Assembly (NCBI RefSeq): GCF_014191875.1
Contig: NZ_JACHXD010000012.1
Coordinates: 62,001 to 126,000, forward strand
DNA length: 64,000 nt
Direction of reading: 5' to 3'
Origin: Pseudoduganella violacea
GTDB lineage: Bacteria > Pseudomonadota > Gammaproteobacteria > Burkholderiales > Burkholderiaceae_D
Shown here: piece by piece, positions 1-64,000 of the stretch
Numbering within the stretch: position 1 is the stretch's first letter
Layout of the letters: each line of letters opens with the position of its first letter
The notes under the pieces: generated by a model
Database searches by the model: none
What the model saw: the letters and a program-made list of their open reading frames with translations, nothing else
Told to the model about the DNA's origin: nothing
Position numbers and translations under genes: made by a program

Positions 1-1090
1 CATTGCGAAAGCGCGAGCGGCATGGTTGGCATCAGCAAGGTGCTGATGCAGATGAAGCATAGGACGCTGGTCCCCAGCCTGCATGCGGCTGTTCTCAATC
101 CGGACATCGACTTTGGCAATTCGCCGTTCGCGGTACAGCAGAATCTTGCGGCCTGGGAGCGTCCAAAAGTGGAGATCGACGGCCGCCGCGGCGAGCAGCC
201 ACGTATCGCGGGCATCTCGTCATTCGGCGCTGGCGGCGCCAACGCCCACCTGATTATCGAGGAGTTCATCGCTGCGCCGCTTGGCCAGGCGTTGGCGGGG
301 CCTGCGCTGGTAGTGCTTTCCGCCCGCACTGAAGAAGGACTGCAGCAGCGTGTCCAGCGCCTTCTGGCGGCTATTGCGCCTGAGCGTATAGAACCGCAAA
401 TGACGCTGGCGAATATCGCTTACACCCTGCAAACGGGGCGCGAAGCGATGGAAGAGCGCCTGGCCATTCTGGCGGACTCGCTCGACGCACTGCGCCGGAA
501 GCTGGGCGTCATTGCAGCAGGCGAAAGCGAAGCCGATGGCGCGTATCGCGGCCAGGCCAAGAAGAACAAGGAAGCTTTCAGTCTGTTTGCAGGCGACGAG
601 GACATGGATGGCATTGTCGCCACATGGTTCGCCAAGGCCAAGCTGGATAAGCTGGGCGAGCTTTGGACCAGGGGCTTTGCGCTGGATTGGAATGCCTTGT
701 ATGCGGCAGACGGCGCAAGCCGGCCATCTCGCATCAGCCTTCCTTCCTACCCATTCGCCAAGGAGCGTTACTGGAAAGAGAGGGCCGTTGCGGCTCAGCC
801 AACCACCGTTGCGCCGGTGGCTGTAGCTCGGGTATCTGCGCCAGTTCTGTCCCGCGATCCAGATTTGCAAGGCTATGTAAGGGGCTTGTTGAGGGCTAGT
901 GTTTCCGCCACCCTGAAAGTGGCGGAGGAGGATATCGATGGTGATACACAGTGGAGCGAATACGGCTTCGATTCGATTACGCTGACCAGCTTCTGCAACT
1001 CACTCAACGATCAGTATCGCGTTGGCCTCGCGCCGACCATTTTCTTTGAATATCCAACGCTGGATGGATTGGCAAAATTCCTTGCCCAGG
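1..1090 (+). other. PKS module A (partial): KS C-terminus - ACP
   Basis: Only the last part of the KS is in view: the GHxES-type motif at the very start and SSFGAGGANAH near 217-250. It is followed by the trans-AT KS linker and one ACP whose phosphopantetheine Ser codon (YGFDS) is at 973-975. No ketoreductase or dehydratase is present. The KS fragment is closest by eye to the non-elongating KS of module G (same HCESASG, VGISKVLMQMKH). Confidence 0.85.
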
Positions 1091-4000
1091 AACGGCGGTC
1101 GCTGTTCGAGACGAGCGTTCCCGAGCCAGCGCCAGTGCAGCATGCGGAGCCGGAGCCCGCGCCGCAACTGCGCGTGGAAAACAAGGAAGCTGTCGCCATC
1201 ATCGGCATGAGCGGCCAGTTCCCGATGGCGCCCGATATGGATGCGTTCTGGCGCGTGCTGGAAGAGGGCAGGGATTGCATCGGCGAGATTCCGAAGGAGC
1301 GCTGGGATTGGAAGGCCATTTATGGTGATCCCCATCTGGAAGAGAACAAGTGCAATAACAAATGGGGCGGTTTCATCGAAGGTATCGCTGACTTCGACCC
1401 ACTGTTCTTCGGCATCTCGCCGAAGGAAGCGGAGCTGATGGACCCGCAGCAGCGGCTGATGATGGTGCATGTCTGGAAGGCGCTGGAGGACGCCGGGTAT
1501 GCCGGTGCGGCGCTGTCGGGTAGCGACACGGCGCTCTTTATCGGCACAATCGCCAGCGGTTACGCGGATCGCGTGCGGCGCGCAGGCATGGCGATTGAAG
1601 GCTATTCGTCGACCGGATCCGTGGCGTCGGTCGGGCCAAACCGCATGAGCTATTTCCTGGATTTCCACGGACCGAGCGAGCCGGTGGAAACCGCCTGCTC
1701 CAGCTCACTGGTGGCCTTGCGGCGCGGCGTTCAATCCATCCAGCGCGGCGAATGCGGCGTGGCGGTGGTGGGCGGCGTGAATGCAATCGTCAACCCCGAC
1801 CTGCATATCAGCTTTAATAAGGCTGGCATGCTGGCCGAGGATGGGCGCTGCAAGACCTTCTCCAGCGCGGCGAACGGCTATGTGCGCGGGGAGGGCGCCG
1901 GCATGCTCGTGCTCAAGCGCCTGGGCGACGCGGAACGGGACGGCGACCATATCTATGGCCTGGTGCGCGGTACGGCGGAAAATCACGGCGGCCGAGCCAA
2001 CTCGCTGACCGCACCGAATCCGAAAGCGCAAGCGGCTGTGGTCAGCATGGCGTATGAGGATGCCGGCATCGATCCGCGTACGGTAACTTACATCGAAGCG
2101 CACGGCACGGGAACCAGCCTTGGCGACCCGGTGGAGATCAATGGCCTGAAGGCAGCCTTCAAGCATCTATGCGATACGGCTGGCGTGCGCGTTGAATCGC
2201 ACCACTGCGGCCTTGGCTCGGCCAAAACGAACTTTGGCCACCTGGAACTGGCGGCCGGCGTTGTCGGGGTGATGAAGGTGCTGCTGCAGATGCGGCATAA
2301 GAAGCTGGTTCGAAGCCTGCATAGCGCTGAACTGAATCCGTATATCGATCTGGAATCCAGCCCCTTCTACGTGGTTCAGGAGGCGCGCGAATGGACCGCT
2401 TTGCGCGATGCTGATGGCAAGGAAATTCCGCGCCGCGCCGGGGTAAGTTCGTTCGGCTTCGGGGGTGTCAATGCGCACGTGGTGTTGGAAGAATATATCG
2501 CTCCTTCTCGCTTGGATCATGAACCGGCCGCCCCGGTGGGCATTGTGCTGTCGGCACGGAATGAGGACCGTCTATTGGAGCAGGCGCGCCAGTTGCTGGA
2601 CTTCGTAAGCTCTCCGCAAGTTCAAAAAGATGTTGCGTTGGCCGATCTGGCCTATACCTTGCAGGCCGGGCGGGAAGTGATGGAGGAACGCCTGGCCTTT
2701 GTAGCGGTATCGTTCGGCGAGTTGGTCGAGAAGCTGGCAGGTTTTGTGGGTGGGAATACGCAGGCTCATGCGATCCTGCGCGGCCACGCGAAGCGCGGCA
2801 AGGATTCTGCTTCCCATGGCGCCGGCCCGGCAGTAGGTCTTGAAGACTTGCTGGTCCAGTGGATTAATGGCAGGGATGTCAACTGGTCGTCGCTGTATGC
2901 AGGCCGCAAGCCGCGCCGGGTAAGCCTGCCGACCTATCCGTTTGCGCAGGAACGCTACTGGATCGACGTAGGCCATGGCCACCAAGCGGGTGGCTCCAGC
3001 GTGGTGCTTCATCCCTTGGTGCAGCAGAATCGCTCGAACATTTCAGGCCTGCGTTTCAGCAGCAGCTTCGATGGCGGCGAATTCTTCCTGGCTGACCATG
3101 TGGTGCGTGGCGAACGGGTTCTGCCCGGTGCAGCGCAGCTTGAAATGGCCCTTCATGCGGGCAAACTGGCAACCGAGAACGCATATGGTCTGCGGCTCAG
3201 GAATGTTGTCTGGGCGCGTCCTGCGATTGCGGGAGCTGGTGGCCTGCACTTGAATATCGCGCTCCGTCCTGCCGAAGGACAGGCTTTGGCCTTTGAAGTG
3301 CAGGGCGCCGGCCCAAGCGGCGATGGTTCTGTATTCAGCCAGGGCTTGCTGGAACCGGCCGACGCATCTATTTTGGCGGCTGTGCATGATATTGACGCCT
3401 TGCGCGCGCACTGCACGCGCCGACGGATGAGCGGCGCCGAATGCTACGCCCTGTTTGAGCGTATGGGACTGCACTATGGTCCGAGTTTCCAGGCCCTGAG
3501 CGAGTTGCTGGCCGCTGATGCGCTTGCGCTGGCCCGCATTGAGCTACCGCCCGCCGTGCAGGATTCTCTGCCGGACTTCACGCTGCATCCAGCCTTGCTC
3601 GACGCTGCCTTGCAGGCGTCCGCCGGCCTGCTCGGCGGTGCTGAGTTGATGCTGCTGTTCGCCCTTGGATCGCTGCAGATCCTGCAGCCGCCTGGCGGCG
3701 GCATGTGGGCCGTGGTGCAGCGTAGCCGAGGATGCGCCGCAGGCGACGCGGTGCAGAAATTTGACATTGATCTGTGCGGCGACGACGGCCAAGCATACAT
3801 CCAGATCCGGGAGTTCAGCCTGCGCGCGGTTACAGGCGGCGGCAAACGCGATGCTGAAGCGACTACCTTGCTGCAGCCTATCTGGCGCGCGCAGCCAGTA
3901 CTGACGGAAAGCGCCGGCACGGCCTACGCTCGCCATCTTGTCTTGCTGTTGGGCGCGACGGAACCGGATGCGGTTGCGATCCGCAATCGCTTGCCGGATG

Positions 4001-7000
4001 CGGACTGCCAGCTTTTGACTGCGGGCGCTGATGTTGCCGCTTCCTTCGAATCCGCCGCCCAGGCGCTGCTGGAACGGCTACAAGCCTTGGGCAGCGAAGC
4101 TGGAGCATCCCTGATTCAGCTGGCCGTCGTGGGAGATGGCGCGTTGCGAACCCTGAGCGGCTTGGGCGCGATGCTGCAAACCGCACAACAGGAAAATCCG
4201 CGTCTCACAGGCCAGGTAATCGAGTTCGATCACGGCCAAGACCTGCCGACCGTTTTGCTGGAGAACCGCGACAGCGCGGACAGACAAATCCGCTATCGCC
4301 ATGGGGAGCGCATGGTTCGCGGCTGGAGCGAGCTGGCGACCGGCGTCCCGGCACAATGGATGGACCACGGCGTATATCTGATTACAGGAGGCGCCGGTGG
4401 CCTGGGCCTGATTTTTGCCCGCGACATTGCCAGCGCCGCGACCGGCGTCACGCTGGTTCTGGCGGGCCGTTCGCCGATGAACGACGCCATACGCGCCAGT
4501 ATCCGTGAACTTGAGGCCTTGGGTGCGGTGGTGCAGTACCGTCAGCTGGATGCCGGCGATGCGGAGGCGGTTACCCAGCTTGTCCACGGCATTCAGGAAG
4601 AACACGAAGGACTGGACGGCATCATCCACAGTGCCGGCGTGTTGCGCGACAGCTTCCTTGTCAGGAAAACACCGCAGCAGCTGCGTGAAGTCCTGCGCGC
4701 CAAAGTTGCCGGCACCGTGAATCTCGACCAGGCCAGCCGTGATATTGCGCTGGACTGCTTCATCTGCTTCTCGTCCCTGTCTGGCGCGATAGGCAATATC
4801 GGGCAGGCGGACTACGCGGCGGCGAACGCCTTTATGGATAGCTTCGCTCATTACCGCAACGAGCTGGCGGCCCAAGGGAAGCGCCACGGGCGAACCTTGT
4901 CGATCAATTGGCCGCTGTGGGAGGAGGGTGGCATGCAGGTTGATGCCGCCACGCGCCGGCATCTGCTTGAACATCTCGGCATGACGCCTTTGGGCACGGC
5001 CGATGGCAGCGCGGCTTTGGCGGCGGCAATGGCCAGCGGCGCGCCGCAGGTGCTGCTGGTGCATGGAGAGGCCGAGCGCATGAAGTCAATTCTGCAAGGC
5101 CGTCTGCCGGAACGGACGGAAAATCAAAGAGAAAATGCCATGCCGATATCCGCGAATATGGAAGAAAAAGCAAGCCGCTACTTTGTGCGTCTACTGTCCA
5201 CCGCGCTCAAGCTGCCGGTGCAGCGCATTAATCCACAAGCGCAGATGGAATCCTATGGCATCGATTCCATCCTCGTCCTTGATCTGACCCGCGCGCTGGA
5301 AAAAGTGTTTGGCTCCTTGCCGAAGACGCTGTTCTTCGAATACCAGACTATCGACGCGCTGAGCAAATACTTCCTGCAGCATCATGCCGCCGTCCTGGTT
5401 CCGCTGCTGGGCGAAAGCCGCAGCGTGCGCGCGATGCCGAATCCAGCTCCCGTTTCAGCCCCGGCAATCATCGGCACGCGGGATAACCTGCGGACTTCGC
5501 TCGCCCATGCAGCCCGCACCGAGGGCGATGAAATTGCAATCATCGGCCTGGCTGGCCGCTATCCTCAGGCCAGCAATATCGAGGAATTTTGGGCCAATTT
5601 GAGCCAGGGCCGGGACTGCATCGGCGAGATTCCGGCCGACCGTTGGGACCATAAGCTGTATTTCGACGCCGACCGCAATGCCGCTGGCAAGACGTACAGT
5701 AAGTGGGGCGGCTTCATGGACGGTGTCGATCTGTTCGATCCGCTGTTCTTCAATATCTCGCCGCGCGAAGCCGAACGCATCGACCCGCAAGAGCGGCTCT
5801 TCCTGGAGTGCGTGCACGCCACACTGGAAGATGCAGGTTATACGCGGGGCAATGTGGCCGACGAAGGTGAGGTTGGCGTGTTCGTCGGTGTGATGTACGA
5901 GGAGTACCAGCTTTATGGAGCGCAGGAGCAGGTACGCGGCAATAATATCGGTCTGTTCAACAGCCCCGCGTCGATAGCCAACCGCATATCCTACTACTGC
6001 AACTTCAGTGGCCCAAGTATGGCGCTGGATACGATGTGCTCTTCGTCGCTGACCGCCATTCATCTGGCGGTTCAAAGCCTGCAGCGCGGCGATTGCAGCG
6101 TTGCGGTTGCTGGTGGCGTGAATGTATCGATCCATCCGAATAAATACCTGATGCTGGCTGAGGGTAAGTTCGTATCCGCCAAAGGGCGATGCGAGAGCTT
6201 CGGCGAAGGCGGCGAAGGCTATGTTCCAGGCGAGGGCGTGGGCGCGGTGCTGCTCAAGCCCAAAGCGCAGGCCATCGCCGATGGCGACCATATTTACGGC
6301 ATTATCAAGGCCACGGCGGTCAATCACGGTGGCAAAACCAACGGCTATACGGTGCCGAATCCGAACGCGCAAGCCAAGGTTATCGAGAAAGCCTTGCGTT
6401 CCGGCGGTGTGAATGCGCGCGATGTCAGCTACATCGAAGCCCACGGAACCGGCACCAGCCTGGGTGATCCTATCGAGATTGCAGGTCTTTCCAGGGCCTT
6501 CCAGCATTGGACTCCGGACACGCAGTTCTGCGCCATTGGCTCGGCCAAATCAAATATCGGCCACTGCGAAAGCGCGGCCGGCATTGCTGGCGTGAGTAAG
6601 GTTCTGTTGCAACTGAAGCATCGGCAGCTTGCGCCAAGCCTGCATTCCCGGTCGCTGAATCCGAACATCGACTTTGCAGCAACGCCGTTTGTAGTGCAGC
6701 AGGAGCTGGCTCCATGGCCTGGCGTGCAAAAGAATGGCGCCGAACTGCCGCGTATCGCCGGCATTTCCTCCTTTGGTGCCGGCGGCGCCAACGCCCATGT
6801 GGTGATCGAGGAATACATTGCGCCACCCGCAGACCGCTCCGCGGCGGGTGATCCTGCGCTGGTGCTGCTTTCGGCGCGTAATAAGCAGCAGCTGCAAGAG
6901 CAGGTGCAGTTGCTTCTGGCCGCTGTCGCCGTGCCGGCCGATATTGATCTGGCCGACCTGGCCTATACCCTGCAGGTTGGACGGGAGGCGCTGGAAGAGC

Positions 7001-10000
7001 GGCTTGCCTTGGTGGTCCATTCCATTGACGAACTGCAGGTAAAGCTGCAAGCCATCGCTGCAGACGAAACCTGGCCGGAGGACGCTTATCAAGGCCAGGC
7101 AAAACGCGACGAAGAGGGTATGGGTGGCCTGTCCGGCGATGACGATATGTCCGGCACCGTTGACGCATGGCTGGCGAAAGGTAAGTTCGGCAAGTTGCTG
7201 GAACTGTGGGTGAAGGGCTTTGTCTTCGACTGGCGCCGTTTGCATGCGCGTGCCGCCCGCAAGCCGCAGCGTATCAGCCTGCCGACTTATCCGTTTGCCC
7301 GTGAGCGGTATTGGATTGAGACCAGCGCCAAAGCGGCGTTGGGCCGGACGGCTGCGGTGTTGCATCCAATGGTTCACGCCAACACCTCCAACCTTGGCAT
7401 TCAGCGCTTCAGCAGCCATTTCAGTGGGACTGAGTTCTTCTTCTGCGATCATAAGGTGCATGGCCGTGCCGTCCTGCCAGGCGTCGCACAGCTGGAAATG
7501 GCGCTGTTCGCCGCACGCAAGGCGGCTACGGCCCAACAGGCATTCCGTTTGCAAGAGATAAGCTGGTCTCGCGCCGCCACGGTGCATGAACAAGGCTTGG
7601 AGCTGCATATCGCGCTGACTCCGCAGGGCCGGAATGAAATCGGCTTCGAAATCTATAGCGAGGACGGTGACAATACTCTCATTTACAGCGATGGCGTGCT
7701 GGCTCCAGCGGAAGAACTGAATGCCTCCCACGACTTGACGGCTCTGCGCGAGCTTTGCTCGCTGAACCGTTTGGACCAAGAGCAATGCTATGAATTGTTT
7801 GACCGCCTCGGCATCCGGTACGGTGCCAGTTTCCGGGGGCTGACCGAAATATCGATCGGCGAAGCGCTGGCCGTTGCGCGTATTTCCGCGCCGGTGCTGG
7901 CAGGCGCAGAGAATTTTATGCTGCATCCGGGCACTTTGGATGCTGCGCTGCAAGCCACGGTGGGGCTGGCGCTGACGCCTGAAGAACCGGTGGCAATGCT
8001 GCCATATATGCTGGCGTCATTGACCGTTCTGGCGCCCTGCAGCGGCAGCATGTGGGCCGTGGTGCAGCGCCAGGCCGGTATCGCCGGCGAGCCGGTCCAG
8101 CAATTCAATATCGATCTATGCGATGACGAGGGCAAAGTCCACGTGAGAATTTCCGGACTTGAGCTGCGCGCCGCGCCCACCGCGTTCAAGCCGGAGGAAT
8201 CCCGCACGCCTATGGCAGAAGTGCAGACAGCGGCAGGGGATGATTTGCCGGAGAAAACCCAGCGCTATCTTGCGCGTTTGCTCTCCACCGTTCTCAAGCT
8301 CCCGGCCGAGAAAATCGATGTGAAAGCCCAGCTTGAGGCCTATGGCATCGACTCGGTAATGGTGATGGACCTGACCCGCAGCCTGGAGAAGGTCTTCGGC
8401 CCGCTCTCCACGACGCTGTTCTATGAGTACCGCAGCATTGCGGCATTAAGCGGCTACTTCCTGAAAAAACATGAGGAAGTGCTGCGCAAGCTGCTGGACG
8501 GCCAGCGGCCAATCGCCGCGCCGCTGATCAAAGCCGCAGCCGCAAAAACATCGCCTGTCGCGAAACGCCGCTTTGAAGGGGGACGTGCACGCAACGACGA
8601 TGACATCGCAATTATCGGCCTGGCAGGACGCTATCCCAAAGCCCGCAATATCGAAGAATTCTGGGCGAATCTCAGCCAAGGCAAGGACTGCATCGGCGAG
8701 ATTCCGGCTGAACGCTGGGATCACAATCTGTATTTCGACGCCGACCGCAATGCCGCCGGCAAGACTTACAGCAAATGGGGCGGCTTTATCGATGGCGTGG
8801 ACAACTTCGATCCGCTGTTCTTCAATATCTCTCCGCGTGAAGCCGAGTTGATGGATCCGCAAGAGCGCCTGTTCCTTGAATGCGTTCACGCCACGCTGGA
8901 AGACGCAGGCTATACGCGTGAAACGGTGGCGGGCCGGAACGGCAAGGCTGGCGTATTCGTCGGCGTGATGTACGGCGAATACCAGCTGTACGGGGCGCAG
9001 GAGCAGGCACTGGGACGGCAGGTCGCCATTTCCAGCAGCCCCGCGTCGATCGCCAACCGCATTTCCTATTTCTGCGACTTCAATGGCCCCAGCATGGCCG
9101 TCGATACCATGTGCTCGTCCTCGCTGACGGCCATCCATCTGGCGGTGCAAAGCCTGCAGCGTGGCGACTGCGCAGTGGCGGTGGCGGGTGGCGTGAACGT
9201 GTCGGTGCATCCGAATAAATATCTGCTGCTCGCCCAAGGCAAGTTCATTTCGGCTAAAGGCCGCTGCGAAAGCTTCGGCGAGGGTGGCGAAGGCTATGTG
9301 CCGGGCGAGGGTGTCGGCGCGCTGCTGCTTAAATCGAAGTCGCAGGCCATTGCGGACGGCGACCATATTTACGGTGTGATCAAGGCCAGCGCCGTCAATC
9401 ACGGCGGCAAGACTAATGGCTACACCGTGCCGAATCCTGGCGCGCAAGCCGAAGTGATCGAAAGCGCCTTGCGCGAAGCACGTATCGATGCGCGCAGCAT
9501 CAGCTACATTGAAGCGCACGGCACGGGGACTAGCCTGGGCGATCCGATCGAGATTGCCGGCCTCTCCCAGGCTTTCGAACATTGGACGCAGGATAAGCAG
9601 TTCTGCGCCATTGGCTCGGCCAAATCGAACATCGGCCATTGCGAAAGCGCCGCCGGTATTGCCGGCGTGACCAAGGTTCTGCTGCAGCTGAAGCACCAAA
9701 AGCTGGTTCCCAGCCTGCATTCGCATTCGCTCAATCCGAACATCGATTTTGCTGATACGCCATTCATCGTTCAACAGGAGCTGGCCGATTGGCCGCGTCC
9801 TGCGAGTGGAGCCGGCGCGGAACAGCGTGGGCTGCCGCGCCGTGCCGGCGTGTCGTCCTTCGGTGCGGGGGGCGCCAACGCGCACATCGTGATCGAGGAA
9901 TATATCGCGCCACAAAGCGAGACCACGGCCTCCGGCGCACCCGCATTGATTGTGCTGTCGGCTCGCAACGATGACAGGCTGAAGGAGCAGGTGCTGCAAC

Positions 10001-13000
10001 TGCTGGCCGCAGTCGATGACGTATCGCTGGCCGATCTGGCCTACACCCTGCAAGTCGGCCGGGAGGCGATGGAGGCGCGGTTGGCACTTGTCGTCCATTC
10101 CATTGCCGAGCTGCGCGAGAAGCTGGCGGCTCTTGCCCAAGGCAATACGCTGCCGGAAGGCGCGTATCGCGGCTTGGTCAAACGCGGCCCCGATGCCTTG
10201 GATGTTCTGGCCAGCGACGATGATATGTCGGCAGCCATCGGCGCCTGGGTTGAAAAAGGCAAGTTCGGCAAGCTGTTGGCGTTGTGGGTGAAAGGCCTGG
10301 CCTTTGATTGGCAGCAGCTCTACCCAAAAAATGCGCCGGCTCCACGCCGTATCAGTCTTCCGACATATCCGTTTGCGCGTGAACGGTATTGGATCAATAC
10401 CGGCGCGGCAGGCCATGCTCCGGCTGCGGCGCTACTGCATCCACTGGTTCACCGAAATACCTCGCGTCTCTCCGTGCAGCGCTTCAGCAGCCGCTTTAGT
10501 GGTACGGAATTCTTCCTGGCCGATCACCGCGTCCAGGGCCAGGCAGTGCTGCCGGGCGTGGCGCAGCTTGAAATGGCGCTGTTCGCGGCCAAGGAGGCGA
10601 TGGATGAAGCGCAGCCGCTGCGCCTGCGGAACGTGCTCTGGTCTCGCCCGGTGCAGGTGGATGCCGATGGCCCCGATCTGCATCTGGCCTTGTATCCGGA
10701 GGAGCAGGGCCGCATCGGCTTTGAGATTTATAGCGAAGGCGAAGATGGCAGTCCTTTGGTCTTCAGCGAAGGAACTCTCGCCCCGGCGACAAACGCCGCC
10801 GCCAGCCACGACCTGGAAGCCTTGCGGACGCAATGTACGATTGGCCGTTTGAGCGGAGAGCAGTGTTATGCGATCTTCGGCCAGCTTGGCATTCAATACG
10901 GCGCCAGCTTCCGTGGTCTGAAGGAGGTGTTGACCGGTGAGGCGCTTGCGTTAGCGAGCATTTCTTTGCCCGATGGCGCTTCGCAGAAGGGCTTCGCACT
11001 GCCACCCGCTTTGCTGGATGCAGCGCTGCAGGCGGTTGTCGGGCTGGTCGCCGCGCCTGGAGCGGAGCTTATGCTGCCATATGCGCTTGGCTCGCTGGAC
11101 ATTCTCGCACCATGCTCCAGCATTATGTGGGCCGTGGTGCGTCGTATCAGTGGCAAGGCGGATGATTCGGTGCAGCACCTGGATATCGACTTGTGCGATC
11201 AATCCGGCAAGGTATGTCTGCGATTCGGGCAGTTGGAATTGCGCGCCGTTCCCGGAGCATCGCTCCAGCCGCTGTTGGCTCCGATGGAAAGCTCCGCACC
11301 GGCTCTGCTGCTGCGTCCCGAATGGCGGATGCAGGCGGCTGCGTCGGCCGGCGCGGATCTTGCGTTCTCCCGCCGCCTGGTGCTCCTGTGCGGCATCGCA
11401 GAGGAGGAAATGGCGGCGGCGCAGCGGCAGTTGCCATCCGCCGACTTCCGCATCCTTGGCCTGGGCGGCGATTTGGCTGAGGCCTTTGGCAAAGCGGCGG
11501 AAGAACTGCTGCAGCATCTTCAGACATTGAACGCTGACACTGGGAGCGCGCTGATTCAGATCGTCTTGGGTGTCTCAGACGACAACCAGATGATGCGCGG
11601 ACTCGCCGGCATGCTGCGCAGCGCGCAGCTGGAGAATCCCCGCATCAATGTCCAGCTGATTGAGGTGGAAGCTGGCCATGATTGGCCACAGGCTTTGCTC
11701 GAAAATGCGGATGGCGGCGTGCAGCATGTGCGCTATCGCGGCGGAAAGCGCATGGTTCAGGAGTGGGCGGAGCTGGATGCCCATCGCACAACGTCCTGGA
11801 AGGATCAAGGCGTTTATCTGATCACTGGTGGTGCGGGTGGCCTGGGTCTGATCTTTGCCCGCGATATTGCGGCATCGGCCCGCAGCGCCACGCTGATCCT
11901 GACCGGCCGCTCGCAGCCAAATGAAGCAGCCCTCACCGCCATGCGGGAGCTGGAAGCGCTTGGCGCCGCCGTCCACTATCGCCAGGCGGATGTCGGAAAT
12001 GCAAGCGATGTGCTGCAGCTGATAGACGACATCCAGCAGCGGCAAGGCGGTCTGACCGGCATCATCCACAGCGCGGGAGTGACGCGCGACAGTCTGCTGA
12101 TCCGTAAAACACCGGAGCAATTGCGTGAAGTACTGCACGCCAAGGTGGCCGGCGCCATTAATCTGGACCGCGCCAGCAGCGCCATTCCGCTGGACTGCAT
12201 GATCCTGTTCTCGTCCATTTCGGGAGCGCTGGGCAATGTCGGCCAGGCCGACTATGCCGCCGCGAACGCCTTCATGGATGCCTTTGCTCAGCACCGCAAG
12301 GAGCAGGTGGCGAAAGGCGAACGCCATGGTCGCACGCTGTCGCTGAACTGGCCGTTATGGGAGGAGGGCGGCATGCAGCTCGATGCCGCAAGCCGCCAGT
12401 ATCTGAAGGAGAAAACCGGCATGACGCCTCTGAGCACTGCCAACGGCCGCATGGCGCTGTCGAAAGCGCTGGCCAGCGGCGAAGCCCAGGTTCTGGTGGT
12501 GGAAGGCGATGTGGCGCGCATCAAGGCGACGCTGCTGGGTGGCGCCGTGAGCGCAGCCCCGGCGGCGGCCGCGATCCCGACCTCGGCTCAGGCCAAGCAG
12601 GTTGCGGAAAATCTGCAGGAGAAAGCTACACGTTATCTTGTGCATCTGCTGTCTGCCGCGCTCAAACTGCCCACCCAGCGCATCGACCCGCAGGCGCCGA
12701 TGGAGTCCTATGGCATTGATTCCGTTCTTGTGCTTGAGTTGACGCGCACGCTGGAGAAGACTTTCGGTAGCCTGCCCAAGACCCTGTTCTATGAGTACCA
12801 GACCATCGCCAGCCTGACGGCCTACTTCCTGCGCAGTCATCTCGCGGCATTGACGGAGCTGTTGGGTGAGCAGCACGCCATGCCGTCATTGCAGGTACGG
12901 CCGTCCGCAGTTAGCCTGCCAATGTCTAAGGCGAAGCCACGCAAGCCGCGCTTCCCGGCGCGCCACACCACGTCCGATGTAAGCGAAATCGCCATTATCG

Positions 13001-16000
13001 GCTTGGCGGGCCGCTATCCCCAAGCCGCCAATGTGCAAGAGTTTTGGGCGAATCTGAGCCAGGGCAAGGACTGCATCGGCGAGATTCCATCGGAACGTTG
13101 GGATTACAAGCTGTACTTCGATCCTGACCGCAACGCCAGTGGAAAGACCTACAGCAAATGGGGCGGCTTTATCGATGGCGTCGACCATTTCGATCCGCTG
13201 TTCTTCAATATCTCGCCACGCGAAGCCGAGTTGATGGACCCGCAGGAGCGTATTTTCCTCGAATGCGTACACGCCACGCTGGAAGATGCCGGCTACACCC
13301 GCGACACCGTGGCAGGGAAAGACGGCAATGCGGGCGTATTCGTGGGTGTGATGTATGGCGAATACCAGCTCTATGGGGCGCAGGAACAGGCGCTCGGACG
13401 GCAGCTTGCGCTGTCCAGCAGTTCCGCTTCAATAGCCAATCGCGTGTCCTACGTCTGCAACTTCAATGGCCCCAGCATGGCGCTCGATACCATGTGCTCA
13501 TCCTCGCTGATGGCCATTCATCTGGCGGTGCAAAGCCTGCAGCGTGGCGATTGCGCGGTTGCGGTGGCGGGCGGCGTCAACCTCTCGATCCATCCGAACA
13601 AGTACCTGGCGCTGGCACAGGGTAAGTTCATTTCGGCCAAGGGCCGCTGCGAAAGCTTCGGCGAGGGCGGCGAAGGCTATGTGCCAGGAGAGGGCGTGGG
13701 CGCGCTGCTGCTGAAACCCAAGGCCCAGGCCATTGCCGATGGCGACCATATTTATGGCGTGATAAAAGGTTCTGCGGTCAACCATGGCGGCAAGACCAAT
13801 GGCTATACCGTGCCGAATCCAAACGCGCAGGCCGATGTAATCGAGCGTGCGTTGCGTGAAGCACGCGTGGATGCGCGCAGCATCAGCTATATCGAGGCGC
13901 ATGGAACGGGCACCAGTTTAGGCGATCCGATTGAGATCGCCGGCTTGTCCAAGGCTTTCGGCGGCTGGACTGCCGAAAAGCAGTTCTGTGCCATCGGATC
14001 AGCCAAGTCGAACATCGGGCATTGCGAAAGCGCGGCCGGCATCGCGGGCATCACGAAGGTGCTGCTGCAACTGAAACATGGCCAACTCGCGCCAAGCCTG
14101 CATTCGAATACACTGAATCCGAATATCGACTTCGCGGACACGCCATTCATCGTCCAGCAGGAGCTGGCCGACTGGCCGCGTGCAGTGGTCGCGGATGGCG
14201 GCGTAGAGCGCGAATTACCGCGCCGTGCGGGCATCTCGTCTTTTGGCGCCGGCGGCTCCAATGCCCATGTAGTGATCGAAGAATACCGCAGCGAGGATGC
14301 GCAGGCCGCTATTCTCAACGGCCCGGCCCTGGTCGTTCTTTCCGCGCGCAACGAGGAACGCTTGAAAGAACAGGCGTTGCAACTGCTGGCGGCAACCGAG
14401 GCCGATGGGCGGCAGGCGCTTGCGGAGCTTGCGTACACCCTGCAGGTCGGCCGCGAAGCGATGGAGGAACGTTTGGCGTTTGCCACCGACTCGCTGGAAG
14501 ACCTGCGCGTGAAGCTGCGCGCCTTCATCGAAGGTGGAAACCAGTTCGACGAGGTTTATCGCGGACAGGCCAAACGCAATAAGGAAGCCTATGCGGCGCT
14601 GAGCGATGACGAAGAACTGGCCTTGATGATCGACGGTTGGCTGGCCAAAGGCAAGAGCGGCAAAGTGCTCGATCTGTGGGTGAAAGGCCTGTCCGTGGAT
14701 TGGGAGCGTCTGTACGATAAGGGGCAACTGGCCAGTCGTCGCCCATCCCGTATCAGCTTGCCGACTTATCCCTTCGCCAAACAGCGTTACTGGGTTCCTG
14801 CAGGTGCGCCAAAGCAGGCCACCGCCAGTGCGGTACTGCATCCGCTGCTGCACCGGAACACCTCGGACATCTTTGGCCTTCAGTTCAGCACCCGCTTGAG
14901 CGGTAATGAATTCTTCCTGAAGGATCATAAGGTCGAAGGCGCCTCGGTATTGCCGGGCGCCGCACAGCTTGAGATGGCGTATCGGGCTGCCTGCGAAGGG
15001 TTGCGTATGAACGGTGGCCTGACGCTCAGAAATATCGTCTGGACACGGCCAATTACAGTGGATGAGGCGGGGCTGGAAATTCACATCGCCCTGAATCCAG
15101 AGGACGATGGATCGGTCAGTTACGAAATCTTCGACAACGCCGATGCTGTATTCAGCCAAGGCAAGGTGGTGGCCAGCCGTCAGGACGTCAGCGCCCCGGC
15201 GCCAAGGCACGATCTGGCGGCGCTGCGCCAGCAGTGCGGTGGAATGCAGGTGGGCGGCAAGGAGTGTTACGCGATCTTCGAACAGGCCGGCCTGCATTAT
15301 GGCCCATCCTTCCAGGCGCTGAAGGAATTGCTGATCGGCGAGCAGCAGGTCATGGCGCGTATCTCGCTGCCGCCCCTGTCTGCGGAGAGGCTGGCAACCT
15401 ACGTCCTGCATCCAAGCCTGATCGATGCGGCCTTGCAGGCATCGGTCGGCATGCAGCTGCAGCCGAACAGGGAACAAGCCTTGCGTCTGATGCTGCCGTT
15501 TGCCCTCGGCTCGCTGGAAGTATTCGCCCCCTGTGAAGCTGAGATGTGGGCGCTGCTGCGCTTCTCGCCAGGCAGCGGCGCGCGTGACGCGGTGCAGAAG
15601 CTGGACATCGACCTATGCTCCGAATCCGGCGCGGTGCTGGCGAGTCTGCGCCAGTTCTCCCTGCGCGCCTTGGCCGGCGATCCCGATCCCGATCCTGCGG
15701 AAAAAATGCCGCAGATGGAGATGGCCGCGCCGAGCGGCCGGGCCGAAACCCTGCTCCTCGCTCCCGAATGGAGTGCGCCGGCATCGCACAGCGGTAATGC
15801 GCCGGACTTTGCCCGCCATGTGGTGCTTTCATGCGGAGCGGGCGGCGTCGATATTGGCGAACTTCAGCCGCATCTGGCCGCGCGCTTTGTGGCGCAAACT
15901 GGCGATTACACTGCGGCGGCCGGCGCCTTGCTGGAGGAGCTGCAGCAGCTCCAGCGCCAACCTGGTCCGCAACTGATCCAGCTGCTGCTGCCGACAGGCG

Positions 16001-17037
16001 CCGAAGCTCATGCCCTATGCGGCCTGGAAGGCATGCTGCGCTGCGCCCGGCTGGAAAACCCGCGCATGACCTGGCAGACCATCTGTGCGGATGACGCTGG
16101 CGAAGCCTTGCCGGCACTGATCGATGGCCGCCGCCGGGGCGTTGCGGAATTGTGCTATACGAACGGCCAGCCGCAAATCCGTACATGGCGGGAGCTGCGC
16201 CAACAAGGCAATACGGCCGCTTTCTGGAAGCCGCATGGCGTCTATCTGATTACCGGAGGTGCCGGCGGCCTTGGTCTGATCGTGGCGAGGGACATCGCCA
16301 GCCAGGCGCAGCATCCTGTTTTGATACTGACCGGTCGCTCTCCTCAGCAAGCGCCAGTTCAGCAGGCTATGCGCGAGCTGGAAGCGCTGGGCGCTGTCGT
16401 TCATTACCGCCAGCTTGACGTGGCGGATGCCGATGCCGTCACTTCGCTGGTGCAGCAGATTCCCGAGGAATTTGAAAGCCTGGACGGCATCATTCACAGC
16501 GCCGGCATTGTGCGTGATGCCCTGATCGCCCGTAAAACTCCGGAGCAGCTGCATGAAGTGCTCAGCGCCAAAGTCGTTGGGACGGTCAATCTGGACCTGG
16601 CCAGCCGCGACATCCATCTGGATTGCTTCATCTGCTTCTCCTCGCTGGCCGGAGCGCTGGGCAATGTGGGCCAGGCCGACTATGCGGCGGCCAACGCTTT
16701 CATGGATGCCTTTGCCCACTCCCGCTCGGTGCTGGTAGCGCAGGGGCAACGCCATGGCCGTACCCTGTCGCTCAACTGGCCCTTGTGGGAGCAGGGCGGC
16801 ATGCAGGTCGATGCGCGTCAGCGCGAGGCCATGCTGAAGAACTTCGGCATGCAGCCGCTGACGACGGAAGAGGGGCTGCGCGCCTTGCATCAAGCGATGG
16901 CGGGCGGCCTTGATCAGGTGCTGGTACTGGCCGGCGACGGCGTCCGGTTGCGAAAAACCGTTTTGGGAATGGCGGATACGGAAGTGATCTCGCCGAACAG
17001 CCGCACCGCAGCAATTGCGGCTGCCGATCCGAATTAA
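1..17037 (+). CDS. Trans-AT type modular polyketide synthase, 5' end missing
   Basis: Giant cytoplasmic assembly-line enzyme building a polyketide chain on carrier proteins. The frame is open at base 1 (first residues HCESASG are the C-terminal active-site motif of a ketosynthase), so the gene starts upstream of the window. Visible order: KS(end)-ACP; KS-DH-KR-ACP; KS-DH-ACP; KS-DH-KR-ACP; KS-DH-KR, then stop. No acyltransferase domain lies between any KS and the next domain. Instead each KS is followed by a conserved linker ending in YPFARERYW-like residues, as in trans-AT synthases that use a free-standing acyltransferase. All complete KS domains keep Cys and both His, all DH domains keep HxxxGxxxxP and DxxxQ, and all KR domains keep GGxGGLG and YxxxN. 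The last module has no carrier; that domain opens the next gene 11 bases on. Polyketide identity is not deducible from this part alone. Confidence 0.95.
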   Translation, partial: HCESASGMVGISKVLMQMKHRTLVPSLHAAVLNPDIDFGNSPFAVQQNLAAWERPKVEIDGRRGEQPRIAGISSFGAGGANAHLIIEEFIAAPLGQALAGPALVVLSARTEEGLQQRVQRLLAAIAPERIEPQMTLANIAYTLQTGREAMEERLAILADSLDALRRKLGVIAAGESEADGAYRGQAKKNKEAFSLFAGDEDMDGIVATWFAKAKLDKLGELWTRGFALDWNALYAADGASRPSRISLPSYPFAKERYWKERAVAAQPTTVAPVAVARVSAPVLSRDPDLQGYVRGLLRASVSATLKVAEEDIDGDTQWSEYGFDSITLTSFCNSLNDQYRVGLAPTIFFEYPTLDGLAKFLAQERRSLFETSVPEPAPVQHAEPEPAPQLRVENKEAVAIIGMSGQFPMAPDMDAFWRVLEEGRDCIGEIPKERWDWKAIYGDPHLEENKCNNKWGGFIEGIADFDPLFFGISPKEAELMDPQQRLMMVHVWKALEDAGYAGAALSGSDTALFIGTIASGYADRVRRAGMAIEGYSSTGSVASVGPNRMSYFLDFHGPSEPVETACSSSLVALRRGVQSIQRGECGVAVVGGVNAIVNPDLHISFNKAGMLAEDGRCKTFSSAANGYVRGEGAGMLVLKRLGDAERDGDHIYGLVRGTAENHGGRANSLTAPNPKAQAAVVSMAYEDAGIDPRTVTYIEAHGTGTSLGDPVEINGLKAAFKHLCDTAGVRVESHHCGLGSAKTNFGHLELAAGVVGVMKVLLQMRHKKLVRSLHSAELNPYIDLESSPFYVVQEAREWTALRDADGKEIPRRAGVSSFGFGGVNAHVVLEEYIAPSRLDHEPAAPVGIVLSARNEDRLLEQARQLLDFVSSPQVQKDVALADLAYTLQAGREVMEERLAFVAVSFGELVEKLAGFVGGNTQAHAILRGHAKRGKDSASHGAGPAVGLEDLLVQWINGRDVNWSSLYAGRKPRRVSLPTYPFAQERYWIDVGHGHQAGGSSVVLHPLVQQNRSNISGLRFSSSFDGGEFFLADHVVRGERVLPGAAQLEMALHAGKLATENAYGLRLRNVVWARPAIAGAGGLHLNIALRPAEGQALAFEVQGAGPSGDGSVFSQGLLEPADASILAAVHDIDALRAHCTRRRMSGAECYALFERMGLHYGPSFQALSELLAADALALARIELPPAVQDSLPDFTLHPALLDAALQASAGLLGGAELMLLFALGSLQILQPPGGGMWAVVQRSRGCAAGDAVQKFDIDLCGDDGQAYIQIREFSLRAVTGGGKRDAEATTLLQPIWRAQPVLTESAGTAYARHLVLLLGATEPDAVAIRNRLPDADCQLLTAGADVAASFESAAQALLERLQALGSEAGASLIQLAVVGDGALRTLSGLGAMLQTAQQENPRLTGQVIEFDHGQDLPTVLLENRDSADRQIRYRHGERMVRGWSELATGVPAQWMDHGVYLITGGAGGLGLIFARDIASAATGVTLVLAGRSPMNDAIRASIRELEALGAVVQYRQLDAGDAEAVTQLVHGIQEEHEGLDGIIHSAGVLRDSFLVRKTPQQLREVLRAKVAGTVNLDQASRDIALDCFICFSSLSGAIGNIGQADYAAANAFMDSFAHYRNELAAQGKRHGRTLSINWPLWEEGGMQVDAATRRHLLEHLGMTPLGTADGSAALAAAMASGAPQVLLVHGEAERMKSILQGRLPERTENQRENAMPISANMEEKASRYFVRLLSTALKLPVQRINPQAQMESYGIDSILVLDLTRALEKVFGSLPKTLFFEYQTIDALSKYFLQHHAAVLVPLLGESRSVRAMPNPAPVSAPAIIGTRDNLRTSLAHAARTEGDEIAIIGLAGRYPQASNIEEFWANLSQGRDCIGEIPADRWDHKLYFDADRNAAGKTYSKWGGFMDGVDLFDPLFFNISPREAERIDPQERLFLECVHATLEDAGYTRGNVADEGEVGVFVGVMYEEYQLYGAQEQVRGNNIGLFNSPASIANRISYYCNFSGPSMALDTMCSSSLTAIHLAVQSLQRGDCSVAVAGGVNVSIHPNKYLMLAEGKFVSAKGRCESFGEGGEGYVPGEGVGAVLLKPKAQAIADGDHIYGIIKATAVNHGGKTNGYTVPNPNAQAKVIEKALRSGGVNARDVSYIEAHGTGTSLGDPIEIAGLSRAFQHWTPDTQFCAIGSAKSNIGHCESAAGIAGVSKVLLQLKHRQLAPSLHSRSLNPNIDFAATPFVVQQELAPWPGVQKNGAELPRIAGISSFGAGGANAHVVIEEYIAPPADRSAAGDPALVLLSARNKQQLQEQVQLLLAAVAVPADIDLADLAYTLQVGREALEERLALVVHSIDELQVKLQAIAADETWPEDAYQGQAKRDEEGMGGLSGDDDMSGTVDAWLAKGKFGKLLELWVKGFVFDWRRLHARAARKPQRISLPTYPFARERYWIETSAKAALGRTAAVLHPMVHANTSNLGIQRFSSHFSGTEFFFCDHKVHGRAVLPGVAQLEMALFAARKAATAQQAFRLQEISWSRAATVHEQGLELHIALTPQGRNEIGFEIYSEDGDNTLIYSDGVLAPAEELNASHDLTALRELCSLNRLDQEQCYELFDRLGIRYGASFRGLTEISIGEALAVARISAPVLAGAENFMLHPGTLDAALQATVGLALTPEEPVAMLPYMLASLTVLAPCSGSMWAVVQRQAGIAGEPVQQFNIDLCDDEGKVHVRISGLELRAAPTAFKPEESRTPMAEVQTAAGDDLPEKTQRYLARLLSTVLKLPAEKIDVKAQLEAYGIDSVMVMDLTRSLEKVFGPLSTTLFYEYRSIAALSGYFLKKHEEVLRKLLDGQRPIAAPLIKAAAAKTSPVAKRRFEGGRARNDDDIAIIGLAGRYPKARNIEEFWANLSQGKDCIGEIPAERWDHNLYFDADRNAAGKTYSKWGGFIDGVDNFDPLFFNISPREAELMDPQERLFLECVHATLEDAGYTRETVAGRNGKAGVFVGVMYGEYQLYGAQEQALGRQVAISSSPASIANRISYFCDFNGPSMAVDTMCSSSLTAIHLAVQSLQRGDCAVAVAGGVNVSVHPNKYLLLAQGKFISAKGRCESFGEGGEGYVPGEGVGALLLKSKSQAIADGDHIYGVIKASAVNHGGKTNGYTVPNPGAQAEVIESALREARIDARSISYIEAHGTGTSLGDPIEIAGLSQAFEHWTQDKQFCAIGSAKSNIGHCESAAGIAGVTKVLLQLKHQKLVPSLHSHSLNPNIDFADTPFIVQQELADWPRPASGAGAEQRGLPRRAGVSSFGAGGANAHIVIEEYIAPQSETTASGAPALIVLSARNDDRLKEQVLQLLAAVDDVSLADLAYTLQVGREAMEARLALVVHSIAELREKLAALAQGNTLPEGAYRGLVKRGPDALDVLASDDDMSAAIGAWVEKGKFGKLLALWVKGLAFDWQQLYPKNAPAPRRISLPTYPFARERYWINTGAAGHAPAAALLHPLVHRNTSRLSVQRFSSRFSGTEFFLADHRVQGQAVLPGVAQLEMALFAAKEAMDEAQPLRLRNVLWSRPVQVDADGPDLHLALYPEEQGRIGFEIYSEGEDGSPLVFSEGTLAPATNAAASHDLEALRTQCTIGRLSGEQCYAIFGQLGIQYGASFRGLKEVLTGEALALASISLPDGASQKGFALPPALLDAALQAVVGLVAAPGAELMLPYALGSLDILAPCSSIMWAVVRRISGKADDSVQHLDIDLCDQSGKVCLRFGQLELRAVPGASLQPLLAPMESSAPALLLRPEWRMQAAASAGADLAFSRRLVLLCGIAEEEMAAAQRQLPSADFRILGLGGDLAEAFGKAAEELLQHLQTLNADTGSALIQIVLGVSDDNQMMRGLAGMLRSAQLENPRINVQLIEVEAGHDWPQALLENADGGVQHVRYRGGKRMVQEWAELDAHRTTSWKDQGVYLITGGAGGLGLIFARDIAASARSATLILTGRSQPNEAALTAMRELEALGAAVHYRQADVGNASDVLQLIDDIQQRQGGLTGIIHSAGVTRDSLLIRKTPEQLREVLHAKVAGAINLDRASSAIPLDCMILFSSISGALGNVGQADYAAANAFMDAFAQHRKEQVAKGERHGRTLSLNWPLWEEGGMQLDAASRQYLKEKTGMTPLSTANGRMALSKALASGEAQVLVVEGDVARIKATLLGGAVSAAPAAAAIPTSAQAKQVAENLQEKATRYLVHLLSAALKLPTQRIDPQAPMESYGIDSVLVLELTRTLEKTFGSLPKTLFYEYQTIASLTAYFLRSHLAALTELLGEQHAMPSLQVRPSAVSLPMSKAKPRKPRFPARHTTSDVSEIAIIGLAGRYPQAANVQEFWANLSQGKDCIGEIPSERWDYKLYFDPDRNASGKTYSKWGGFIDGVDHFDPLFFNISPREAELMDPQERIFLECVHATLEDAGYTRDTVAGKDGNAGVFVGVMYGEYQLYGAQEQALGRQLALSSSSASIANRVSYVCNFNGPSMALDTMCSSSLMAIHLAVQSLQRGDCAVAVAGGVNLSIHPNKYLALAQGKFISAKGRCESFGEGGEGYVPGEGVGALLLKPKAQAIADGDHIYGVIKGSAVNHGGKTNGYTVPNPNAQADVIERALREARVDARSISYIEAHGTGTSLGDPIEIAGLSKAFGGWTAEKQFCAIGSAKSNIGHCESAAGIAGITKVLLQLKHGQLAPSLHSNTLNPNIDFADTPFIVQQELADWPRAVVADGGVERELPRRAGISSFGAGGSNAHVVIEEYRSEDAQAAILNGPALVVLSARNEERLKEQALQLLAATEADGRQALAELAYTLQVGREAMEERLAFATDSLEDLRVKLRAFIEGGNQFDEVYRGQAKRNKEAYAALSDDEELALMIDGWLAKGKSGKVLDLWVKGLSVDWERLYDKGQLASRRPSRISLPTYPFAKQRYWVPAGAPKQATASAVLHPLLHRNTSDIFGLQFSTRLSGNEFFLKDHKVEGASVLPGAAQLEMAYRAACEGLRMNGGLTLRNIVWTRPITVDEAGLEIHIALNPEDDGSVSYEIFDNADAVFSQGKVVASRQDVSAPAPRHDLAALRQQCGGMQVGGKECYAIFEQAGLHYGPSFQALKELLIGEQQVMARISLPPLSAERLATYVLHPSLIDAALQASVGMQLQPNREQALRLMLPFALGSLEVFAPCEAEMWALLRFSPGSGARDAVQKLDIDLCSESGAVLASLRQFSLRALAGDPDPDPAEKMPQMEMAAPSGRAETLLLAPEWSAPASHSGNAPDFARHVVLSCGAGGVDIGELQPHLAARFVAQTGDYTAAAGALLEELQQLQRQPGPQLIQLLLPTGAEAHALCGLEGMLRCARLENPRMTWQTICADDAGEALPALIDGRRRGVAELCYTNGQPQIRTWRELRQQGNTAAFWKPHGVYLITGGAGGLGLIVARDIASQAQHPVLILTGRSPQQAPVQQAMRELEALGAVVHYRQLDVADADAVTSLVQQIPEEFESLDGIIHSAGIVRDALIARKTPEQLHEVLSAKVVGTVNLDLASRDIHLDCFICFSSLAGALGNVGQADYAAANAFMDAFAHSRSVLVAQGQRHGRTLSLNWPLWEQGGMQVDARQREAMLKNFGMQPLTTEEGLRALHQAMAGGLDQVLVLAGDGVRLRKTVLGMADTEVISPNSRTAAIAAADPN
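1186..5400 (+). other. PKS module B: KS-DH-KR-ACP
   Basis: KS nucleophile Cys at 1696-1698 in ETACSSSL, His of HGTGT at 2101-2103 and His of NFGH at 2239-2241, so elongating. DH His at 3097-3099 (HVVRGERVLP) and Asp at 3601-3603 (LLDAALQ). KR nucleotide-binding GGAGGLG at 4387-4407, Tyr at 4813-4815 and Asn at 4825-4827. The Asp in AGVLRD suggests a D-configured (B-type) hydroxyl before dehydration. ACP Ser (YGIDS) at 5266-5268. Expected output: a chain extended by two carbons with an alpha,beta double bond. Confidence 0.88.
5527..8490 (+). other. PKS module C: KS-DH-ACP, no ketoreductase
   Basis: KS Cys at 6037-6039 in DTMCSSSL, His at 6442-6444 and 6562-6564. DH His at 7450-7452 (HKVHGRAVLP) and Asp at 7939-7941. 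The DH runs straight into an ACP (YGIDS Ser at 8353-8355) with no room for a KR. The dehydratase looks intact but has no in-module source of beta-hydroxyl substrate. Confidence 0.85.
8602..12860 (+). other. PKS module D: KS-DH-KR-ACP
   Basis: KS Cys at 9112-9114 in DTMCSSSL, His at 9517-9519 and 9637-9639. DH His at 10525-10527 (HRVQGQAVLP) and Asp at 11017-11019; the usual HPALLD is PPALLD here. KR GGAGGLG starts at 11827, Tyr at 12253-12255. ACP Ser (YGIDS) at 12721-12723. Expected output: an alpha,beta double bond. Confidence 0.87.
12985..16980 (+). other. PKS module E, first half: KS-DH-KR (carrier is in the next gene)
   Basis: KS Cys at 13495-13497 (DTMCSSSLMAI, with Met where modules C and D have Thr), His at 13900-13902 and 14020-14022. 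DH His at 14926-14928 (HKVEGASVLP) and Asp at 15424-15426. KR GGAGGLG starts at 16255, Tyr at 16681-16683. The protein ends soon after the KR with no ACP. The matching carrier is the N-terminal domain of the following protein. Confidence 0.87.
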
Positions 17038-17048
17038 AGGAGAGAACT

Positions 17049-20000
17049 GTGCAAGAACAACTAAAAAAACTGCTGGTCAGCTGGGTTTCCGCGCAAGTGA
17101 AGGTCAATGCACACGATATCGACGGCGATACGACCTTGAGCGAATATGGTTTCGACTCCGTGGCGCTGACCGAGCTGGCCAACACCATTGGCCAGCGCCT
17201 GAAGATCGAGATCACTCCTTCGGTGTTTTTCGAACATCCCACGCTGGATGGTCTGTCCGGCTATCTGGCGCGCGAATACGCGGTGCAGCTGGCGCCGCAA
17301 TTCTCGGCTGCTGTGGAGATGGCGGCGCCACCAGCACCACGCGCAGAGTCGCATGACATCGCTCCCGCGCGCCGTCGCGGCGGCTACGCAAAACAAGGCC
17401 TGGCTTTCAGCGCGAGTGCGGCGCAGGGCGGTGTTGAACCTGTGGCGATTATCGGCATCAGCGGCCAATTCCCAATGGCGCGCGATGTCCATGAATTCTG
17501 GCGCAACCTCTCCGAAGGCAAGGACTGCATCAGCGAGATTCCACCCCAACGTTGGGATGCCAGCAAAACCGATATCAAATGGGGCGGCTTTATCGACGGC
17601 GTTGACGAATTCGATCCTAAATTCTTCGGCATCTCGCCCAAGGAGGCGGAGCTGATGGACCCGCAGCAGCGCCTTGGTATGATGCATGTCTGGAAAGCTC
17701 TCGAAGATGCCGGCTACACCGGCCACTCGCTGGCGGGCAGCGATACGGCCATTTTCATCGGCACGGGGCCTACCGGTTATGGCAATCTGCTGAACCAGGC
17801 CGGGCTGGGCGGCGAAGCATATACATCGACAGGCAGCGTGCCTTCGGTCGGCGCCAATCGCCTGAGCTATATGTTCGATTGGCATGGCCCCAGCGAACCA
17901 GTGGAGACCGCGTGCTCCAGCTCTCTGGTGGCGATACGGCGCGGCGTGCTGGCAATCCAAAGCGGCGAATCCGGCATGGCGGTGGTGGGTGGGGTCAATA
18001 CCATCGTCACACCGGAAGCGCATATCAGTTTCAGCAAGGCGGGCATGCTGTGCAAGGATGGCCGCTGCAAGACCTTCTCGGACCAGGCCAACGGCTATGT
18101 GCGCGCGGAAGGCGCCGGCATGCTGGTGCTGAAAAAGCTGTCGGCCGCCGAACGCGACGGCGACCATATTTATGCCGTGGTGCGCGGCACGGCCGAGAAT
18201 CATGGCGGCCGCGCCAACTCGCTGACCGCGCCAAACTCCCGGGCGCAGGCCGACCTGCTCAAGGCGGCGTATCGCCAGGCGGGGATCGATCCGCGCACGG
18301 TCGGCTATATCGAGGCGCACGGCACCGGTACGGCGCTGGGCGATCCGGTGGAAGTGACGGCCTTGAAGTCGGCCTTCAAGGAGCTATATACCGACAACGG
18401 CGGCGGCGCAGCCTTGGCCCATTGCGGCCTGGGATCGGTGAAATCCAATATCGGCCATCTTGAACTTGCGGCCGGCGCGGCTGGCGTGATCAAGGTTTTG
18501 CTGCAAATGAAGCACGGGACCCTGGCCAAAAGCCTGCATTGCGAAACGCTGAATCCGTATATTGATCTCAGCGGGAGTCCGTTTTATGTGGTGCGGCAAG
18601 CGGCGCCGTGGAAGGCCTTGCAAGATGCGGCGGGACGCGATTTGCCGCGCCGCGCCGGCGTAAGCTCTTTCGGTTTTGGCGGCGTGAATGCCCACGTGGT
18701 TCTGGAAGAATATATCGCTCCAATGCCGGCCGCGCTGCCTTCTGGACCGGCCATGGTGGTGCTTTCGGCGCGCAATGCCGAACGCCTGCAGGAACAAGTC
18801 CAACTGCTGTTGGACGCGCTCCAGCCGGGGCGGATCGACCCGGCCATGCGCCTGGCCGACCTCGCCTACACATTGCAGACCGGGCGCGAGGCGATGGAAG
18901 AGCGGCTGGCCCTGGTGGCGGATTCATTGGACGATCTGCGTTCCCGGCTCGCGGCCTACCTGCGCGGCGATATGAATGCCATCTATCGCGGCCAGCACAA
19001 ACGCGGCAAGGACGCCATCGCTTCCTTTGGCGAGGATGAAGACCTGGCGCAGACCATCGACGCGTGGCTGAAGAAAGGCAAATTCGATAAAGTGCTGGAG
19101 CTATGGGTCAAAGGCCTGGCTTTCGACTGGAACACGCTTTACCGGTCTGGCGCCAAGCCACGTCGCGTCAGCCTGCCAGGCTATCCGTTTGCGCGTGAAC
19201 GTTACTGGGTGCCGGAACAGACGGCGCAGGCCTTGCCGGCCGTCGTGCTGCATCCGCTTTTGCACCGTAATACATCGGACTTCTCGGCGCAGCGTTTCAG
19301 CAGCCGATTCTCCGGAAAGGAATTCTTCCTCGCCGATCATGTGGTCAACGGCGCGCAAATTCTTCCCGGCGTGGCACAGCTGGAAATGGCGTGTGGCGCT
19401 GCTGCGGCGGCACTGCGCACCGGCGGCGGCCTGGCGCTGCGCCGCATCAACTGGGCGCGACCGGTAAAGGTTGCCGAAGCCGGTCTCGATCTGCATATCG
19501 CGCTGCTGCCTCAAAACGATGGCTCGATTGGCTTTGAAATCTATAGCGAAGCGGATGATGCTACGCTGGTCCATAGCCAGGGCGAGGTTCTTCAGCCGGC
19601 GGCAGGCGGCGCGCAGCCGCGTCACGATTTGGCGGAAATACGGCAACAATGCGCTAAGGTGCAGCTCAACGCGGCGCAGTGCTATGCGGCGTTTGCTTCG
19701 ATGGGACTGCAGTATGGCGAGAGCTTCCGTGGCCTGAACCTGCTGCTGGTCGGGCAGGACATCGCGCTGGCGCAAATTCATCTGCCTTCAGCCGCGCCAG
19801 CGGCGGGCTTTGTCCTGCATCCGGCATTGCTGGATGCGGCATTGCAGGCTACGCTGGGCCTGCAGGTCTCGGCGGATGGCGGCACGGTCGGCAATGGTCT
19901 CTTCCTGCCGTTCGCGCTGGAAGGGCTTGAACTCTGCGCTCCGCTCGTTCCCGTCATGTGGGCGTTTGTGCGCCGCAGCGCTGGCAGCGCGGCCAGCGAC

Positions 20001-23000
20001 GCCGTACAGAAAATCGATATCGATCTTTGCGACGAGGACGGCGTGGTTTGCCTGCGCTTCAAGCAGTTCAGCGTCCGCGCTGCCAGCGCCCCTGTCGCGC
20101 GGGCAGTTCCTACGCCGCGCGCAACGGCAGCCCAACCAAGCCAGGCAGCGCCGGATATGCTGCGTGAGCAAAGCGTCCTGCAGTTCAAAAAGCTGATTGG
20201 CGCGGCCATCAAGGTTCCTGTTGCCGATATCGACGCCACTGTCAGTTTCGACCAGTACGGTATCGATTCCATCCTGGTGATGGAGCTGACCAGCTCCTTG
20301 CGTGAGGTTTTTGGCAACGACAGCAATATCAGCACCACAATCTTCTTTGAGTATCAAAGTATTGAAGAACTGGTCGATCATTTCCTGCGAACCGAGACTG
20401 CGGCGCTGATGCGCTGGACGGGGCAGGGCGCCGCTCCAGCGCCCACACTGGCAGCCGCGCAGGACGTGCCGCAAATACAAGCGGACGAGCCGCAGCTTAC
20501 GGCCAAAATCGCCAATCCGCGCCGCTTCCTGGCCGGCGCCATTTCCGCGCCAGCTCAAACCTCCGCCAATACCGCTCCTTTCGACGTGGCCATTATCGGC
20601 CTCTCTGGCCGCTATCCGCAGGCCGACGACGTCAACCAGTTTTGGGAAAACCTGCTGGCCGAGCGGAACTGCATCTCTGAAATTCCGGCGGAACGCTGGG
20701 ACAGCGCAAAGGTCTACGATGCGCGCCGCAACCAGCCTGGCAAGAGCTATAGCAAATGGGCGGGCCTGCTGAATGACGTGGCCAGCTTCGACCATCTGTT
20801 CTTCAACATCACGCCGCGCGAAGCGCAGATGATCAGCCCACAGGAACGCTTGTTCCTGCAAGAGGCCCATGCTTCCATCGAAGACGCTGGCTATACCCCG
20901 GCCGGCCTTTGCCCAAGCAAGAAGGTTGGCGTGTTTGTCGGCGTCACCCATGAATACTATGCGACCGGGAGCCGCTTCTGGTCCATCGCCAACCGCGCCT
21001 CCTATCTGTTCAACTTCCAGGGTCCAAGCATGGCGGTCGATACCGCCTGTTCCTCTTCGCTGACAGCCGTGCATCTGGCTATCGAAAGCCTGCGTTGCGG
21101 CAGCAGCGATGTCGCGCTGGCCGGCGGCGTCAATCTGATTCTGGCGCCTGGCCATATGGCGGACCTGTCCGAACTGACGCTGCTCTCGGGCGGCGACAAG
21201 TGCAAGGCCTTCGCCGCCGACGGCGACGGCTTCGTGGATGGCGAGGCGGTAGGTGCGCTCGTGCTCAAGCCTTTGCAACAAGCGATTGCCGACGGCGACC
21301 ATATTTATGGCGTCATCAAGGGCAGCGCGGTGAATTCGGGCGGAAAAACCAATGGCTTCCTGGTTCCGGGGCCGAATGCGCAAGCGCGGCTGGTACAGGA
21401 TGCATTGGAACGCGCAGGCGTCGATGCGCGCAGCGTCAGTTATCTGGAGGCGCAAGGCACCGGCAGCAATCTGGGCGATCCTATCGAGATCGCCGGTTTG
21501 AGCAAAGCCTTCCGCAACTGGACCGACGACAAGCAATTCTGCGCCATCGGCACGGCCAAATCCAATGTCGGCCATTGCGAGAGCGCCAGCGGCATCGTCG
21601 GTATCAGCAAGGTGCTGATGCAAATGAAGCACGCCACTCTGGTTCCCAGCCTGCACGCGGCCGAACTCAATCCGCAGATCGACTTCGCGGCTTCGCCTTT
21701 TGTTCTGCAGCAGGCGAAAGCGTCCTGGGCGCGGCCGGTACTGCAGATTGATGGCCAGCAGCGCGAGTATCCGCGCATCGCCGGAGTGTCGTCTTTCGGC
21801 GCCGGCGGCAGCAATGCCCATGTGGTGATCGAAGAGTATATTGCCCCGGTTCGGGATGCCGCACCCGCCGGCCCGGCGCTGGTGGTGTTGTCGGCGCGCG
21901 ATGAGGACGGATTGCAGCGCCAGGCGCGTCGCCTGCTGAACGCCATTGCCCTGGAACGCGGCGATGCTGTACCCGCGCTGGGCGACCTGGCCTTCACGCT
22001 GCAGCTCGGCCGGGAGGCAATGGAAGAGCGCCTTGCGCTGATTGCCGATTCCATCGACGATCTTCGCACGAAACTGCAAGCGTTTGCGGACGGCCAGTCA
22101 GCACCGGACGGCGTCTATCGCGGCCAGGCGAAGCGTAGCGCCCTCGCGGCGCTGGCGGACGATGAAGACATGAGCCATACCGTGCAGGCCTGGATTACGA
22201 AGGGTAAGCACGGCAAGCTGCTCGATCTGTGGGTCAAAGGATTTTCCTTCGACTGGAATTGCTTGTACAACGCGGATGGTGCGCGCAAACCGCGCCGTAT
22301 CAGCCTGCCGACCTATCCATTTGCCCGTCATCGCTTCTGGACCGATGTGCGCTACCCGGATCAGCCGGAGCTTGCGGCAACCCTGCGCGCAAGCCGGGTG
22401 CCTGCGCAGGCGAACGACAGCGCAGCCGCCGCGCCGATCAACGCCGGAACGCAAGGCGAACAAGCCATGCTGGCGGTATGGCGCGCCTTCTTCGGCCGCC
22501 CCGCGCTGCAGGCGGAAGACAACTTCTTCGACCTGGGCGGCCATTCCCTGCTGGCGACCCAGCTTGTGACCCAGATCGGCCTTGACCTGGGCCTTGAGCT
22601 GCCCGTCAACGCCGTATTCGAGGCGCCGACCGCCGCCGCCCTGCATGCCTGGGTACAGGCGCGCGGCCTGGTCAAAACAGCACCGTTTGTATCGCTGCCG
22701 CCGCCGGCCGCGCTGGAGCCTGCCGAGGCAGCGCTGCCCGCACTCGCACCGGCGCGCAGCGTGATCCCGCGCTCCCCGCGCACGGCCGAGATTTCGCTGT
22801 CGTTCGCCCAACAACGCCTCTGGTTCCTCGACCAGTTGGGCAGCCACAACCCCTTGTACAACGTCGCTGGCGCGGTGCGTATGAGCGGCAAGCTGGATCA
22901 GGCGGCGTTGCGGCATACCCTGAATACGGTGGTGCAGCGCCACGAAGCGCTGAGAACCACCTTCGTCATGGTGGACGGAAAACCCGTGCAGGCGATTGCG

Positions 23001-26000
23001 CCGCAACTCGATCTGGTGCTGTCGGTGACGGACCTGAGCGGTCTGCCGCCATCGGAGCGCGAAGCACGCGCCCAATGGCTGTTGCAGGACGAAGCCCAGA
23101 CCCCGTTCAATCTGGCGACCGGCCCGCTGATCCGCAGCGGCCTGCTGCGCCTCAGCGCGGAAGAACACATCTTGTTGGTGACCATTCACCACATCGTGTC
23201 CGACGGCTGGTCCATGGGCGTGCTGGTGCGCGAAGTCGGCGCTCTGTATGCCGCCTATGTTCAAGGCACATCGTCGCCTTTGCCGCCGCTGCCTATCCAG
23301 TATGCCGATTTCGCTGAATGGCAGCGGCAATGGCTGAGCGGCGCGGTGCTGGATCGCCAACTGGGCTACTGGCGCAAGCGCCTGGCCGATTGTCCTGAAC
23401 TGCTGAACCTTCCGACCGATCGTCCGCGTCCCGCCGTCGCCACCCATGTCGGCGCCAGCATGCCATTCTCGATTCCCGCCGAATTGGCGGCCAAGCTGCG
23501 GAAACTGAGCCGCAGCAAAGACGGCACCATGTTCATGACGCTGTGCGCGGCCTTCAATGTGCTGCTGGCGCGTTATGCAGGCCAGAACGATGTTTGCATC
23601 GGCACGCCTATCGCCAACCGCAACCACGCGGGCATTGAAGGCTTGATCGGTTTCTTCGTCAATACTTTGGTGCTGCGCACGCAAGTGGACCCGGAGCAGA
23701 GCTTCAATGCGCTGCTGGACCAGGTGCGCCAGCATACGCTGGAAGCGTATGCCCATCAGGACATTCCTTTCGAATACCTGGTCGAGACGCTGCAGCCCAA
23801 GCGCCACGCCAGCTATACGCCGCTGTTCCAGGTCATGCTGGTCCTGCATAACACGCCGATGGGTGAGCTGGTCCTGCCAGGGCTGGCCATGACCCAGCTG
23901 GAGAGCGAAGGCGTGTCCTCGAAGTTCGATCTGAGCCTGGTGTTGCGCGAAGGCGAGGGCGGCCTGCACGGCTATATCGAGTACGCCACGGACCTTTTCG
24001 ACGTCGCCACCATCGCGCGTATCGGCGCTCACTTCACGCATCTGCTGCAAGCCATCGCGGCCAATCCCGATAGCGTGGTCGGTGGCCTGCCGCTGCTGGG
24101 CGAGGCCGAACGCCAACAGCTGATCCACGGATGGAACGATGGGCCACGGGACAATCCTGCCCATGCAAGCACCATTGCGCAGCTGTTTGAACAGCGCGCG
24201 GAACGTCATCCCGAGCGCATTGCGCTGGGCTTTGGCGACAGCAGCATGAGCTACGGAGAGCTGAACCAGCGCGCCAACCAGCTTGCGCATCAGTTGCGCG
24301 CCCTTGGTGTCGGGCCGGACGTGCTGGTGGGCGTCTGCGCCGAACGCTCGCTGGAAATGGTGGTGGCTTTGCTCGGGGTGCTGAAGGCGGGCGGCGCTTA
24401 TCTGCCTCTGGACCCCGCCTATCCGGCCGAGCGCCTGACGCATATGCTGACCGATGCGCAGCCCACCGTGCTGCTGGCCCAGGATCATCTGGGCGGCCGG
24501 CTGCCGGCCAGCGGCATCGATGTCGTCAGCCTGAACCTGCAAAAGACTTCTTTGGCGCGCTACTCCTCGCAAAATCCTGGGCAGGCAGCCAGCGCCGAAC
24601 ATCTGGCGTATGTGATCTACACCTCGGGGTCGACCGGAAAGCCGAAAGGCGTGCCAGTCACGCACCGTAACGTGCTGCGCCTGGTGATCGATGCCAGCTA
24701 TTGCGCGCTGAACGAAAGCGACCGCGTTCTGCAATTTGCGCCGCTTTCCTTCGATGCGGCAACCTTCGAGATATGGGGCGCGCTGCTGAACGGCGCTCGC
24801 CTGGAACTATTCCCCGCAGCCTTCGAGTCGCTGGGCCAACTGGCATCCGTGCTGGAACGCTCCACCATCACGACCTTGTGGCTGACCGCGGCAATGTTCA
24901 ACCAGATGGTCGATCACCACGCGGCCAGCCTGGCGAAGCTGCGCCATGTGCTGGCCGGCGGCGAGGCGCTGTCGATGGCGCATGTGAAGCGCTTCGTGCA
25001 GGCCAGCGCGGGGCAGGTGCGCCTGACCAATGGCTATGGCCCAACCGAGAACACGACCTTCAGCTGCTGCCACGACATCAGCGGGGCGGCGCTCCGTCTC
25101 GGCTCCATCCCGATTGGCCGCGCCATCTCCGGCACGCAAGCCTATGTGCTCGACAAGAATCTGGAACCGGCGCCGGTTGGCGTGGCGGGCGAATTGTATC
25201 TGGCCGGCGACGGCCTGGCGCGCGGCTATCTGAACCGCCCGGACCTGACGGCCGAGAAATTCCTGCCCTGCCCATATGCCGATAAGGCGGGTGCGCGCAT
25301 GTACCGTTCGGGCGATCTGGTGCGCCGTCTGGCCGATGGCAGCATCGAATTCCTCGGACGTATCGACCACCAGGTCAAGATTCGCGGCTTCCGCATCGAG
25401 CTGGGCGAGGTCGAAGCAGCGCTGGCGGAACTGCCTTTCGTGCGCGAAGCGGCCGTACTGGCGCGCGGGGACGATGGCAACGGCAAGCGCCTGGTGGCCT
25501 ATCTGGTGCCGCATCCAGGCCAGGCGATTCCCGATACGGCGGACTTGCGCGGCATCCTGTTGCGCGCGCTGCCGGAGTATATGGCGCCGCGCCACTTCGT
25601 TATATTGGATGCGCTGCCGCTCACGCCAAACGGAAAAATCGATCGCAGCGCCTTGCCTGCGCCGGATATGGCGGGCAACGCGGATGGCTATATTGCGCCG
25701 CGCACGCCGAATGAAGAGAAAATGGCGCGCATCTGGGCCGAGGTGCTGCAAGTGGAGAAGGTCGGCATTCACGACAACTTCTTCGATCTCGGTGGCCATT
25801 CGTTGCTGGCGACCCAACTGGTGCTCCGCGTGAACGCGGGCTTCGAGGCAGAAGCGACCTTGCACGGCATCTTCGCCGCGCCGACGGTGGCCGAATTGCT
25901 GGCGCAGATTCTGCCTGAGGAAGAGACGGCGGTCCAGGAAGTCCCTGAAATCGTTGCCGCCACGGTCAGCCGGGATGCGCCGACCGATGCGGCGCCCGCG

Positions 26001-29000
26001 CCGGTTGGCGAAAGCTATCCCGTATCGTTCGCCCAACAGCGCCTCTGGCTGGTGGATCAGGTGGGCGGCAGCAGCGCCCTGTATAACATTCCGGTGGCGG
26101 TGCGCATGAGCGGCAAGCTCGATCGCGCCGCGCTGCAGACGGCCTTGAACGACATCGTCCAGCGCCATGATGCATTGCGCGTCTGCTTCGACAGCATCGA
26201 CGGCACGCCCATGCAGCGCATCCTGCCGCAGCTGGATATCGCGCTGGAAGCAGCCGATCTGCGGCCCCTGCCGGCCAAGGAGCGCGAAGCCCGCGCCCAC
26301 GGCCTGCTGATGGACGAGATCAACCAGCCCTTCAATCTGCAAACCGGTCCGCTGATCCGCGCCCGCCTGGTGCAAAAGGCCGATCAGGACTATCTGCTGC
26401 TGGTGACGATGCACCATATCGTGTCGGACGGCTGGTCGATGGGCATTCTGGTGCGCGAGATGGGCATGCTGTACGCGGCACATGCCTATGGCGCACCCGC
26501 CTCGCTGCCGCCGCTGCCGATGCGCTATGTCGATTTCTCGCAATGGCAGCGCCAATGGCTCAGCGGCGAAGTGCTGGAACGCCAATTGAATTACTGGAAG
26601 CGCCAGCTGGCCGATGGCCCCACCTTGCTCACGCTGCCTACCGACAGGCCACGTCCGGCCACCCAAAGCCATAACGGCGCGGCGCAGTTGTACGCCATCC
26701 CGGCCAAGCTGCTGGCGCGCCTGCAGACGCTGAGCCGCCAGACGCAAAGCACGCTGTTCATGACGCTGTCCGCCGCCTTCAATGTGCTGCTGGCCCGCTA
26801 CGCCAACCAGAGCGATATCTGCATCGGCACGCCTATCGCCAACCGCAATAACGCGGAGATCGAAGGCTTGATCGGCTTCTTCGTCAATACGCTGGTGCTG
26901 CGCACCCAGGTCGATCTGAAGCAGGACTTCAACAGCCTGCTCAAACAGGTGCGTGACAACACCCTGGACGCTTACTCGCACCAGGACGTGCCGTTCGAGC
27001 AGTTGGTCGAAGCCGTGCAGCCGGAACGCCACGCCAGTTATGCGCCGCTGTTCCAGGTGATGCTGGTCCTGCAGAACGCGCCGATGGGCAAGCTGGAACT
27101 GCCCGGTCTGGAGCTGGAACGCATGCCGAACCAGGGCATGACCGCGAAATTCGACCTGACCCTGGCCCTGACCGAAGAGAAGAATGGCCTGAGCGGCTAC
27201 TTCGAATACGCGACCGACCTGTTCGACGCCGCCACCATCGAACGTATGGGCCAGCACCTGACGCATCTGCTGGAAGCCATTGTCGCCAATCCTGCCTGCC
27301 CGCTCGGCCTCCTGCCGATGCTGGCCGACGCGGAACGCCATATGCTGCTGCAGGGATTCAACGACACCGCCACCGTATATCCCGATATTCAGGGCGATAC
27401 GCAAACCCTGCACCAGCTGTTCGAAGCCCAGGCGGCGCGCACGCCGCATCACCAGGCCGTGGTGTATGAGGGCCGCAGCCTGACTTACGCCGAACTCAAT
27501 GCCCGCGCCAACCAGTTGGCCCGCCATCTGCGCCAGCTCGGCGTGGGGCCGGATTCCCTGGTCGGCCTCTGCACCGAGCGTTCGCTGGAGATGATCGTCG
27601 GCCTGTATGGCATTCACAAGGCCGGCGGCGCCTACGTGCCACTGGAACCGAGCTATCCGCAGGACCGTCTCGCCACCATCGCCGAGGATGCCGCCGTCAA
27701 AGCCATCCTCACCCAGCGGCATCTGCTGGAGAATGTGCCATCGGTGCCCGGCATTCCGGTCTTCTGCCTCGACAGCGAAGCCGCGCAACTCGACGCTTAC
27801 GACAGCTCAAACCCGGAAAACTTTACCCAGCCGAACAACCTGGCCTACGTGATCTACACCTCGGGCTCCACCGGCAAGCCGAAAGGCGTGGGCATCGACC
27901 AGCGCGGCATCGTCAACCGCCTGAAATGGATGCAGGCCGAGTATCTGCTGACGCCCGCCGACCGCATCATGCAGAAAACGCCGTTCAGCTTCGACGTCTC
28001 GGTCTGGGAATTCTTCTGGCCCCTGATCGAAGGCGCCACCCTGGTGGTCGCCAAGCCGGGCGGCCACCAGGACGTCATGTACCTGGCCTGGCTGATCGAT
28101 GCGGAACGCATCACCACCATGCACTTCGTGCCGCCCATGCTGGAAGTCTTCCTCAACGAAGCCGCAGGCGATTGCGGCGGCACGCTGCGCCAGGTCATGT
28201 GCAGCGGCCAAGCCTTGCCGATGGACCTGCAGCAGCGCTTCTTCTCGCAGTGGCAGCACGTGGAGCTGCATAATCTGTATGGCCCGACCGAGGCCTCGGT
28301 GGACGTCACCTACTGGCAGTGCCACGCGCAAAGCCCGCTCTCCTGCGTCCCGATCGGCAAGCCGATCGCCAATATCCAGATTCACATCCTGGACGCGGAA
28401 TTCAGCCCGGTGCCGGTCGGCGTGGTCGGCAATCTGTATATCGCCGGTGTCGGTCTGGCGCGCGGCTATGTGAACCGGCCCGACCTGACGGCGCAGACCT
28501 TCATTCCGAATCCCTTCAGTACGGAGCCGGGTGCGCGCATGTATCTGTCGGGCGATCTGGCCCGCTATCTGCCGGACGGGAATATCGAGTATCTGGGCCG
28601 CAGCGACCATCAGGTCAAGATTCGCGGCCTGCGCATCGAACTGGGCGAGATCGAGTCGGCCATCGCGGCGCAGGAAGCGGTGCGCGACACCGTGGTGCTG
28701 GCGCGGCCGGACGAACGCGGCATCCCGCGTCTGGTCGCTTATCTGGTGGCGCATGAAGGCCTGGCATTGCCGGATGACGCCGCGCTGCGCGCCGCACTGT
28801 TGCAAAGCCTGCCCGACTATATGGTGCCGGATTATTTCGTGCCGCTCGACGCAATGCCGCTCACTTCGAACGGCAAGGTTGACCGCAAGGCGCTGCCGGC
28901 GCCGGATATGAGCCGGGAAGAAAGCGTGTACGTGGCGCCGCGCAACCGCCGCGAAGAAGCCATGGCAGCCATCTGGGCCGACATCCTGTCGCTGGAAAAA

Positions 29001-32000
29001 GTCAGTGTCGAGGATGATTTCTTCGCGCTGGGCGGCCATTCGCTGCTGGCAACCCAGCTGATGTCGCGCATCAAAAAGACCTTCCAGGTCGAACTGCCTT
29101 TGCGCGAACTGTTCGACGCACCGACCGTTGCGCTGCTGTGCGCGAAACTGCCCGCCGATGAAGAGGAGGAGGTCTGCGCCGCTGAGGCAGAACCCGCCGT
29201 GGCGCAGCCTGCGCTGCCGCTGTCTTTTGCCCAGCAGCGCCTGTGGTTCCTGAACGAGTTCGAACCGGGCGGCGCATCCTACAATCTGCCTTCGGTCATG
29301 CGCATCAGCGGCATGCTCGATGCGGCGGCGCTGGAACGGGCGCTGAATGAGATCGTGCGCCGCCACGAAGCGCTGCGCACCAGCTTCCGCATGGAGGGTG
29401 GCGCGCCGGTGCAGGTAATCGCTGCGCGACTGCATGTGCCGCTGCCGCTGACGGACCTGAGCACGCTGCCAGCTTCCGAACGGCAGGCGAGGGCGCATTG
29501 GCTGACGCAGGATGAAGCCCAGACGCCTTTCAATCTGGAGACCGGCCCCGTGATGCGCAGCAGTCTGCTGCGTCTTGCACCGCAAGAGCATCTGCTGCTG
29601 CTGACCATGCACCATATCGCTTCGGATGGCTGGTCATTGGGTGTGCTGATGCGCGAAATGGGCATGCTGTACGCCGCCTTCGCGCAGGGCCAGCCTTCGC
29701 CGCTGCCCGAGCTGCCCATCCAGTATGCCGAATTCACCCGCCGCCAGCGCGAGTGGCTGAGCGGCGCGGTACTGGACCGGCAACTCGCCTACTGGACCCG
29801 CCAGCTGCATGGCATTCCCGGCATGCTGCAATTGCCGACCGACCGTCCGCGTCCGCCGATGCCAAGCCATCGCGGCGCCGAACTGCCGTTGGCCTTCCCG
29901 CCGGAGCTGAGTGCGCGGCTGCGCGCCTTCAGCCTGCAAAAGCAAAGCACGCTGTTCATGGTCCTGTGCTCCGCCTTCAGTGTGCTGCTGGCGCGCTATT
30001 CGGGCCAGAACGATATTTGCATCGGCACGCCGATCGCCAACCGCAACCGCGACGATATCGAAGGCTTGATCGGCTGCTTCGTCAATACTCTGGTGCTGCG
30101 CACGCAAGTCCAGTTGGGGCAAAGCTTCTCGGCCTTGCTGGAGCGGGTCAAGCAGAATACCCTGGATGCCTATGCCAACCAGGACATCCCGTTCGAGCAG
30201 CTGGTCGAACGCCTGCAGCCTGAGCGCAATCCCAGCTATTCCCCCATGTTCCAGGTATTGCTGGTTCTGCAGAATACGCCATCCGGTGCCTTGGAGCTGC
30301 CGGGCTTCCGCATCGAACCAGTGCCGCCGGAAAGCGGAACTGCCAAGTTCGACCTCACTTTGAGCCTGGCGGAAGGGAAAAACGGCCTGCATGGCAGCCT
30401 GGAATACGCCGCCGAGCTGTTCGACGCTACCACCATTGAACGCATGGGCCGCCATTTCATCCGGCTGCTGCAAGCCATCGTCACCGACCCGGATCGCCCG
30501 CTCGGCGATCTGCCGCTGATGCGCGAGGACGAGCTGCACCGCATGCTCCGGCAATGGAACGAGACCGATTTGTCTTCGCTGTCCACGGCCAGCGCCCAGA
30601 CCATGCATGAGCTGGTGGAGGCCCAGGTTGCGCGCGCGCCGCAGCGCGTGGCCTTGATGCATGAGGGCCACGCCGTCAGCTACGCCGAACTGAATGGACA
30701 AGCCAACCGCCTGGCCCATTACCTGCGCAGCCAGGGCGTGGGGCCGGACGAACTGGTGGGCGTTTGCATCAACCGTTCGGCCGATATGGTGGTTTGCCTG
30801 CTGGCGGTGCTGAAGGCCGGCGGCGCGTATGTGCCATTGGACCCGGCCTATCCGGCCGAGCGGGTCGCCACCATGCTGGGCGACGCCCAGCCCAAGGTGC
30901 TGCTGACGCAGGAAGCGCTGCTTGCGAACCTGCCGGTGCTGGCCGGGGTCACGGTATTCTGTATGGACTCGCAAAAGCCGCAACTGGCTGGCTATAGCGA
31001 TGAAAATCCCGTCAACCGCACCCTGGGCCAGCATCTCGCCTATGTGATCTATACCTCGGGATCGACGGGGCGGCCGAAGGGCGTGGCAATCCAGCACCGG
31101 AACGCGGCGGTCTTCATCCACTGGGCTATCGCGCAATTCGACGCCGCCTGGCTGGACAAAATGCTGGCTTCGACTTCGATCTGCTTCGATCTGTCGATCT
31201 TCGAAATCTTTGTTCCGCTCAGCATGGGCGGCTCGGTCTGGGTGGTGCGGAATATCCTGGACTTCGCCGAAAGAACGGCGGAATTGCCCGTCACCCTGGT
31301 CAATAGCGTCCCTTCGGCCATGGCGGAAGTCGCCCGCAGCACGACCTTGCCGGCATCGGTCAAGGTGGTGAACCTGGCCGGCGAAGCCCTGCCGAACGCC
31401 CTGGCGCAGGCGCTCTACCAGCAGGAAACGGTGCAGCGGGTATTCAATCTGTACGGCCCTTCGGAAGATACGACCTATTCCACCTGCGCCCTGGTGGCGC
31501 ACGGCGGCGACACGGCCATCAGCATCGGCAAGCCGATCGCCAATACCCAGACCTACATCGTCGATGCCCGCCTCAACCCGGTGCCGCTGGGCGCTGCCGG
31601 CGAGTTGTGCATCGCGGGCGATGGCCTGGCGCGCGGCTATCTGCACCAGCCTGGCCTGACGGCGGATAAATTCATCCCCAATCCCTTCGGAAAAACCCGC
31701 GGTTCCCGCATGTACCGCACCGGAGATCTGGTGCGCTACCGGGCCGATGGCATGCTTGAATACCTTGGCCGGATCGACCACCAGGTCAAGATCCGCGGCT
31801 TCCGCATCGAGCTGGGCGAGGTTGAAGCCGCGCTGCAGGCCCTGGCTGGCGAAGCCGTGGTGCTGGCGCGCGAGGACAACATCGGCGATAAGCGCCTGGT
31901 TGCCTATCTGGCGGCGGGCGAGGGCAACACGGTGCCCGATGCCGAATTGCTGCGTGCCGGCTTGCTGCGTACCCTGCCCGAATACATGGTCCCCAGCCAT

Positions 32001-33200
32001 TTCGTGACCCTGGACCGCATGCCGCTCAACCCGAACGGCAAGATCGACCGTAAAGCCTTGCCGGCCCCGGACATGACGCGCGTTTCGGCCGCCTATGTCG
32101 AACCGCGCGGCGCCATGGAAAAGGAGTTGGCCGCCATCTGGCACGACGTTCTCAAGGTTGAGAGGGTCGGCGCGACGGACGATTTCTTCGCCCTGGGCGG
32201 CCACTCGCTGCTGGCGGTGCACCTGATTTCGGCGATTCGCCGCAAGCTCGATGCGGACATCGCGGTGCGCGACCTGTTCGTCCACCCCAGCCTGCGGGCG
32301 CTGGCCGCCTTCCTCGACACGCATAAGCGCGCCGGACGCCACCCCAATCTGGTCCCGATCCGCCCGCACGGCAGCCAGGCGCCGCTCTTCCTGATCCACC
32401 CGGTCGGCGGCGAGGTGCAGTATGCCTACGATCTGGCGGGACATCTGGACGCTTCGCTGCCGATCTACGGCCTTGCCGCCAGCGGCTGGGCGCAAGGTGA
32501 AACGCCCCATGGCAGCATCGAAGCCATGGCCGGCGCTTATCTGGAAGCGATCCGCCAGGTCCAGCCATCCGGGCCGTATTCCCTGGCGGGATGGTCGCTG
32601 GGCGGCATGGTGGCTTACGAAATCGCCCAGCGCCTGAATGCGGCCGGCGAGGGCGTGCGCTTTGTCGGCATGATCGACAGCGGCAGCAGCCCCAATTTGC
32701 GCGGCACGATGACGCTGGGCGCCAATGGCGATTTCGACCCAACCTGCGCTTTGCTGCAGTGGGTGCGTGATTTGCACCCGGGCCTGGAGATCAACCAGCA
32801 TCCTGCCCTCGCGGAGCTGTTGGAATTGGGCCGCCGCAATGAGCTGGACGCCATGATCGCCTTGTGCCAGCGCGAGCAAGTCCTCGACAGCCGCCTGGAC
32901 GACGACTTCATCCGGCGCACCATCGCCATCTATCAGGCGGGCAGCCAGGCGGCACTGGCCTACGAAGCGCCAGCCCCTGTCGGCACGGTGCATCTGTTCA
33001 GCGCCGAGCGGGCGCCCGACATGGACGCCACGCTGGGCTGGCGCAAGCTGCTGGGCAAGCGCCTGCAAAACATCGCCGTCGGCGGCAGCCACGCCAGCAT
33101 CGTCAAGCCGCCGCATATCGAAAAACTGGGCAAAGCCATCAGCGCCGCCCTGAACAGCGCTGCGCCTGCCGCCAGCATGAATGAAAGCCGGGTCGCATAA
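17049..33200 (+). CDS. Hybrid trans-AT PKS / non-ribosomal peptide synthetase with terminal thioesterase
   Basis: Second assembly-line protein, 5383 residues. GTG start at 17049 with AAGGAG six bases upstream, 11 bases after the previous stop, so it is co-transcribed. Domain order: ACP (Ser 17157, completing module E); KS-DH-ACP; KS-carrier with a defective KS; then three NRPS modules C-A-PCP, and a type I thioesterase. The C domains each keep HHxxxDG. The A domains have YTSGSTG(K/R)PKG cores and pockets reading Val, Ser and Ala-like. The carriers keep GGHSLL. The thioesterase has GWSLGG (Ser 32595) and a late His (33090) for release of the finished chain by hydrolysis or cyclisation. There is no epimerisation, methyltransferase or cyclisation domain, and no acyltransferase. 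Confidence 0.95.
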   Translation: MQEQLKKLLVSWVSAQVKVNAHDIDGDTTLSEYGFDSVALTELANTIGQRLKIEITPSVFFEHPTLDGLSGYLAREYAVQLAPQFSAAVEMAAPPAPRAESHDIAPARRRGGYAKQGLAFSASAAQGGVEPVAIIGISGQFPMARDVHEFWRNLSEGKDCISEIPPQRWDASKTDIKWGGFIDGVDEFDPKFFGISPKEAELMDPQQRLGMMHVWKALEDAGYTGHSLAGSDTAIFIGTGPTGYGNLLNQAGLGGEAYTSTGSVPSVGANRLSYMFDWHGPSEPVETACSSSLVAIRRGVLAIQSGESGMAVVGGVNTIVTPEAHISFSKAGMLCKDGRCKTFSDQANGYVRAEGAGMLVLKKLSAAERDGDHIYAVVRGTAENHGGRANSLTAPNSRAQADLLKAAYRQAGIDPRTVGYIEAHGTGTALGDPVEVTALKSAFKELYTDNGGGAALAHCGLGSVKSNIGHLELAAGAAGVIKVLLQMKHGTLAKSLHCETLNPYIDLSGSPFYVVRQAAPWKALQDAAGRDLPRRAGVSSFGFGGVNAHVVLEEYIAPMPAALPSGPAMVVLSARNAERLQEQVQLLLDALQPGRIDPAMRLADLAYTLQTGREAMEERLALVADSLDDLRSRLAAYLRGDMNAIYRGQHKRGKDAIASFGEDEDLAQTIDAWLKKGKFDKVLELWVKGLAFDWNTLYRSGAKPRRVSLPGYPFARERYWVPEQTAQALPAVVLHPLLHRNTSDFSAQRFSSRFSGKEFFLADHVVNGAQILPGVAQLEMACGAAAAALRTGGGLALRRINWARPVKVAEAGLDLHIALLPQNDGSIGFEIYSEADDATLVHSQGEVLQPAAGGAQPRHDLAEIRQQCAKVQLNAAQCYAAFASMGLQYGESFRGLNLLLVGQDIALAQIHLPSAAPAAGFVLHPALLDAALQATLGLQVSADGGTVGNGLFLPFALEGLELCAPLVPVMWAFVRRSAGSAASDAVQKIDIDLCDEDGVVCLRFKQFSVRAASAPVARAVPTPRATAAQPSQAAPDMLREQSVLQFKKLIGAAIKVPVADIDATVSFDQYGIDSILVMELTSSLREVFGNDSNISTTIFFEYQSIEELVDHFLRTETAALMRWTGQGAAPAPTLAAAQDVPQIQADEPQLTAKIANPRRFLAGAISAPAQTSANTAPFDVAIIGLSGRYPQADDVNQFWENLLAERNCISEIPAERWDSAKVYDARRNQPGKSYSKWAGLLNDVASFDHLFFNITPREAQMISPQERLFLQEAHASIEDAGYTPAGLCPSKKVGVFVGVTHEYYATGSRFWSIANRASYLFNFQGPSMAVDTACSSSLTAVHLAIESLRCGSSDVALAGGVNLILAPGHMADLSELTLLSGGDKCKAFAADGDGFVDGEAVGALVLKPLQQAIADGDHIYGVIKGSAVNSGGKTNGFLVPGPNAQARLVQDALERAGVDARSVSYLEAQGTGSNLGDPIEIAGLSKAFRNWTDDKQFCAIGTAKSNVGHCESASGIVGISKVLMQMKHATLVPSLHAAELNPQIDFAASPFVLQQAKASWARPVLQIDGQQREYPRIAGVSSFGAGGSNAHVVIEEYIAPVRDAAPAGPALVVLSARDEDGLQRQARRLLNAIALERGDAVPALGDLAFTLQLGREAMEERLALIADSIDDLRTKLQAFADGQSAPDGVYRGQAKRSALAALADDEDMSHTVQAWITKGKHGKLLDLWVKGFSFDWNCLYNADGARKPRRISLPTYPFARHRFWTDVRYPDQPELAATLRASRVPAQANDSAAAAPINAGTQGEQAMLAVWRAFFGRPALQAEDNFFDLGGHSLLATQLVTQIGLDLGLELPVNAVFEAPTAAALHAWVQARGLVKTAPFVSLPPPAALEPAEAALPALAPARSVIPRSPRTAEISLSFAQQRLWFLDQLGSHNPLYNVAGAVRMSGKLDQAALRHTLNTVVQRHEALRTTFVMVDGKPVQAIAPQLDLVLSVTDLSGLPPSEREARAQWLLQDEAQTPFNLATGPLIRSGLLRLSAEEHILLVTIHHIVSDGWSMGVLVREVGALYAAYVQGTSSPLPPLPIQYADFAEWQRQWLSGAVLDRQLGYWRKRLADCPELLNLPTDRPRPAVATHVGASMPFSIPAELAAKLRKLSRSKDGTMFMTLCAAFNVLLARYAGQNDVCIGTPIANRNHAGIEGLIGFFVNTLVLRTQVDPEQSFNALLDQVRQHTLEAYAHQDIPFEYLVETLQPKRHASYTPLFQVMLVLHNTPMGELVLPGLAMTQLESEGVSSKFDLSLVLREGEGGLHGYIEYATDLFDVATIARIGAHFTHLLQAIAANPDSVVGGLPLLGEAERQQLIHGWNDGPRDNPAHASTIAQLFEQRAERHPERIALGFGDSSMSYGELNQRANQLAHQLRALGVGPDVLVGVCAERSLEMVVALLGVLKAGGAYLPLDPAYPAERLTHMLTDAQPTVLLAQDHLGGRLPASGIDVVSLNLQKTSLARYSSQNPGQAASAEHLAYVIYTSGSTGKPKGVPVTHRNVLRLVIDASYCALNESDRVLQFAPLSFDAATFEIWGALLNGARLELFPAAFESLGQLASVLERSTITTLWLTAAMFNQMVDHHAASLAKLRHVLAGGEALSMAHVKRFVQASAGQVRLTNGYGPTENTTFSCCHDISGAALRLGSIPIGRAISGTQAYVLDKNLEPAPVGVAGELYLAGDGLARGYLNRPDLTAEKFLPCPYADKAGARMYRSGDLVRRLADGSIEFLGRIDHQVKIRGFRIELGEVEAALAELPFVREAAVLARGDDGNGKRLVAYLVPHPGQAIPDTADLRGILLRALPEYMAPRHFVILDALPLTPNGKIDRSALPAPDMAGNADGYIAPRTPNEEKMARIWAEVLQVEKVGIHDNFFDLGGHSLLATQLVLRVNAGFEAEATLHGIFAAPTVAELLAQILPEEETAVQEVPEIVAATVSRDAPTDAAPAPVGESYPVSFAQQRLWLVDQVGGSSALYNIPVAVRMSGKLDRAALQTALNDIVQRHDALRVCFDSIDGTPMQRILPQLDIALEAADLRPLPAKEREARAHGLLMDEINQPFNLQTGPLIRARLVQKADQDYLLLVTMHHIVSDGWSMGILVREMGMLYAAHAYGAPASLPPLPMRYVDFSQWQRQWLSGEVLERQLNYWKRQLADGPTLLTLPTDRPRPATQSHNGAAQLYAIPAKLLARLQTLSRQTQSTLFMTLSAAFNVLLARYANQSDICIGTPIANRNNAEIEGLIGFFVNTLVLRTQVDLKQDFNSLLKQVRDNTLDAYSHQDVPFEQLVEAVQPERHASYAPLFQVMLVLQNAPMGKLELPGLELERMPNQGMTAKFDLTLALTEEKNGLSGYFEYATDLFDAATIERMGQHLTHLLEAIVANPACPLGLLPMLADAERHMLLQGFNDTATVYPDIQGDTQTLHQLFEAQAARTPHHQAVVYEGRSLTYAELNARANQLARHLRQLGVGPDSLVGLCTERSLEMIVGLYGIHKAGGAYVPLEPSYPQDRLATIAEDAAVKAILTQRHLLENVPSVPGIPVFCLDSEAAQLDAYDSSNPENFTQPNNLAYVIYTSGSTGKPKGVGIDQRGIVNRLKWMQAEYLLTPADRIMQKTPFSFDVSVWEFFWPLIEGATLVVAKPGGHQDVMYLAWLIDAERITTMHFVPPMLEVFLNEAAGDCGGTLRQVMCSGQALPMDLQQRFFSQWQHVELHNLYGPTEASVDVTYWQCHAQSPLSCVPIGKPIANIQIHILDAEFSPVPVGVVGNLYIAGVGLARGYVNRPDLTAQTFIPNPFSTEPGARMYLSGDLARYLPDGNIEYLGRSDHQVKIRGLRIELGEIESAIAAQEAVRDTVVLARPDERGIPRLVAYLVAHEGLALPDDAALRAALLQSLPDYMVPDYFVPLDAMPLTSNGKVDRKALPAPDMSREESVYVAPRNRREEAMAAIWADILSLEKVSVEDDFFALGGHSLLATQLMSRIKKTFQVELPLRELFDAPTVALLCAKLPADEEEEVCAAEAEPAVAQPALPLSFAQQRLWFLNEFEPGGASYNLPSVMRISGMLDAAALERALNEIVRRHEALRTSFRMEGGAPVQVIAARLHVPLPLTDLSTLPASERQARAHWLTQDEAQTPFNLETGPVMRSSLLRLAPQEHLLLLTMHHIASDGWSLGVLMREMGMLYAAFAQGQPSPLPELPIQYAEFTRRQREWLSGAVLDRQLAYWTRQLHGIPGMLQLPTDRPRPPMPSHRGAELPLAFPPELSARLRAFSLQKQSTLFMVLCSAFSVLLARYSGQNDICIGTPIANRNRDDIEGLIGCFVNTLVLRTQVQLGQSFSALLERVKQNTLDAYANQDIPFEQLVERLQPERNPSYSPMFQVLLVLQNTPSGALELPGFRIEPVPPESGTAKFDLTLSLAEGKNGLHGSLEYAAELFDATTIERMGRHFIRLLQAIVTDPDRPLGDLPLMREDELHRMLRQWNETDLSSLSTASAQTMHELVEAQVARAPQRVALMHEGHAVSYAELNGQANRLAHYLRSQGVGPDELVGVCINRSADMVVCLLAVLKAGGAYVPLDPAYPAERVATMLGDAQPKVLLTQEALLANLPVLAGVTVFCMDSQKPQLAGYSDENPVNRTLGQHLAYVIYTSGSTGRPKGVAIQHRNAAVFIHWAIAQFDAAWLDKMLASTSICFDLSIFEIFVPLSMGGSVWVVRNILDFAERTAELPVTLVNSVPSAMAEVARSTTLPASVKVVNLAGEALPNALAQALYQQETVQRVFNLYGPSEDTTYSTCALVAHGGDTAISIGKPIANTQTYIVDARLNPVPLGAAGELCIAGDGLARGYLHQPGLTADKFIPNPFGKTRGSRMYRTGDLVRYRADGMLEYLGRIDHQVKIRGFRIELGEVEAALQALAGEAVVLAREDNIGDKRLVAYLAAGEGNTVPDAELLRAGLLRTLPEYMVPSHFVTLDRMPLNPNGKIDRKALPAPDMTRVSAAYVEPRGAMEKELAAIWHDVLKVERVGATDDFFALGGHSLLAVHLISAIRRKLDADIAVRDLFVHPSLRALAAFLDTHKRAGRHPNLVPIRPHGSQAPLFLIHPVGGEVQYAYDLAGHLDASLPIYGLAASGWAQGETPHGSIEAMAGAYLEAIRQVQPSGPYSLAGWSLGGMVAYEIAQRLNAAGEGVRFVGMIDSGSSPNLRGTMTLGANGDFDPTCALLQWVRDLHPGLEINQHPALAELLELGRRNELDAMIALCQREQVLDSRLDDDFIRRTIAIYQAGSQAALAYEAPAPVGTVHLFSAERAPDMDATLGWRKLLGKRLQNIAVGGSHASIVKPPHIEKLGKAISAALNSAAPAASMNESRVA
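17442..20400 (+). other. PKS module F: KS-DH-ACP, no ketoreductase
   Basis: KS Cys at 17913-17915 in ETACSSSL, His at 18318-18320 (HGTGTALGDP) and 18456-18458. DH His at 19338-19340 (HVVNGAQILP) and Asp at 19833-19835. ACP Ser (YGIDS) at 20268-20270. As in module C, an apparently intact dehydratase is present without a KR. The KS is of the same sequence type as that of module B (SGQFPMA, FFGISPKEAELMDPQQR). Confidence 0.85.
20583..22680 (+). other. Module G: non-elongating ketosynthase (KS0) plus PCP-like carrier at the PKS/NRPS junction
   Basis: KS Cys is kept (DTACSSSL, 21048-21050) and the second His is kept (VGHCES, 21573-21575). The HGTGT His is replaced by Gln: the motif reads QGTGSNLGDP with CAA at 21453-21455. 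The usual VNHGGKT is VNSGGKT. Loss of this His normally abolishes decarboxylative condensation while still allowing acyl transfer. The carrier that follows (Ser 22545, DNFFDLGGHSLL) is of peptidyl-carrier rather than polyketide type. The module therefore most likely hands the polyketide to the first condensation domain. Confidence 0.85.
22791..25920 (+). other. NRPS module 1: C-A-PCP, predicted valine
   Basis: Condensation motif HHIVSDG at 23187-23207. Adenylation core YTSGSTGKPKG near 24618-24650. Aligning to the GrsA pocket by eye gives D-A-F-W-L-G-G-T-F-K, which fits a known Val code. Carrier Ser at 25800-25802 in DLGGHSLL. This C domain must accept a polyketide acyl donor. Confidence 0.8.
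26016..29150 (+). other. NRPS module 2: C-A-PCP, predicted serine
   Basis: Condensation motif HHIVSDG from 26412. Adenylation core YTSGSTGKPKG near 27855. By-eye pocket D-V-W-H-M-S-L-V-D-K is close to the Ser code DVWHLSLIDK. Carrier Ser at 29040-29042 in ALGGHSLL. Confidence 0.8.
29214..33180 (+). other. NRPS module 3: C-A-PCP-TE, predicted alanine (or glycine)
   Basis: Condensation motif HHIASDG from 29610. Adenylation core YTSGSTGRPKG near 31050. By-eye pocket D-L-F-N-N-A-L-T-Y-K matches the code I recall for Ala in cyanobacterial synthetases; glycine is the alternative. Carrier Ser at 32205-32207. The thioesterase from about 32350 has the nucleophile motif GWSLGG (Ser 32595-32597) and catalytic His at 33090-33092. 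Confidence 0.75.
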
Positions 33201-33220
33201 AAATACACAAGGAGATGCAT

Positions 33221-34684
33221 ATGTCGGATACCTCTACACTGGCCATTACCCCTGAAACCGAGCAGCCGGTCCAGCTCAAATACTCGCGCACCATTGCCGA
33301 TCTGCCCGGCCCCAAGCCCAGCCCCTTCTTCGGCAACCTGCTGCAGCTGGACCGCAAGCGCATCCACGTCACCGTGGAAAACTGGATACGCCAATTCGGC
33401 CCGATCTTCCGCTTCAAGATCCTGAATCACAATGTGGTCGTGGTGTCCGACTACGCGGTGGTATCTAGCCTGCTGCGCGAAAGGCCGGCCGGCTTCCGCC
33501 GCCACCAGGCCGGCGTCACCATCATGAAGGAGCTGAAGATCGACGGTGTGTTCGGCGCGGAAGGCGAGGCCTGGCGCCGTCAGCGCAAACTGGTCATGCG
33601 CGGCATGAATGCCGAAGTGGTGCGCAATTTCTTCCCCACCATGGTGAGCATGACCGAGCGCCTGATGCTGCGCTGGAAAACGGCGCTGGAAGCGGGCAAA
33701 CCGGTCAATGTGCACCGCGACTTGAAGGCGATGTCGCTGGATGTGATCGTGGCCCTGGCCATGGGCTTCGACCTGAACGCCATGGACACCGACGGCAACC
33801 AGCTGCAGCGGGATATCGACGGCCTGTTCATGCGCCTGGGCCAGCGCATGAACGCCATCTTTCCGCATTGGCGCCACGTGCGCCTGCCGCGCGACCGTGA
33901 TGCCGACGCATCGGCCGGCCGCATCGAATTCGCGGTGACCGACTTTATCCAGAAAACGCGCGAACGCATCAAGAACAACCCGCATCTGCGCCAAAAACCG
34001 GGCAATATGCTGGAAGCGATGATCGTCGCCAGCGAGGAAGACGGCAATGATTTCACCGACCAGGAATTGATCGGCAACGCCATCACGGCCGTGCTGGGCG
34101 GCGAAGATACCACTGCCAACTCCATCGCATGGCTGATCAACAATCTGGTGCAGAATCCCGCCGCTGCCGCTAAATTGGCCGCCGAAGCCGACGCCGTGCT
34201 GGGCGAACACCGCTTCATCCAGGACTGGGAAATGCTGTCGGAGCTGACTTACCTTGATGCTTCGCATAACGAAAGCCAGCGCCTGAAGTCCGTGGCGCCC
34301 GTGTTTGGCCTGGTCAGCAATGAAGATTGCGTGGTGGCCGACACCTTCTTCCCGAAAAATACGGTGGTCTTCGCCTCCGCCGTTGGCGCCAGCTTCGACG
34401 AAAACCACTTCCCGCAATCCAGCCAGTTCCTGCCGGAGCGCTGGATTTTCGATGAGAAGCCGGACGAGGGCAATGACCCGAACCGCAAACTCTTCCCCTT
34501 TGGCGGCGGCACGCGTCTTTGCCCGGGGCGCTTCCTGGCGCTGACGGAAATCCGCATGGTGATCGCTATGCTGATGCGGAACTTCGAGCTGGAGCCTGAT
34601 CCCAAGGCGCTGCCGGTGAAGGAGGTGATGAACTTCTTCATGGTTCCCAGCGGCGTGCCGGTGCGCCTGAAATTGCGCGCCTGA
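33221..34684 (+). CDS. Cytochrome P450 (probable tailoring oxidase)
   Basis: Heme-thiolate monooxygenase, 487 residues. The heme-binding loop FGGGTRLCPG, the I-helix oxygen-activation motif GGEDTT and the K-helix ExxR (ESQR) are all present, so it should be active. A proline-rich LPGPKPSPFFGN stretch opens the catalytic part, as in class II-like P450s, but there is no clear membrane anchor. Two in-frame ATGs compete; the one at 33221 was chosen because AAGGAG lies six bases upstream, whereas the ATG at 33215 touches the ribosome site. It begins 20 bases after the NRPS stop and is surely in the same operon. The likely role is late hydroxylation or epoxidation of the polyketide-peptide. The redox partner is not in the window. 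Confidence 0.92.
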   Translation: MSDTSTLAITPETEQPVQLKYSRTIADLPGPKPSPFFGNLLQLDRKRIHVTVENWIRQFGPIFRFKILNHNVVVVSDYAVVSSLLRERPAGFRRHQAGVTIMKELKIDGVFGAEGEAWRRQRKLVMRGMNAEVVRNFFPTMVSMTERLMLRWKTALEAGKPVNVHRDLKAMSLDVIVALAMGFDLNAMDTDGNQLQRDIDGLFMRLGQRMNAIFPHWRHVRLPRDRDADASAGRIEFAVTDFIQKTRERIKNNPHLRQKPGNMLEAMIVASEEDGNDFTDQELIGNAITAVLGGEDTTANSIAWLINNLVQNPAAAAKLAAEADAVLGEHRFIQDWEMLSELTYLDASHNESQRLKSVAPVFGLVSNEDCVVADTFFPKNTVVFASAVGASFDENHFPQSSQFLPERWIFDEKPDEGNDPNRKLFPFGGGTRLCPGRFLALTEIRMVIAMLMRNFELEPDPKALPVKEVMNFFMVPSGVPVRLKLRA

Positions 34685-34721
34685 CGCCGGCAGATAGACT
34701 TTGAATAGATCGGAAATGAAT

Positions 34722-35990
34722 ATGACAAGCAATCCGGCTAAGCGCGACAGCAATGCCGCCATGCCTTTTATCATGCTGACGGTGCTGATCGATATGATGT
34801 CCGTCGGCCTCACCGTGCCCGTTTTGGCGCCGCTGATGGGCAGCTTCACCACGTCGCAGGCCGACCAGGCTTTCTGGTATGGCGTGGTGGTGGTGGCTTT
34901 CGCCATCGGGAACTTCTTCGCCTCGCCGATACTGGGCGCGCTGTCCGACGCCTACGGCCGCCGTCCCGTCCTGCTGCTGGGCTTTTGTGGCCTGGCGCTG
35001 AACTTCTTCGCCACCGGTTTTGCCACGGCGCTATGGATGCTGGTCGCCGTGCGCCTGGTCGGTGGCGCCATGCAGGCCAACGGCGCGGTCGCCAATGCCT
35101 ATGTTGCCGACATCACCGCCACGCCGGAAGAGAGGGCGCGCCGTTTCGGTATGCTGGGTGCGATGTTCGGCCTCGGCTTCATTCTCGGCCCGGTCGTGGG
35201 CGGCCTGCTTGGCTCTATCCATCTGCAGCTGCCTTTCATCGTGGCCGGCAGCCTGGCCTTGATTAACCTGCTGTACGGCTGCTTCGTGCTGCCGGAATCG
35301 CTGCCGCCGGAGCGCCGTCGTCCATTCGCCTGGCGCATGGCCAATCCATTTACTTCGCTGCGCGCGCTGGCGCGGCTCGATGGCAACGGCCGCCTTGTCA
35401 CGGCGTTTGCATTGACCACCCTGGCCCAGACCATCGGCTTCATCATCTGGGTCATCTATGGCAACTTCAAATTCGGCTGGGGACCGCAGGAGAGCGGCTG
35501 GTCGCTGGCCGCCATCGGCGTGATGTCGGTGATCGTGCAGGGCGTGCTGCTGAAAAGCCTGCTCAAAGCCCTCGGTTCGCACCGGCTGGCGATGGCCGGC
35601 ATGTTCTCGGCTTCCGTCGCCAATGTGCTGTATGGCCTGGCGAACGAGGGCTGGATGTTTTATGCGATTATCGTGGCGAATGGCCTGGGCTATATCGTCA
35701 CCTCGACGATCCAGAGTATTATCTCCAGCTCGGCCGACGCGCGCAGCCAGGGCAATACCATGGGCGCGGTCAGTTCCATCGGTAGTTTGATGGCCGTGGT
35801 AGCGCCGCTGCTTGGCGCGCCGCTGTTGGCCTTGATTTCGGAAATGCCGCGCGGCGACTGGCGCATGGGCGCGCCGTTCTATTTCTGCTGTTTGCTGCAG
35901 GCCAGCGCGGCGGCGTTTGCGCTGTGGCAGTTCCGGCGTGACCGGGGACGGGGGGCCGCACCGAAGCCGGCGGCTGAAGCGGCTGGTTAA
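34722..35990 (+). CDS. MFS transporter, TetA-like (probable product exporter)
   Basis: Inner-membrane major facilitator protein of about 420 residues with roughly 12 hydrophobic segments. The cytoplasmic loop after segment 2 has the signature GALSDAYGRRPVLLLG (motif A of the drug:H+ antiporter group), and the overall look is that of the TCR/Tet family. It sits 37 bases after the P450 and before the PPTase, in a biosynthetic operon. This suggests export of the product and self-protection; substrate specificity cannot be read from sequence. Start choice is uncertain: in-frame TTG at 34701, ATG at 34716 and ATG at 34722 all precede the first membrane segment. 34722 was preferred because the only GGA-like ribosome site is seven bases upstream of it. 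Confidence 0.88.
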   Translation: MTSNPAKRDSNAAMPFIMLTVLIDMMSVGLTVPVLAPLMGSFTTSQADQAFWYGVVVVAFAIGNFFASPILGALSDAYGRRPVLLLGFCGLALNFFATGFATALWMLVAVRLVGGAMQANGAVANAYVADITATPEERARRFGMLGAMFGLGFILGPVVGGLLGSIHLQLPFIVAGSLALINLLYGCFVLPESLPPERRRPFAWRMANPFTSLRALARLDGNGRLVTAFALTTLAQTIGFIIWVIYGNFKFGWGPQESGWSLAAIGVMSVIVQGVLLKSLLKALGSHRLAMAGMFSASVANVLYGLANEGWMFYAIIVANGLGYIVTSTIQSIISSSADARSQGNTMGAVSSIGSLMAVVAPLLGAPLLALISEMPRGDWRMGAPFYFCCLLQASAAAFALWQFRRDRGRGAAPKPAAEAAG

Positions 35991-36004
35991 TATGAAGGAG
36001 AGGG

Positions 36005-36757
36005 ATGTTAGCTGTTGAAACAGAATGGAAGGCCGCCAGCGCCGGGCCGCAAACTTTGCCCGGCTTCAGCGGCCACTCGCAGCTGCGCTTGCGGCTCGCG
36101 GGCCGCGATTGCAACGCGCAACTGCTGCGCTATGATGCCGCGGCCTTTGACGCATCGGCTTTTGTCGCCGCAGGCATCGCCATGCCGGCGACGATACAAA
36201 GAAGCGTGCAAAAGCGCCAGGCCGAGTTCTTTTTCGGCCGCCTGGCCGCCGCTCTGGCGATCCAGGCACACGGCCACGCGGCTGCGGAGGTGACGATAGG
36301 GGCCATGAGGGAACCTGTATTTCCAGCCGCGCTGGCAGGAACGATTACTCATACCGGTACGGTTGCCGCCGCCGCCGTGCTGCCCGCGCACTGCTGCAAG
36401 GGCCTTGGCATCGACATCGAGCAGCCGATTGCCGCCGGCTCCATCGACAGCGTGGAACAGCTGGTGCTTGGCCCGTCTGAACGCATCTTGCTGGAGGGCG
36501 TGGCGCAACTGCCGTATCCAACGGCGCTGGCCCTGGTTTTTTCCGCCAAGGAGAGCTTTTACAAGGCCTTGGCGCTCGCAGTGGGCCGCATTTTCGACTT
36601 TTCCGCCTTGCGTCTGGAAGCCATCGACCTGTCCGCGCAGCGCCTGCGCTTCGTGACGCAAGAGGCGCTGTGCGCGGACTGGCCTATCGGCAGCCGATGC
36701 GAAATCGGTTTCAGCCTGCTGGCCGGCGGCGAGGTGTTGACGGCCTTCAGCTGGTAG
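36005..36757 (+). CDS. 4'-phosphopantetheinyl transferase, Sfp/EntD-like
   Basis: Transfers the phosphopantetheine arm of coenzyme A onto the Ser of carrier domains; 250 residues, typical for this superfamily. Seen in order: KRQAEFFFGRLAA (substrate-binding helix), GTITHTG, the Mg-binding GIDIEQ, and FSAKESFYKA (the WxxKES-type signature with catalytic Glu and Lys). ATG at 36005 is preceded by AAGGAG four bases upstream, and the gene follows the MFS gene by 14 bases. Its place at the end of the synthase operon argues that it primes the 11 carrier domains seen upstream. The stop is 11 bases short of a convergent gene, so any terminator must overlap coding sequence. Confidence 0.93.
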   Translation: MLAVETEWKAASAGPQTLPGFSGHSQLRLRLAGRDCNAQLLRYDAAAFDASAFVAAGIAMPATIQRSVQKRQAEFFFGRLAAALAIQAHGHAAAEVTIGAMREPVFPAALAGTITHTGTVAAAAVLPAHCCKGLGIDIEQPIAAGSIDSVEQLVLGPSERILLEGVAQLPYPTALALVFSAKESFYKALALAVGRIFDFSALRLEAIDLSAQRLRFVTQEALCADWPIGSRCEIGFSLLAGGEVLTAFSW

Positions 36758-36768
36758 CGGGCCGCTGC

Positions 36769-38298
36769 TCAGGCACGGGCGCTTCTCAGTTTGATGCCCA
36801 GTCGCCGCCAGCCGATAACCACGCCGGTCACGCTGAGCAGCGTTCCGCCCAGGCTCAGCGCGATCAGGACCATGTCCCATAGTGGACGGCGTTCCAGCAA
36901 TGGCAGCCAATCCCAGCTATGCAGCATCGCGAATAGCCAGCGGCTCCAGCGCTTGCCACGGTCGCTGCGCGCCACCACCGCGCCAGTGTGGGGATCGATA
37001 TAGACCCAGGTTTCATGCGCATCCGCGAAGGCGATGCGCCAGACGGGCAGCGGTTTCGCAGCGCCGCCCGTCATTGTGTGGGCCTCGCGGCTGTAGTAAT
37101 AGAGGTCGTAAGCGCTCAGAAGCTCGCTGCTTCGCACCGGCTGCGGCAAAAGGCGTGTTGCGGCCGCGTGCAGCGCGGCGTCGTCGATGGCGAAAGGCTG
37201 CGCGCTCCGACTGTCCAGCAGCAAGGGCCGCCCGGCGGCGGCATGGGCCAGGACCACGGTCTTGCCCAGGGAACGGGACCAGCGCAATTCCCGCGTGCCG
37301 CCGCCGGCCGCCGACAGCAGTACCGCCGGCGCCGCATCGAGGGCGGTGAATTGCAGCGGGCCGCCTTCCAGCGCTTCCATTTTCAGCGGTGCCGCACCGC
37401 TATCGAAAATCCGCCAGGGATTCATCGACATCAGGCCGCTGAAAACCCAGGTGATGGCGATCAAGGCAAACAGCAGGCCGCCGATATGGTGCCAGCGCAT
37501 GACGCCATGGTAGGGCGAGCGCGAACCGCTGCGGTAGGTGCGCGTGAAACGCCAGCGCTGGATGCCGACGATGGTTCCGCTCAAGGCTGCGGCGATGCCC
37601 GCGATCGACAGCCAGTTGACGATATCGGTCCAGTAACGGTCGAAGAGATTACCGCGAAACGGATACAGCCAATGTATCCAGGCGCCGGCGTAATTCCATA
37701 TCCTCTCGGCGCGCGGTGCATCGCGCACCACCTCGGCGGTGCGGCCCGACACATACAGCAAGGTGGCATCTGCATCGTCCAGCTGCACGCGATGCAGCGG
37801 CCGGTGCGCATCCAGGCCGCGCGAATGGGTGAACGCGTCTTCCTCGACCGTACCGAGGTAATGCAGGCCGATGCCGGGACCGGCGTAAGCGGCGGCGCTG
37901 GCCATGGCGTGCGCCTCGTCCGCCCGCGGGATGCGCGCGCCGCTCACGGCGTCCACCACGACCGTCCCGCTACCCGGTGCGGCCTTCGTTCCCTTCGCAT
38001 GGGCCGCGCCAAGCGGCACCGCAAAGTAGGCGGGCCGCCCGGCACTGGCGGCGGCCAGGCGCAATTCCTTCAGCGGTCCTGTCACCCCGGCATTGGCCAA
38101 CGCCTGCTGCGGCGCCAGCAGCGCGGCATCGGCCGCCAGCTCGGGCAGATGCTGCAGGCGCTCGGCGGCGGTCAGTTTCGGATAGCCGACATACATCATG
38201 ACGATGCCCGACACAAACCACATCGCAAAGAAAGCGCACAGCACCACGCCCAGCCAGCGGTGGAGCAGGAACAACAGGCGTTTGGTATGCATGCCCAT
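36769..38298 (-). CDS. PepSY-associated membrane protein (putative metal/siderophore reductase)
   Basis: Inner-membrane protein of 509 residues with four clear hydrophobic segments: an N-terminal one after the typical LHRWLG start, two central ones (WLSIAGIAAALSGTIVG, IGGLLFALIAITWVFSG) and a C-terminal one. Large periplasmic loops lie between them, the layout of the PepSY_TM family. Several family members are linked to ferric-siderophore or metal reduction. The gene starts 8 bases after the stop of a TonB-dependent receptor on the same strand and is the last gene of that operon. It is convergent with the PPTase gene, 11 bases apart. The substrate is not known. Confidence 0.8.
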   Translation of the reverse strand: MGMHTKRLLFLLHRWLGVVLCAFFAMWFVSGIVMMYVGYPKLTAAERLQHLPELAADAALLAPQQALANAGVTGPLKELRLAAASAGRPAYFAVPLGAAHAKGTKAAPGSGTVVVDAVSGARIPRADEAHAMASAAAYAGPGIGLHYLGTVEEDAFTHSRGLDAHRPLHRVQLDDADATLLYVSGRTAEVVRDAPRAERIWNYAGAWIHWLYPFRGNLFDRYWTDIVNWLSIAGIAAALSGTIVGIQRWRFTRTYRSGSRSPYHGVMRWHHIGGLLFALIAITWVFSGLMSMNPWRIFDSGAAPLKMEALEGGPLQFTALDAAPAVLLSAAGGGTRELRWSRSLGKTVVLAHAAAGRPLLLDSRSAQPFAIDDAALHAAATRLLPQPVRSSELLSAYDLYYYSREAHTMTGGAAKPLPVWRIAFADAHETWVYIDPHTGAVVARSDRGKRWSRWLFAMLHSWDWLPLLERRPLWDMVLIALSLGGTLLSVTGVVIGWRRLGIKLRSARA

Positions 38299-38306
38299 AG
38301 TCCGGC

Positions 38307-40514
38307 TCAGAAGGCAAATCGCAGCGCGACGTCGGCCGTGCGCGGCGCGCCAAGATAGGCCATGGTGGACGTCATGTTCAGCGCATGCACCTTATCGCCG
38401 GCATTGCGCAGGCGGGCGACCAGCGAGACATTACGCTGGACCTGGTAGCTGAGGCCAAGATCGACCAGGGTATAGGACGGCCATTTGAGCGTATTCGCCG
38501 CATCCGCATAGACGGCGCCGACGTGGCGCACGCCCACGCTGGCCTTCAAGGCCGGCGTGAAGGAGTACGACAGCCAGATGTTCGCCACCGTTTCCGGGGT
38601 ATTGGTCGGCGTCTTGCCGGCCAGCGAAACGCCGCCCTGGCGGTAGTTTTCGTACTCCGCGTTGACGCGGGTGACATTGGCCTGGATCGATATCGCCTTC
38701 GTCGGCTGCAATCCAACCGCCAGCTCCACGCCCTTGGCCGACTGCTCGCCGACCAGCACTGTGAGCGAGCTGTTGTTCGGGTCTTGCGTGGAAATATTCT
38801 TGCGCGTGATGCTGTACGCGGCCAGCGTCGCGGAACCTTTGCCTTGCCAGAAGTCCAGCTTGGCGCCGATTTCACCCTGGCGACCCGAGGTCAGTTCGCT
38901 GTTATTGCGCACGTCCGCAAACGAGGCGGTGGACAGCACGCCGGATGGCGGATCGGCCGCCGTCGCATACTGGGCGTAGGCGGTGGCGCCCGGCGCCACA
39001 TCCCATACCAGGCCCGCGCGGCCGGTGGTCGGGCTGTAGCTGCGCTGGAAGCTGGCCGGATTGGCGGCCGTGATTTCGCGGCGGTTGGTCAAGTCCAGGT
39101 CAATGCGTTCGTGGCGCAGCGCCGTTACCAGGTTAAGCGATGGGATCAGCGTGGTGCGGTTCTCCAGATAGATCGCGCTGGTTTTCACGCGGTTGTCGCG
39201 GTCCGGGCGGAAACCGGGCGACATGCCGGGTATATCGAAGAAGCGTTCGGTGACGAAGTGATAGGGATCGACCGTGCTGACCGTGGTCGAAAGGCTGTTC
39301 GGGAAGCGCGTCTGCTTATTGACGCTGATGTCCAGGCCAAACGCCCAATCGCTGCGGTGTCCAGCGAGCGAGCCTTTATAAGTACCGTCGAGACGGTCAC
39401 CGACCACGCGTTGGTCGTGGCGCTGCAGCAGGGTGCTGGAGCGGATCACCGCCGTATTGGCGGGGTTGAAGCGATAGCTCTCGACGTTGCGGTAATCGCG
39501 CAGCGCATCGTAGGTATACAGGGTGTTGGTGAACTGCAGCGCGTCGCTGGCGCGCCAAGTGGCGACGGAGCGCAGCCAGTGCACGCGCTGGGCGTAGACG
39601 CCATCGGCGCTGTTGTAGTTCTTGAAGCGCGTGCCTTCGTCAACACGCGCCTTGCCGGCGATGGGATTCAGCAGCGGCGTGCCCCAGTAGGGCCGCGTCA
39701 CGTCTTCATCCTGGAATTCATAAGCCAGGATGTGGTTGAAACGCGCGCCGAAGTCGGAGCGCAGCGATACGGCAAGCTGAGTCGACTTGCTGCCGACGCC
39801 TTCGATGCGGCTGTCGGCCTCGCGGTGGTTGACGTCGACGCGAACATGATGGTCGGCCTGGCCACTGCCGTCGCCGGCAAGGCGCCGGTTCAAGCCGAAC
39901 GAGCCTTCCTTCAGGCCATGACCGCCCAGGCGCAGCTGGGCCTCGCCGAATTCGCCGCGCTCGGCCACCTTGGTGATGTAGTTGATCGAGCCGCCCACCG
40001 CGCCGGAGCCGTACAGGAAGCTCGACGGGCCGCCGATGGCTTCCACCCGGTCGTAGATCCAGCTGTCCACCGGCCGCGCGGCGATCGCGTATTGCACATT
40101 GATGCCGTTGAACAGCTGGCTGATGGAACCGCTGCCGAAGCCGCGGTAGCTGACGCCGATATTGCCGGGCGCATTATGCGCGGTCACGCCAGGGATGGCG
40201 CGCAGGATCTCCTGCGTATCCTGGGCGCCGCGCTCTTCGATCAGGGCGCGGTCCACCAGCGTCACGCTGGCCGGCGTTTCGCGCAGCGTCAGGCCAAGGC
40301 GGCTGCCGGTGCTGGACGTGGTATCGAGATCGAGCACGCCGCCGCTGCGCAGCGTCGTAGCGCTGACTTCCACCGTGGGCAAGGTGGCGTCCGTCTCGGC
40401 GTGAGCCGGCAGGGCGATGAAGGCGCAGGCGATTGCATAGGGCAGGGCGCGCAGGCGTGGGAATACGGGATGGCGGCGCGCAGCAGCGCCGTCACGGGAT
40501 GCGAATGACATCAT
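38307..40514 (-). CDS. TonB-dependent outer-membrane receptor
   Basis: Outer-membrane beta-barrel of 735 residues importing a metal chelate with TonB energy. The N-terminus has a signal peptide ending ALPAHA. A plug domain follows (TLRETPASVTLVD, ERGAQDTQEILRAIPGV, YRGFGSGSISQLFNGI, VEAIGGPSSFLYGSGAVGGSIN), then a barrel ending in the classic terminal Phe (ADVALRFAF). The plug resembles siderophore-type receptors, but the neighbours (DUF2946 upstream, PepSY membrane protein downstream) resemble metal, possibly copper, uptake operons. No Fur-like site was found in the 69 bases upstream. The ligand is undetermined. Confidence 0.88.
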   Translation of the reverse strand: MMSFASRDGAAARRHPVFPRLRALPYAIACAFIALPAHAETDATLPTVEVSATTLRSGGVLDLDTTSSTGSRLGLTLRETPASVTLVDRALIEERGAQDTQEILRAIPGVTAHNAPGNIGVSYRGFGSGSISQLFNGINVQYAIAARPVDSWIYDRVEAIGGPSSFLYGSGAVGGSINYITKVAERGEFGEAQLRLGGHGLKEGSFGLNRRLAGDGSGQADHHVRVDVNHREADSRIEGVGSKSTQLAVSLRSDFGARFNHILAYEFQDEDVTRPYWGTPLLNPIAGKARVDEGTRFKNYNSADGVYAQRVHWLRSVATWRASDALQFTNTLYTYDALRDYRNVESYRFNPANTAVIRSSTLLQRHDQRVVGDRLDGTYKGSLAGHRSDWAFGLDISVNKQTRFPNSLSTTVSTVDPYHFVTERFFDIPGMSPGFRPDRDNRVKTSAIYLENRTTLIPSLNLVTALRHERIDLDLTNRREITAANPASFQRSYSPTTGRAGLVWDVAPGATAYAQYATAADPPSGVLSTASFADVRNNSELTSGRQGEIGAKLDFWQGKGSATLAAYSITRKNISTQDPNNSSLTVLVGEQSAKGVELAVGLQPTKAISIQANVTRVNAEYENYRQGGVSLAGKTPTNTPETVANIWLSYSFTPALKASVGVRHVGAVYADAANTLKWPSYTLVDLGLSYQVQRNVSLVARLRNAGDKVHALNMTSTMAYLGAPRTADVALRFAF

Positions 40515-40583
40515 GACAAACTCTCTTACGGTTGCCCAGGCATGGGCGAATCTGATCGGAATATTAAAAAGGGAACTGCCGGA

Positions 40584-40964
40584 TCAGGCCTGGGGCGGGC
40601 CGCGAGGGTTTGCCGCGTTCCAGGCAAAGAGCGGAACGGAGGCTTGATAGAACAGCGAAGGGCGCAGTGCGGAAGCTGCAATGACAGGCAGCTCGTATGC
40701 GCTGGTCGGCAAGGCTGCCAGTGAAACGCCCATATGACAGAAGGGACAATGGTCCAGCACAGCCGCATGCTCCTGGGCCGGCGCTTCTTCGGTCGCGAAG
40801 ATTTTCTGCATTCTTCCGGCATTGCTTGCCGAGCAGATGGTCGTGGTGATGAAACGGGCTTCGCGGGCGAACACCTGCGAAAGCGTGGGCGTCAATACGG
40901 CCAGCAGCAGGGCGCATAAAGCCACCCATGATGCGATCGAAAATGTATTGCGTCCCATATTCAT
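40584..40964 (-). CDS. DUF2946 family protein
   Basis: Small protein (126 residues) with an N-terminal hydrophobic segment (SIASWVALCALLLAVLTPTLS) acting as signal or anchor, a Cys-containing TTTICSASNAG stretch and a central HCPFCHMG motif. The carboxyl end WNAANPRGPPQA is typical of DUF2946. Function is unknown; the Cys/His motifs suggest metal handling. It is the first gene of a minus-strand trio with a TonB receptor and PepSY membrane protein. Start was placed at the ATG pair 40964/40958; the frame stays open further upstream but that stretch lacks a ribosome site. A TACAAT (complement of 40971-40976) seven bases before the ATG could be a -10 box, implying a very short leader. Confidence 0.75.
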   Translation of the reverse strand: MNMGRNTFSIASWVALCALLLAVLTPTLSQVFAREARFITTTICSASNAGRMQKIFATEEAPAQEHAAVLDHCPFCHMGVSLAALPTSAYELPVIAASALRPSLFYQASVPLFAWNAANPRGPPQA

Positions 40965-40993
40965 GGCGGGATTGTAGCATGGGGCTAGTGAGG

Positions 40994-41014
40994 CGCGGAG
41001 GCTCTTCCTCCGCG
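40994..41014. other. Perfect 8-bp hairpin in the divergent intergenic region
   Basis: CGCGGAGG and CCTCCGCG flank a five-base loop, between the DUF2946 and DUF455 start codons. TTT follows on the plus strand. It could be a weak terminator or regulatory hairpin; nothing decides between them. Confidence 0.4.
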
Positions 41015-41015
41015 T

Positions 41016-41043
41016 TTGGCAATCCAGATCAAGATGGTAAACT
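41016..41043 (+). promoter_or_regulatory. Candidate sigma-70 promoter for the DUF455 gene
   Basis: TTGGCA (41016-41021) and TAAACT (41038-41043) are spaced 16 bases apart. They lie 28 bases before the chosen start codon. Assigned from consensus only. Confidence 0.35.
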
Positions 41044-41071
41044 GCTGCCTTCGTCAATGAAGGGAACTGGC

Positions 41072-41908
41072 ATGGCAGCACCTCAGGACTTGCGCATACG
41101 CGCTTTGGAATGTCTGGTCGAAACCGATCCGGCACGAAAAGCCGCGGCGGTGGCGGCGCTGGCCAGCGCTGCGCGGGCCGGCCTCTGCACGCTGGATACG
41201 CAGGCGGAGCTGACGGCGGCAGGCGGCATTCCGGGCCGGCCGCTCAAGCCCGAGCTGGTGCCGCCACGCCTGGTCGGACGGCGCTCCATGGTGACGGTGG
41301 AAGGCCGCGCCATGCTGATTCACGCCCTGGCCCATATCGAATTCAACGCCGTCAACCTGGCGCTGGATGCTGTCTGGCGCTTTGCCGGCATGCCGGCCGA
41401 ATACTACAGCGACTGGCTGCGCGTGGCGGATGAGGAAGCCCTGCATTTCTCGCTGCTTGACGCGCATCTGCGCGCGCTGGGCAGCCATTATGGCGAATAT
41501 CCCGCCCACGGCAGCCTGTGGGAGATGGTGGAAAAGACCAGCGGCGATGTGCTGGCACGCATGGCGCTGGTACCGCGCACGATGGAGGCGCGCGGACTCG
41601 ATGCCAATCCCGCCTTGCGTGCCAAGCTGGCCCAGGCCGGTGACCAGGACGCCGCCAACATCCTCGACATCATCCTGCGCGACGAAATCGGCCATGTGGA
41701 AGTGGGCAACCGCTGGTATGGCTATCTATGCCGCCAGCGCGGTCTGGAACCGCGCTCCACCTACGCCGAACTGACGGTGCAATACAAGGCGCCGGTGATG
41801 CGCGGCCCCTTCAATCTGGAAGCGCGCCGGCAGGCCGGCTTCACCGAGGAAGAGCTGGACGACCTGCGTTACGCGGTGGACCGGATCTCGAATTCGCCGG
41901 ACGAATAG
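41072..41908 (+). CDS. DUF455 family ferritin-like protein
   Basis: Soluble alpha-helical protein of 278 residues. Acidic/His pairs typical of di-iron ferritin-like bundles are visible: an E...HIEF stretch, EEALH and DEIGH (ExxH twice), with [10 protein letters not shown]. This is the DUF455 signature; biochemical role is unknown. The frame is open from 40928, but the ATG at 41072 was chosen because AAGGGA lies about six bases upstream and homology-like sequence begins there. The 3' end overlaps the 3' end of the convergent acylphosphatase remnant by 40 bases. Confidence 0.85.
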
Positions 41909-42146
41909 TCCAGTGCCGCGTCGTCGCTGACACTGATCTTGCTAACGCGCGCGGCGGGCGGCCCCGATTGCGCCCAGCGCACGATGGCGTCCACGCTGGC
42001 GGTGTCGCCATCGACGCAAGCTTCCACCGACCGTCGCGCCGGTTGCGCACCCAGCCGGACAGGCCCAGTCTCCGGGCCTGCTCCGAGAAAGCGTAGCGGT
42101 ATCCCACGCCCTGCACCAGGCCTTCAACAAGTATGCGTTTGCTCAT
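41869..42146 (-). pseudogene. acyP: Acylphosphatase, disrupted by a single-base frameshift
   Basis: Acylphosphatases are ~90-residue enzymes hydrolysing acyl phosphates. The first frame gives [17 protein letters not shown] and GWVRNRRDG, which include the catalytic Arg and Asn. After that point (about 42026-42034) the reading frame becomes nonsense. In the next frame the family sequence resumes ([20 protein letters not shown], later [13 protein letters not shown] and [10 protein letters not shown]), ending at TAA 41869-41871. The span of 278 bases is exactly one short of 92 codons plus stop, so one base is missing in GACGGTCGG. It may be a true pseudogene or a sequencing error. It follows the hydrolase gene by 17 bases on the same strand. 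Confidence 0.8.
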
Positions 42147-42163
42147 GGCTCTCCCGCAAAGTA

Positions 42164-43249
42164 TCAACGCAGCAGCGGCCGCACTTTCGTGGTCAGCACC
42201 TTGTGCTGCGCTTCAAGCATGATGTGATTGTGATCGTGGCCGGTGCGCGGCAGCAGGAAGTATTCTTTCTGCGGCGCGCTGATCGAATCGAAATAGCGCT
42301 TCGCCACTTCGGGCACGCTGGTCAGGTCTTCCGCGCCCATGATTATAAATACCGGAATCTGGAAATCGCTGCCAAGTCTGGGTAAGTCGACGCTGTAGCG
42401 CATGCCGTCGCCCTTCATGCCCACGTACTGCAGCCAGGAGAAGTCCTCGCCCTTGCCGTAATTGATCAGCGCCTCGTCATTCGAATACTGCGGGGAGCGA
42501 GACCACCAGGACGGCGGCGCGGGATCGGTGGTTTTTGCCTCGTAAATGCGCGAGATGCGGCGCAGCAGGCCGGGCGTGCGCGGCTTGGTCCAAGGCGGCA
42601 TGCCAAAGCCTTCCAGCATTTCCACCGTTTTCTTGTCGCCCGACGCGCGCGCCAGTTCCAGGGTTTTTCGGTAGCTTTCCTTGTCGTTGTCCGGGCCGAC
42701 CAACTGGCCGGTGCCGACATAGGCCACGAACAGATCCGGCCGCCGCTTGGCCATATGCACGCCCAGCACCGATCCCCAGGAGCCGCCGAACAGAATCAGC
42801 TTCCTGGCGTTCAGGTGCTTCGTCGCGAAGGCCGCAACCTCCACGCCATCGGTCGCCAGGCCTTCCACGCTGAGGATATGTTCTTCGGTTTCCGGTTCGA
42901 TGGGGTTGCGGCCGTAAGTCTGGCCCGCGCCGCGCTGATCCCAATGGACGAAGGTGAACTCTTTTTCCCAGGGCCGATATGGACTGTTGACGTAGGGCGT
43001 CATGGGATTGCCCGGCCCGCCGTGCACAAACAGGATGACCGGATTCTTGCAGTCATCACCCTTGATCGTCACCCATTGCTCGATGCCGCCGATCTTGACG
43101 AAACCTTCTTCGTTGATCGGCTTGCCGCTGGCGCATTCGATGGGTGCCGCGCCGATAGCATTGGCCTGGGGGGCGATCGTCTGAGCGCCAAGGCTCAAGG
43201 GCAGCAGCAAAGACAGGGAGGCGATACAGGAGCGGGACAGGTAGCGCAT
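42164..43249 (-). CDS. Secreted alpha/beta hydrolase, proline iminopeptidase-like (S33)
   Basis: 361 residues with an N-terminal signal peptide ([15 protein letters not shown]). It has the S33 peptidase set: oxyanion-hole HGGPGNP, WDQRGAG, the nucleophile elbow GGSWGSVLG, a late acidic residue in [11 protein letters not shown] and His in RTGHDHN. These form a Ser-Asp-His triad, so it should be an active hydrolase in the periplasm or outside. The substrate (N-terminal Pro peptides or small esters) is not determined. A TATAGT -10-like box lies about 30 bases before the ATG (complement of 43279-43284). Confidence 0.85.
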
Positions 43250-43290
43250 GGAAGTCAGCGAAATATTGGCGACTTGGCACTATAGCATGG

Positions 43291-43312
43291 GGCGGCATCC
43301 GCTCATGCCGCC
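43291..43312 (-). terminator. Hairpin between repeat-protein gene and hydrolase gene
   Basis: GGCGGCAT and ATGCCGCC pair over a six-base loop, 23 bases past the end of the repeat-protein gene. There is no U-tract, so a terminator role is only possible. Confidence 0.35.
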
Positions 43313-43334
43313 ACTTCCGGCCCCGGCGCGGCAA

Positions 43335-44108
43335 TCAGTAGCGGCGCACGATCAGCTGCTTAAGCTGTCCCGGCGTTTTGATTTCCCAGCCCAGCGGCAC
43401 GGGAGAACCGAAGGCGGTCCAGATTTCCGTGCCGACCGGCAGGGTCTTGACCTTGGTGATCTCGTTTTTCAGGCTGCCGGCGGTGGTAACGACCCAGCCG
43501 TCGGGAATCGGCGAGCCGATCGTCACCCAGATGGCGGTGTAGTTCGGCACGTCCTTCACCTTGGTGATGGTGTTTTTGACGCTGCCTGCCGTGGTGATAA
43601 CCCAGTCTTTCGGAATGGGGGAGCCCAGATTGACATACGCCGTCGAGTAATCCGGCACGCCGTTGACATTGGTGATCTGGTTGCGAATGCTGCCGGCCTC
43701 GGTGATGACCCAGCCGTCTGGGATCGGCGAACCGTAGGCCGCCATATAAGTCGTCCAGGGTGCGGAACCGACGATTTTGGTAATCTGGTTGGTCACGCTG
43801 CCGGCTTGCGAAATGATCCAGCCATCGGGGACGGCGACCACAGGAAAGCCCGTACTGAAATACACATACACGATTTCCCCGGTCGAGGCGGAGGTGACGT
43901 CGCTAATGAGCCAGCTCGTGCTATTGAAGTTGGTGACGACCCATCCGGCCGGCACGGAGGAATAGGCCGGTACCCAGCGGGTGGGGTAGCTGCCGCTGAG
44001 GGCTTTTGCGGTGGGTTTTTCGACGGCGGCTGCGGGCAGGGAGCAGGCGCCAATGGCGCCGGCGATGAAGAGGGAATGGGCTGCGATCTTCCAATACGAT
44101 TTCGACAT
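43335..44108 (-). CDS. Secreted protein of tandem 36-residue repeats, function unknown
   Basis: 257 residues. A signal peptide (HSLFIAGAIGACSLPAAA) is followed by Trp-rich repeats with a core like GSPIPDGWVITEAGSIRNQI. Repeat Trp residues fall at 97, 133, 169, 205 and 241, exactly 36 apart, with an earlier diverged copy around Trp 56. There are no enzyme motifs and no Cys after the signal. The regular beta-prone repeats suggest an extended or propeller-like surface or extracellular structure, but I do not recognise the family. GGGAGG five bases before the ATG supports the start. It is isolated from its neighbours by small gaps on both sides. Confidence 0.8.
   Translation of the reverse strand: MSKSYWKIAAHSLFIAGAIGACSLPAAAVEKPTAKALSGSYPTRWVPAYSSVPAGWVVTNFNSTSWLISDVTSASTGEIVYVYFSTGFPVVAVPDGWIISQAGSVTNQITKIVGSAPWTTYMAAYGSPIPDGWVITEAGSIRNQITNVNGVPDYSTAYVNLGSPIPKDWVITTAGSVKNTITKVKDVPNYTAIWVTIGSPIPDGWVVTTAGSLKNEITKVKTLPVGTEIWTAFGSPVPLGWEIKTPGQLKQLIVRRY
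43338..43835 (-). repeat. In-frame coding repeats, 36-residue (108-base) period
   Basis: Four to five consecutive units of exactly 108 bases encode the GSPIPDGW... repeat, with the last unit truncated after about 22 residues. Units differ at many bases, so this is an old protein repeat rather than a fresh DNA duplication. Confidence 0.85.
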
Positions 44109-44191
44109 AAACCTCCCTATGGTGATGGATTTTTACGCAAATGCGTGCTTTTATACTAACACGACCATTTGAGCCGTCAGCGCCCGATTAA

Positions 44192-46204
44192 TCAGGAGGC
44201 GGTCAGCCGCCGCAGCCATTGCAGCAGCGCGGCAGGCAGCAGATCCGGCTCTGGCAGCAGGCAGTAGCCGTGCGGACCGAATATCTGCGGCAGGTAGCCG
44301 GCCGCCTGGCGGTCGATGGTCAGACAGAAGGGGGATATGCCCTGGAGGCGGCATTCATTGACTGCCTGGCGCATGTCTTCGATGCCATAACGGCCCTCGT
44401 ACTGGTCGCAGTCGTTTGGCTTGCCATCTGATAGCAGGATCAGCAAACGATGCTGCGCGCCCTGGGCCATCAGCTGGGCCGCGGCGTGGCGCAGCGCGGC
44501 GCCGGCCCGCGTGTAGCGCTCCGGCTCAAGGCCGGCGATTCTGCGCGCGATAGCCGGGGTGTAGCTTTCGCCAAAGCCTTTGACGGCGCGCATCGTGACG
44601 CCTTGTGGGCCTTCGCCGGAAAATGCCTGCACCGCAAAGCGTTCCCGCATGCCCTGCAATGCGATGCAGACCAGCAGTAAGGCCTCGCGTTCGATGTCGA
44701 TCACGCGGCGCGAACTGCCTAGCCAACTGTCGGTGGAGCCGCTGACGTCGGCCAACAGCATGATCGCCATATCGCGCCGCGCGCGGATTTCGCGCTGGTA
44801 AAGACGCTGTTCCGGCGACAGGCCCGCCATCCTGTCGGCGCGGCTGTCCATCCAGGCTTGCAGATCGATTTCATCGCCTTCCGGCTGCCGCTGCACGCGC
44901 AGTCGCTGCGCACGCAGCATGTCAAAGCGCCGCCGTACTTCGGCCAGCATGCCGCCGTAACTCCGCAGGGTTTGCGCCACCCAGCTTTCCGGGCCGGATT
45001 CCGCCGTGACGGTATGCACCGCCGCGTAGCGTTCCCGGTACGACTGGCTGCCGTAGTCCCATTCCGGGTAAAGCGTGGTCGTGCCGCCGGCGCCATGCGC
45101 GGCCGACGGCGGCAAGGCAGTGCGCGGCGCGCGTTCAGGAAGGTCGTCCGCCAGCAGGTATTCCTTCGGGTGGCCAGGCGCGACGATCAGGCGCGCCTCG
45201 GCCAGTTCGGAGAGGGCGTCGGCATAGTCTTCGGCAGCGCTGTCGGCATCACGGTCCAGCGGACGCTGCAAGCCCATAGGATCTTCGGCTTTTTCTTGCG
45301 GCTGTGCGGTTTGCACCATGGATGGACCTTGGCCGCTGGTATCGTCTTCGCCATCCGACGCCTGGCGTGCGGTGGGACGGCGCGGCAGGCGCGCGCTGCG
45401 GCTTTTTCCAGGCGCTTGGCCATCGGCCTGCGATCCTGCAGCGGAAAGCAGGACAGCAGGCCTGCGCAGCTCACCGCTCCAGGCGTCCAACCACAGTGCC
45501 GGTGCGCGCAAACCATTGGACTGCGCCGTCAGGCGTCCGGCCAGAGCCTCGGCCAGACGCAAGACCTCGGGCGCTGTCGGCGCTTGCGCCGCTTGCTCCA
45601 ATGGTCGCGCCAGCGTATCGCGCAGTATCTGCTCGATGGCGCGGGCCGGCGGCGCGAAGGCCGAAAGCTGCGGACGGGTGGATAGCGCTTGGGCGCGCCA
45701 GGCGTTCAGTGGCTGCTGCATGCCGGGGGCCAGCTGCGCCAAGGCGCGGTCGGCGGCATCGGCCTCCAGCAGCTGATAGAGAGCCAGCAGCAAGGGCGAC
45801 GCACCGGTGGGCAGGCTGGCGGCGCTGCCGCGCGCCGCGCGCATGGCCTGCTGCAAGGCCATCGCCCGGTATTGGGCCAATGCGGCTTGCTCATCGCCTG
45901 CCGGCAGCGCGGGCGGCAGCCAGATATGGCAGCCATCGGTCGCAGGCAGGGCCGCGCTGCGCGATGGAAGCTGAGGGCGCTGAAAGAGACGGCTTAGAAC
46001 TGTCGCAGGCAATGGAACTTGCGCGGGACGAAAAACGAAGGCCGCACCAAACAAGCTATGGCAAAGCAGTTCCAGGCGACGCGACACGTCGGCCAGTGCC
46101 AGTAGCGGTGCTCCAGTCTTGGCGCGATGGCGCCGCCAATGGGCCTGCATATAGCTCGCCGCGTGCATGGCGGCGTCGGTGATGACGTCTTCCGCTTCGG
46201 CCAT
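44192..46204 (-). CDS. norD: Nitric oxide reductase activation protein NorD
   Basis: 670 residues, cytoplasmic. The C-terminal third is a von Willebrand A domain with a MIDAS motif (LLADVSGSTDSW) and ISDGKPND-like SDGKPNDCDQYEGRYG, diagnostic of NorD/CbbO proteins. These work with the NorQ AAA+ ATPase to insert or activate the non-heme iron site of NO reductase. The middle region is low complexity and acidic (DGEDDTSGQG), a likely linker. It starts four bases after norQ and is the last gene of the long minus-strand run. No strong terminator was found in the 83 bases between it and the repeat-protein gene start. Confidence 0.9.
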   Translation of the reverse strand: MAEAEDVITDAAMHAASYMQAHWRRHRAKTGAPLLALADVSRRLELLCHSLFGAAFVFRPAQVPLPATVLSRLFQRPQLPSRSAALPATDGCHIWLPPALPAGDEQAALAQYRAMALQQAMRAARGSAASLPTGASPLLLALYQLLEADAADRALAQLAPGMQQPLNAWRAQALSTRPQLSAFAPPARAIEQILRDTLARPLEQAAQAPTAPEVLRLAEALAGRLTAQSNGLRAPALWLDAWSGELRRPAVLLSAAGSQADGQAPGKSRSARLPRRPTARQASDGEDDTSGQGPSMVQTAQPQEKAEDPMGLQRPLDRDADSAAEDYADALSELAEARLIVAPGHPKEYLLADDLPERAPRTALPPSAAHGAGGTTTLYPEWDYGSQSYRERYAAVHTVTAESGPESWVAQTLRSYGGMLAEVRRRFDMLRAQRLRVQRQPEGDEIDLQAWMDSRADRMAGLSPEQRLYQREIRARRDMAIMLLADVSGSTDSWLGSSRRVIDIEREALLLVCIALQGMRERFAVQAFSGEGPQGVTMRAVKGFGESYTPAIARRIAGLEPERYTRAGAALRHAAAQLMAQGAQHRLLILLSDGKPNDCDQYEGRYGIEDMRQAVNECRLQGISPFCLTIDRQAAGYLPQIFGPHGYCLLPEPDLLPAALLQWLRRLTAS

Positions 46205-46208
46205 GTGT

Positions 46209-47000
46209 TCAGATCAAGGTGGCGTCCAGCAGATCGCGCATGGCGCCCAGCAGCGGACCGTCGTCTGACAGCGGCGCAATGATGGCGCTGTTGCAGGCCT
46301 CCCGCACCGGTATGCCGCTGCCGATCAGGCGCGCCGCCGCGATCAGCAGCCGCGTGCTGGGCACTTCGGCCAGACCGCGCTCCTGCAGCGTGCGCAGGCG
46401 CTGCGCCAGCGTGACCAGAGCATGCGCCTGCGCGCGCTCGATCCCGCCCTCGCGCTGCACGATGTCGCATTCGCGTTCAGGCGGCGGAAAGTCGAAATCG
46501 AGCGCCACGAAGCGCTGGCGGGTGCTGGGTTTCATATCCTTGAGCATGCGCTGGTAGCCCGGGTTGTACGACACCACCAGCTGAAAACCCGGCGCCGCCG
46601 CCAGCACCTCGCCGGTCTTGTCGATCGGCAGGATGCGGCGGTGGTCGGTCAGCGGATGCAGCACCACTACCGTATCCTGGCGCGCCTCCACGATTTCGTC
46701 CAGATAGCAGATGGCGCCGCTGCGCACGGCGCGCGTCAGCGGGCCGTCCTGCCAGAGCGTTCCCTCATGCCCGATCAGGAAGCGGCCAATCAGGTCGCTC
46801 GCGCTCAAATCATCGTGGCAGGCGATGGTGATCAGCGGCCGCCCCAGCTTCCACGCCATATACTCCACAAAACGCGTCTTGCCGCAGCCGGTCGGGCCTT
46901 TCAGCATCACGGCCAGCTGGCGCGCATGGCATTGTTCGAACAGCGCCACCTCGTTGCCGCCCGCCAGATAGTAGGGTGCTTCCGGCGGGCGCATATCCAT
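46209..47000 (-). CDS. norQ: AAA+ ATPase NorQ, NO reductase maturation
   Basis: 263 residues of MoxR/NorQ type. Walker A is GPTGCGKTRF and Walker B is ICYLDEI; a VSYNPGYQ sensor segment follows. With NorD it activates the NorCB enzyme. The frame is open back into norB, so the start is uncertain: ATG 47000 or 46994 fits the usual NorQ N-terminus (RPPEAPYYLAGG). A TTG at 47015 has a better-spaced GGGGAG. All options put it within about 20 bases of the norB stop, consistent with translational coupling. Confidence 0.9.
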   Translation of the reverse strand: MDMRPPEAPYYLAGGNEVALFEQCHARQLAVMLKGPTGCGKTRFVEYMAWKLGRPLITIACHDDLSASDLIGRFLIGHEGTLWQDGPLTRAVRSGAICYLDEIVEARQDTVVVLHPLTDHRRILPIDKTGEVLAAAPGFQLVVSYNPGYQRMLKDMKPSTRQRFVALDFDFPPPERECDIVQREGGIERAQAHALVTLAQRLRTLQERGLAEVPSTRLLIAAARLIGSGIPVREACNSAIIAPLSDDGPLLGAMRDLLDATLI

Positions 47001-47016
47001 TACGGCTGCATTCAAA

Positions 47017-48378
47017 TCAGGCTCCCCTCGGCTGCGTCGCTGGCGCCGCCGTCTCCAGCTCGATTTCAAAGCGCGGCGCGTGGCGGAAGAAGTCGATGAT
47101 GAAGAGCGCCACCCCGCAGGCGAACAGCGAGGCGGTCGCCAGCAGCATCAGGAAGTGGACCTGGATCTTGAGCTGGGCATCGAGGAAGCCAAGTCCCATG
47201 ATGCGCTCCAGATAAACCTGGCCGATACCCGCCGTGGCGAAGGAAAGCGTCATGCCGAACATGCCCGCGATCTGCATCCAGAAGGCCCAGTAGCCGAGCG
47301 GGGTTCCCTCGTCGGGGCGCTTGGTCAGCGAAGGCAGGGCGAAACTGATCATCGCCATCACGATCATGGCGTAGGCGCCGTAGAAGGCGGCGTGGCCGTG
47401 CATGGCGGTGATCAGCGTCCCGTGCGTCCACTTGTTCACTTGCGGGAAGGTGTGGGCCAGTCCCAGCAAACCCGCGCCAAACAGGGTGAATACGGCGCTG
47501 CCAACGGTCCAGTGCAAGGCCAGCTTGTTGGGATGGGCCATGCCGCTGCGGCGGATGCTGGAATAGGCATACACCGCCATGCCCACCAGGGCCACCGGCT
47601 CGAGCGCGCTGAAAATGCCGCCGATGGGCAGCCAGTAGGACGGCACGCCCACCCAGTAATAGTGGTGCGCCGTGCCGAGAATGCCCGCGATGAAGACCAG
47701 GCCGACGATCACGTACAGCCATTTCTCCATCACCTCGCGGTCGGCGCCGGAGAGGCGGATCAGCAGATAGGCCAGGAAACCGCCCTGTATCATTTCCCAT
47801 ACGCCCTCGACCCACAGGTGAATCGTCCACCAGCGGTAGAAGATCGATACCGTATAGTTTTCGTAGTGGAGCAGCGCCGGTAGATACAGTACGGCGGCCA
47901 GTCCCAGGCCGCCAATCAGCACGCCTTCCGTGGTGGTGAAGCGTCCGGATTTGCGGATCGTCATGCCGACGTTGTACAGGAAGATCAGCATCACGATCAC
48001 AATCACGATTTTGTGCGGCAGCGGTTGTTCCAGCAGCTTGTTGCCCGTGCCCCAGCGGAACAGGTAGCCGATGATCGCGGTCACGCCCATCACCACCCAC
48101 AGCACCAGCTGGACGATGGCCAGCCGCACGCTATGCAATTCGGTGCGCGATTCGTCGGGCACCATCCAGTAAGTCGCGCCCATGAAGCCGGTGAGCACCC
48201 ATACGATCAGCAGATTGGTGTGGATCACCTTGGTCACGTCGAAGGGCAGTATATGTAGCAAAGGGTCGGGACCAAGATATTTGGCCGCAGACAGCAGGCC
48301 AAACACCAGTTGCAGGCCAAACAGGGCGACGGCGACGGCGAAATACCAATAGGCGACGGATTGCGATTTGTATCTCAT
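47017..48378 (-). CDS. norB: Nitric oxide reductase large subunit NorB (cNOR)
   Basis: Integral membrane subunit (453 residues, about 12 segments) that reduces two NO to N2O at a heme b3 / non-heme iron centre. The conserved ligands are visible: VIHTNLL (heme b His), IHLWVEGVWE (FeB His and the essential Glu), LGTAHHYYWVG (FeB His pair) and MHGHAAFYGAYA (heme His pair). The length without an N-terminal quinol-oxidase extension marks it as the cytochrome c-dependent type, matching norC upstream. AAGGAG lies eight bases before the ATG; the gene follows norC by 11 bases. Confidence 0.95.
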   Translation of the reverse strand: MRYKSQSVAYWYFAVAVALFGLQLVFGLLSAAKYLGPDPLLHILPFDVTKVIHTNLLIVWVLTGFMGATYWMVPDESRTELHSVRLAIVQLVLWVVMGVTAIIGYLFRWGTGNKLLEQPLPHKIVIVIVMLIFLYNVGMTIRKSGRFTTTEGVLIGGLGLAAVLYLPALLHYENYTVSIFYRWWTIHLWVEGVWEMIQGGFLAYLLIRLSGADREVMEKWLYVIVGLVFIAGILGTAHHYYWVGVPSYWLPIGGIFSALEPVALVGMAVYAYSSIRRSGMAHPNKLALHWTVGSAVFTLFGAGLLGLAHTFPQVNKWTHGTLITAMHGHAAFYGAYAMIVMAMISFALPSLTKRPDEGTPLGYWAFWMQIAGMFGMTLSFATAGIGQVYLERIMGLGFLDAQLKIQVHFLMLLATASLFACGVALFIIDFFRHAPRFEIELETAAPATQPRGA

Positions 48379-48389
48379 CTGGCGGCTCC

Positions 48390-49232
48390 TTATTTCAATG
48401 AGCTTAAATAGGCGGCCAACTGCTCGACCTCCTGCGGCGACATCGATTTGCCGTAGGTGGTGGGCATGAAGGACACGCCATTGGCCGAGAACATGGCTCC
48501 CGGCACCAGATGCGCGCTCGGCTCCGTGATCGATTCGCGGATATAGCCAGCCAGATCCTTCGCCTGGCCGCGATAGCTGCCGCTGGCCAGCAAGGTCTGC
48601 GTGCGGCCGGCCAGCCCGGCCAGGCTGGGGCCGGCCATATTCACGCCGGGCGCGATCGAATGGCAGGCGGCGCAGGCCGGCGTGGCGCTGCGGAATACGC
48701 GCTCGCCCAATGCCACCGGGTCTTCCGCTCCGCTGACCGGGCGCGCGGCGGGCGGCGTGGCCGCCGCCGTGGCCGTGGACTGGTCGGTGCCGGGGAAGGT
48801 CGATCCCGTCACCAGGATGGGGCGCGGCGGCCAGCCTTGGTTGTCCACATTGCTGACCCAGTCGAGGAAGGCATACAGGTCGGCGATATCGCCGTCGCTC
48901 AGATTCTGCTTGGGCATCAGGCGGCGGTGGCGCGTCTCGTCGTAGAACTTGGAGGGGTCGCGCATATAGGCCGTCAGGTAAGCCTCGCCGCGCAGCTTGG
49001 TGATTTTGGTCAGATCGGGGGCATAGTAGGCGCCTTCGCCGAACAGGGTATGGCAGTTGATGCAGTTATTGTTATGCCAGACGTCCTTGCCGCGGGTGAC
49101 GGCGGGGGTGATTTTGTCGGCGTTGGTAAGCTTGCCGAATTGACGGTGGCTGTCCAGGGTCAAGCCGATGAAAGCCACGCTGGCCAGAAGGGTCGATGTT
49201 ATCGCGAAAAGCCGCGCCTGCCGTTTATTCAT
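48390..49232 (-). CDS. norC: NorC fused to an extra cytochrome c domain
   Basis: Membrane-anchored cytochrome c subunit of NO reductase. One N-terminal hydrophobic segment is followed by the NorC domain with CINCH (residues 57-61), GEGAYYAPDL and a Met ligand in RLMPKQ. Standard NorC ends near residue 140-150. This protein continues through a Ser/Thr/Ala/Pro linker into a second cytochrome c domain with CAACH (187-191), PGVNMAGPSLAGLAGR and a late Met (SFMPTTYG), 280 residues in all. ATG 49232 was chosen for the AGGAG just upstream. The second heme could act as built-in electron donor. Confidence 0.92.
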   Translation of the reverse strand: MNKRQARLFAITSTLLASVAFIGLTLDSHRQFGKLTNADKITPAVTRGKDVWHNNNCINCHTLFGEGAYYAPDLTKITKLRGEAYLTAYMRDPSKFYDETRHRRLMPKQNLSDGDIADLYAFLDWVSNVDNQGWPPRPILVTGSTFPGTDQSTATAAATPPAARPVSGAEDPVALGERVFRSATPACAACHSIAPGVNMAGPSLAGLAGRTQTLLASGSYRGQAKDLAGYIRESITEPSAHLVPGAMFSANGVSFMPTTYGKSMSPQEVEQLAAYLSSLK

Positions 49233-49240
49233 ATCGTCTC

Positions 49241-49360
49241 CTAAACGCTGATGTCCGGCCAATAGCGCAGGGCCGTCCATCCGCCGTAGGCCATCGCTAC
49301 TGCCAGCAAGACTAAGACCAGGTAAGCAAGTCCTTTAAGTGCCGCAAGCCATCCTTGCAT
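49241..49360 (-). CDS. Small single-span membrane protein between napC and norC
   Basis: 39 codons beginning MQGWLAALKGLAYLVLVLLA and ending YWPDISV. It has one hydrophobic helix with Trp/Tyr at the ends. GGAGG is placed seven bases before the ATG and the stop overlaps the norC ribosome-site region. It sits in the tight operon gap of 152 bases between napC and norC. No family is recognised. By size and place it may be a small assembly or stabilising subunit of NapC or the NO reductase, but that is inference. Confidence 0.65.
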   Translation of the reverse strand: MQGWLAALKGLAYLVLVLLAVAMAYGGWTALRYWPDISV

Positions 49361-49384
49361 TCTTCAACCTCCTGTTTCAGTGTT

Positions 49385-49966
49385 TTACTTCACCTCGGAC
49401 ATATCCGGCAAAGTGTGGGCAATCCCCTTGTGACAATCGATGCAGGTCTTTTCGCCGCTGGCCAGCTTGGTCGAGTGCGCGTCGACGGCGCGCTTGCTCT
49501 GGCGCGTGAAGTCCATCGATTCGAACTGGTGGCAGTTGCGGCATTCCAGCGAGTTATTGGCCTTCAGGCGGCGCCATTCATTGCCGGCCAGCTGCCGCCG
49601 GTGGGCTTCGAATTTTTCGCGTGTATCGATGGTGCCGAAGACTTTGCCCCAGACTTCCTTGGAGGCCTGCATCTTGCGCGCGATTTTGCTGGTCCACTCA
49701 TGCGGCACATGGCAGTCGGAACACTTGGCGCGCACCCCGCTGCGGTTGGCGAAGTGGATGGTGCGCTGCAGTTCGGGATACACGTTGTCGCGCATCTCGT
49801 GGCAGCCGGTGCAGAATTTCTCGGTATTGGTCGCTTCCATGGCGGTGTTGAAGCCGCCCCAGAAAATCACGCCGGCCACGAAGGAGCCGATCACCAGCAA
49901 GCCCAGGCTCAGATGCAGGCTGGGTTGCCACAGGATGCGCCAGTAGTACTTGAGCTTTGCGATCAT
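49385..49966 (-). CDS. napC: NapC/NirT tetraheme quinol dehydrogenase
   Basis: 193 residues: one N-terminal membrane anchor ([20 protein letters not shown]) followed by four heme c motifs (CTGCH, CSDCH, CRNCH, CIDCH) in the periplasm. It takes electrons from the quinol pool and passes them to NapB and so to NapA. Size and heme number match the family. It starts nine bases after napB. Confidence 0.95.
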
Positions 49967-49975
49967 GGCATCCCC

Positions 49976-50455
49976 TTATTTTTTCTTGGCCGGGGCATTG
50001 GGTGCCGAGGGCGTATTCAGCATCGTGTCCACGTCCTTGAACTGGTTGTCCACCAGCGGCGTCAGATTCGCCTGCGGCACATGGCATTGCAGGCAGAAGT
50101 AGCGGCGCGGCGACAGTTCGGCCAGGAAGTTGCCATCGCGGTTCTGGAAGTGGGTGACGCTGATCATCGGCGCCTGGCTTTCCTGGGTGCGGGTGCGGGC
50201 GTGGCACATCATGCAGCGGTTCGCGCTCTTGTCGATCTGGTAGCCCTCGATCTTGTGCGGAATCACGGGCGGCTGCATGGCGTAGTTGCGCACCCGGCGG
50301 ATGTCGCTGTTGTCGGGATTGACCATGGGCGCCGGCTTGGTGGTTTCGGCCAGCGGCGTCGGGCCGCGCATATTGTCCAGCGCGCGCTGGGCCTGCGCTG
50401 GCAGCGCGGCTGCCAGCGCGGCGGCCAGCAGAACGGGGATGAGGAATCGGTTCAT
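49976..50455 (-). CDS. napB: Periplasmic nitrate reductase diheme subunit NapB
   Basis: 159 residues with signal peptide (FLIPVLLAAALAAALPAQAQ) and two heme c motifs, CMMCH and CLQCH, plus the conserved IPHKIEGYQI segment. It is the small electron-transfer partner of NapA. The frame is open far upstream through napA, but the ATG at 50455 has GGAGG at the right distance and a signal peptide, so it is the real start. It lies 11 bases after napA. Confidence 0.95.
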   Translation of the reverse strand: MNRFLIPVLLAAALAAALPAQAQRALDNMRGPTPLAETTKPAPMVNPDNSDIRRVRNYAMQPPVIPHKIEGYQIDKSANRCMMCHARTRTQESQAPMISVTHFQNRDGNFLAELSPRRYFCLQCHVPQANLTPLVDNQFKDVDTMLNTPSAPNAPAKKK

Positions 50456-50466
50456 GGCCTGCCTCC

Positions 50467-52962
50467 CTAAATTTTGCGGATGCTCACCGCGCACTTCTTG
50501 TAATCGGTCTGGAACGAAATGGGGTCGGTCGCGTCCAGCGTCACCTTGTTCACCAATTGGCTGGCGTCGAAGAATGGGATGAAGACCAGGCCGCGCGGCG
50601 GCCGGTTGCGGCCCCGCGTTTCCACCCTTGTCTGGATCACGCCGCGCCGCGATTTGACCTCGATGACGTCGCCGCGCCGCGTGCCGAGCGCCTTGGCGTC
50701 TTCCGGGTGCATGAAGCAGACCGCGTTCGGCACCGCCCGGTACAGTTCCGGCACGCGGCGCGTCATGGTGCCGGTGTGCCAGTGCTCCAGCACGCGGCCT
50801 GTGGACAGCCAGAACGGATATTCCTTGTCCGGCTCCTCGGCCGCCGGTTCGTAGGGCAGGGCGAAGATCACCGCCTTCCCGTCCGGGTTGCCGTAGAAGC
50901 GCACGCCTTCGCCGGCCTTCACATACGGATCGCTGCCTTCGCGGTAGCGCCAGCGCGTCTCCTTGCCGTCCACCACCGGCCAGCGCAGGCCGCGCACCTG
51001 GTGGTAGGTATCGAAAGGCGCCAGGTCGTGGCCGTGGCCGCGCCCGAACTGCGCATACTCCTCGAACAGGCCTTTCTGGAGATAGAAGCCGAAGGCCTTG
51101 GCCTCGTCGTTCTGGTAGCCGGCCTGCATCTGCGAGAGCGGGAACTTGTCCACCTGGCCGTTGCGGAACAGGACATCGAAAAGGGTCTTGCCGCGATACT
51201 GGGGCATGGCCGCCAGCAGCGGCGCCGGCCACACTTCCTCGACCTTGAAACGCTTGGAGAATTCGGCCAGCTGCCATAGGTCCGAGCGCGCCTCGCCTGG
51301 CGCCTGCACCAGCTGATGCCAGAACTGCGTCCGCCTTTCCGCATTGCCGTAAGCGCCTTCCTTCTCCACCCACATCGCGGTCGGCAGGATCAGGTCGGCC
51401 GCCGTGGTGCTGGCCGTCGGGTAGACGTCGGAGACCACCACAAAGGCATTCGGGTTGCGGAAGCCCGGCAGGATCTCGCCCATGATGTTCGGGCCGGCCT
51501 GCATATTGTTATTGCACATGACCCAGTAGGCATTCAGCTTGCCGTCCTTCAGGGCGCGGCTTTGCACGACGGCGTGCAGGCCCGGCTTGTCGGGCACCGT
51601 CCCTGCGGGCAGCTTCCAGATTTTTTCCGCCGTTTCGCGGTGCTTGGGATTGGTCACCAGCATATCGGCCGGCAACCGGTGCGAGAACGTGCCGACCTCG
51701 CGCGCCGTGCCGCAGGCTGAAGGCTGGCCGGTCAACGAGAAGGGGCTGTTGCCGGGCTGGGAGATTTTCCCGGTCAGCAGGTGCAGGTTGTACAGCAGGT
51801 TGCTGCACCAGGTGCCGCGCGTATGCTGGTTGAAGCCCATGGTAAACAGCGACATCACCTTGATCTTCGGATCGGCGTACAGCTCCGCCAGGCGTTCCAG
51901 CCGGTCGCGCGTGACCCCGCTCAGCTTCGCCACCGTGTCCACATCGTAGGCGCTGACGAATTTGGCGTATTCCTCGAAGGTCATGGGCTTGCCGCCGCTG
52001 GCGTCGGCCGCGTTCTTGGCGGCGCGCTGCAGCGGATGCTCGGGCCGCAGGCCATAGCCGATGCTGGTATTACCCAAGACGAAGCGGGTGTGCTTGTTGA
52101 CGAAGTCGCGCTGCACACGGTTGGTCTTGATGATGTGGTGGGCGATGAAGTTGAGGATGGCCAGATCGGTCTGCGGCCGGAAGATCACCGGCTGGTCGGC
52201 CAGCTCGAAGCTGCGGTGCTCGTACACCGACAGCACGGCCACCTTCACGTTGGGATTGGACAGGCGGCGGTCGGTAATGCGGGTCCACAGGATCGGATGC
52301 ATCTCCGCCATATTCGAGCCCCACAGCACGAAGGCGTCGGCCTGCTCGATATCGTCGTAGCAGCCCATCGGCTCGTCCATGCCGAAGGTGCGCATGAAGC
52401 CCGCCACGGCCGAGGCCATGCAGTGGCGCGCGTTCGGGTCCAGGTTATTGGTGCGGAAGCCGGCCTTCATCAGCTTGACGGCGGCGTAGCCTTCCCACAC
52501 CGTCCATTGGCCCGAACCGAACATGCCGAGCGCGTTCGGCCCCTTGTCGCGCAAGACCTGCTTGAACTGCGCCGCCATGACGTCGAAGGCGGTGGCCCAG
52601 GAGACGGGCGTGAACTCGCCGTTCTTGTCGTATTTGCCGCCGCTCATGCGCAGCAGGGGCTGGGTCAGGCGGTCGGCCCCGTACATGATCTTGGACAGGA
52701 AATAGCCCTTGACGCAGTTGACCCCGCGATTGACTTCGGCGTTAATGTCGCCATGGGTGGCAACCACCCGGCCGTCCTTCACGCCCACGTTCACGCCGCA
52801 GCCCACGCCGCAGAAGCGGCAGGGCGCCTTGCTCCAATTGAGCTGAGTGCGCGCGGCGTCGGTGACGACGTTGGATGCGTCAGCCGCCAGGGGAATGCCG
52901 GCGGTGGCCGCCGCCGTGATGGCGGCAGTCTGGGTGATGAAATCCCGGCGTGTCTGTTTCAT
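50467..52962 (-). CDS. napA: Periplasmic nitrate reductase catalytic subunit NapA
   Basis: 831-residue molybdenum enzyme reducing nitrate to nitrite in the periplasm. The N-terminus has a twin-arginine signal (TRRDFI). A [4Fe-4S] site follows ([10 protein letters not shown] ... GVNCVKG). The Mo-coordinating Cys is in [10 protein letters not shown]. The length and C-terminal molybdopterin guanine dinucleotide-binding domain are standard. ATG overlaps the napD stop by four bases (ATGA), with GAGGAGG inside napD. Maturation needs NapD (present) and MGD synthesis genes (not in the window). Confidence 0.97.
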
Positions 52963-53261
52963 TCGACCTCCTCATCCATGGCAGCGGCAGGCTCCGCGTG
53001 TTGATAAACCAATGCGACGTTTAATACGCCGGGCAGGGCGCGCAGTGCATCCATGCAGTCCAGCGCGCGCTGGCTGGAATCGGTTTCAAGGGTGACGACC
53101 ATGCGGCCATCGGCATCGGCGGCGTGCACGATGGCCCTGGGCAGCAGGGCAATATGGGAACGCACCGCCGCAAGCTCGGTGCGGCTGGCGTGGACGATCA
53201 GGCCGGCGATGTGGATGTCCGTGTCGTCCTGCGCGGACCTGGCGACGCTTGGCGGCAGCAT
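52959..53261 (-). CDS. napD: NapD, NapA signal-peptide chaperone
   Basis: 100-residue cytoplasmic protein with the NapD pattern HIAGLIVHA ... GRMVVTLE ... [15 protein letters not shown]. It binds the NapA twin-arginine signal until the cofactor is inserted. It overlaps napA by four bases and follows napE by four bases. Confidence 0.92.
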
Positions 53262-53265
53262 GGCG

Positions 53266-53427
53266 TCAGGCCGTGGGTAGGGAGCCGGTCAACAGCTGGT
53301 ACATCCAGATAGTGAAGCCGTAGCCGCCCACTACGGCGACCGCTAGCACGGGGGCTAGCACGACGGTCAGGAACAGAAAAACCTTTAACTCATCCGCCTT
53401 GCTGGCGGCTGGCTGCCTGGGTTCCAT
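53266..53427 (-). CDS. napE: NapE, small membrane protein of the nitrate reductase operon
   Basis: 53 residues with one hydrophobic segment in the family pattern ELKVFLFLTVVLAPVLAV followed by GGYGFTIWMYQ. The role of NapE is not established. AAGGTG lies six bases before the ATG. It is the first nap gene and follows ccmI by 66 bases, the widest gap in this gene run, so it may have its own promoter. Confidence 0.88.
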   Translation of the reverse strand: MEPRQPAASKADELKVFLFLTVVLAPVLAVAVVGGYGFTIWMYQLLTGSLPTA

Positions 53428-53457
53428 GTAATCACCTTGGTCGATGAATTGCGTTTA

Positions 53458-53487
53458 ACGTTAGCCTAGTTTCTTGCGAGTGTCCAA
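53458..53487 (-). promoter_or_regulatory. Weak candidate promoter upstream of napE
   Basis: On the minus strand TTGGAC (53487-53482) and TAACGT (53463-53458) are spaced 18 bases apart, about 30 bases before napE. The -10 is poor. No convincing FNR or NarL site accompanies it. Confidence 0.25.
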
Positions 53488-53493
53488 TCTTGC

Positions 53494-54750
53494 TCAATTG
53501 TGTGGCGGCGGCGCCGCAGCCACGCGCCGCCCGATTTCAAGCTGTACCCCTTGCGCCGACGGGACCAGCGGAGCGCTGTCGCCTTCCAGATCGCCAGCCT
53601 GCGGCATGGCTTTGCCGGAGCGGGAGATGCGCGCCGTCACGATCACGCGGGCGTGTGCCGAGAGCGGCGTGCCGCCCTGCATGGCCAGGCTGTCATCCAG
53701 CGTGAAATCGAAGGGCAGGTCGCTGGCCTGGCGGCGCAGGATGGCGATCGGCTGGCGCGGCCCTTCGGCGGCGCGCGCGTAAATGAAGAGGGTATCGTCC
53801 GGCCGCACGCCCTGCACGCCAGGAGCCAGCCGCACGGTGCCGGACAAGGCCGGCGCGCTGGCGGGCCTGCCGCGCGCAGCGTTGCTTTGGGCCGGGCCGC
53901 CGTCCAGGCGCGCTTGCGCCGTCGCGATGCCGGCCCGCGTGGATTCGGCGAACGGCGAATCCGGCGGCACAAAGGGCAGGAGCGCCTGCCATTGGCGCAC
54001 AGCCGCGGCAAAGTCGGCGCGCGCAAAGGCCGCGCTGCCCGACAGAGCCAGCGCCTTGACGTGCTTCGGATCGATCGCCAGCGCGCGCGCGATCAAGCGT
54101 TCCGGCTGGCCGGCCAGCTTGCCGTCTTCGGCCGATGCCAGGGCGTCGGCGTAATCGGCCAGGGTATCGGCATCGTTCGGCTGCAGTGTGTTCAGACGCG
54201 AATAGGCCTGTGCCGCTTCGCGATAGCGTCCCAGCGCGGTGTAGGAGCGCGCCAGCATCCGCCAGCCATCGCTGTCCTCGGGTTGGTGGCGCAGGCGCTC
54301 GGCCAGGCCTTGCACCAGCGCGTTCATATCCGGACCGCCATCGTCCGCATGGCCTTGCTCGACGACAGTGGGCGGCGGTACGGCCGGCAGCGCAGCGACG
54401 GGGCGGCCAACCTGGAAATACAGGGCCGCCGCGCCCAGCGGCAACAGAAGGGCCAGCAGCAAGGCGGTCCAGCGCTGCGGCGGCATGGCCCGGGGCGCTG
54501 GATTGGCCTGGGTTTCTTCCGCCACGCGCCGTTCCAGTTCTCGCAGCGCGGCGCGGTGTGCGGCCTGTGGCAGGGTGCCGTTCTGCCGGTCGATTTCCAG
54601 CTCCTTCATCTGGGCGCGCAGGACGGCGAGATTGACCTGCTGCGGCGAAGCGCCATTCGCCCGCCCGCGGCCCTGGCGCAGCAAGGGCGGCAGGATGCAC
54701 AGCAAGGTGGCGGCGGTCAGCAGCACGGTGACGATCAGGAAAACGCTCAT
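53494..54750 (-). CDS. ccmI: Cytochrome c maturation protein CcmI
   Basis: 418 residues. Two N-terminal membrane segments flank a cytoplasmic coiled-coil-like stretch (LRAQMKELEIDRQNGTLPQA). A periplasmic TPR region (GWRMLARSYTALGRYREAAQ, DADTLADYADALA) then presents apocytochrome c to CcmF/CcmH. It overlaps ccmH by four bases and is the last ccm gene. Confidence 0.92.
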   Translation of the reverse strand: MSVFLIVTVLLTAATLLCILPPLLRQGRGRANGASPQQVNLAVLRAQMKELEIDRQNGTLPQAAHRAALRELERRVAEETQANPAPRAMPPQRWTALLLALLLPLGAAALYFQVGRPVAALPAVPPPTVVEQGHADDGGPDMNALVQGLAERLRHQPEDSDGWRMLARSYTALGRYREAAQAYSRLNTLQPNDADTLADYADALASAEDGKLAGQPERLIARALAIDPKHVKALALSGSAAFARADFAAAVRQWQALLPFVPPDSPFAESTRAGIATAQARLDGGPAQSNAARGRPASAPALSGTVRLAPGVQGVRPDDTLFIYARAAEGPRQPIAILRRQASDLPFDFTLDDSLAMQGGTPLSAHARVIVTARISRSGKAMPQAGDLEGDSAPLVPSAQGVQLEIGRRVAAAPPPHN

Positions 54751-55253
54751 GGCAGCTCCTCGCGACCCGCCAGCAGGCTGGCGGCGCGCGTCCGTTCAAC
54801 CTCGGACAAAGCGCGGCGGCGTTTTCCTTGGCCCGGCTTGCGAAGGCGCAGGAGCAGAGCCAGCGCGCCGCCCAGCACAAGCACTGGCGGCGCAAACCAT
54901 AGCAGCAAGGTGCTGGCCTTGAACGGCGGCCGGTACAGGATGAAGTCGCCGTAACGCTGTACCATGAAATCAGCCACCTGGGCCTCGCTGCGGCCGGCCC
55001 GCATCTGTTCGCGGATCTGGCGGCGCAGATCGACGGCCAGTTCGGCCTGCGAATCGGCCAGGGTCTGGTTCTGGCAGACCAGGCAGCGCAATTCTGCCGA
55101 CAGCGCCGCCACCCTAGCTTCCAATTGCACCTCCGGCGGCGCTGCGCCGCTGCCGGCAGGCGCTGCCAGCGGGCTGGCCAGGATGCAGGCCAGGGCGCAC
55201 GTGGCAAGCAGCTTCGCGGTGGGCGCTGCACCCGGATGCAGACGCCTAGCCAT
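54747..55253 (-). CDS. ccmH: Cytochrome c maturation thiol-redox protein CcmH
   Basis: 168 residues with signal peptide, the redox motif LRCLVCQNQTLADS and a C-terminal membrane helix. It keeps apocytochrome Cys pairs reduced for heme attachment with CcmF/CcmI. It overlaps both neighbours by four to eight bases. Confidence 0.95.
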   Translation of the reverse strand: MARRLHPGAAPTAKLLATCALACILASPLAAPAGSGAAPPEVQLEARVAALSAELRCLVCQNQTLADSQAELAVDLRRQIREQMRAGRSEAQVADFMVQRYGDFILYRPPFKASTLLLWFAPPVLVLGGALALLLRLRKPGQGKRRRALSEVERTRAASLLAGREELP

Positions 55254-55773
55254 TTTCCAGTTCCTTCAGCAAAGGCAGGATTTTCCGTTGCAGCACTTCC
55301 TCGCTAAGCGGCCCTGCATGGCGCAGGCGGATCACACCGCGCTTATCGATCACGAAGGTTTCGGGCACGCCGTATACGCCGAAATCCATGCCCAGCCGCC
55401 CCTCGGGGTCGAACGCCGATTGCCAATAAGGATTGCCGTGCTGCGCCAGCCATTCGCGGGCGTCTTCGCGGCCATCCTTGTAATTCAGGCCGACCAGTGG
55501 CGCGCCTTGGCGCTGCGCGAACTGCATCAGCAGCGGATGCTCGATGCGGCAGGAGGCGCACCACGAGGCCCAGACGTTGAGCAGCCATGCGCGGCCAGCC
55601 ATATCGGCCGGGGAAATGCGGCCGGCCGCATCGTCCAGCCGTACCGCGCTGAAAGCCGGTGTGGGCTTGCCCACCAGCGGCGACGGCAGCTCGCGCGGAT
55701 TGAGGGTCAGCCCCGCGCCCAGGAACAGCAGCAGGACGGAAAAACCAGCAAGCGGCAGCAGGAAACGTTTCAT
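55246..55773 (-). CDS. ccmG: Thiol:disulfide interchange protein CcmG/DsbE
   Basis: 175 residues: N-terminal membrane anchor and a thioredoxin fold with WASWCASC active site and the cis-Pro loop YGVPETFVID. It supplies reducing power to the CcmH/apocytochrome pair. The CASC centre is a variant of the commoner CPTC or CVSC. Confidence 0.95.
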   Translation of the reverse strand: MKRFLLPLAGFSVLLLFLGAGLTLNPRELPSPLVGKPTPAFSAVRLDDAAGRISPADMAGRAWLLNVWASWCASCRIEHPLLMQFAQRQGAPLVGLNYKDGREDAREWLAQHGNPYWQSAFDPEGRLGMDFGVYGVPETFVIDKRGVIRLRHAGPLSEEVLQRKILPLLKELENG

Positions 55774-57788
55774 GGCGCCTCCTGCCGTAGCGCGGCACCC
55801 GGCATCAGTACCGGGTTGGCGGCTGGCGCGGAAAGAGGCGCAGCCGCCGTATTACGGCGCGCCAACCGGTAGCGCCGGTCGCCGGCCGCCAACAGGCCGC
55901 CGATCGCCAGCAGCACGCCGCCGGCCCAGATCCACAGCACGAAGGGCTTGAGCTGGATGCGCACCAGCCAGCGCCCATCCGCCGTTTCCTCTCCCAGCGA
56001 AAGATACAGGTCGCGCGTCAAGCCATGCTCGATGGCCGCCTCGGTCATGATGGTCTGCTGCACCGGATAGTTGCGTCTTTCCGGGTACAGCGTGGCGACG
56101 CGCCGGCCGTCCTGCCGCACCTCGAAGGTGGCGCGCACCGCCTCGTAATTCGGCCCGTCCACCTCGCGCACGCCATTCAGGGCGAATTGATAGCCGCCCA
56201 CCGCCACCGCACCGCCGGGCGCCAGGCTGATATCGCGCGCCTCCTCATAACCCTTGACCAGCGTGACGCCGATGACAAACACGCCCAGGCCCGCATGCGC
56301 CAGGACCATGCCCCAGTAACTGAGCGGCTCACGCGCGATGCGGCGCGGCAGCGATGTCCCCGGCGCGGCATGGCGCAAGCGCTGCCAGGCCTGCCAGCCG
56401 GTGCCCACGATGATCCAGGCCGCCAGCGCCAGGCCAAGCAGCACCGGCGGCGACGCCGCTATCGATAGTCCCGTGCCAAGGCCGATTCCGGCAGCCAGGG
56501 CGGCCGGCCAGCGCAGGCGGCGCAGCAGGTCCGGCAGCGCCGCGCGCTTCCATTGTGCGAAGGGGGCGACAGCCAGCAGAAGCAGCATGGGCGCCATCAG
56601 GGGCACGAAGACCGTCTCGAAATAGGGTGGTCCCACCGAAATCTTGCCCAGGCCGAGGGCATCGAGGAAGAGCGGATAGAGCGTGCCGAGCAGCACCGTG
56701 CCGCAGGCCGCGAGCAGGATCACATTATTCGTCAGCAGCAGCGATTCGCGCGACAGCAGGGCAAAACGTCCGCCGCCGCCCACCTTTGGCGCGCGCCAGG
56801 CATACAAGGCCAGCGAAGCGCCGATGACCAGGGCCAGGAAGGCCAGGATGAAGGCGCCGCGGCGCGGATCGGTGGCAAAGGCATGCACCGATGTCAGCAC
56901 GCCGGAGCGCACCAGGAAGGTGCCAAGCAGGGAAAGCGAAAACGTCAGGATCGCCAGCAGCACGGTCCAGCTCTTGAAACTGCCGCGCTTTTCCGTCACG
57001 GCCAGCGAATGCAGCAGGGCGGTGCCGGCCAGCCAAGGCATGAAGGACGCGTTCTCGACCGCGTCCCAGAACCACCAGCCGCCCCAGCCCAGCTCATAAT
57101 AGGCCCAGTAGCTGCCCATCAGGATGCCCAGACCGAGGAAGCTCCAGGCCAGCAAGGCCCAGGGCCGCGACCAGCGCGCCCACGCCGCGTCGAGGCGGCC
57201 GCCCAGCAGGGCCGCGATGGCGAAGGCGAAAGTCACGGCAAAACCCACATAGCCCATATATAAAAGCGGAGGGTGGATGATCATGCCGGCGTCCTGCAGC
57301 AGGGGATTCAGGTCGCGGCCTTCCAGCGCGGCGGGCAGCAGGCGCGCAAAGGGGTTGGACGCCAGCAGCAGGAACAGCAGGAAACCCGCCGCCAGCAGAC
57401 CCAGGACGCCGAGCAGGCGCGCCCGCGTATCCTGCGGCAATTGGCGGCTTAACAGCGTCACGGCGCTGGTCCAGGCGGCCAGCATCCAGCACCACAGCAG
57501 CAGCGAGCCTTCGTGTCCGCCCCAGCTGGCGGTCAGGCGGTACTGCCAGGGCAGCAGCGAATTCGAATTCTGCGCCACATAGCGCACCGAAAAATCGTGG
57601 TTCCAGAAGCTGAGCAGCAGGCAGCCGAAGGCCAGCGTCAAGAGCAGGAACTGGCCGCGCGCCGCCGGCTGCGCCAGCGCCATCCAGCGTTCATTACCGC
57701 GCTGCGCTCCGAACAGCGGCAGCACGCCCTGCACCAGGGCCAGCAAGAGCGCCAGCACCAGGGCGTAATTGCCAGTCTCTGGGATCAC
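55770..57788 (-). CDS. ccmF: Heme lyase subunit CcmF
   Basis: 672-residue polytopic membrane protein joining heme from CcmE to apocytochrome c. The heme-handling WWD domain is seen as GWGGWWFWDAVENASFMPW, with MIIHPPLLYMGYVG before it. Size is normal. It overlaps ccmE and ccmG by four bases each. Confidence 0.96.
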   Translation of the reverse strand: MIPETGNYALVLALLLALVQGVLPLFGAQRGNERWMALAQPAARGQFLLLTLAFGCLLLSFWNHDFSVRYVAQNSNSLLPWQYRLTASWGGHEGSLLLWCWMLAAWTSAVTLLSRQLPQDTRARLLGVLGLLAAGFLLFLLLASNPFARLLPAALEGRDLNPLLQDAGMIIHPPLLYMGYVGFAVTFAFAIAALLGGRLDAAWARWSRPWALLAWSFLGLGILMGSYWAYYELGWGGWWFWDAVENASFMPWLAGTALLHSLAVTEKRGSFKSWTVLLAILTFSLSLLGTFLVRSGVLTSVHAFATDPRRGAFILAFLALVIGASLALYAWRAPKVGGGGRFALLSRESLLLTNNVILLAACGTVLLGTLYPLFLDALGLGKISVGPPYFETVFVPLMAPMLLLLAVAPFAQWKRAALPDLLRRLRWPAALAAGIGLGTGLSIAASPPVLLGLALAAWIIVGTGWQAWQRLRHAAPGTSLPRRIAREPLSYWGMVLAHAGLGVFVIGVTLVKGYEEARDISLAPGGAVAVGGYQFALNGVREVDGPNYEAVRATFEVRQDGRRVATLYPERRNYPVQQTIMTEAAIEHGLTRDLYLSLGEETADGRWLVRIQLKPFVLWIWAGGVLLAIGGLLAAGDRRYRLARRNTAAAPLSAPAANPVLMPGAALRQEAP

Positions 57789-58252
57789 CGTTCCACTCCC
57801 GCCAAGGTGCGCATGGCCGCCTGGCCCTGGGCCTGGCCCTTCTGCAGAGCGTAGGCCGCTTCGGCCGGCATATAGTTTTCATCGTGCTTGGCGAGCACCT
57901 GCTGCGCCACGAACAACCGGCCCTCGGCCAGCCGGCCTTGCACCACCGCGCCACGGCCTTCCTTGAACAGGTCGGGCAGGGCGCCCCGGTACTGCACCTG
58001 GACCTTGCGCGCATGGTCGCTGACCACGAAGGCCACGGTCACGCCATCGGCCTGGCGCCGCACGCTGCCCGGCTCCACCAGGCCACCGACGCGGAAGATG
58101 CCGGTGCGCGGCGCCTGCCCGGCCGCCACCTGCGACGGCGTGAAGAAGAACACCAGATTCTGGCGGAAGGCCGTCAGCACCAGTGCGGCGCCGATGCCCA
58201 GCACGGCCAGGCTGGCCCCGATCAGAATAAGACGCTGATGGCGCGCCTTCAT
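57785..58252 (-). CDS. ccmE: Heme chaperone CcmE
   Basis: 155 residues with an N-terminal anchor (LILIGASLAVLGIGAALVL) and a periplasmic beta-barrel domain. The covalent heme-binding His and the Tyr are in LAKHDENYMP. It carries heme from CcmC to CcmF. It overlaps ccmD by four bases. Confidence 0.95.
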   Translation of the reverse strand: MKARHQRLILIGASLAVLGIGAALVLTAFRQNLVFFFTPSQVAAGQAPRTGIFRVGGLVEPGSVRRQADGVTVAFVVSDHARKVQVQYRGALPDLFKEGRGAVVQGRLAEGRLFVAQQVLAKHDENYMPAEAAYALQKGQAQGQAAMRTLAGVER

Positions 58253-58422
58253 GCGTCCACCCGCGCGGTGCGGCGCGTCGCCAGATGGCGGGCCTGGCGC
58301 ATGCGTCGGCCCAGCAGCCAGCTCTCAAGCACCAGCGCGGCAAACACTACGCCGCACGAACCCCATACATACGCGCCATAACCGCCCATGACGAGGAAGT
58401 CCTGCACGCTGTTCCATACCAT
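58249..58422 (-). CDS. ccmD: Heme exporter small subunit CcmD
   Basis: 57 residues with the CcmD pattern QDFLVMGGYGAYVWGSCGVV, one membrane helix and a basic tail (RRMRQARHLATRRTAR). It helps release heme-loaded CcmE from the CcmABC complex. The start overlaps the ccmC stop (TAATG) and its stop overlaps the ccmE start (ATGA). Confidence 0.92.
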   Translation of the reverse strand: MVWNSVQDFLVMGGYGAYVWGSCGVVFAALVLESWLLGRRMRQARHLATRRTARVDA

Positions 58423-59213
58423 TATCCGCCCTCCATTTTCGCGTTCAGCCAGTCCGCGCTACCCTCCCGTTCCAGCATGATGCAGCGTAGGCGGCGCAGC
58501 ACCGCCGCCACCGCATAGGCCCAGAAGGCGAGCGTCATCAGCAGCATGCCCGCCAGCACCGGCGCGGCCATCGACGGCGCGCTATTGAGCGAGACCGAGG
58601 CGCCCTGGTGCAGCGTGTTCCACCAGATGACGGAAAAATAGATGACCGGCACATTGACCACCCCGGCCAGCGCCAGGATCGCGGCGGCGCGGTCGGCGCG
58701 GCGCGGCTCGTCGATGGCGGCATGCAGGGCCATGAAGCCGAAGTAGAGGAAGAGCAGAATCAGCTCGGAAGTCAGGCGCGCATCCCAGACCCACCAGGCG
58801 CCCCAGGTCGGCTTGCCCCACAGCGCGCCCGTCCACAGGGCCAGGAAGGTGAACAGGGCGCCGGTGGGCGCCAGGGCGCTTGCCATCATGGCTGAAAGTC
58901 GCGTGTTATACACCAGGCCCACGCCGGCCCATGCGGCCATCGCCAGATAGATCAACATCGACATCCAGGCCGCCGGCACGTGAACGAAGATGATGCGGAA
59001 GGCGTCGTGTTGCTGCGCATCGGCGGGAACCAGCAGCAGGCCGATATACAGTCCTGTCAGGCCAGTCACGACGGCAAGGGCGGCAAACCAGGGAATGAGC
59101 TTGCCGGCCAGCGGGAAGAAATGGCGCGGCGCAGCATACGCAAACACGCGCGGCGCATGCGGTGCGCGCCGGTTCGCGGCAGCAGAGGAATACGGAAGGT
59201 TCATCGTTGCCAT
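58422..59213 (-). CDS. ccmC: Heme exporter permease CcmC
   Basis: 263 residues with six membrane segments and the WWD heme-binding motif TWGAWWVWDARLTSE, flanked by the conserved His in FVHVPAAWMS and NTLHQGASV. It loads heme onto CcmE. ATG at 59213 or 59204 is possible. It is separated from ccmB by 45 bases. Confidence 0.95.
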   Translation of the reverse strand: MATMNLPYSSAAANRRAPHAPRVFAYAAPRHFFPLAGKLIPWFAALAVVTGLTGLYIGLLLVPADAQQHDAFRIIFVHVPAAWMSMLIYLAMAAWAGVGLVYNTRLSAMMASALAPTGALFTFLALWTGALWGKPTWGAWWVWDARLTSELILLFLYFGFMALHAAIDEPRRADRAAAILALAGVVNVPVIYFSVIWWNTLHQGASVSLNSAPSMAAPVLAGMLLMTLAFWAYAVAAVLRRLRCIMLEREGSADWLNAKMEGG

Positions 59214-59258
59214 TTGCCCCCAAGAGTGATACGTCCTGAGTGTCCAGCGCCGCGCCGA

Positions 59259-59927
59259 TTACTCCAGCGCCACGCGCAAAGCCGCTACCGTGGCCCACGG
59301 CGCCAATGCCGCGGTGCCGCACAACAGACCCGCCAGCAAAAGCAGGTGGGCGCTGCTGCCTAAACCTTGAGCCTCGGCATGGACTGAGCTACTGCCAAGA
59401 ATCAGTAAAGGAATATACAGGGGCGCCAACATGAGTGCAAGGAGCACGCTGCCGCCGCGTGCATTCAAGGCCAGCGCCGCGCCGAGCGCGCCCAACAGGC
59501 TGAGGACCGGCGTGCCAAGCAGCAGGCTGGCCAGCAGCACGCCTAATGCCTGCGGCGCCATATCGTATTGGATGGCCAGCAGCGGCGCTACCGCCACCAG
59601 CGGCAAGCCGGCCAGCAGCCAATGCGCGCCGACCTTGGCCCACACGGTCAACAGCAGCGGATGCGGCGCGAGCAGCGCCTGCTCCAGCGTGCCGTCGGCG
59701 AAATCGGCGGCGAACAGGCGTTGCAGGCCAAGCAGGGCGGCCAGCAGCGCCGACACCCACAGCACGCCCGGCCCGATGGCGCGCAACAGCTCCTGGTCCG
59801 GGCCGATGGCCAGCGGGTAGAGCATGGCCGCGAGCAGGAAGAACAGCGGCGGCATCACAATTTCGGCGGGGCGGCGCAAGGCCAGCAGCAATTCGCGCCG
59901 CATAGTCAGCGCCAATATGCTCAGCAT
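59259..59927 (-). CDS. ccmB: Heme ABC exporter permease CcmB
   Basis: 222 residues, six hydrophobic segments, with the CcmB-type start MLSILALTMRRELLLALRRP and the FADGTLEQALLAPHPL loop. It forms the membrane part of the CcmAB transporter. It overlaps ccmA by seven bases. Confidence 0.93.
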   Translation of the reverse strand: MLSILALTMRRELLLALRRPAEIVMPPLFFLLAAMLYPLAIGPDQELLRAIGPGVLWVSALLAALLGLQRLFAADFADGTLEQALLAPHPLLLTVWAKVGAHWLLAGLPLVAVAPLLAIQYDMAPQALGVLLASLLLGTPVLSLLGALGAALALNARGGSVLLALMLAPLYIPLLILGSSSVHAEAQGLGSSAHLLLLAGLLCGTAALAPWATVAALRVALE

Positions 59928-60547
59928 GCGCCCTCGCGGCCCAGGCGCAGCGTTTGCGTGGGCGCCGGCCCGGCATCCTGGTGGGTGGTGTAGACCAGCA
60001 GGCCGCCGCCGGCAAGATGATCGCCGAGCAGCTGCGTCACGCTGGACAGCGCATGCTGGTCCAGCGCGGAAAACGGTTCATCCAGTATCCACAAGGGCCG
60101 CTGGCGCGCCAGATGCAGCCGCGCCAGCGCCACCCGCTTGCGCTGGCCCTGCGACAGCAGGCGCACCGGCAGCTCGGCTTCGGCCGCCAGTCCCATCTGC
60201 TCCAGGCAGGAATACGCTTGCGCGCGGCTGTGGCGGATGCCCGGCAAGCCGCCGTAGGCCAGGTTTTCCCAGGCCAGCAGTTCGGGCTTGAGCGCCTCGG
60301 CATGGCCGGCATACAGCAGATTGGCGTGGAAGAGGGGACGGCAGCGCGCCAGCGTCTCGCCCTGCCAGCACACCTCGCCCTGGTCGGGACGGGCCAAGCC
60401 GCACAACAGGCGCAGCAAACTGGTTTTGCCGCTGCCATTGCCGCCCTGGACCCGCAAGGCGTCGCCGCCACCAAGGCTGAAGCCGATATCGGAAAACAGC
60501 GTGGCCGCGCCACGCACACACGCCAAATGCCGACAGCTCAAACCCAT
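59921..60547 (-). CDS. ccmA: Heme exporter ATPase CcmA
   Basis: 208-residue ABC ATPase. Walker A is GGNGSGKTS, the signature is LLSQGQRKRVALA and Walker B is LWILDEPFSALD. ATP hydrolysis drives heme release from CcmC/CcmE. The frame is open to 60616, but ATG 60547 has GGAGG four bases upstream and matches the family N-terminus. It is the first gene of the ccm-nap-nor run and is divergent from the siderophore receptor. Confidence 0.94.
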   Translation of the reverse strand: MGLSCRHLACVRGAATLFSDIGFSLGGGDALRVQGGNGSGKTSLLRLLCGLARPDQGEVCWQGETLARCRPLFHANLLYAGHAEALKPELLAWENLAYGGLPGIRHSRAQAYSCLEQMGLAAEAELPVRLLSQGQRKRVALARLHLARQRPLWILDEPFSALDQHALSSVTQLLGDHLAGGGLLVYTTHQDAGPAPTQTLRLGREGAC

Positions 60548-60565
60548 TGCGCCTCCGTCACCGTG

Positions 60566-60587
60566 TTGGCCATAGTTGTTGGCCATA
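60566..60587. repeat. Two direct copies of TTGGCCATA upstream of ccmA
   Basis: Nine-base copies at 60566-60574 and 60579-60587, 13 bases apart, lie 19-40 bases before the ccmA start. They could be an operator or chance. Confidence 0.5.
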
Positions 60588-60630
60588 TCGTAGATCATGG
60601 GCGCAAATGCGCGCAACTTCCAGATTTATA

Positions 60631-60659
60631 TTGACTTTTAAATGAGAATCGTTATCATT
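60631..60659 (+). promoter_or_regulatory. Fur box overlapping a sigma-70 promoter for the siderophore receptor
   Basis: AATGAGAATCGTTATCATT at 60641-60659 fits the Fur inverted repeat (TGAGAAT-C-GTTATCA). It overlaps TTGACT (60631-60636) and TATCAT (60653-60658), spaced 16 bases. Iron-loaded Fur would block RNA polymerase here. ccmA transcription on the other strand could be affected too. Confidence 0.8.
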
Positions 60660-60688
60660 TGTATTTCAGTTACAGCTTCTAGAAGAAA

Positions 60689-62857
60689 ATGCATCCACAA
60701 CGCCGCCCCCAATTGAAGCGCCTGGCCGTCCTCGTGAGCCTGGCCCTGCCGCTGGCCGCCCAAGCCGAAAACGCCGCCGAACAAACCGTCCTGCCGCAGA
60801 TCGAAGTGCTGGCCAATAAGCTGGGCGACACCACCGAAGGCACCGGCTCCTACACCACCGGCAAGGCCAAAACGGCCACGCCACTGAGCATGTCGCTGCG
60901 CGATACGCCGCAATCGATTTCCGTGGTGACGCAGCAGCGCATCGAAGACCAGGGCATGCTGACGGTGACGGATGTGGTCAACAACAGCACCGGCGTTTCG
61001 GTCAACCAGTATGAAACCCACCGCGCCGGCTTCACCGCGCGCGGCTTCGACATCGACAATCTGCAGATCGACGGCATCCCCACCACCTGGTCCCAGCCTT
61101 GGAGCTCGGGCGAAGTGCAGGGCAGCCTGGCTATCTACGACCGCGTGGAAATCGTGCGCGGCGCCACCGGTCTGATGACGGGCGCCGGCAATCCATCGGC
61201 CGCCATCAATCTGGTGCGCAAGCGCGCCGCCAGCAAGGCGTTCGAAGGCTCCGCCGAAGTGGGTATCGGCCGCTGGGACGAGCGCCGCGCCCAGGTCGAC
61301 CTGTCGACGCCACTGAACAAGGACGGCACGGTGCGTGCCCGCGTGGTCGGCGAATACAAGCAGGCCGACAGCTGGGTGAGCCGCATGAAGAGCAAGGATC
61401 AGACGCTGTACGCCACCGTGGAAGCGGACCTGGATCCGCGCACCCTGCTGTCGGCAGGCGCCAGCCGCCAGGAAACCGATCCGACCGCGCCGATGTGGGG
61501 CGGCCTGCCATACTGGTACACCGACGGCTCGAAAACCAACTGGGACCGTTCCAAGACCACCTCCGCCGACTGGGCGCGCTGGGAAACCGAATACAACAAC
61601 TACTTCGCCAACCTGGAACATGGCTTTGACAACGGCTGGAAGCTGCGCGCCACCTACACCCACGGCGAGCGCAAGGCCGATTCCAAGCTGCTTTACCTGT
61701 CCGGCATGCCCGACCGTGTGAACGGCTTGGGCGTGGGCGCATTCGCCGGCTCCTACCTGACCAGCACCAAACAGGACGACTTCGGCCTGCACGCCAGCGG
61801 CCCGTTCAAGCTGGCCGGCCGCAAGCATGAGGCGGCGTTCGGCTATATGCACTCCAAGCAGAAGTTCAATGCCGACAGCCGCATGGCCGATTTCGGCGGC
61901 GACGTGCCATCAGTTGGCAACTTCAATACCTGGAATCCTTCCGCCTATCCAGAACCGAAATGGAACGCACCGTCCTTCTACGAGTCCAGCGTGACCAAGC
62001 AGCAAGCCTTGTACGGCGTGGCGCGCTTCTCGCTGAGCGATCCGCTGACCATGATCGTCGGCGCGCGCGCCACCAAGTACGACAAGGACACCAAGGGCCA
62101 GGCGCCGCAGCACGAAAGCGAGCTGACGCCATATGCCGGCCTGGTATACGACCTGGGCGAGAACTATTCGGTCTACGCCAGCTACACCGACATCTTCCAG
62201 CCACAAAGCCTGAAGGACAAGCAAGGCAAATACCTTGAGCCGGTAATCGGCAAGAGCGCCGAAGCGGGCGTGAAGGGCGAGTTCTTCGACGGCCGCCTGA
62301 ACGCATCGTTCGCCGTGTTCAAGATCAAGCAGGACAATCTGGGCCAGGAAGCGGGCAACAACCCCGGTGCAGGCGGGCTGCCGGAAGCCTATTACCGCGC
62401 CGCCAAAGGCGCAACGAGCGATGGCTTCGAGTTCGACGTGTCCGGCGAACTGGCGCGCGGCTGGAATGCCAGCGCCGGCTACAGCCAGTTCAAAGCCGAA
62501 GACGTCAGCGGCAAGGACATCAACAGCGTCTATCCGCGCAAGCTGCTGCGCGTGTTCACCACCTACCGCATGCCGGGCGAATTGAAAGCCCTGACCGTGG
62601 GCGGCGGCGTGAACTGGGAAAGCCGCACTTATACGCCCGATTCCAACGCGCCTGCCAACAGCAGCGGTATCATCGAGCAGAAGTCCCACAGCATGGTGAA
62701 CCTGATGGCGCGCTACGATATCAGCAAGCAGTGGTCGGCCCAGCTGAACATCGATAATGTGTTCGACAAAACCGCCTTCGGCATGTTCTCCGCGTATGGC
62801 GCGATCACCTACAAGCAGCCGCGCAGCGCTTCGCTGACGCTGAAGTACCGCTTCTAA
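60689..62857 (+). CDS. TonB-dependent siderophore receptor (FhuE/FpvA-like)
   Basis: 722-residue outer-membrane receptor. A signal peptide (LAVLVSLALPLAAQAE) precedes a plug with SLRDTPQSISVVTQQRIED, VTDVVNNSTGVSV, FTARGFDIDNLQIDGIP and IYDRVEIVRGATGLMTGAGNPSAAIN, the pattern of ferric-siderophore receptors. A 22-strand-type barrel ends in LTLKYRF. AGAAGA lies just before the ATG. The Fur box upstream fits iron-repressed expression. It is followed by a PepSY membrane protein. The siderophore is not deducible. Confidence 0.93.
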   Translation: MHPQRRPQLKRLAVLVSLALPLAAQAENAAEQTVLPQIEVLANKLGDTTEGTGSYTTGKAKTATPLSMSLRDTPQSISVVTQQRIEDQGMLTVTDVVNNSTGVSVNQYETHRAGFTARGFDIDNLQIDGIPTTWSQPWSSGEVQGSLAIYDRVEIVRGATGLMTGAGNPSAAINLVRKRAASKAFEGSAEVGIGRWDERRAQVDLSTPLNKDGTVRARVVGEYKQADSWVSRMKSKDQTLYATVEADLDPRTLLSAGASRQETDPTAPMWGGLPYWYTDGSKTNWDRSKTTSADWARWETEYNNYFANLEHGFDNGWKLRATYTHGERKADSKLLYLSGMPDRVNGLGVGAFAGSYLTSTKQDDFGLHASGPFKLAGRKHEAAFGYMHSKQKFNADSRMADFGGDVPSVGNFNTWNPSAYPEPKWNAPSFYESSVTKQQALYGVARFSLSDPLTMIVGARATKYDKDTKGQAPQHESELTPYAGLVYDLGENYSVYASYTDIFQPQSLKDKQGKYLEPVIGKSAEAGVKGEFFDGRLNASFAVFKIKQDNLGQEAGNNPGAGGLPEAYYRAAKGATSDGFEFDVSGELARGWNASAGYSQFKAEDVSGKDINSVYPRKLLRVFTTYRMPGELKALTVGGGVNWESRTYTPDSNAPANSSGIIEQKSHSMVNLMARYDISKQWSAQLNIDNVFDKTAFGMFSAYGAITYKQPRSASLTLKYRF

Positions 62858-62869
62858 GCATCACAGGCT

Positions 62870-62899
62870 GCGGGCCGGAACGCCATCGTTCCGGCCCGC
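62870..62899 (+). terminator. Strong hairpin after the receptor gene
   Basis: A perfect 13-bp stem, GCGGGCCGGAACG with CGTTCCGGCCCGC, has a four-base loop (CCAT), starting 12 bases after the stop. The following bases (GTTTCACTTC) are only moderately T-rich, so it may be a partial terminator or an mRNA-stabilising hairpin before the PepSY gene. Confidence 0.6.
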
Positions 62900-62935
62900 G
62901 TTTCACTTCAAAATATCGAATAGTTGAGGTCAGGT

Positions 62936-64000
62936 GTGCGCGCCTTCTGGACTGTCATTCATCGTTACGCCGGCTTGCTCACCGCCGGCTTTTTGTTCAT
63001 CAGCGGCCTGACCGGCGCCATCATCTCCTGGGACCACGAGCTGGACGATCTGCTCAATCCCCATCTGATGCACGCCAGCACCCGCGGCCCGGCCCTGGCC
63101 CCGCTCGACCTCGCGCGCCAGGTCGAGGCGCGCTATCCGGACGTGCGCGTCAGCTTCGTGCCGCTGCATGCGGAACCGGGCGAGTCCATCTCCTTCGGCA
63201 TCAGCGGCCGGGTTGACCCGGTCAGCAAAAAACTGATCGAACCGGGCTTCAACCAGGTCTTCGTCGATCCCGCCAGCGGCGCCGAATTGGGCAAGCGCGA
63301 ATGGGGCGCGGTCTGGCCGATCACCAAGGAGACCTTCGTCTCCTTCCTATACCGCCTGCACTACACCCTGCATATTCCCGAGATGTGGGGCATCGACCAA
63401 TGGGGCTTGTGGCTGATGGGCGGCATCGCCATGATCTGGACTTTCGACAGCTTTGTCGGCTTCTACCTGACCTTGCCGGTAAGCCGCCGCAAGGAGCTGG
63501 GACGCGTGCCAGCCGCCAAATCCTGGTGGCAGCGCTGGCAGCCGGCGTGGAAAGTGCGCTGGAAAGGCGGCAGTGCCAAGCTCAATTTCGACTTGCACCG
63601 CGCTTTCAGCCTGTGGACCTTCCTGCTGCTGTTCATCCTGGCCTTCACCGCCTTCTCGCTGAACCTGTACCGCGAAATCTTCTATCCCGTGATGAAGACC
63701 GTCTCGCAAGTGACGCCAACGCCGTTCGATACGCGCACGCCGGCCGACAAGCATCATCCGATCGAGCCGCGCTTCGCCTTCGCCGACATCATCCAGCGCG
63801 CCAGCGCCGAGGCGGCGCAGCGCCAATGGACGGAACCGGCCGGCAGCATCTTCTATTCACAGGATTTCGGCATCTACGGCGTGAGCTTCTTCAAGCCGGG
63901 CGATGACCACGGTTCCGGCGGCGTCGGCCCGGCCGTGCTGTACTTCGACGGCGAGGACGGCCGCCTGCTGGGCGACCGCCAGCCGTGGAAAGGCACGGCG
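62936..64000 (+). CDS. PepSY-domain membrane protein (PiuB-like), 3' end missing
   Basis: Open to the right edge (355 codons visible). GTG start at 62936 with GAGG six bases upstream. The N-terminus FWTVIHRYAGLLTAGFLFIS, a periplasmic PepSY region, a second segment (WGLWLMGGIAMIWTFDSFVG) and a third after the His in FDLHRAFSLWTFLLLF mark the PepSY_TM family. This family often accompanies siderophore receptors and is thought to help reduce imported ferric complexes. It is the second gene of the Fur-controlled unit, 78 bases after the receptor, with a hairpin between. Confidence 0.85.
   Translation, partial: MRAFWTVIHRYAGLLTAGFLFISGLTGAIISWDHELDDLLNPHLMHASTRGPALAPLDLARQVEARYPDVRVSFVPLHAEPGESISFGISGRVDPVSKKLIEPGFNQVFVDPASGAELGKREWGAVWPITKETFVSFLYRLHYTLHIPEMWGIDQWGLWLMGGIAMIWTFDSFVGFYLTLPVSRRKELGRVPAAKSWWQRWQPAWKVRWKGGSAKLNFDLHRAFSLWTFLLLFILAFTAFSLNLYREIFYPVMKTVSQVTPTPFDTRTPADKHHPIEPRFAFADIIQRASAEAAQRQWTEPAGSIFYSQDFGIYGVSFFKPGDDHGSGGVGPAVLYFDGEDGRLLGDRQPWKGTA

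Follow-up and report, generated by a model that had tools for sequence, protein, structure and literature searches.

The 64,000-nucleotide stretch of Pseudoduganella violacea DNA analysed here (the window) opens inside a very large polyketide synthase gene. This raises the questions of how far the assembly line extends, how it works and what it makes.

Extent and type of the cluster

Across the window and the surrounding contig, six co-directional genes make up the whole trans-AT PKS/NRPS unit of 51.4 kb, in the order AT-AT-ER, PKS1 (9438 aa), PKS2 (a PKS-NRPS of 5383 aa), P450, MFS and PPTase. In window coordinates the cluster occupies <1-36757, with PKS1 cut by the left edge. That border is an accident of the cut, as the PKS1 frame runs 11.3 kb further upstream, to contig position 50721. 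On the right, the PPTase gene and the conserved unit both stop at 36757. The features are as follows, in window coordinates unless stated otherwise.

contig 47385-50705, left of the window, co-directional with PKS1: AT-AT-ER gene
left of the window: N-terminal 11.3 kb of PKS1, with KS1-DH-KR-ACP, KS2-DH-KR-MT-ACP and most of KS3
1..17037, +: PKS1, 3' part (5678 of 9438 codons; contig C12:50721-79037)
about 4..84, +: KS3, C-terminal tail only; a KS0 in which EAQGTGS replaces EAHGTGT, at a site to the left of the window
901..1074, +: ACP3
1192..2322, +: KS4
3010..3831, +: DH4, with HxxxGxxxxP and DxxxQ present
4369..4923, +: KR4
5194..5364, +: ACP4
5533..6645, +: KS5
7363..8175, +: DH5; no KR in this module, where the DH5 and ACP5 matches lie about 35 residues apart
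8281..8451, +: ACP5
8605..9720, +: KS6
10438..11250, +: DH6
11809..12363, +: KR6
12649..12816, +: ACP6
12988..14103, +: KS7
14839..15672, +: DH7
16237..16791, +: KR7, the final PKS1 domain; module 7 is split and ACP7 opens PKS2
17049..33200, +: PKS2, hybrid PKS-NRPS, 5383 aa
17085..17258, +: ACP7
17442..18539, +: KS8
19251..20084, +: DH8; no KR in this module, where the DH8 and ACP8 matches lie about 37 residues apart
20196..20372, +: ACP8
20586..21656, +: KS9, a KS0 (EAQGTGS)
22506..22643, +: PCP-type carrier behind KS9, FFDLGGHSLLA
22797..25898, +: NRPS module 1, C-A-PCP, code DAFWLGGTFK (Val)
26019..29141, +: NRPS module 2, C-A-PCP, code DVWHMSLVDK (Ser)
29217..32306, +: NRPS module 3, C-A-PCP, code DLFNNALTYK (presumably Ala)
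32382..33140, +: type I thioesterase, GWSLGG
33215..34684, +: cytochrome P450, 489 aa
34701..35990, +: predicted MFS exporter, with TetA-type efflux relatives (best 274 bits against a cut-off of 475)
36005..36757, +: 4'-phosphopantetheinyl transferase (EntD model 80 bits, below the cut-off of 169)

The borders of the cluster are fixed by Pseudoduganella violaceinigra (G053), which carries the same six genes at 85-94% identity among unrelated neighbours. In its flanks (9.3 kb left, 59 kb right) the neighbours tested were absent except for weak TonB/PepSY paralogues of 25-36% identity. Chance is ruled out because the frames of 9438 and 5383 codons are uninterrupted and have counterparts in four other genomes. 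Misassembly of near-identical modules (KS6 and KS7 share 89% identity) was rejected, as the single-contig genomes G050 and G047 encode PKS1 orthologues with lengths of 9452 and 9458 aa.

All six genes are intact in five of the 74 genomes of the genus; carriers include Massilia sp. BJB1822 and P. violaceinigra DSM 15887. The dN/dS ratio is 0.10-0.13 in both PKSs and 0.016-0.181 across 60 comparisons (six genes in ten genome pairs), which indicates purifying selection. The Cys and His of every KS, the Gln of the KS0s and the codes of the Val, Ser and Ala A domains are identical in all five genomes. In the plasmid collection, every one of the 1690 matching records fell below 60% identity. The six-gene unit is complete, intact and maintained in evolution, and it appears to be a genuine orphan.

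The AT-AT-ER gene ends 15 bp upstream of PKS1 and matches TIGR02814 PfaD (672 bits, above cut-off) and the FabD family (418 bits, cut-off 260.9). Its PfaD-type ER carries a GGHT motif and is fused to a tandem AT, with GSSLG in AT1 and GHSLGE in AT2. The genome contains seven Acyl_transf_1 matches, two of them in this adjoining gene and none in PKS1 or PKS2; as Pfam scans likewise found no AT domain in either PKS, a cis-AT synthase was rejected. KS3 and KS9 show the Q-for-H change (EAQGTGS) expected of a non-elongating KS in five of five genomes, and module 7 is divided between two proteins (KR // ACP). The lack of a cis-AT, the discrete tandem AT and ER gene upstream, the KS0s and the split module thus support assignment of the synthase to the trans-AT type. 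The earlier note had reached this assignment from missing AT domains, split modules and KS0s, and the profile search and the upstream gene bear it out.

Domain content of the assembly line

The full domain order, with // marking the protein break, is KS1-DH-KR-ACP / KS2-DH-KR-MT-ACP / KS3(0)-ACP / KS4-DH-KR-ACP / KS5-DH-ACP / KS6-DH-KR-ACP / KS7-DH-KR // ACP / KS8-DH-ACP / KS9(0)-PCP / C-A(Val)-PCP / C-A(Ser)-PCP / C-A(Ala)-PCP-TE. The entire line totals nine KSs, seven DHs, five KRs and one C-MT. For the window, the earlier note had counted at least seven KSs, five DHs, three KRs, three NRPS modules, a TE, a P450, an MFS protein and a PPTase. These counts match, the seven KSs being six complete ones (KS4-KS9) plus the tail of KS3. 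The note had also advised looking further upstream, which revealed two additional modules, with a C-methyltransferase among their domains, as well as the AT-AT-ER gene. No loading module is present there, and the KS1 match begins at PKS1 residue 15.

According to a motif check, each of the seven DHs has intact active-site motifs. KR2 has Cys at the position of the catalytic Asn, which the other four KRs retain (YAAGC against YAAAN). The YxAG[CS] form is common to six of six KRs examined from methylating modules. On sequence grounds the Cys form appears to be a KR type and not plainly a defect, but it makes reduction by module 2 less certain.

We placed KS1-KS9 in a tree of 48 KSs with those of two reference clusters (bae and mln) and of cluster B, a second cluster on the same contig. 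KS1-KS9 fall among the bae, mln and cluster B KSs; the sole cis-AT KS, NRPS2_KS1, groups elsewhere with bae_23671_KS1 and B_2_KS1, and is one outlier only. KS2, KS5, KS6 and KS7 form a single clade (100/99), and KS4 and KS8 cluster with two bacillaene-like KSs that follow DH-KR modules (100/98). KS3 and KS9 cluster with two KSs located behind methylating modules (100/97). As three other KSs after methylating modules (B_1_KS4, B_7_KS1 and bae_39986_KS1) are placed elsewhere, and module 8, directly before KS9, has no MT, this clade may mark duplication of the KS0s and not the substrate.

The three NRPS modules are complete and their C motifs are intact (HHIVSDG, HHIVSDG and HHIASDG). A Val-Ser-Ala-like peptide, as the earlier note had suggested, agrees with their codes in all five genomes. 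The third code, DLFNNALTYK, which we take to specify Ala, was not found in the literature searched. Passages of two papers print DAFWLGGTFK as Val (PMC9113097) and DVWHMSLVDK as Ser/Dha (PMC12283262). A motif scan, the sole basis here for C-domain stereotype, found neither an E domain nor a dual C/E motif in the NRPS modules. Against solved structures, the P450 and the TE gave distant matches only, with no hint of the substrate. Most of the genus carries P450s of 36-50% identity, which leaves the P450 only partly useful as a specific guide.

Predicted product and alternative readings

Based on this domain content, we think it probable that the six-gene cluster makes an N-polyenoyl Val-Ser-Ala tripeptide. 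The discrete FabD-type AT2 would load malonyl onto the PKS ACPs, and AT1 may serve as a proofreading or starter-handling AT. As no loading module precedes KS1, this KS would be primed directly by a short starter, probably acetyl. Modules 1, 2, 4, 5, 6, 7 and 8 would each add one C2 unit (seven elongations), with C-methylation in module 2, whereas KS3 and KS9 would only transfer the chain. All seven elongating modules have a DH. Modules 5 and 8 probably borrow a KR from elsewhere, because KS6, the KS downstream of module 5, shares its tight clade with KSs that come after complete DH-KR modules, in a tree with two reference clusters and cluster B only. These steps would give a largely conjugated polyenoyl chain with a methyl branch and, from an acetyl starter, a length of about C17. 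This length is uncertain because trans-AT modules can iterate, as described in part of PMC10921412. The partly unsaturated polyketide foreseen in the earlier note is supported by the same domain content.

The chain would then pass through the KS0-PCP to the three C-A-PCP modules, which would append Val, Ser and Ala, taken as L because the motif scan showed neither an E domain nor a dual C/E motif. The TE would free the product as an acid or a lactone. Saturation of one or more bonds by the PfaD-type ER is possible; the predicted roles of the P450 and the MFS protein are to oxidize and to export the product. With the ER idle, the untailored acid is calculated to be C28H39N3O6 ([M+H]+ 514.291), with 530.286 for one added oxygen and 496.281 for the lactone.

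The same synthase could yield other chains. If modules 5 and 8, lacking a KR, leave beta-keto groups in the chain, or if their DHs shift double bonds, the product would be an interrupted polyene that carries keto or skipped-diene positions, perhaps with a pyrone-like or tetramate-like cyclized end. The gap between DH and ACP in both modules is too small for a KR, the seven DH motifs are intact, and beta,gamma dehydration reportedly takes place in the final part of the bacillaene line (cited in PMC11260071). However, KS2, KS5 and KS7, all downstream of DH-KR modules, share 84-89% identity and one clade with KS6, and retention of an intact DH where there is no KR suggests that a beta-hydroxyl arrives there. 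We consider an interrupted polyene rather unlikely. Alternatively, the ER might saturate several positions, so that a mostly saturated, methyl-branched lipotripeptide is made and no polyene. The GGHT-bearing ER sits in the AT gene, this fused gene is under purifying selection in five genomes, and in gladiolin and etnangien biosynthesis a discrete trans-ER with a GGHT/I motif acts on selected modules, as set out in part of PMC10921412. Yet Pfam scans of the synthase found no cis-ER, and the KS2/KS5/KS6/KS7 clade shows no sign of a saturated-chain KS against the bae, mln and cluster B references, which makes this outcome unlikely.

Other readings concern the locus and its novelty. The same 235-kb contig holds a lipopeptide-siderophore NRPS (contig 10.9-34.4 kb) and a second trans-AT cluster (129-209 kb), and a joint locus and product could be imagined. 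A putative metallophore cluster delimited by antiSMASH, ACZ75_RS05545-RS06020, is given in a portion of PMC10291242 for a published strain, presumably in the same place. But P. violaceinigra has the six genes without the tested neighbours, bar the weak paralogues, and the second trans-AT cluster owns its own AT-AT and PPTase and was found in one of four relatives (in the stretches examined). A joint locus is thus most improbable, and the P. violaceinigra synteny led us to reject it. It is quite unlikely that the cluster makes a compound already described, in MIBiG or in the subscription literature. The group is under chemical study, with massiliachelin, massinidine and violacein in Massilia sp. 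NR 4-1 (parts of PMC6604713 and PMC10291242). Nevertheless, product- or strain-directed searches, mostly of papers outside subscription journals and in part limited to the best 15-30 of 29-483 papers, turned up neither a published product for the cluster nor one from any trans-AT line of Massilia, Duganella or Pseudoduganella. In a term search, the names Massilia, Duganella and Oxalobacteraceae were absent from the main text of PMC7930024. The earlier note had been unable to match the domain order to a known compound, and these searches do not contradict it.

Related assembly lines and outlook

A second genus of the same family (G778) has pieces of a related line, with 54-71% identity in the synthase and P450; the assembly (580 contigs, 73% complete) does not allow the pieces to be ordered. 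Like the cluster, this line has KS1-DH-KR, DH-KR-MT-ACP-KS3 and KS8-DH-ACP-KS9(Q)-PCP-C pieces, a C-A-PCP-TE followed by P450 and MFS genes, the A3 code DLFNNALTY, a protein break at KR // ACP-KS and an MFS fragment of 82% identity. It differs in that the KS after the break is nearest to KS4 (81%), less near to KS8 (70%) and only 60% identical to the KS8-like piece on another contig. Since the post-break KS is KS4-like and distinct from the KS8-like one, the module order is not identical throughout; for the same reason we rejected the idea that this line is merely one module shorter, with KS6/KS7 a recent duplication.

Two synthases of Bacillus velezensis pDMB05-1, which we take to be bacillaene-like and macrolactin-like, share other features. 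The bacillaene-like line is also trans-AT with KS-DH-KR repeats, and its KSs are 71-72% identical to KS2/5/6/7, 62-63% to KS4/8 and 63-65% to KS3/9. However, its amino-acid module is internal, in contrast to the C-terminal tripeptide here, and its beta-branching genes (HMGS, ECH) are missing from our six genes. Membership of the bacillaene family, judged by a shared module order and more than 70% identity all along the line, was rejected, as only single KSs reach 71-72% while module order and accessory genes differ; the record seemingly lacks the first bae PKS. The macrolactin-like line resembles the cluster in its split modules and in the lack of a loading module: directly behind an AT gene comes the first PKS, which begins with a KS (first KS match from residue 10 versus 15 here). 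It differs in an AT-like stretch behind its first KS, which KS1 matches at only 47% identity, and in having no NRPS modules in the part seen. By description, the gladiolin and etnangien systems differ from the cluster, in which a single protein joins the ER to two ATs and an NRPS forms the end of the line. Three further candidates were set aside: Eleftheria terrae H1 (43% over KS-PCP-C, with an annotated terminal thioester reductase and other neighbours), and G728 and G658 of another genus (KSs 57-63% identical, module orders different). The starter logic of palmerolide, which has loading ACPs in the portion of its source consulted, is not transferable.

Tentatively, this trans-AT line, with no loading module and a borrowed KR in two of its seven dehydrating elongations, may pass a methylated heptaene through a KS0-PCP adaptor to Val-Ser-Ala, giving a new polyenoyl tripeptide chemotype, possibly a pigment, in a few genomes of the family. 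The cluster leaves knowledge of the trans-AT class unchanged, as this type of machine is already well known; part of PMC7930024 describes 1782 trans-AT clusters analysed against 49 characterized ones. The KR-less modules and the unloaded first KS offer small tests of trans-AT collinearity rules. With defined borders, carrier strains and a concrete mass and UV prediction, work from genome to compound can start.

Layout and trans-AT features of the six-gene unit

The biosynthetic line lies on contig C12 of the 6.25-Mb genome of Pseudoduganella violacea; the window covers C12 62001-126000. An ORF map of the surrounding contig shows that the window's first ORF is the 3' portion of a longer gene. 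Domain order was read from Pfam scans and from local profile HMMs made from the cluster's own domains. The six genes are all co-directional, with intergenic gaps of 11-16 bp:

AT-AT-ER gene: contig C12 47385-50705, same strand as the unit (Pfam, HMM)
PKS1: contig C12 50721-79037, 9438 aa; KS1-DH-KR-ACP, KS2-DH-KR-MT-ACP, KS3-ACP, KS4-DH-KR-ACP, KS5-DH-ACP, KS6-DH-KR-ACP, KS7-DH-KR
PKS2: contig C12 79049-95200, 5383 aa; ACP, KS8-DH-ACP, KS9-PCP, three C-A-PCP modules, TE
P450, MFS and PPTase genes: 3' of PKS2, in that order, same strand

The earlier note had counted at least seven KSs, five DHs and three KRs in the window, and these counts were correct, the KSs being six whole ones and the tail of KS3. 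It had also called for sequence further upstream; this adds the N-terminal modules of PKS1 and the AT-AT-ER gene. Its reading as a trans-AT synthase, a class marked by KS0 domains and split modules, was likewise supported. A profile search with PF00698 gave seven matches genome-wide, none of them within PKS1 or PKS2, and two in the gene adjoining PKS1. The first AT of that gene carries GSSLG; the second carries GHSLGE and scores 418 bits against the FabD family, over the cut-off. Its ER domain is PfaD-type (TIGR02814, 672 bits, over the cut-off) and contains GGHT, a motif reported for trans-ERs in PMC10921412. KS3 and KS9 carry EAQGTGS, the remaining seven KSs EAHGTGT, the difference expected of non-elongating KS0 domains. 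Module 7 is divided between two proteins, with KS7-DH-KR on PKS1 and its ACP on PKS2.

Proposed chain building and predicted product

We built a tree of 48 KSs from this line, cluster B (a second trans-AT cluster on C12) and two reference clusters, which we take to be those of bacillaene and macrolactin, the record annotation being generic. KS2, KS5, KS6 and KS7 form a single clade (100/99), KS4 and KS8 group with two bacillaene-like KSs located after DH-KR modules (100/98), and KS1 pairs with cluster B's opening KS (100/96). Because KS6, which follows the KR-less module 5, clusters with KSs after DH-KR modules, module 5 probably delivers an enoyl chain, borrowing a KR. KS3 and KS9 group with two KSs located after methylating modules (100/97). 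However, B_1_KS4 and B_7_KS1 of cluster B and bae_39986_KS1 of the bacillaene-like reference also follow methylating modules, yet fall outside this clade, and KS9 falls within it despite the lack of an MT in module 8. This pattern argues against a simple correspondence between KS clade and methylated substrate.

In KR2 (PKS1 residues 2620-2797; locus L010), Cys replaces the catalytic Asn (YAAGC versus YAAAN), so that YxAG[CS] stands in place of YxxAN. As YxAG[CS] is common to all six KRs of methylating modules examined, two of which have their MT in the next protein, we read this variant as a KR type. The methylating-module KRs (KR2 and those of cluster B and the bacillaene-like record) are only 25-30% identical to the line's other KRs. 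Reciprocal best matches link ACP2 with ACP8 (55%) and ACP3 with ACP7 (49%), and likewise the KSs after them, which is consistent with the ACP-KS exchange units treated in PMC11260071.

A-domain codes were extracted at the GrsA positions. The codes are DAFWLGGTFK (A1), DVWHMSLVDK (A2) and DLFNNALTYK (A3), and they are invariant across five genomes. We take the A3 code to specify Ala; the string itself was absent from the open-access literature searched. The A1 code is given for Val in PMC9113097 and the A2 code for Ser/Dha in PMC12283262. The earlier suggestion of a Val-Ser-Ala-like peptide is thus supported. Because all three C domains contain HHxxxDG and a simple motif scan found no dual C/E signature in them, the tripeptide is predicted to be L-Val-L-Ser-L-Ala.

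We propose that the chain would undergo seven elongations, each by a module with a DH, and one C-methylation, and that KS3 and KS9 would hand it on without elongation. The predicted product is a methyl-branched polyenoyl-Val-Ser-Ala. For a chain that starts from acetyl, has every KR step supplied and is left untouched by the ER, the computed acid is C28H39N3O6 ([M+H]+ 514.291). ER or P450 action, module iteration and a ring closure through Ser or a P450-installed hydroxyl may each change this structure. No loading module lies within the six genes. The macrolactin-like reference line likewise opens with a KS directly after an AT gene, so a start of this kind is not unique.

Conservation, borders and neighbouring loci

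The KS9-PCP-C1 stretch served as query for genome searches. It was found at full length in five of 74 genomes of the genus, the window's own and four others (88-93%), Massilia sp. BJB1822 and Pseudoduganella violaceinigra DSM 15887 being the named carriers. Three further genomes fell within the E-value limit, G012 (47%, residues 6-1031) and, with partial matches, G037 and G028. A P450 search of 148 relatives gave matches in 91, at 94-100% in the five carriers and at most 50% in the rest. The whole six-gene set is colinear in each of the four relatives. Pairwise dN/dS was 0.016-0.181 (six genes, ten genome pairs). In all five genomes the seven elongating KSs keep their catalytic Cys and both of their His residues, and the two KS0s keep their Gln.

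In P. violaceinigra, the 9.3 kb left of the unit contain none of five tested siderophore-type genes (ornithine oxygenase to FhuF), and among tested neighbours the 59 kb to the right hold only weak paralogues (25-36%) of the TonB/PepSY genes. As these flanks lack the tested neighbours, save for the weak paralogues, the cluster unit consists of the six genes.

Several other loci lie nearby. On the left, C12 10885-46560 (L001-L003, L011) is an NRPS/cis-AT-PKS locus that carries an AMP-binding starter domain, an ornithine monooxygenase, a penicillin-amidase (PvdQ-like), an ABC exporter, FhuF and a TonB receptor; it looks like a lipopeptide siderophore locus. Its ornithine monooxygenase-to-FhuF genes are kept in three carriers (G050, G047, G021) and absent from the stretch fetched from P. 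violaceinigra (G053). PMC10291242 notes a putative and still unassigned lipopeptide-siderophore locus in Massilia sp. NR 4-1 (ACZ75_RS05545-RS06020), perhaps its counterpart. TonB-receptor and PepSY-TM pairs occur at window 36769-40514 (minus), adjoining the PPTase gene outside the conserved unit, and at 60689-64000 (plus). Window 44192-52962 (minus) encodes VWA (NorD-like), NorQ/CbbQ AAA, COX1-family (NorB-like) and cytochrome c proteins, then a molybdopterin oxidoreductase, possibly for nitric-oxide and nitrate reduction. Window 55770-60616 (minus) encodes cytochrome c maturation (CcmF, a cytochrome c assembly protein, CcmB and an ABC ATPase). Cluster B, a large trans-AT PKS/NRPS cluster (C12 129316-209123; L005-L009, L012), begins about 30 kb right of the unit and has its own AT-AT gene, PPTase and ECH-domain protein. 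Its tested left-half genes are 91-97% in G047, with none in the stretches fetched from G053, G050 and G021.

Wider distribution and standing of the cluster

The same query was run against 399 genomes of the order, 392 of the family and 369 of the class, drawn evenly from larger groups, and no more than two candidates were scored for any genome. Of the order sample, 44 genomes fell under E 1e-100; besides the own genome, the KS part or the C part alone matched. The class sample gave only the own genome and one KS match (57%), and 72,556 plasmid records gave no match of at least 60% identity. The family sample added one full-length relative (63%), G778, a fragmented genome of a different genus, with these pieces (// marks a protein break):

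KS1-DH-KR: 56%
DH-KR-MT-ACP-KS3: 60%
DH-ACP-KS-DH-KR // ACP-KS: 54-63%
KS8-DH-ACP-KS9(Q)-PCP-C: 57%
C-A-PCP-TE (61%), then P450 (70-71%) and an MFS fragment (82%)

G778 shares the predicted Ala code of A3. Its KS past the protein break matches KS4 best (81%; KS8, 70%), and this KS with its flank is only 60% identical to the KS8-like piece on another contig. Because the post-break KS resembles KS4 and is distinct from the KS8-like piece, G778 has a related line whose module order differs in part from that of the six-gene unit.

Other trans-AT PKS clusters occur in a different genus of the family (G728:C30, L087-L092; G658:C1, L093-L097). Their KSs are 57-63% identical to KS9, their module orders differ, and one frame has 10,051 codons. 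The record that supplied the two reference clusters, NZ_CP083716.1 (Bacillus velezensis pDMB05-1; L081, L083, L084), is circular, 807 kb long and classed as a plasmid. It may instead be part of a chromosome, because it carries bacillaene-like and macrolactin-like clusters together with the housekeeping genes miaA, hfq, glnA and nrdEF; the first bae PKS seems to be missing from it.

Among the best matches listed, the open-access literature yielded neither a product nor a description of the six-gene cluster, and a term search of the main text of PMC7930024 gave no mention of the host group. Our results support the earlier interpretation: the cluster is real, and it is, provisionally, an orphan yet conventional trans-AT PKS/NRPS.
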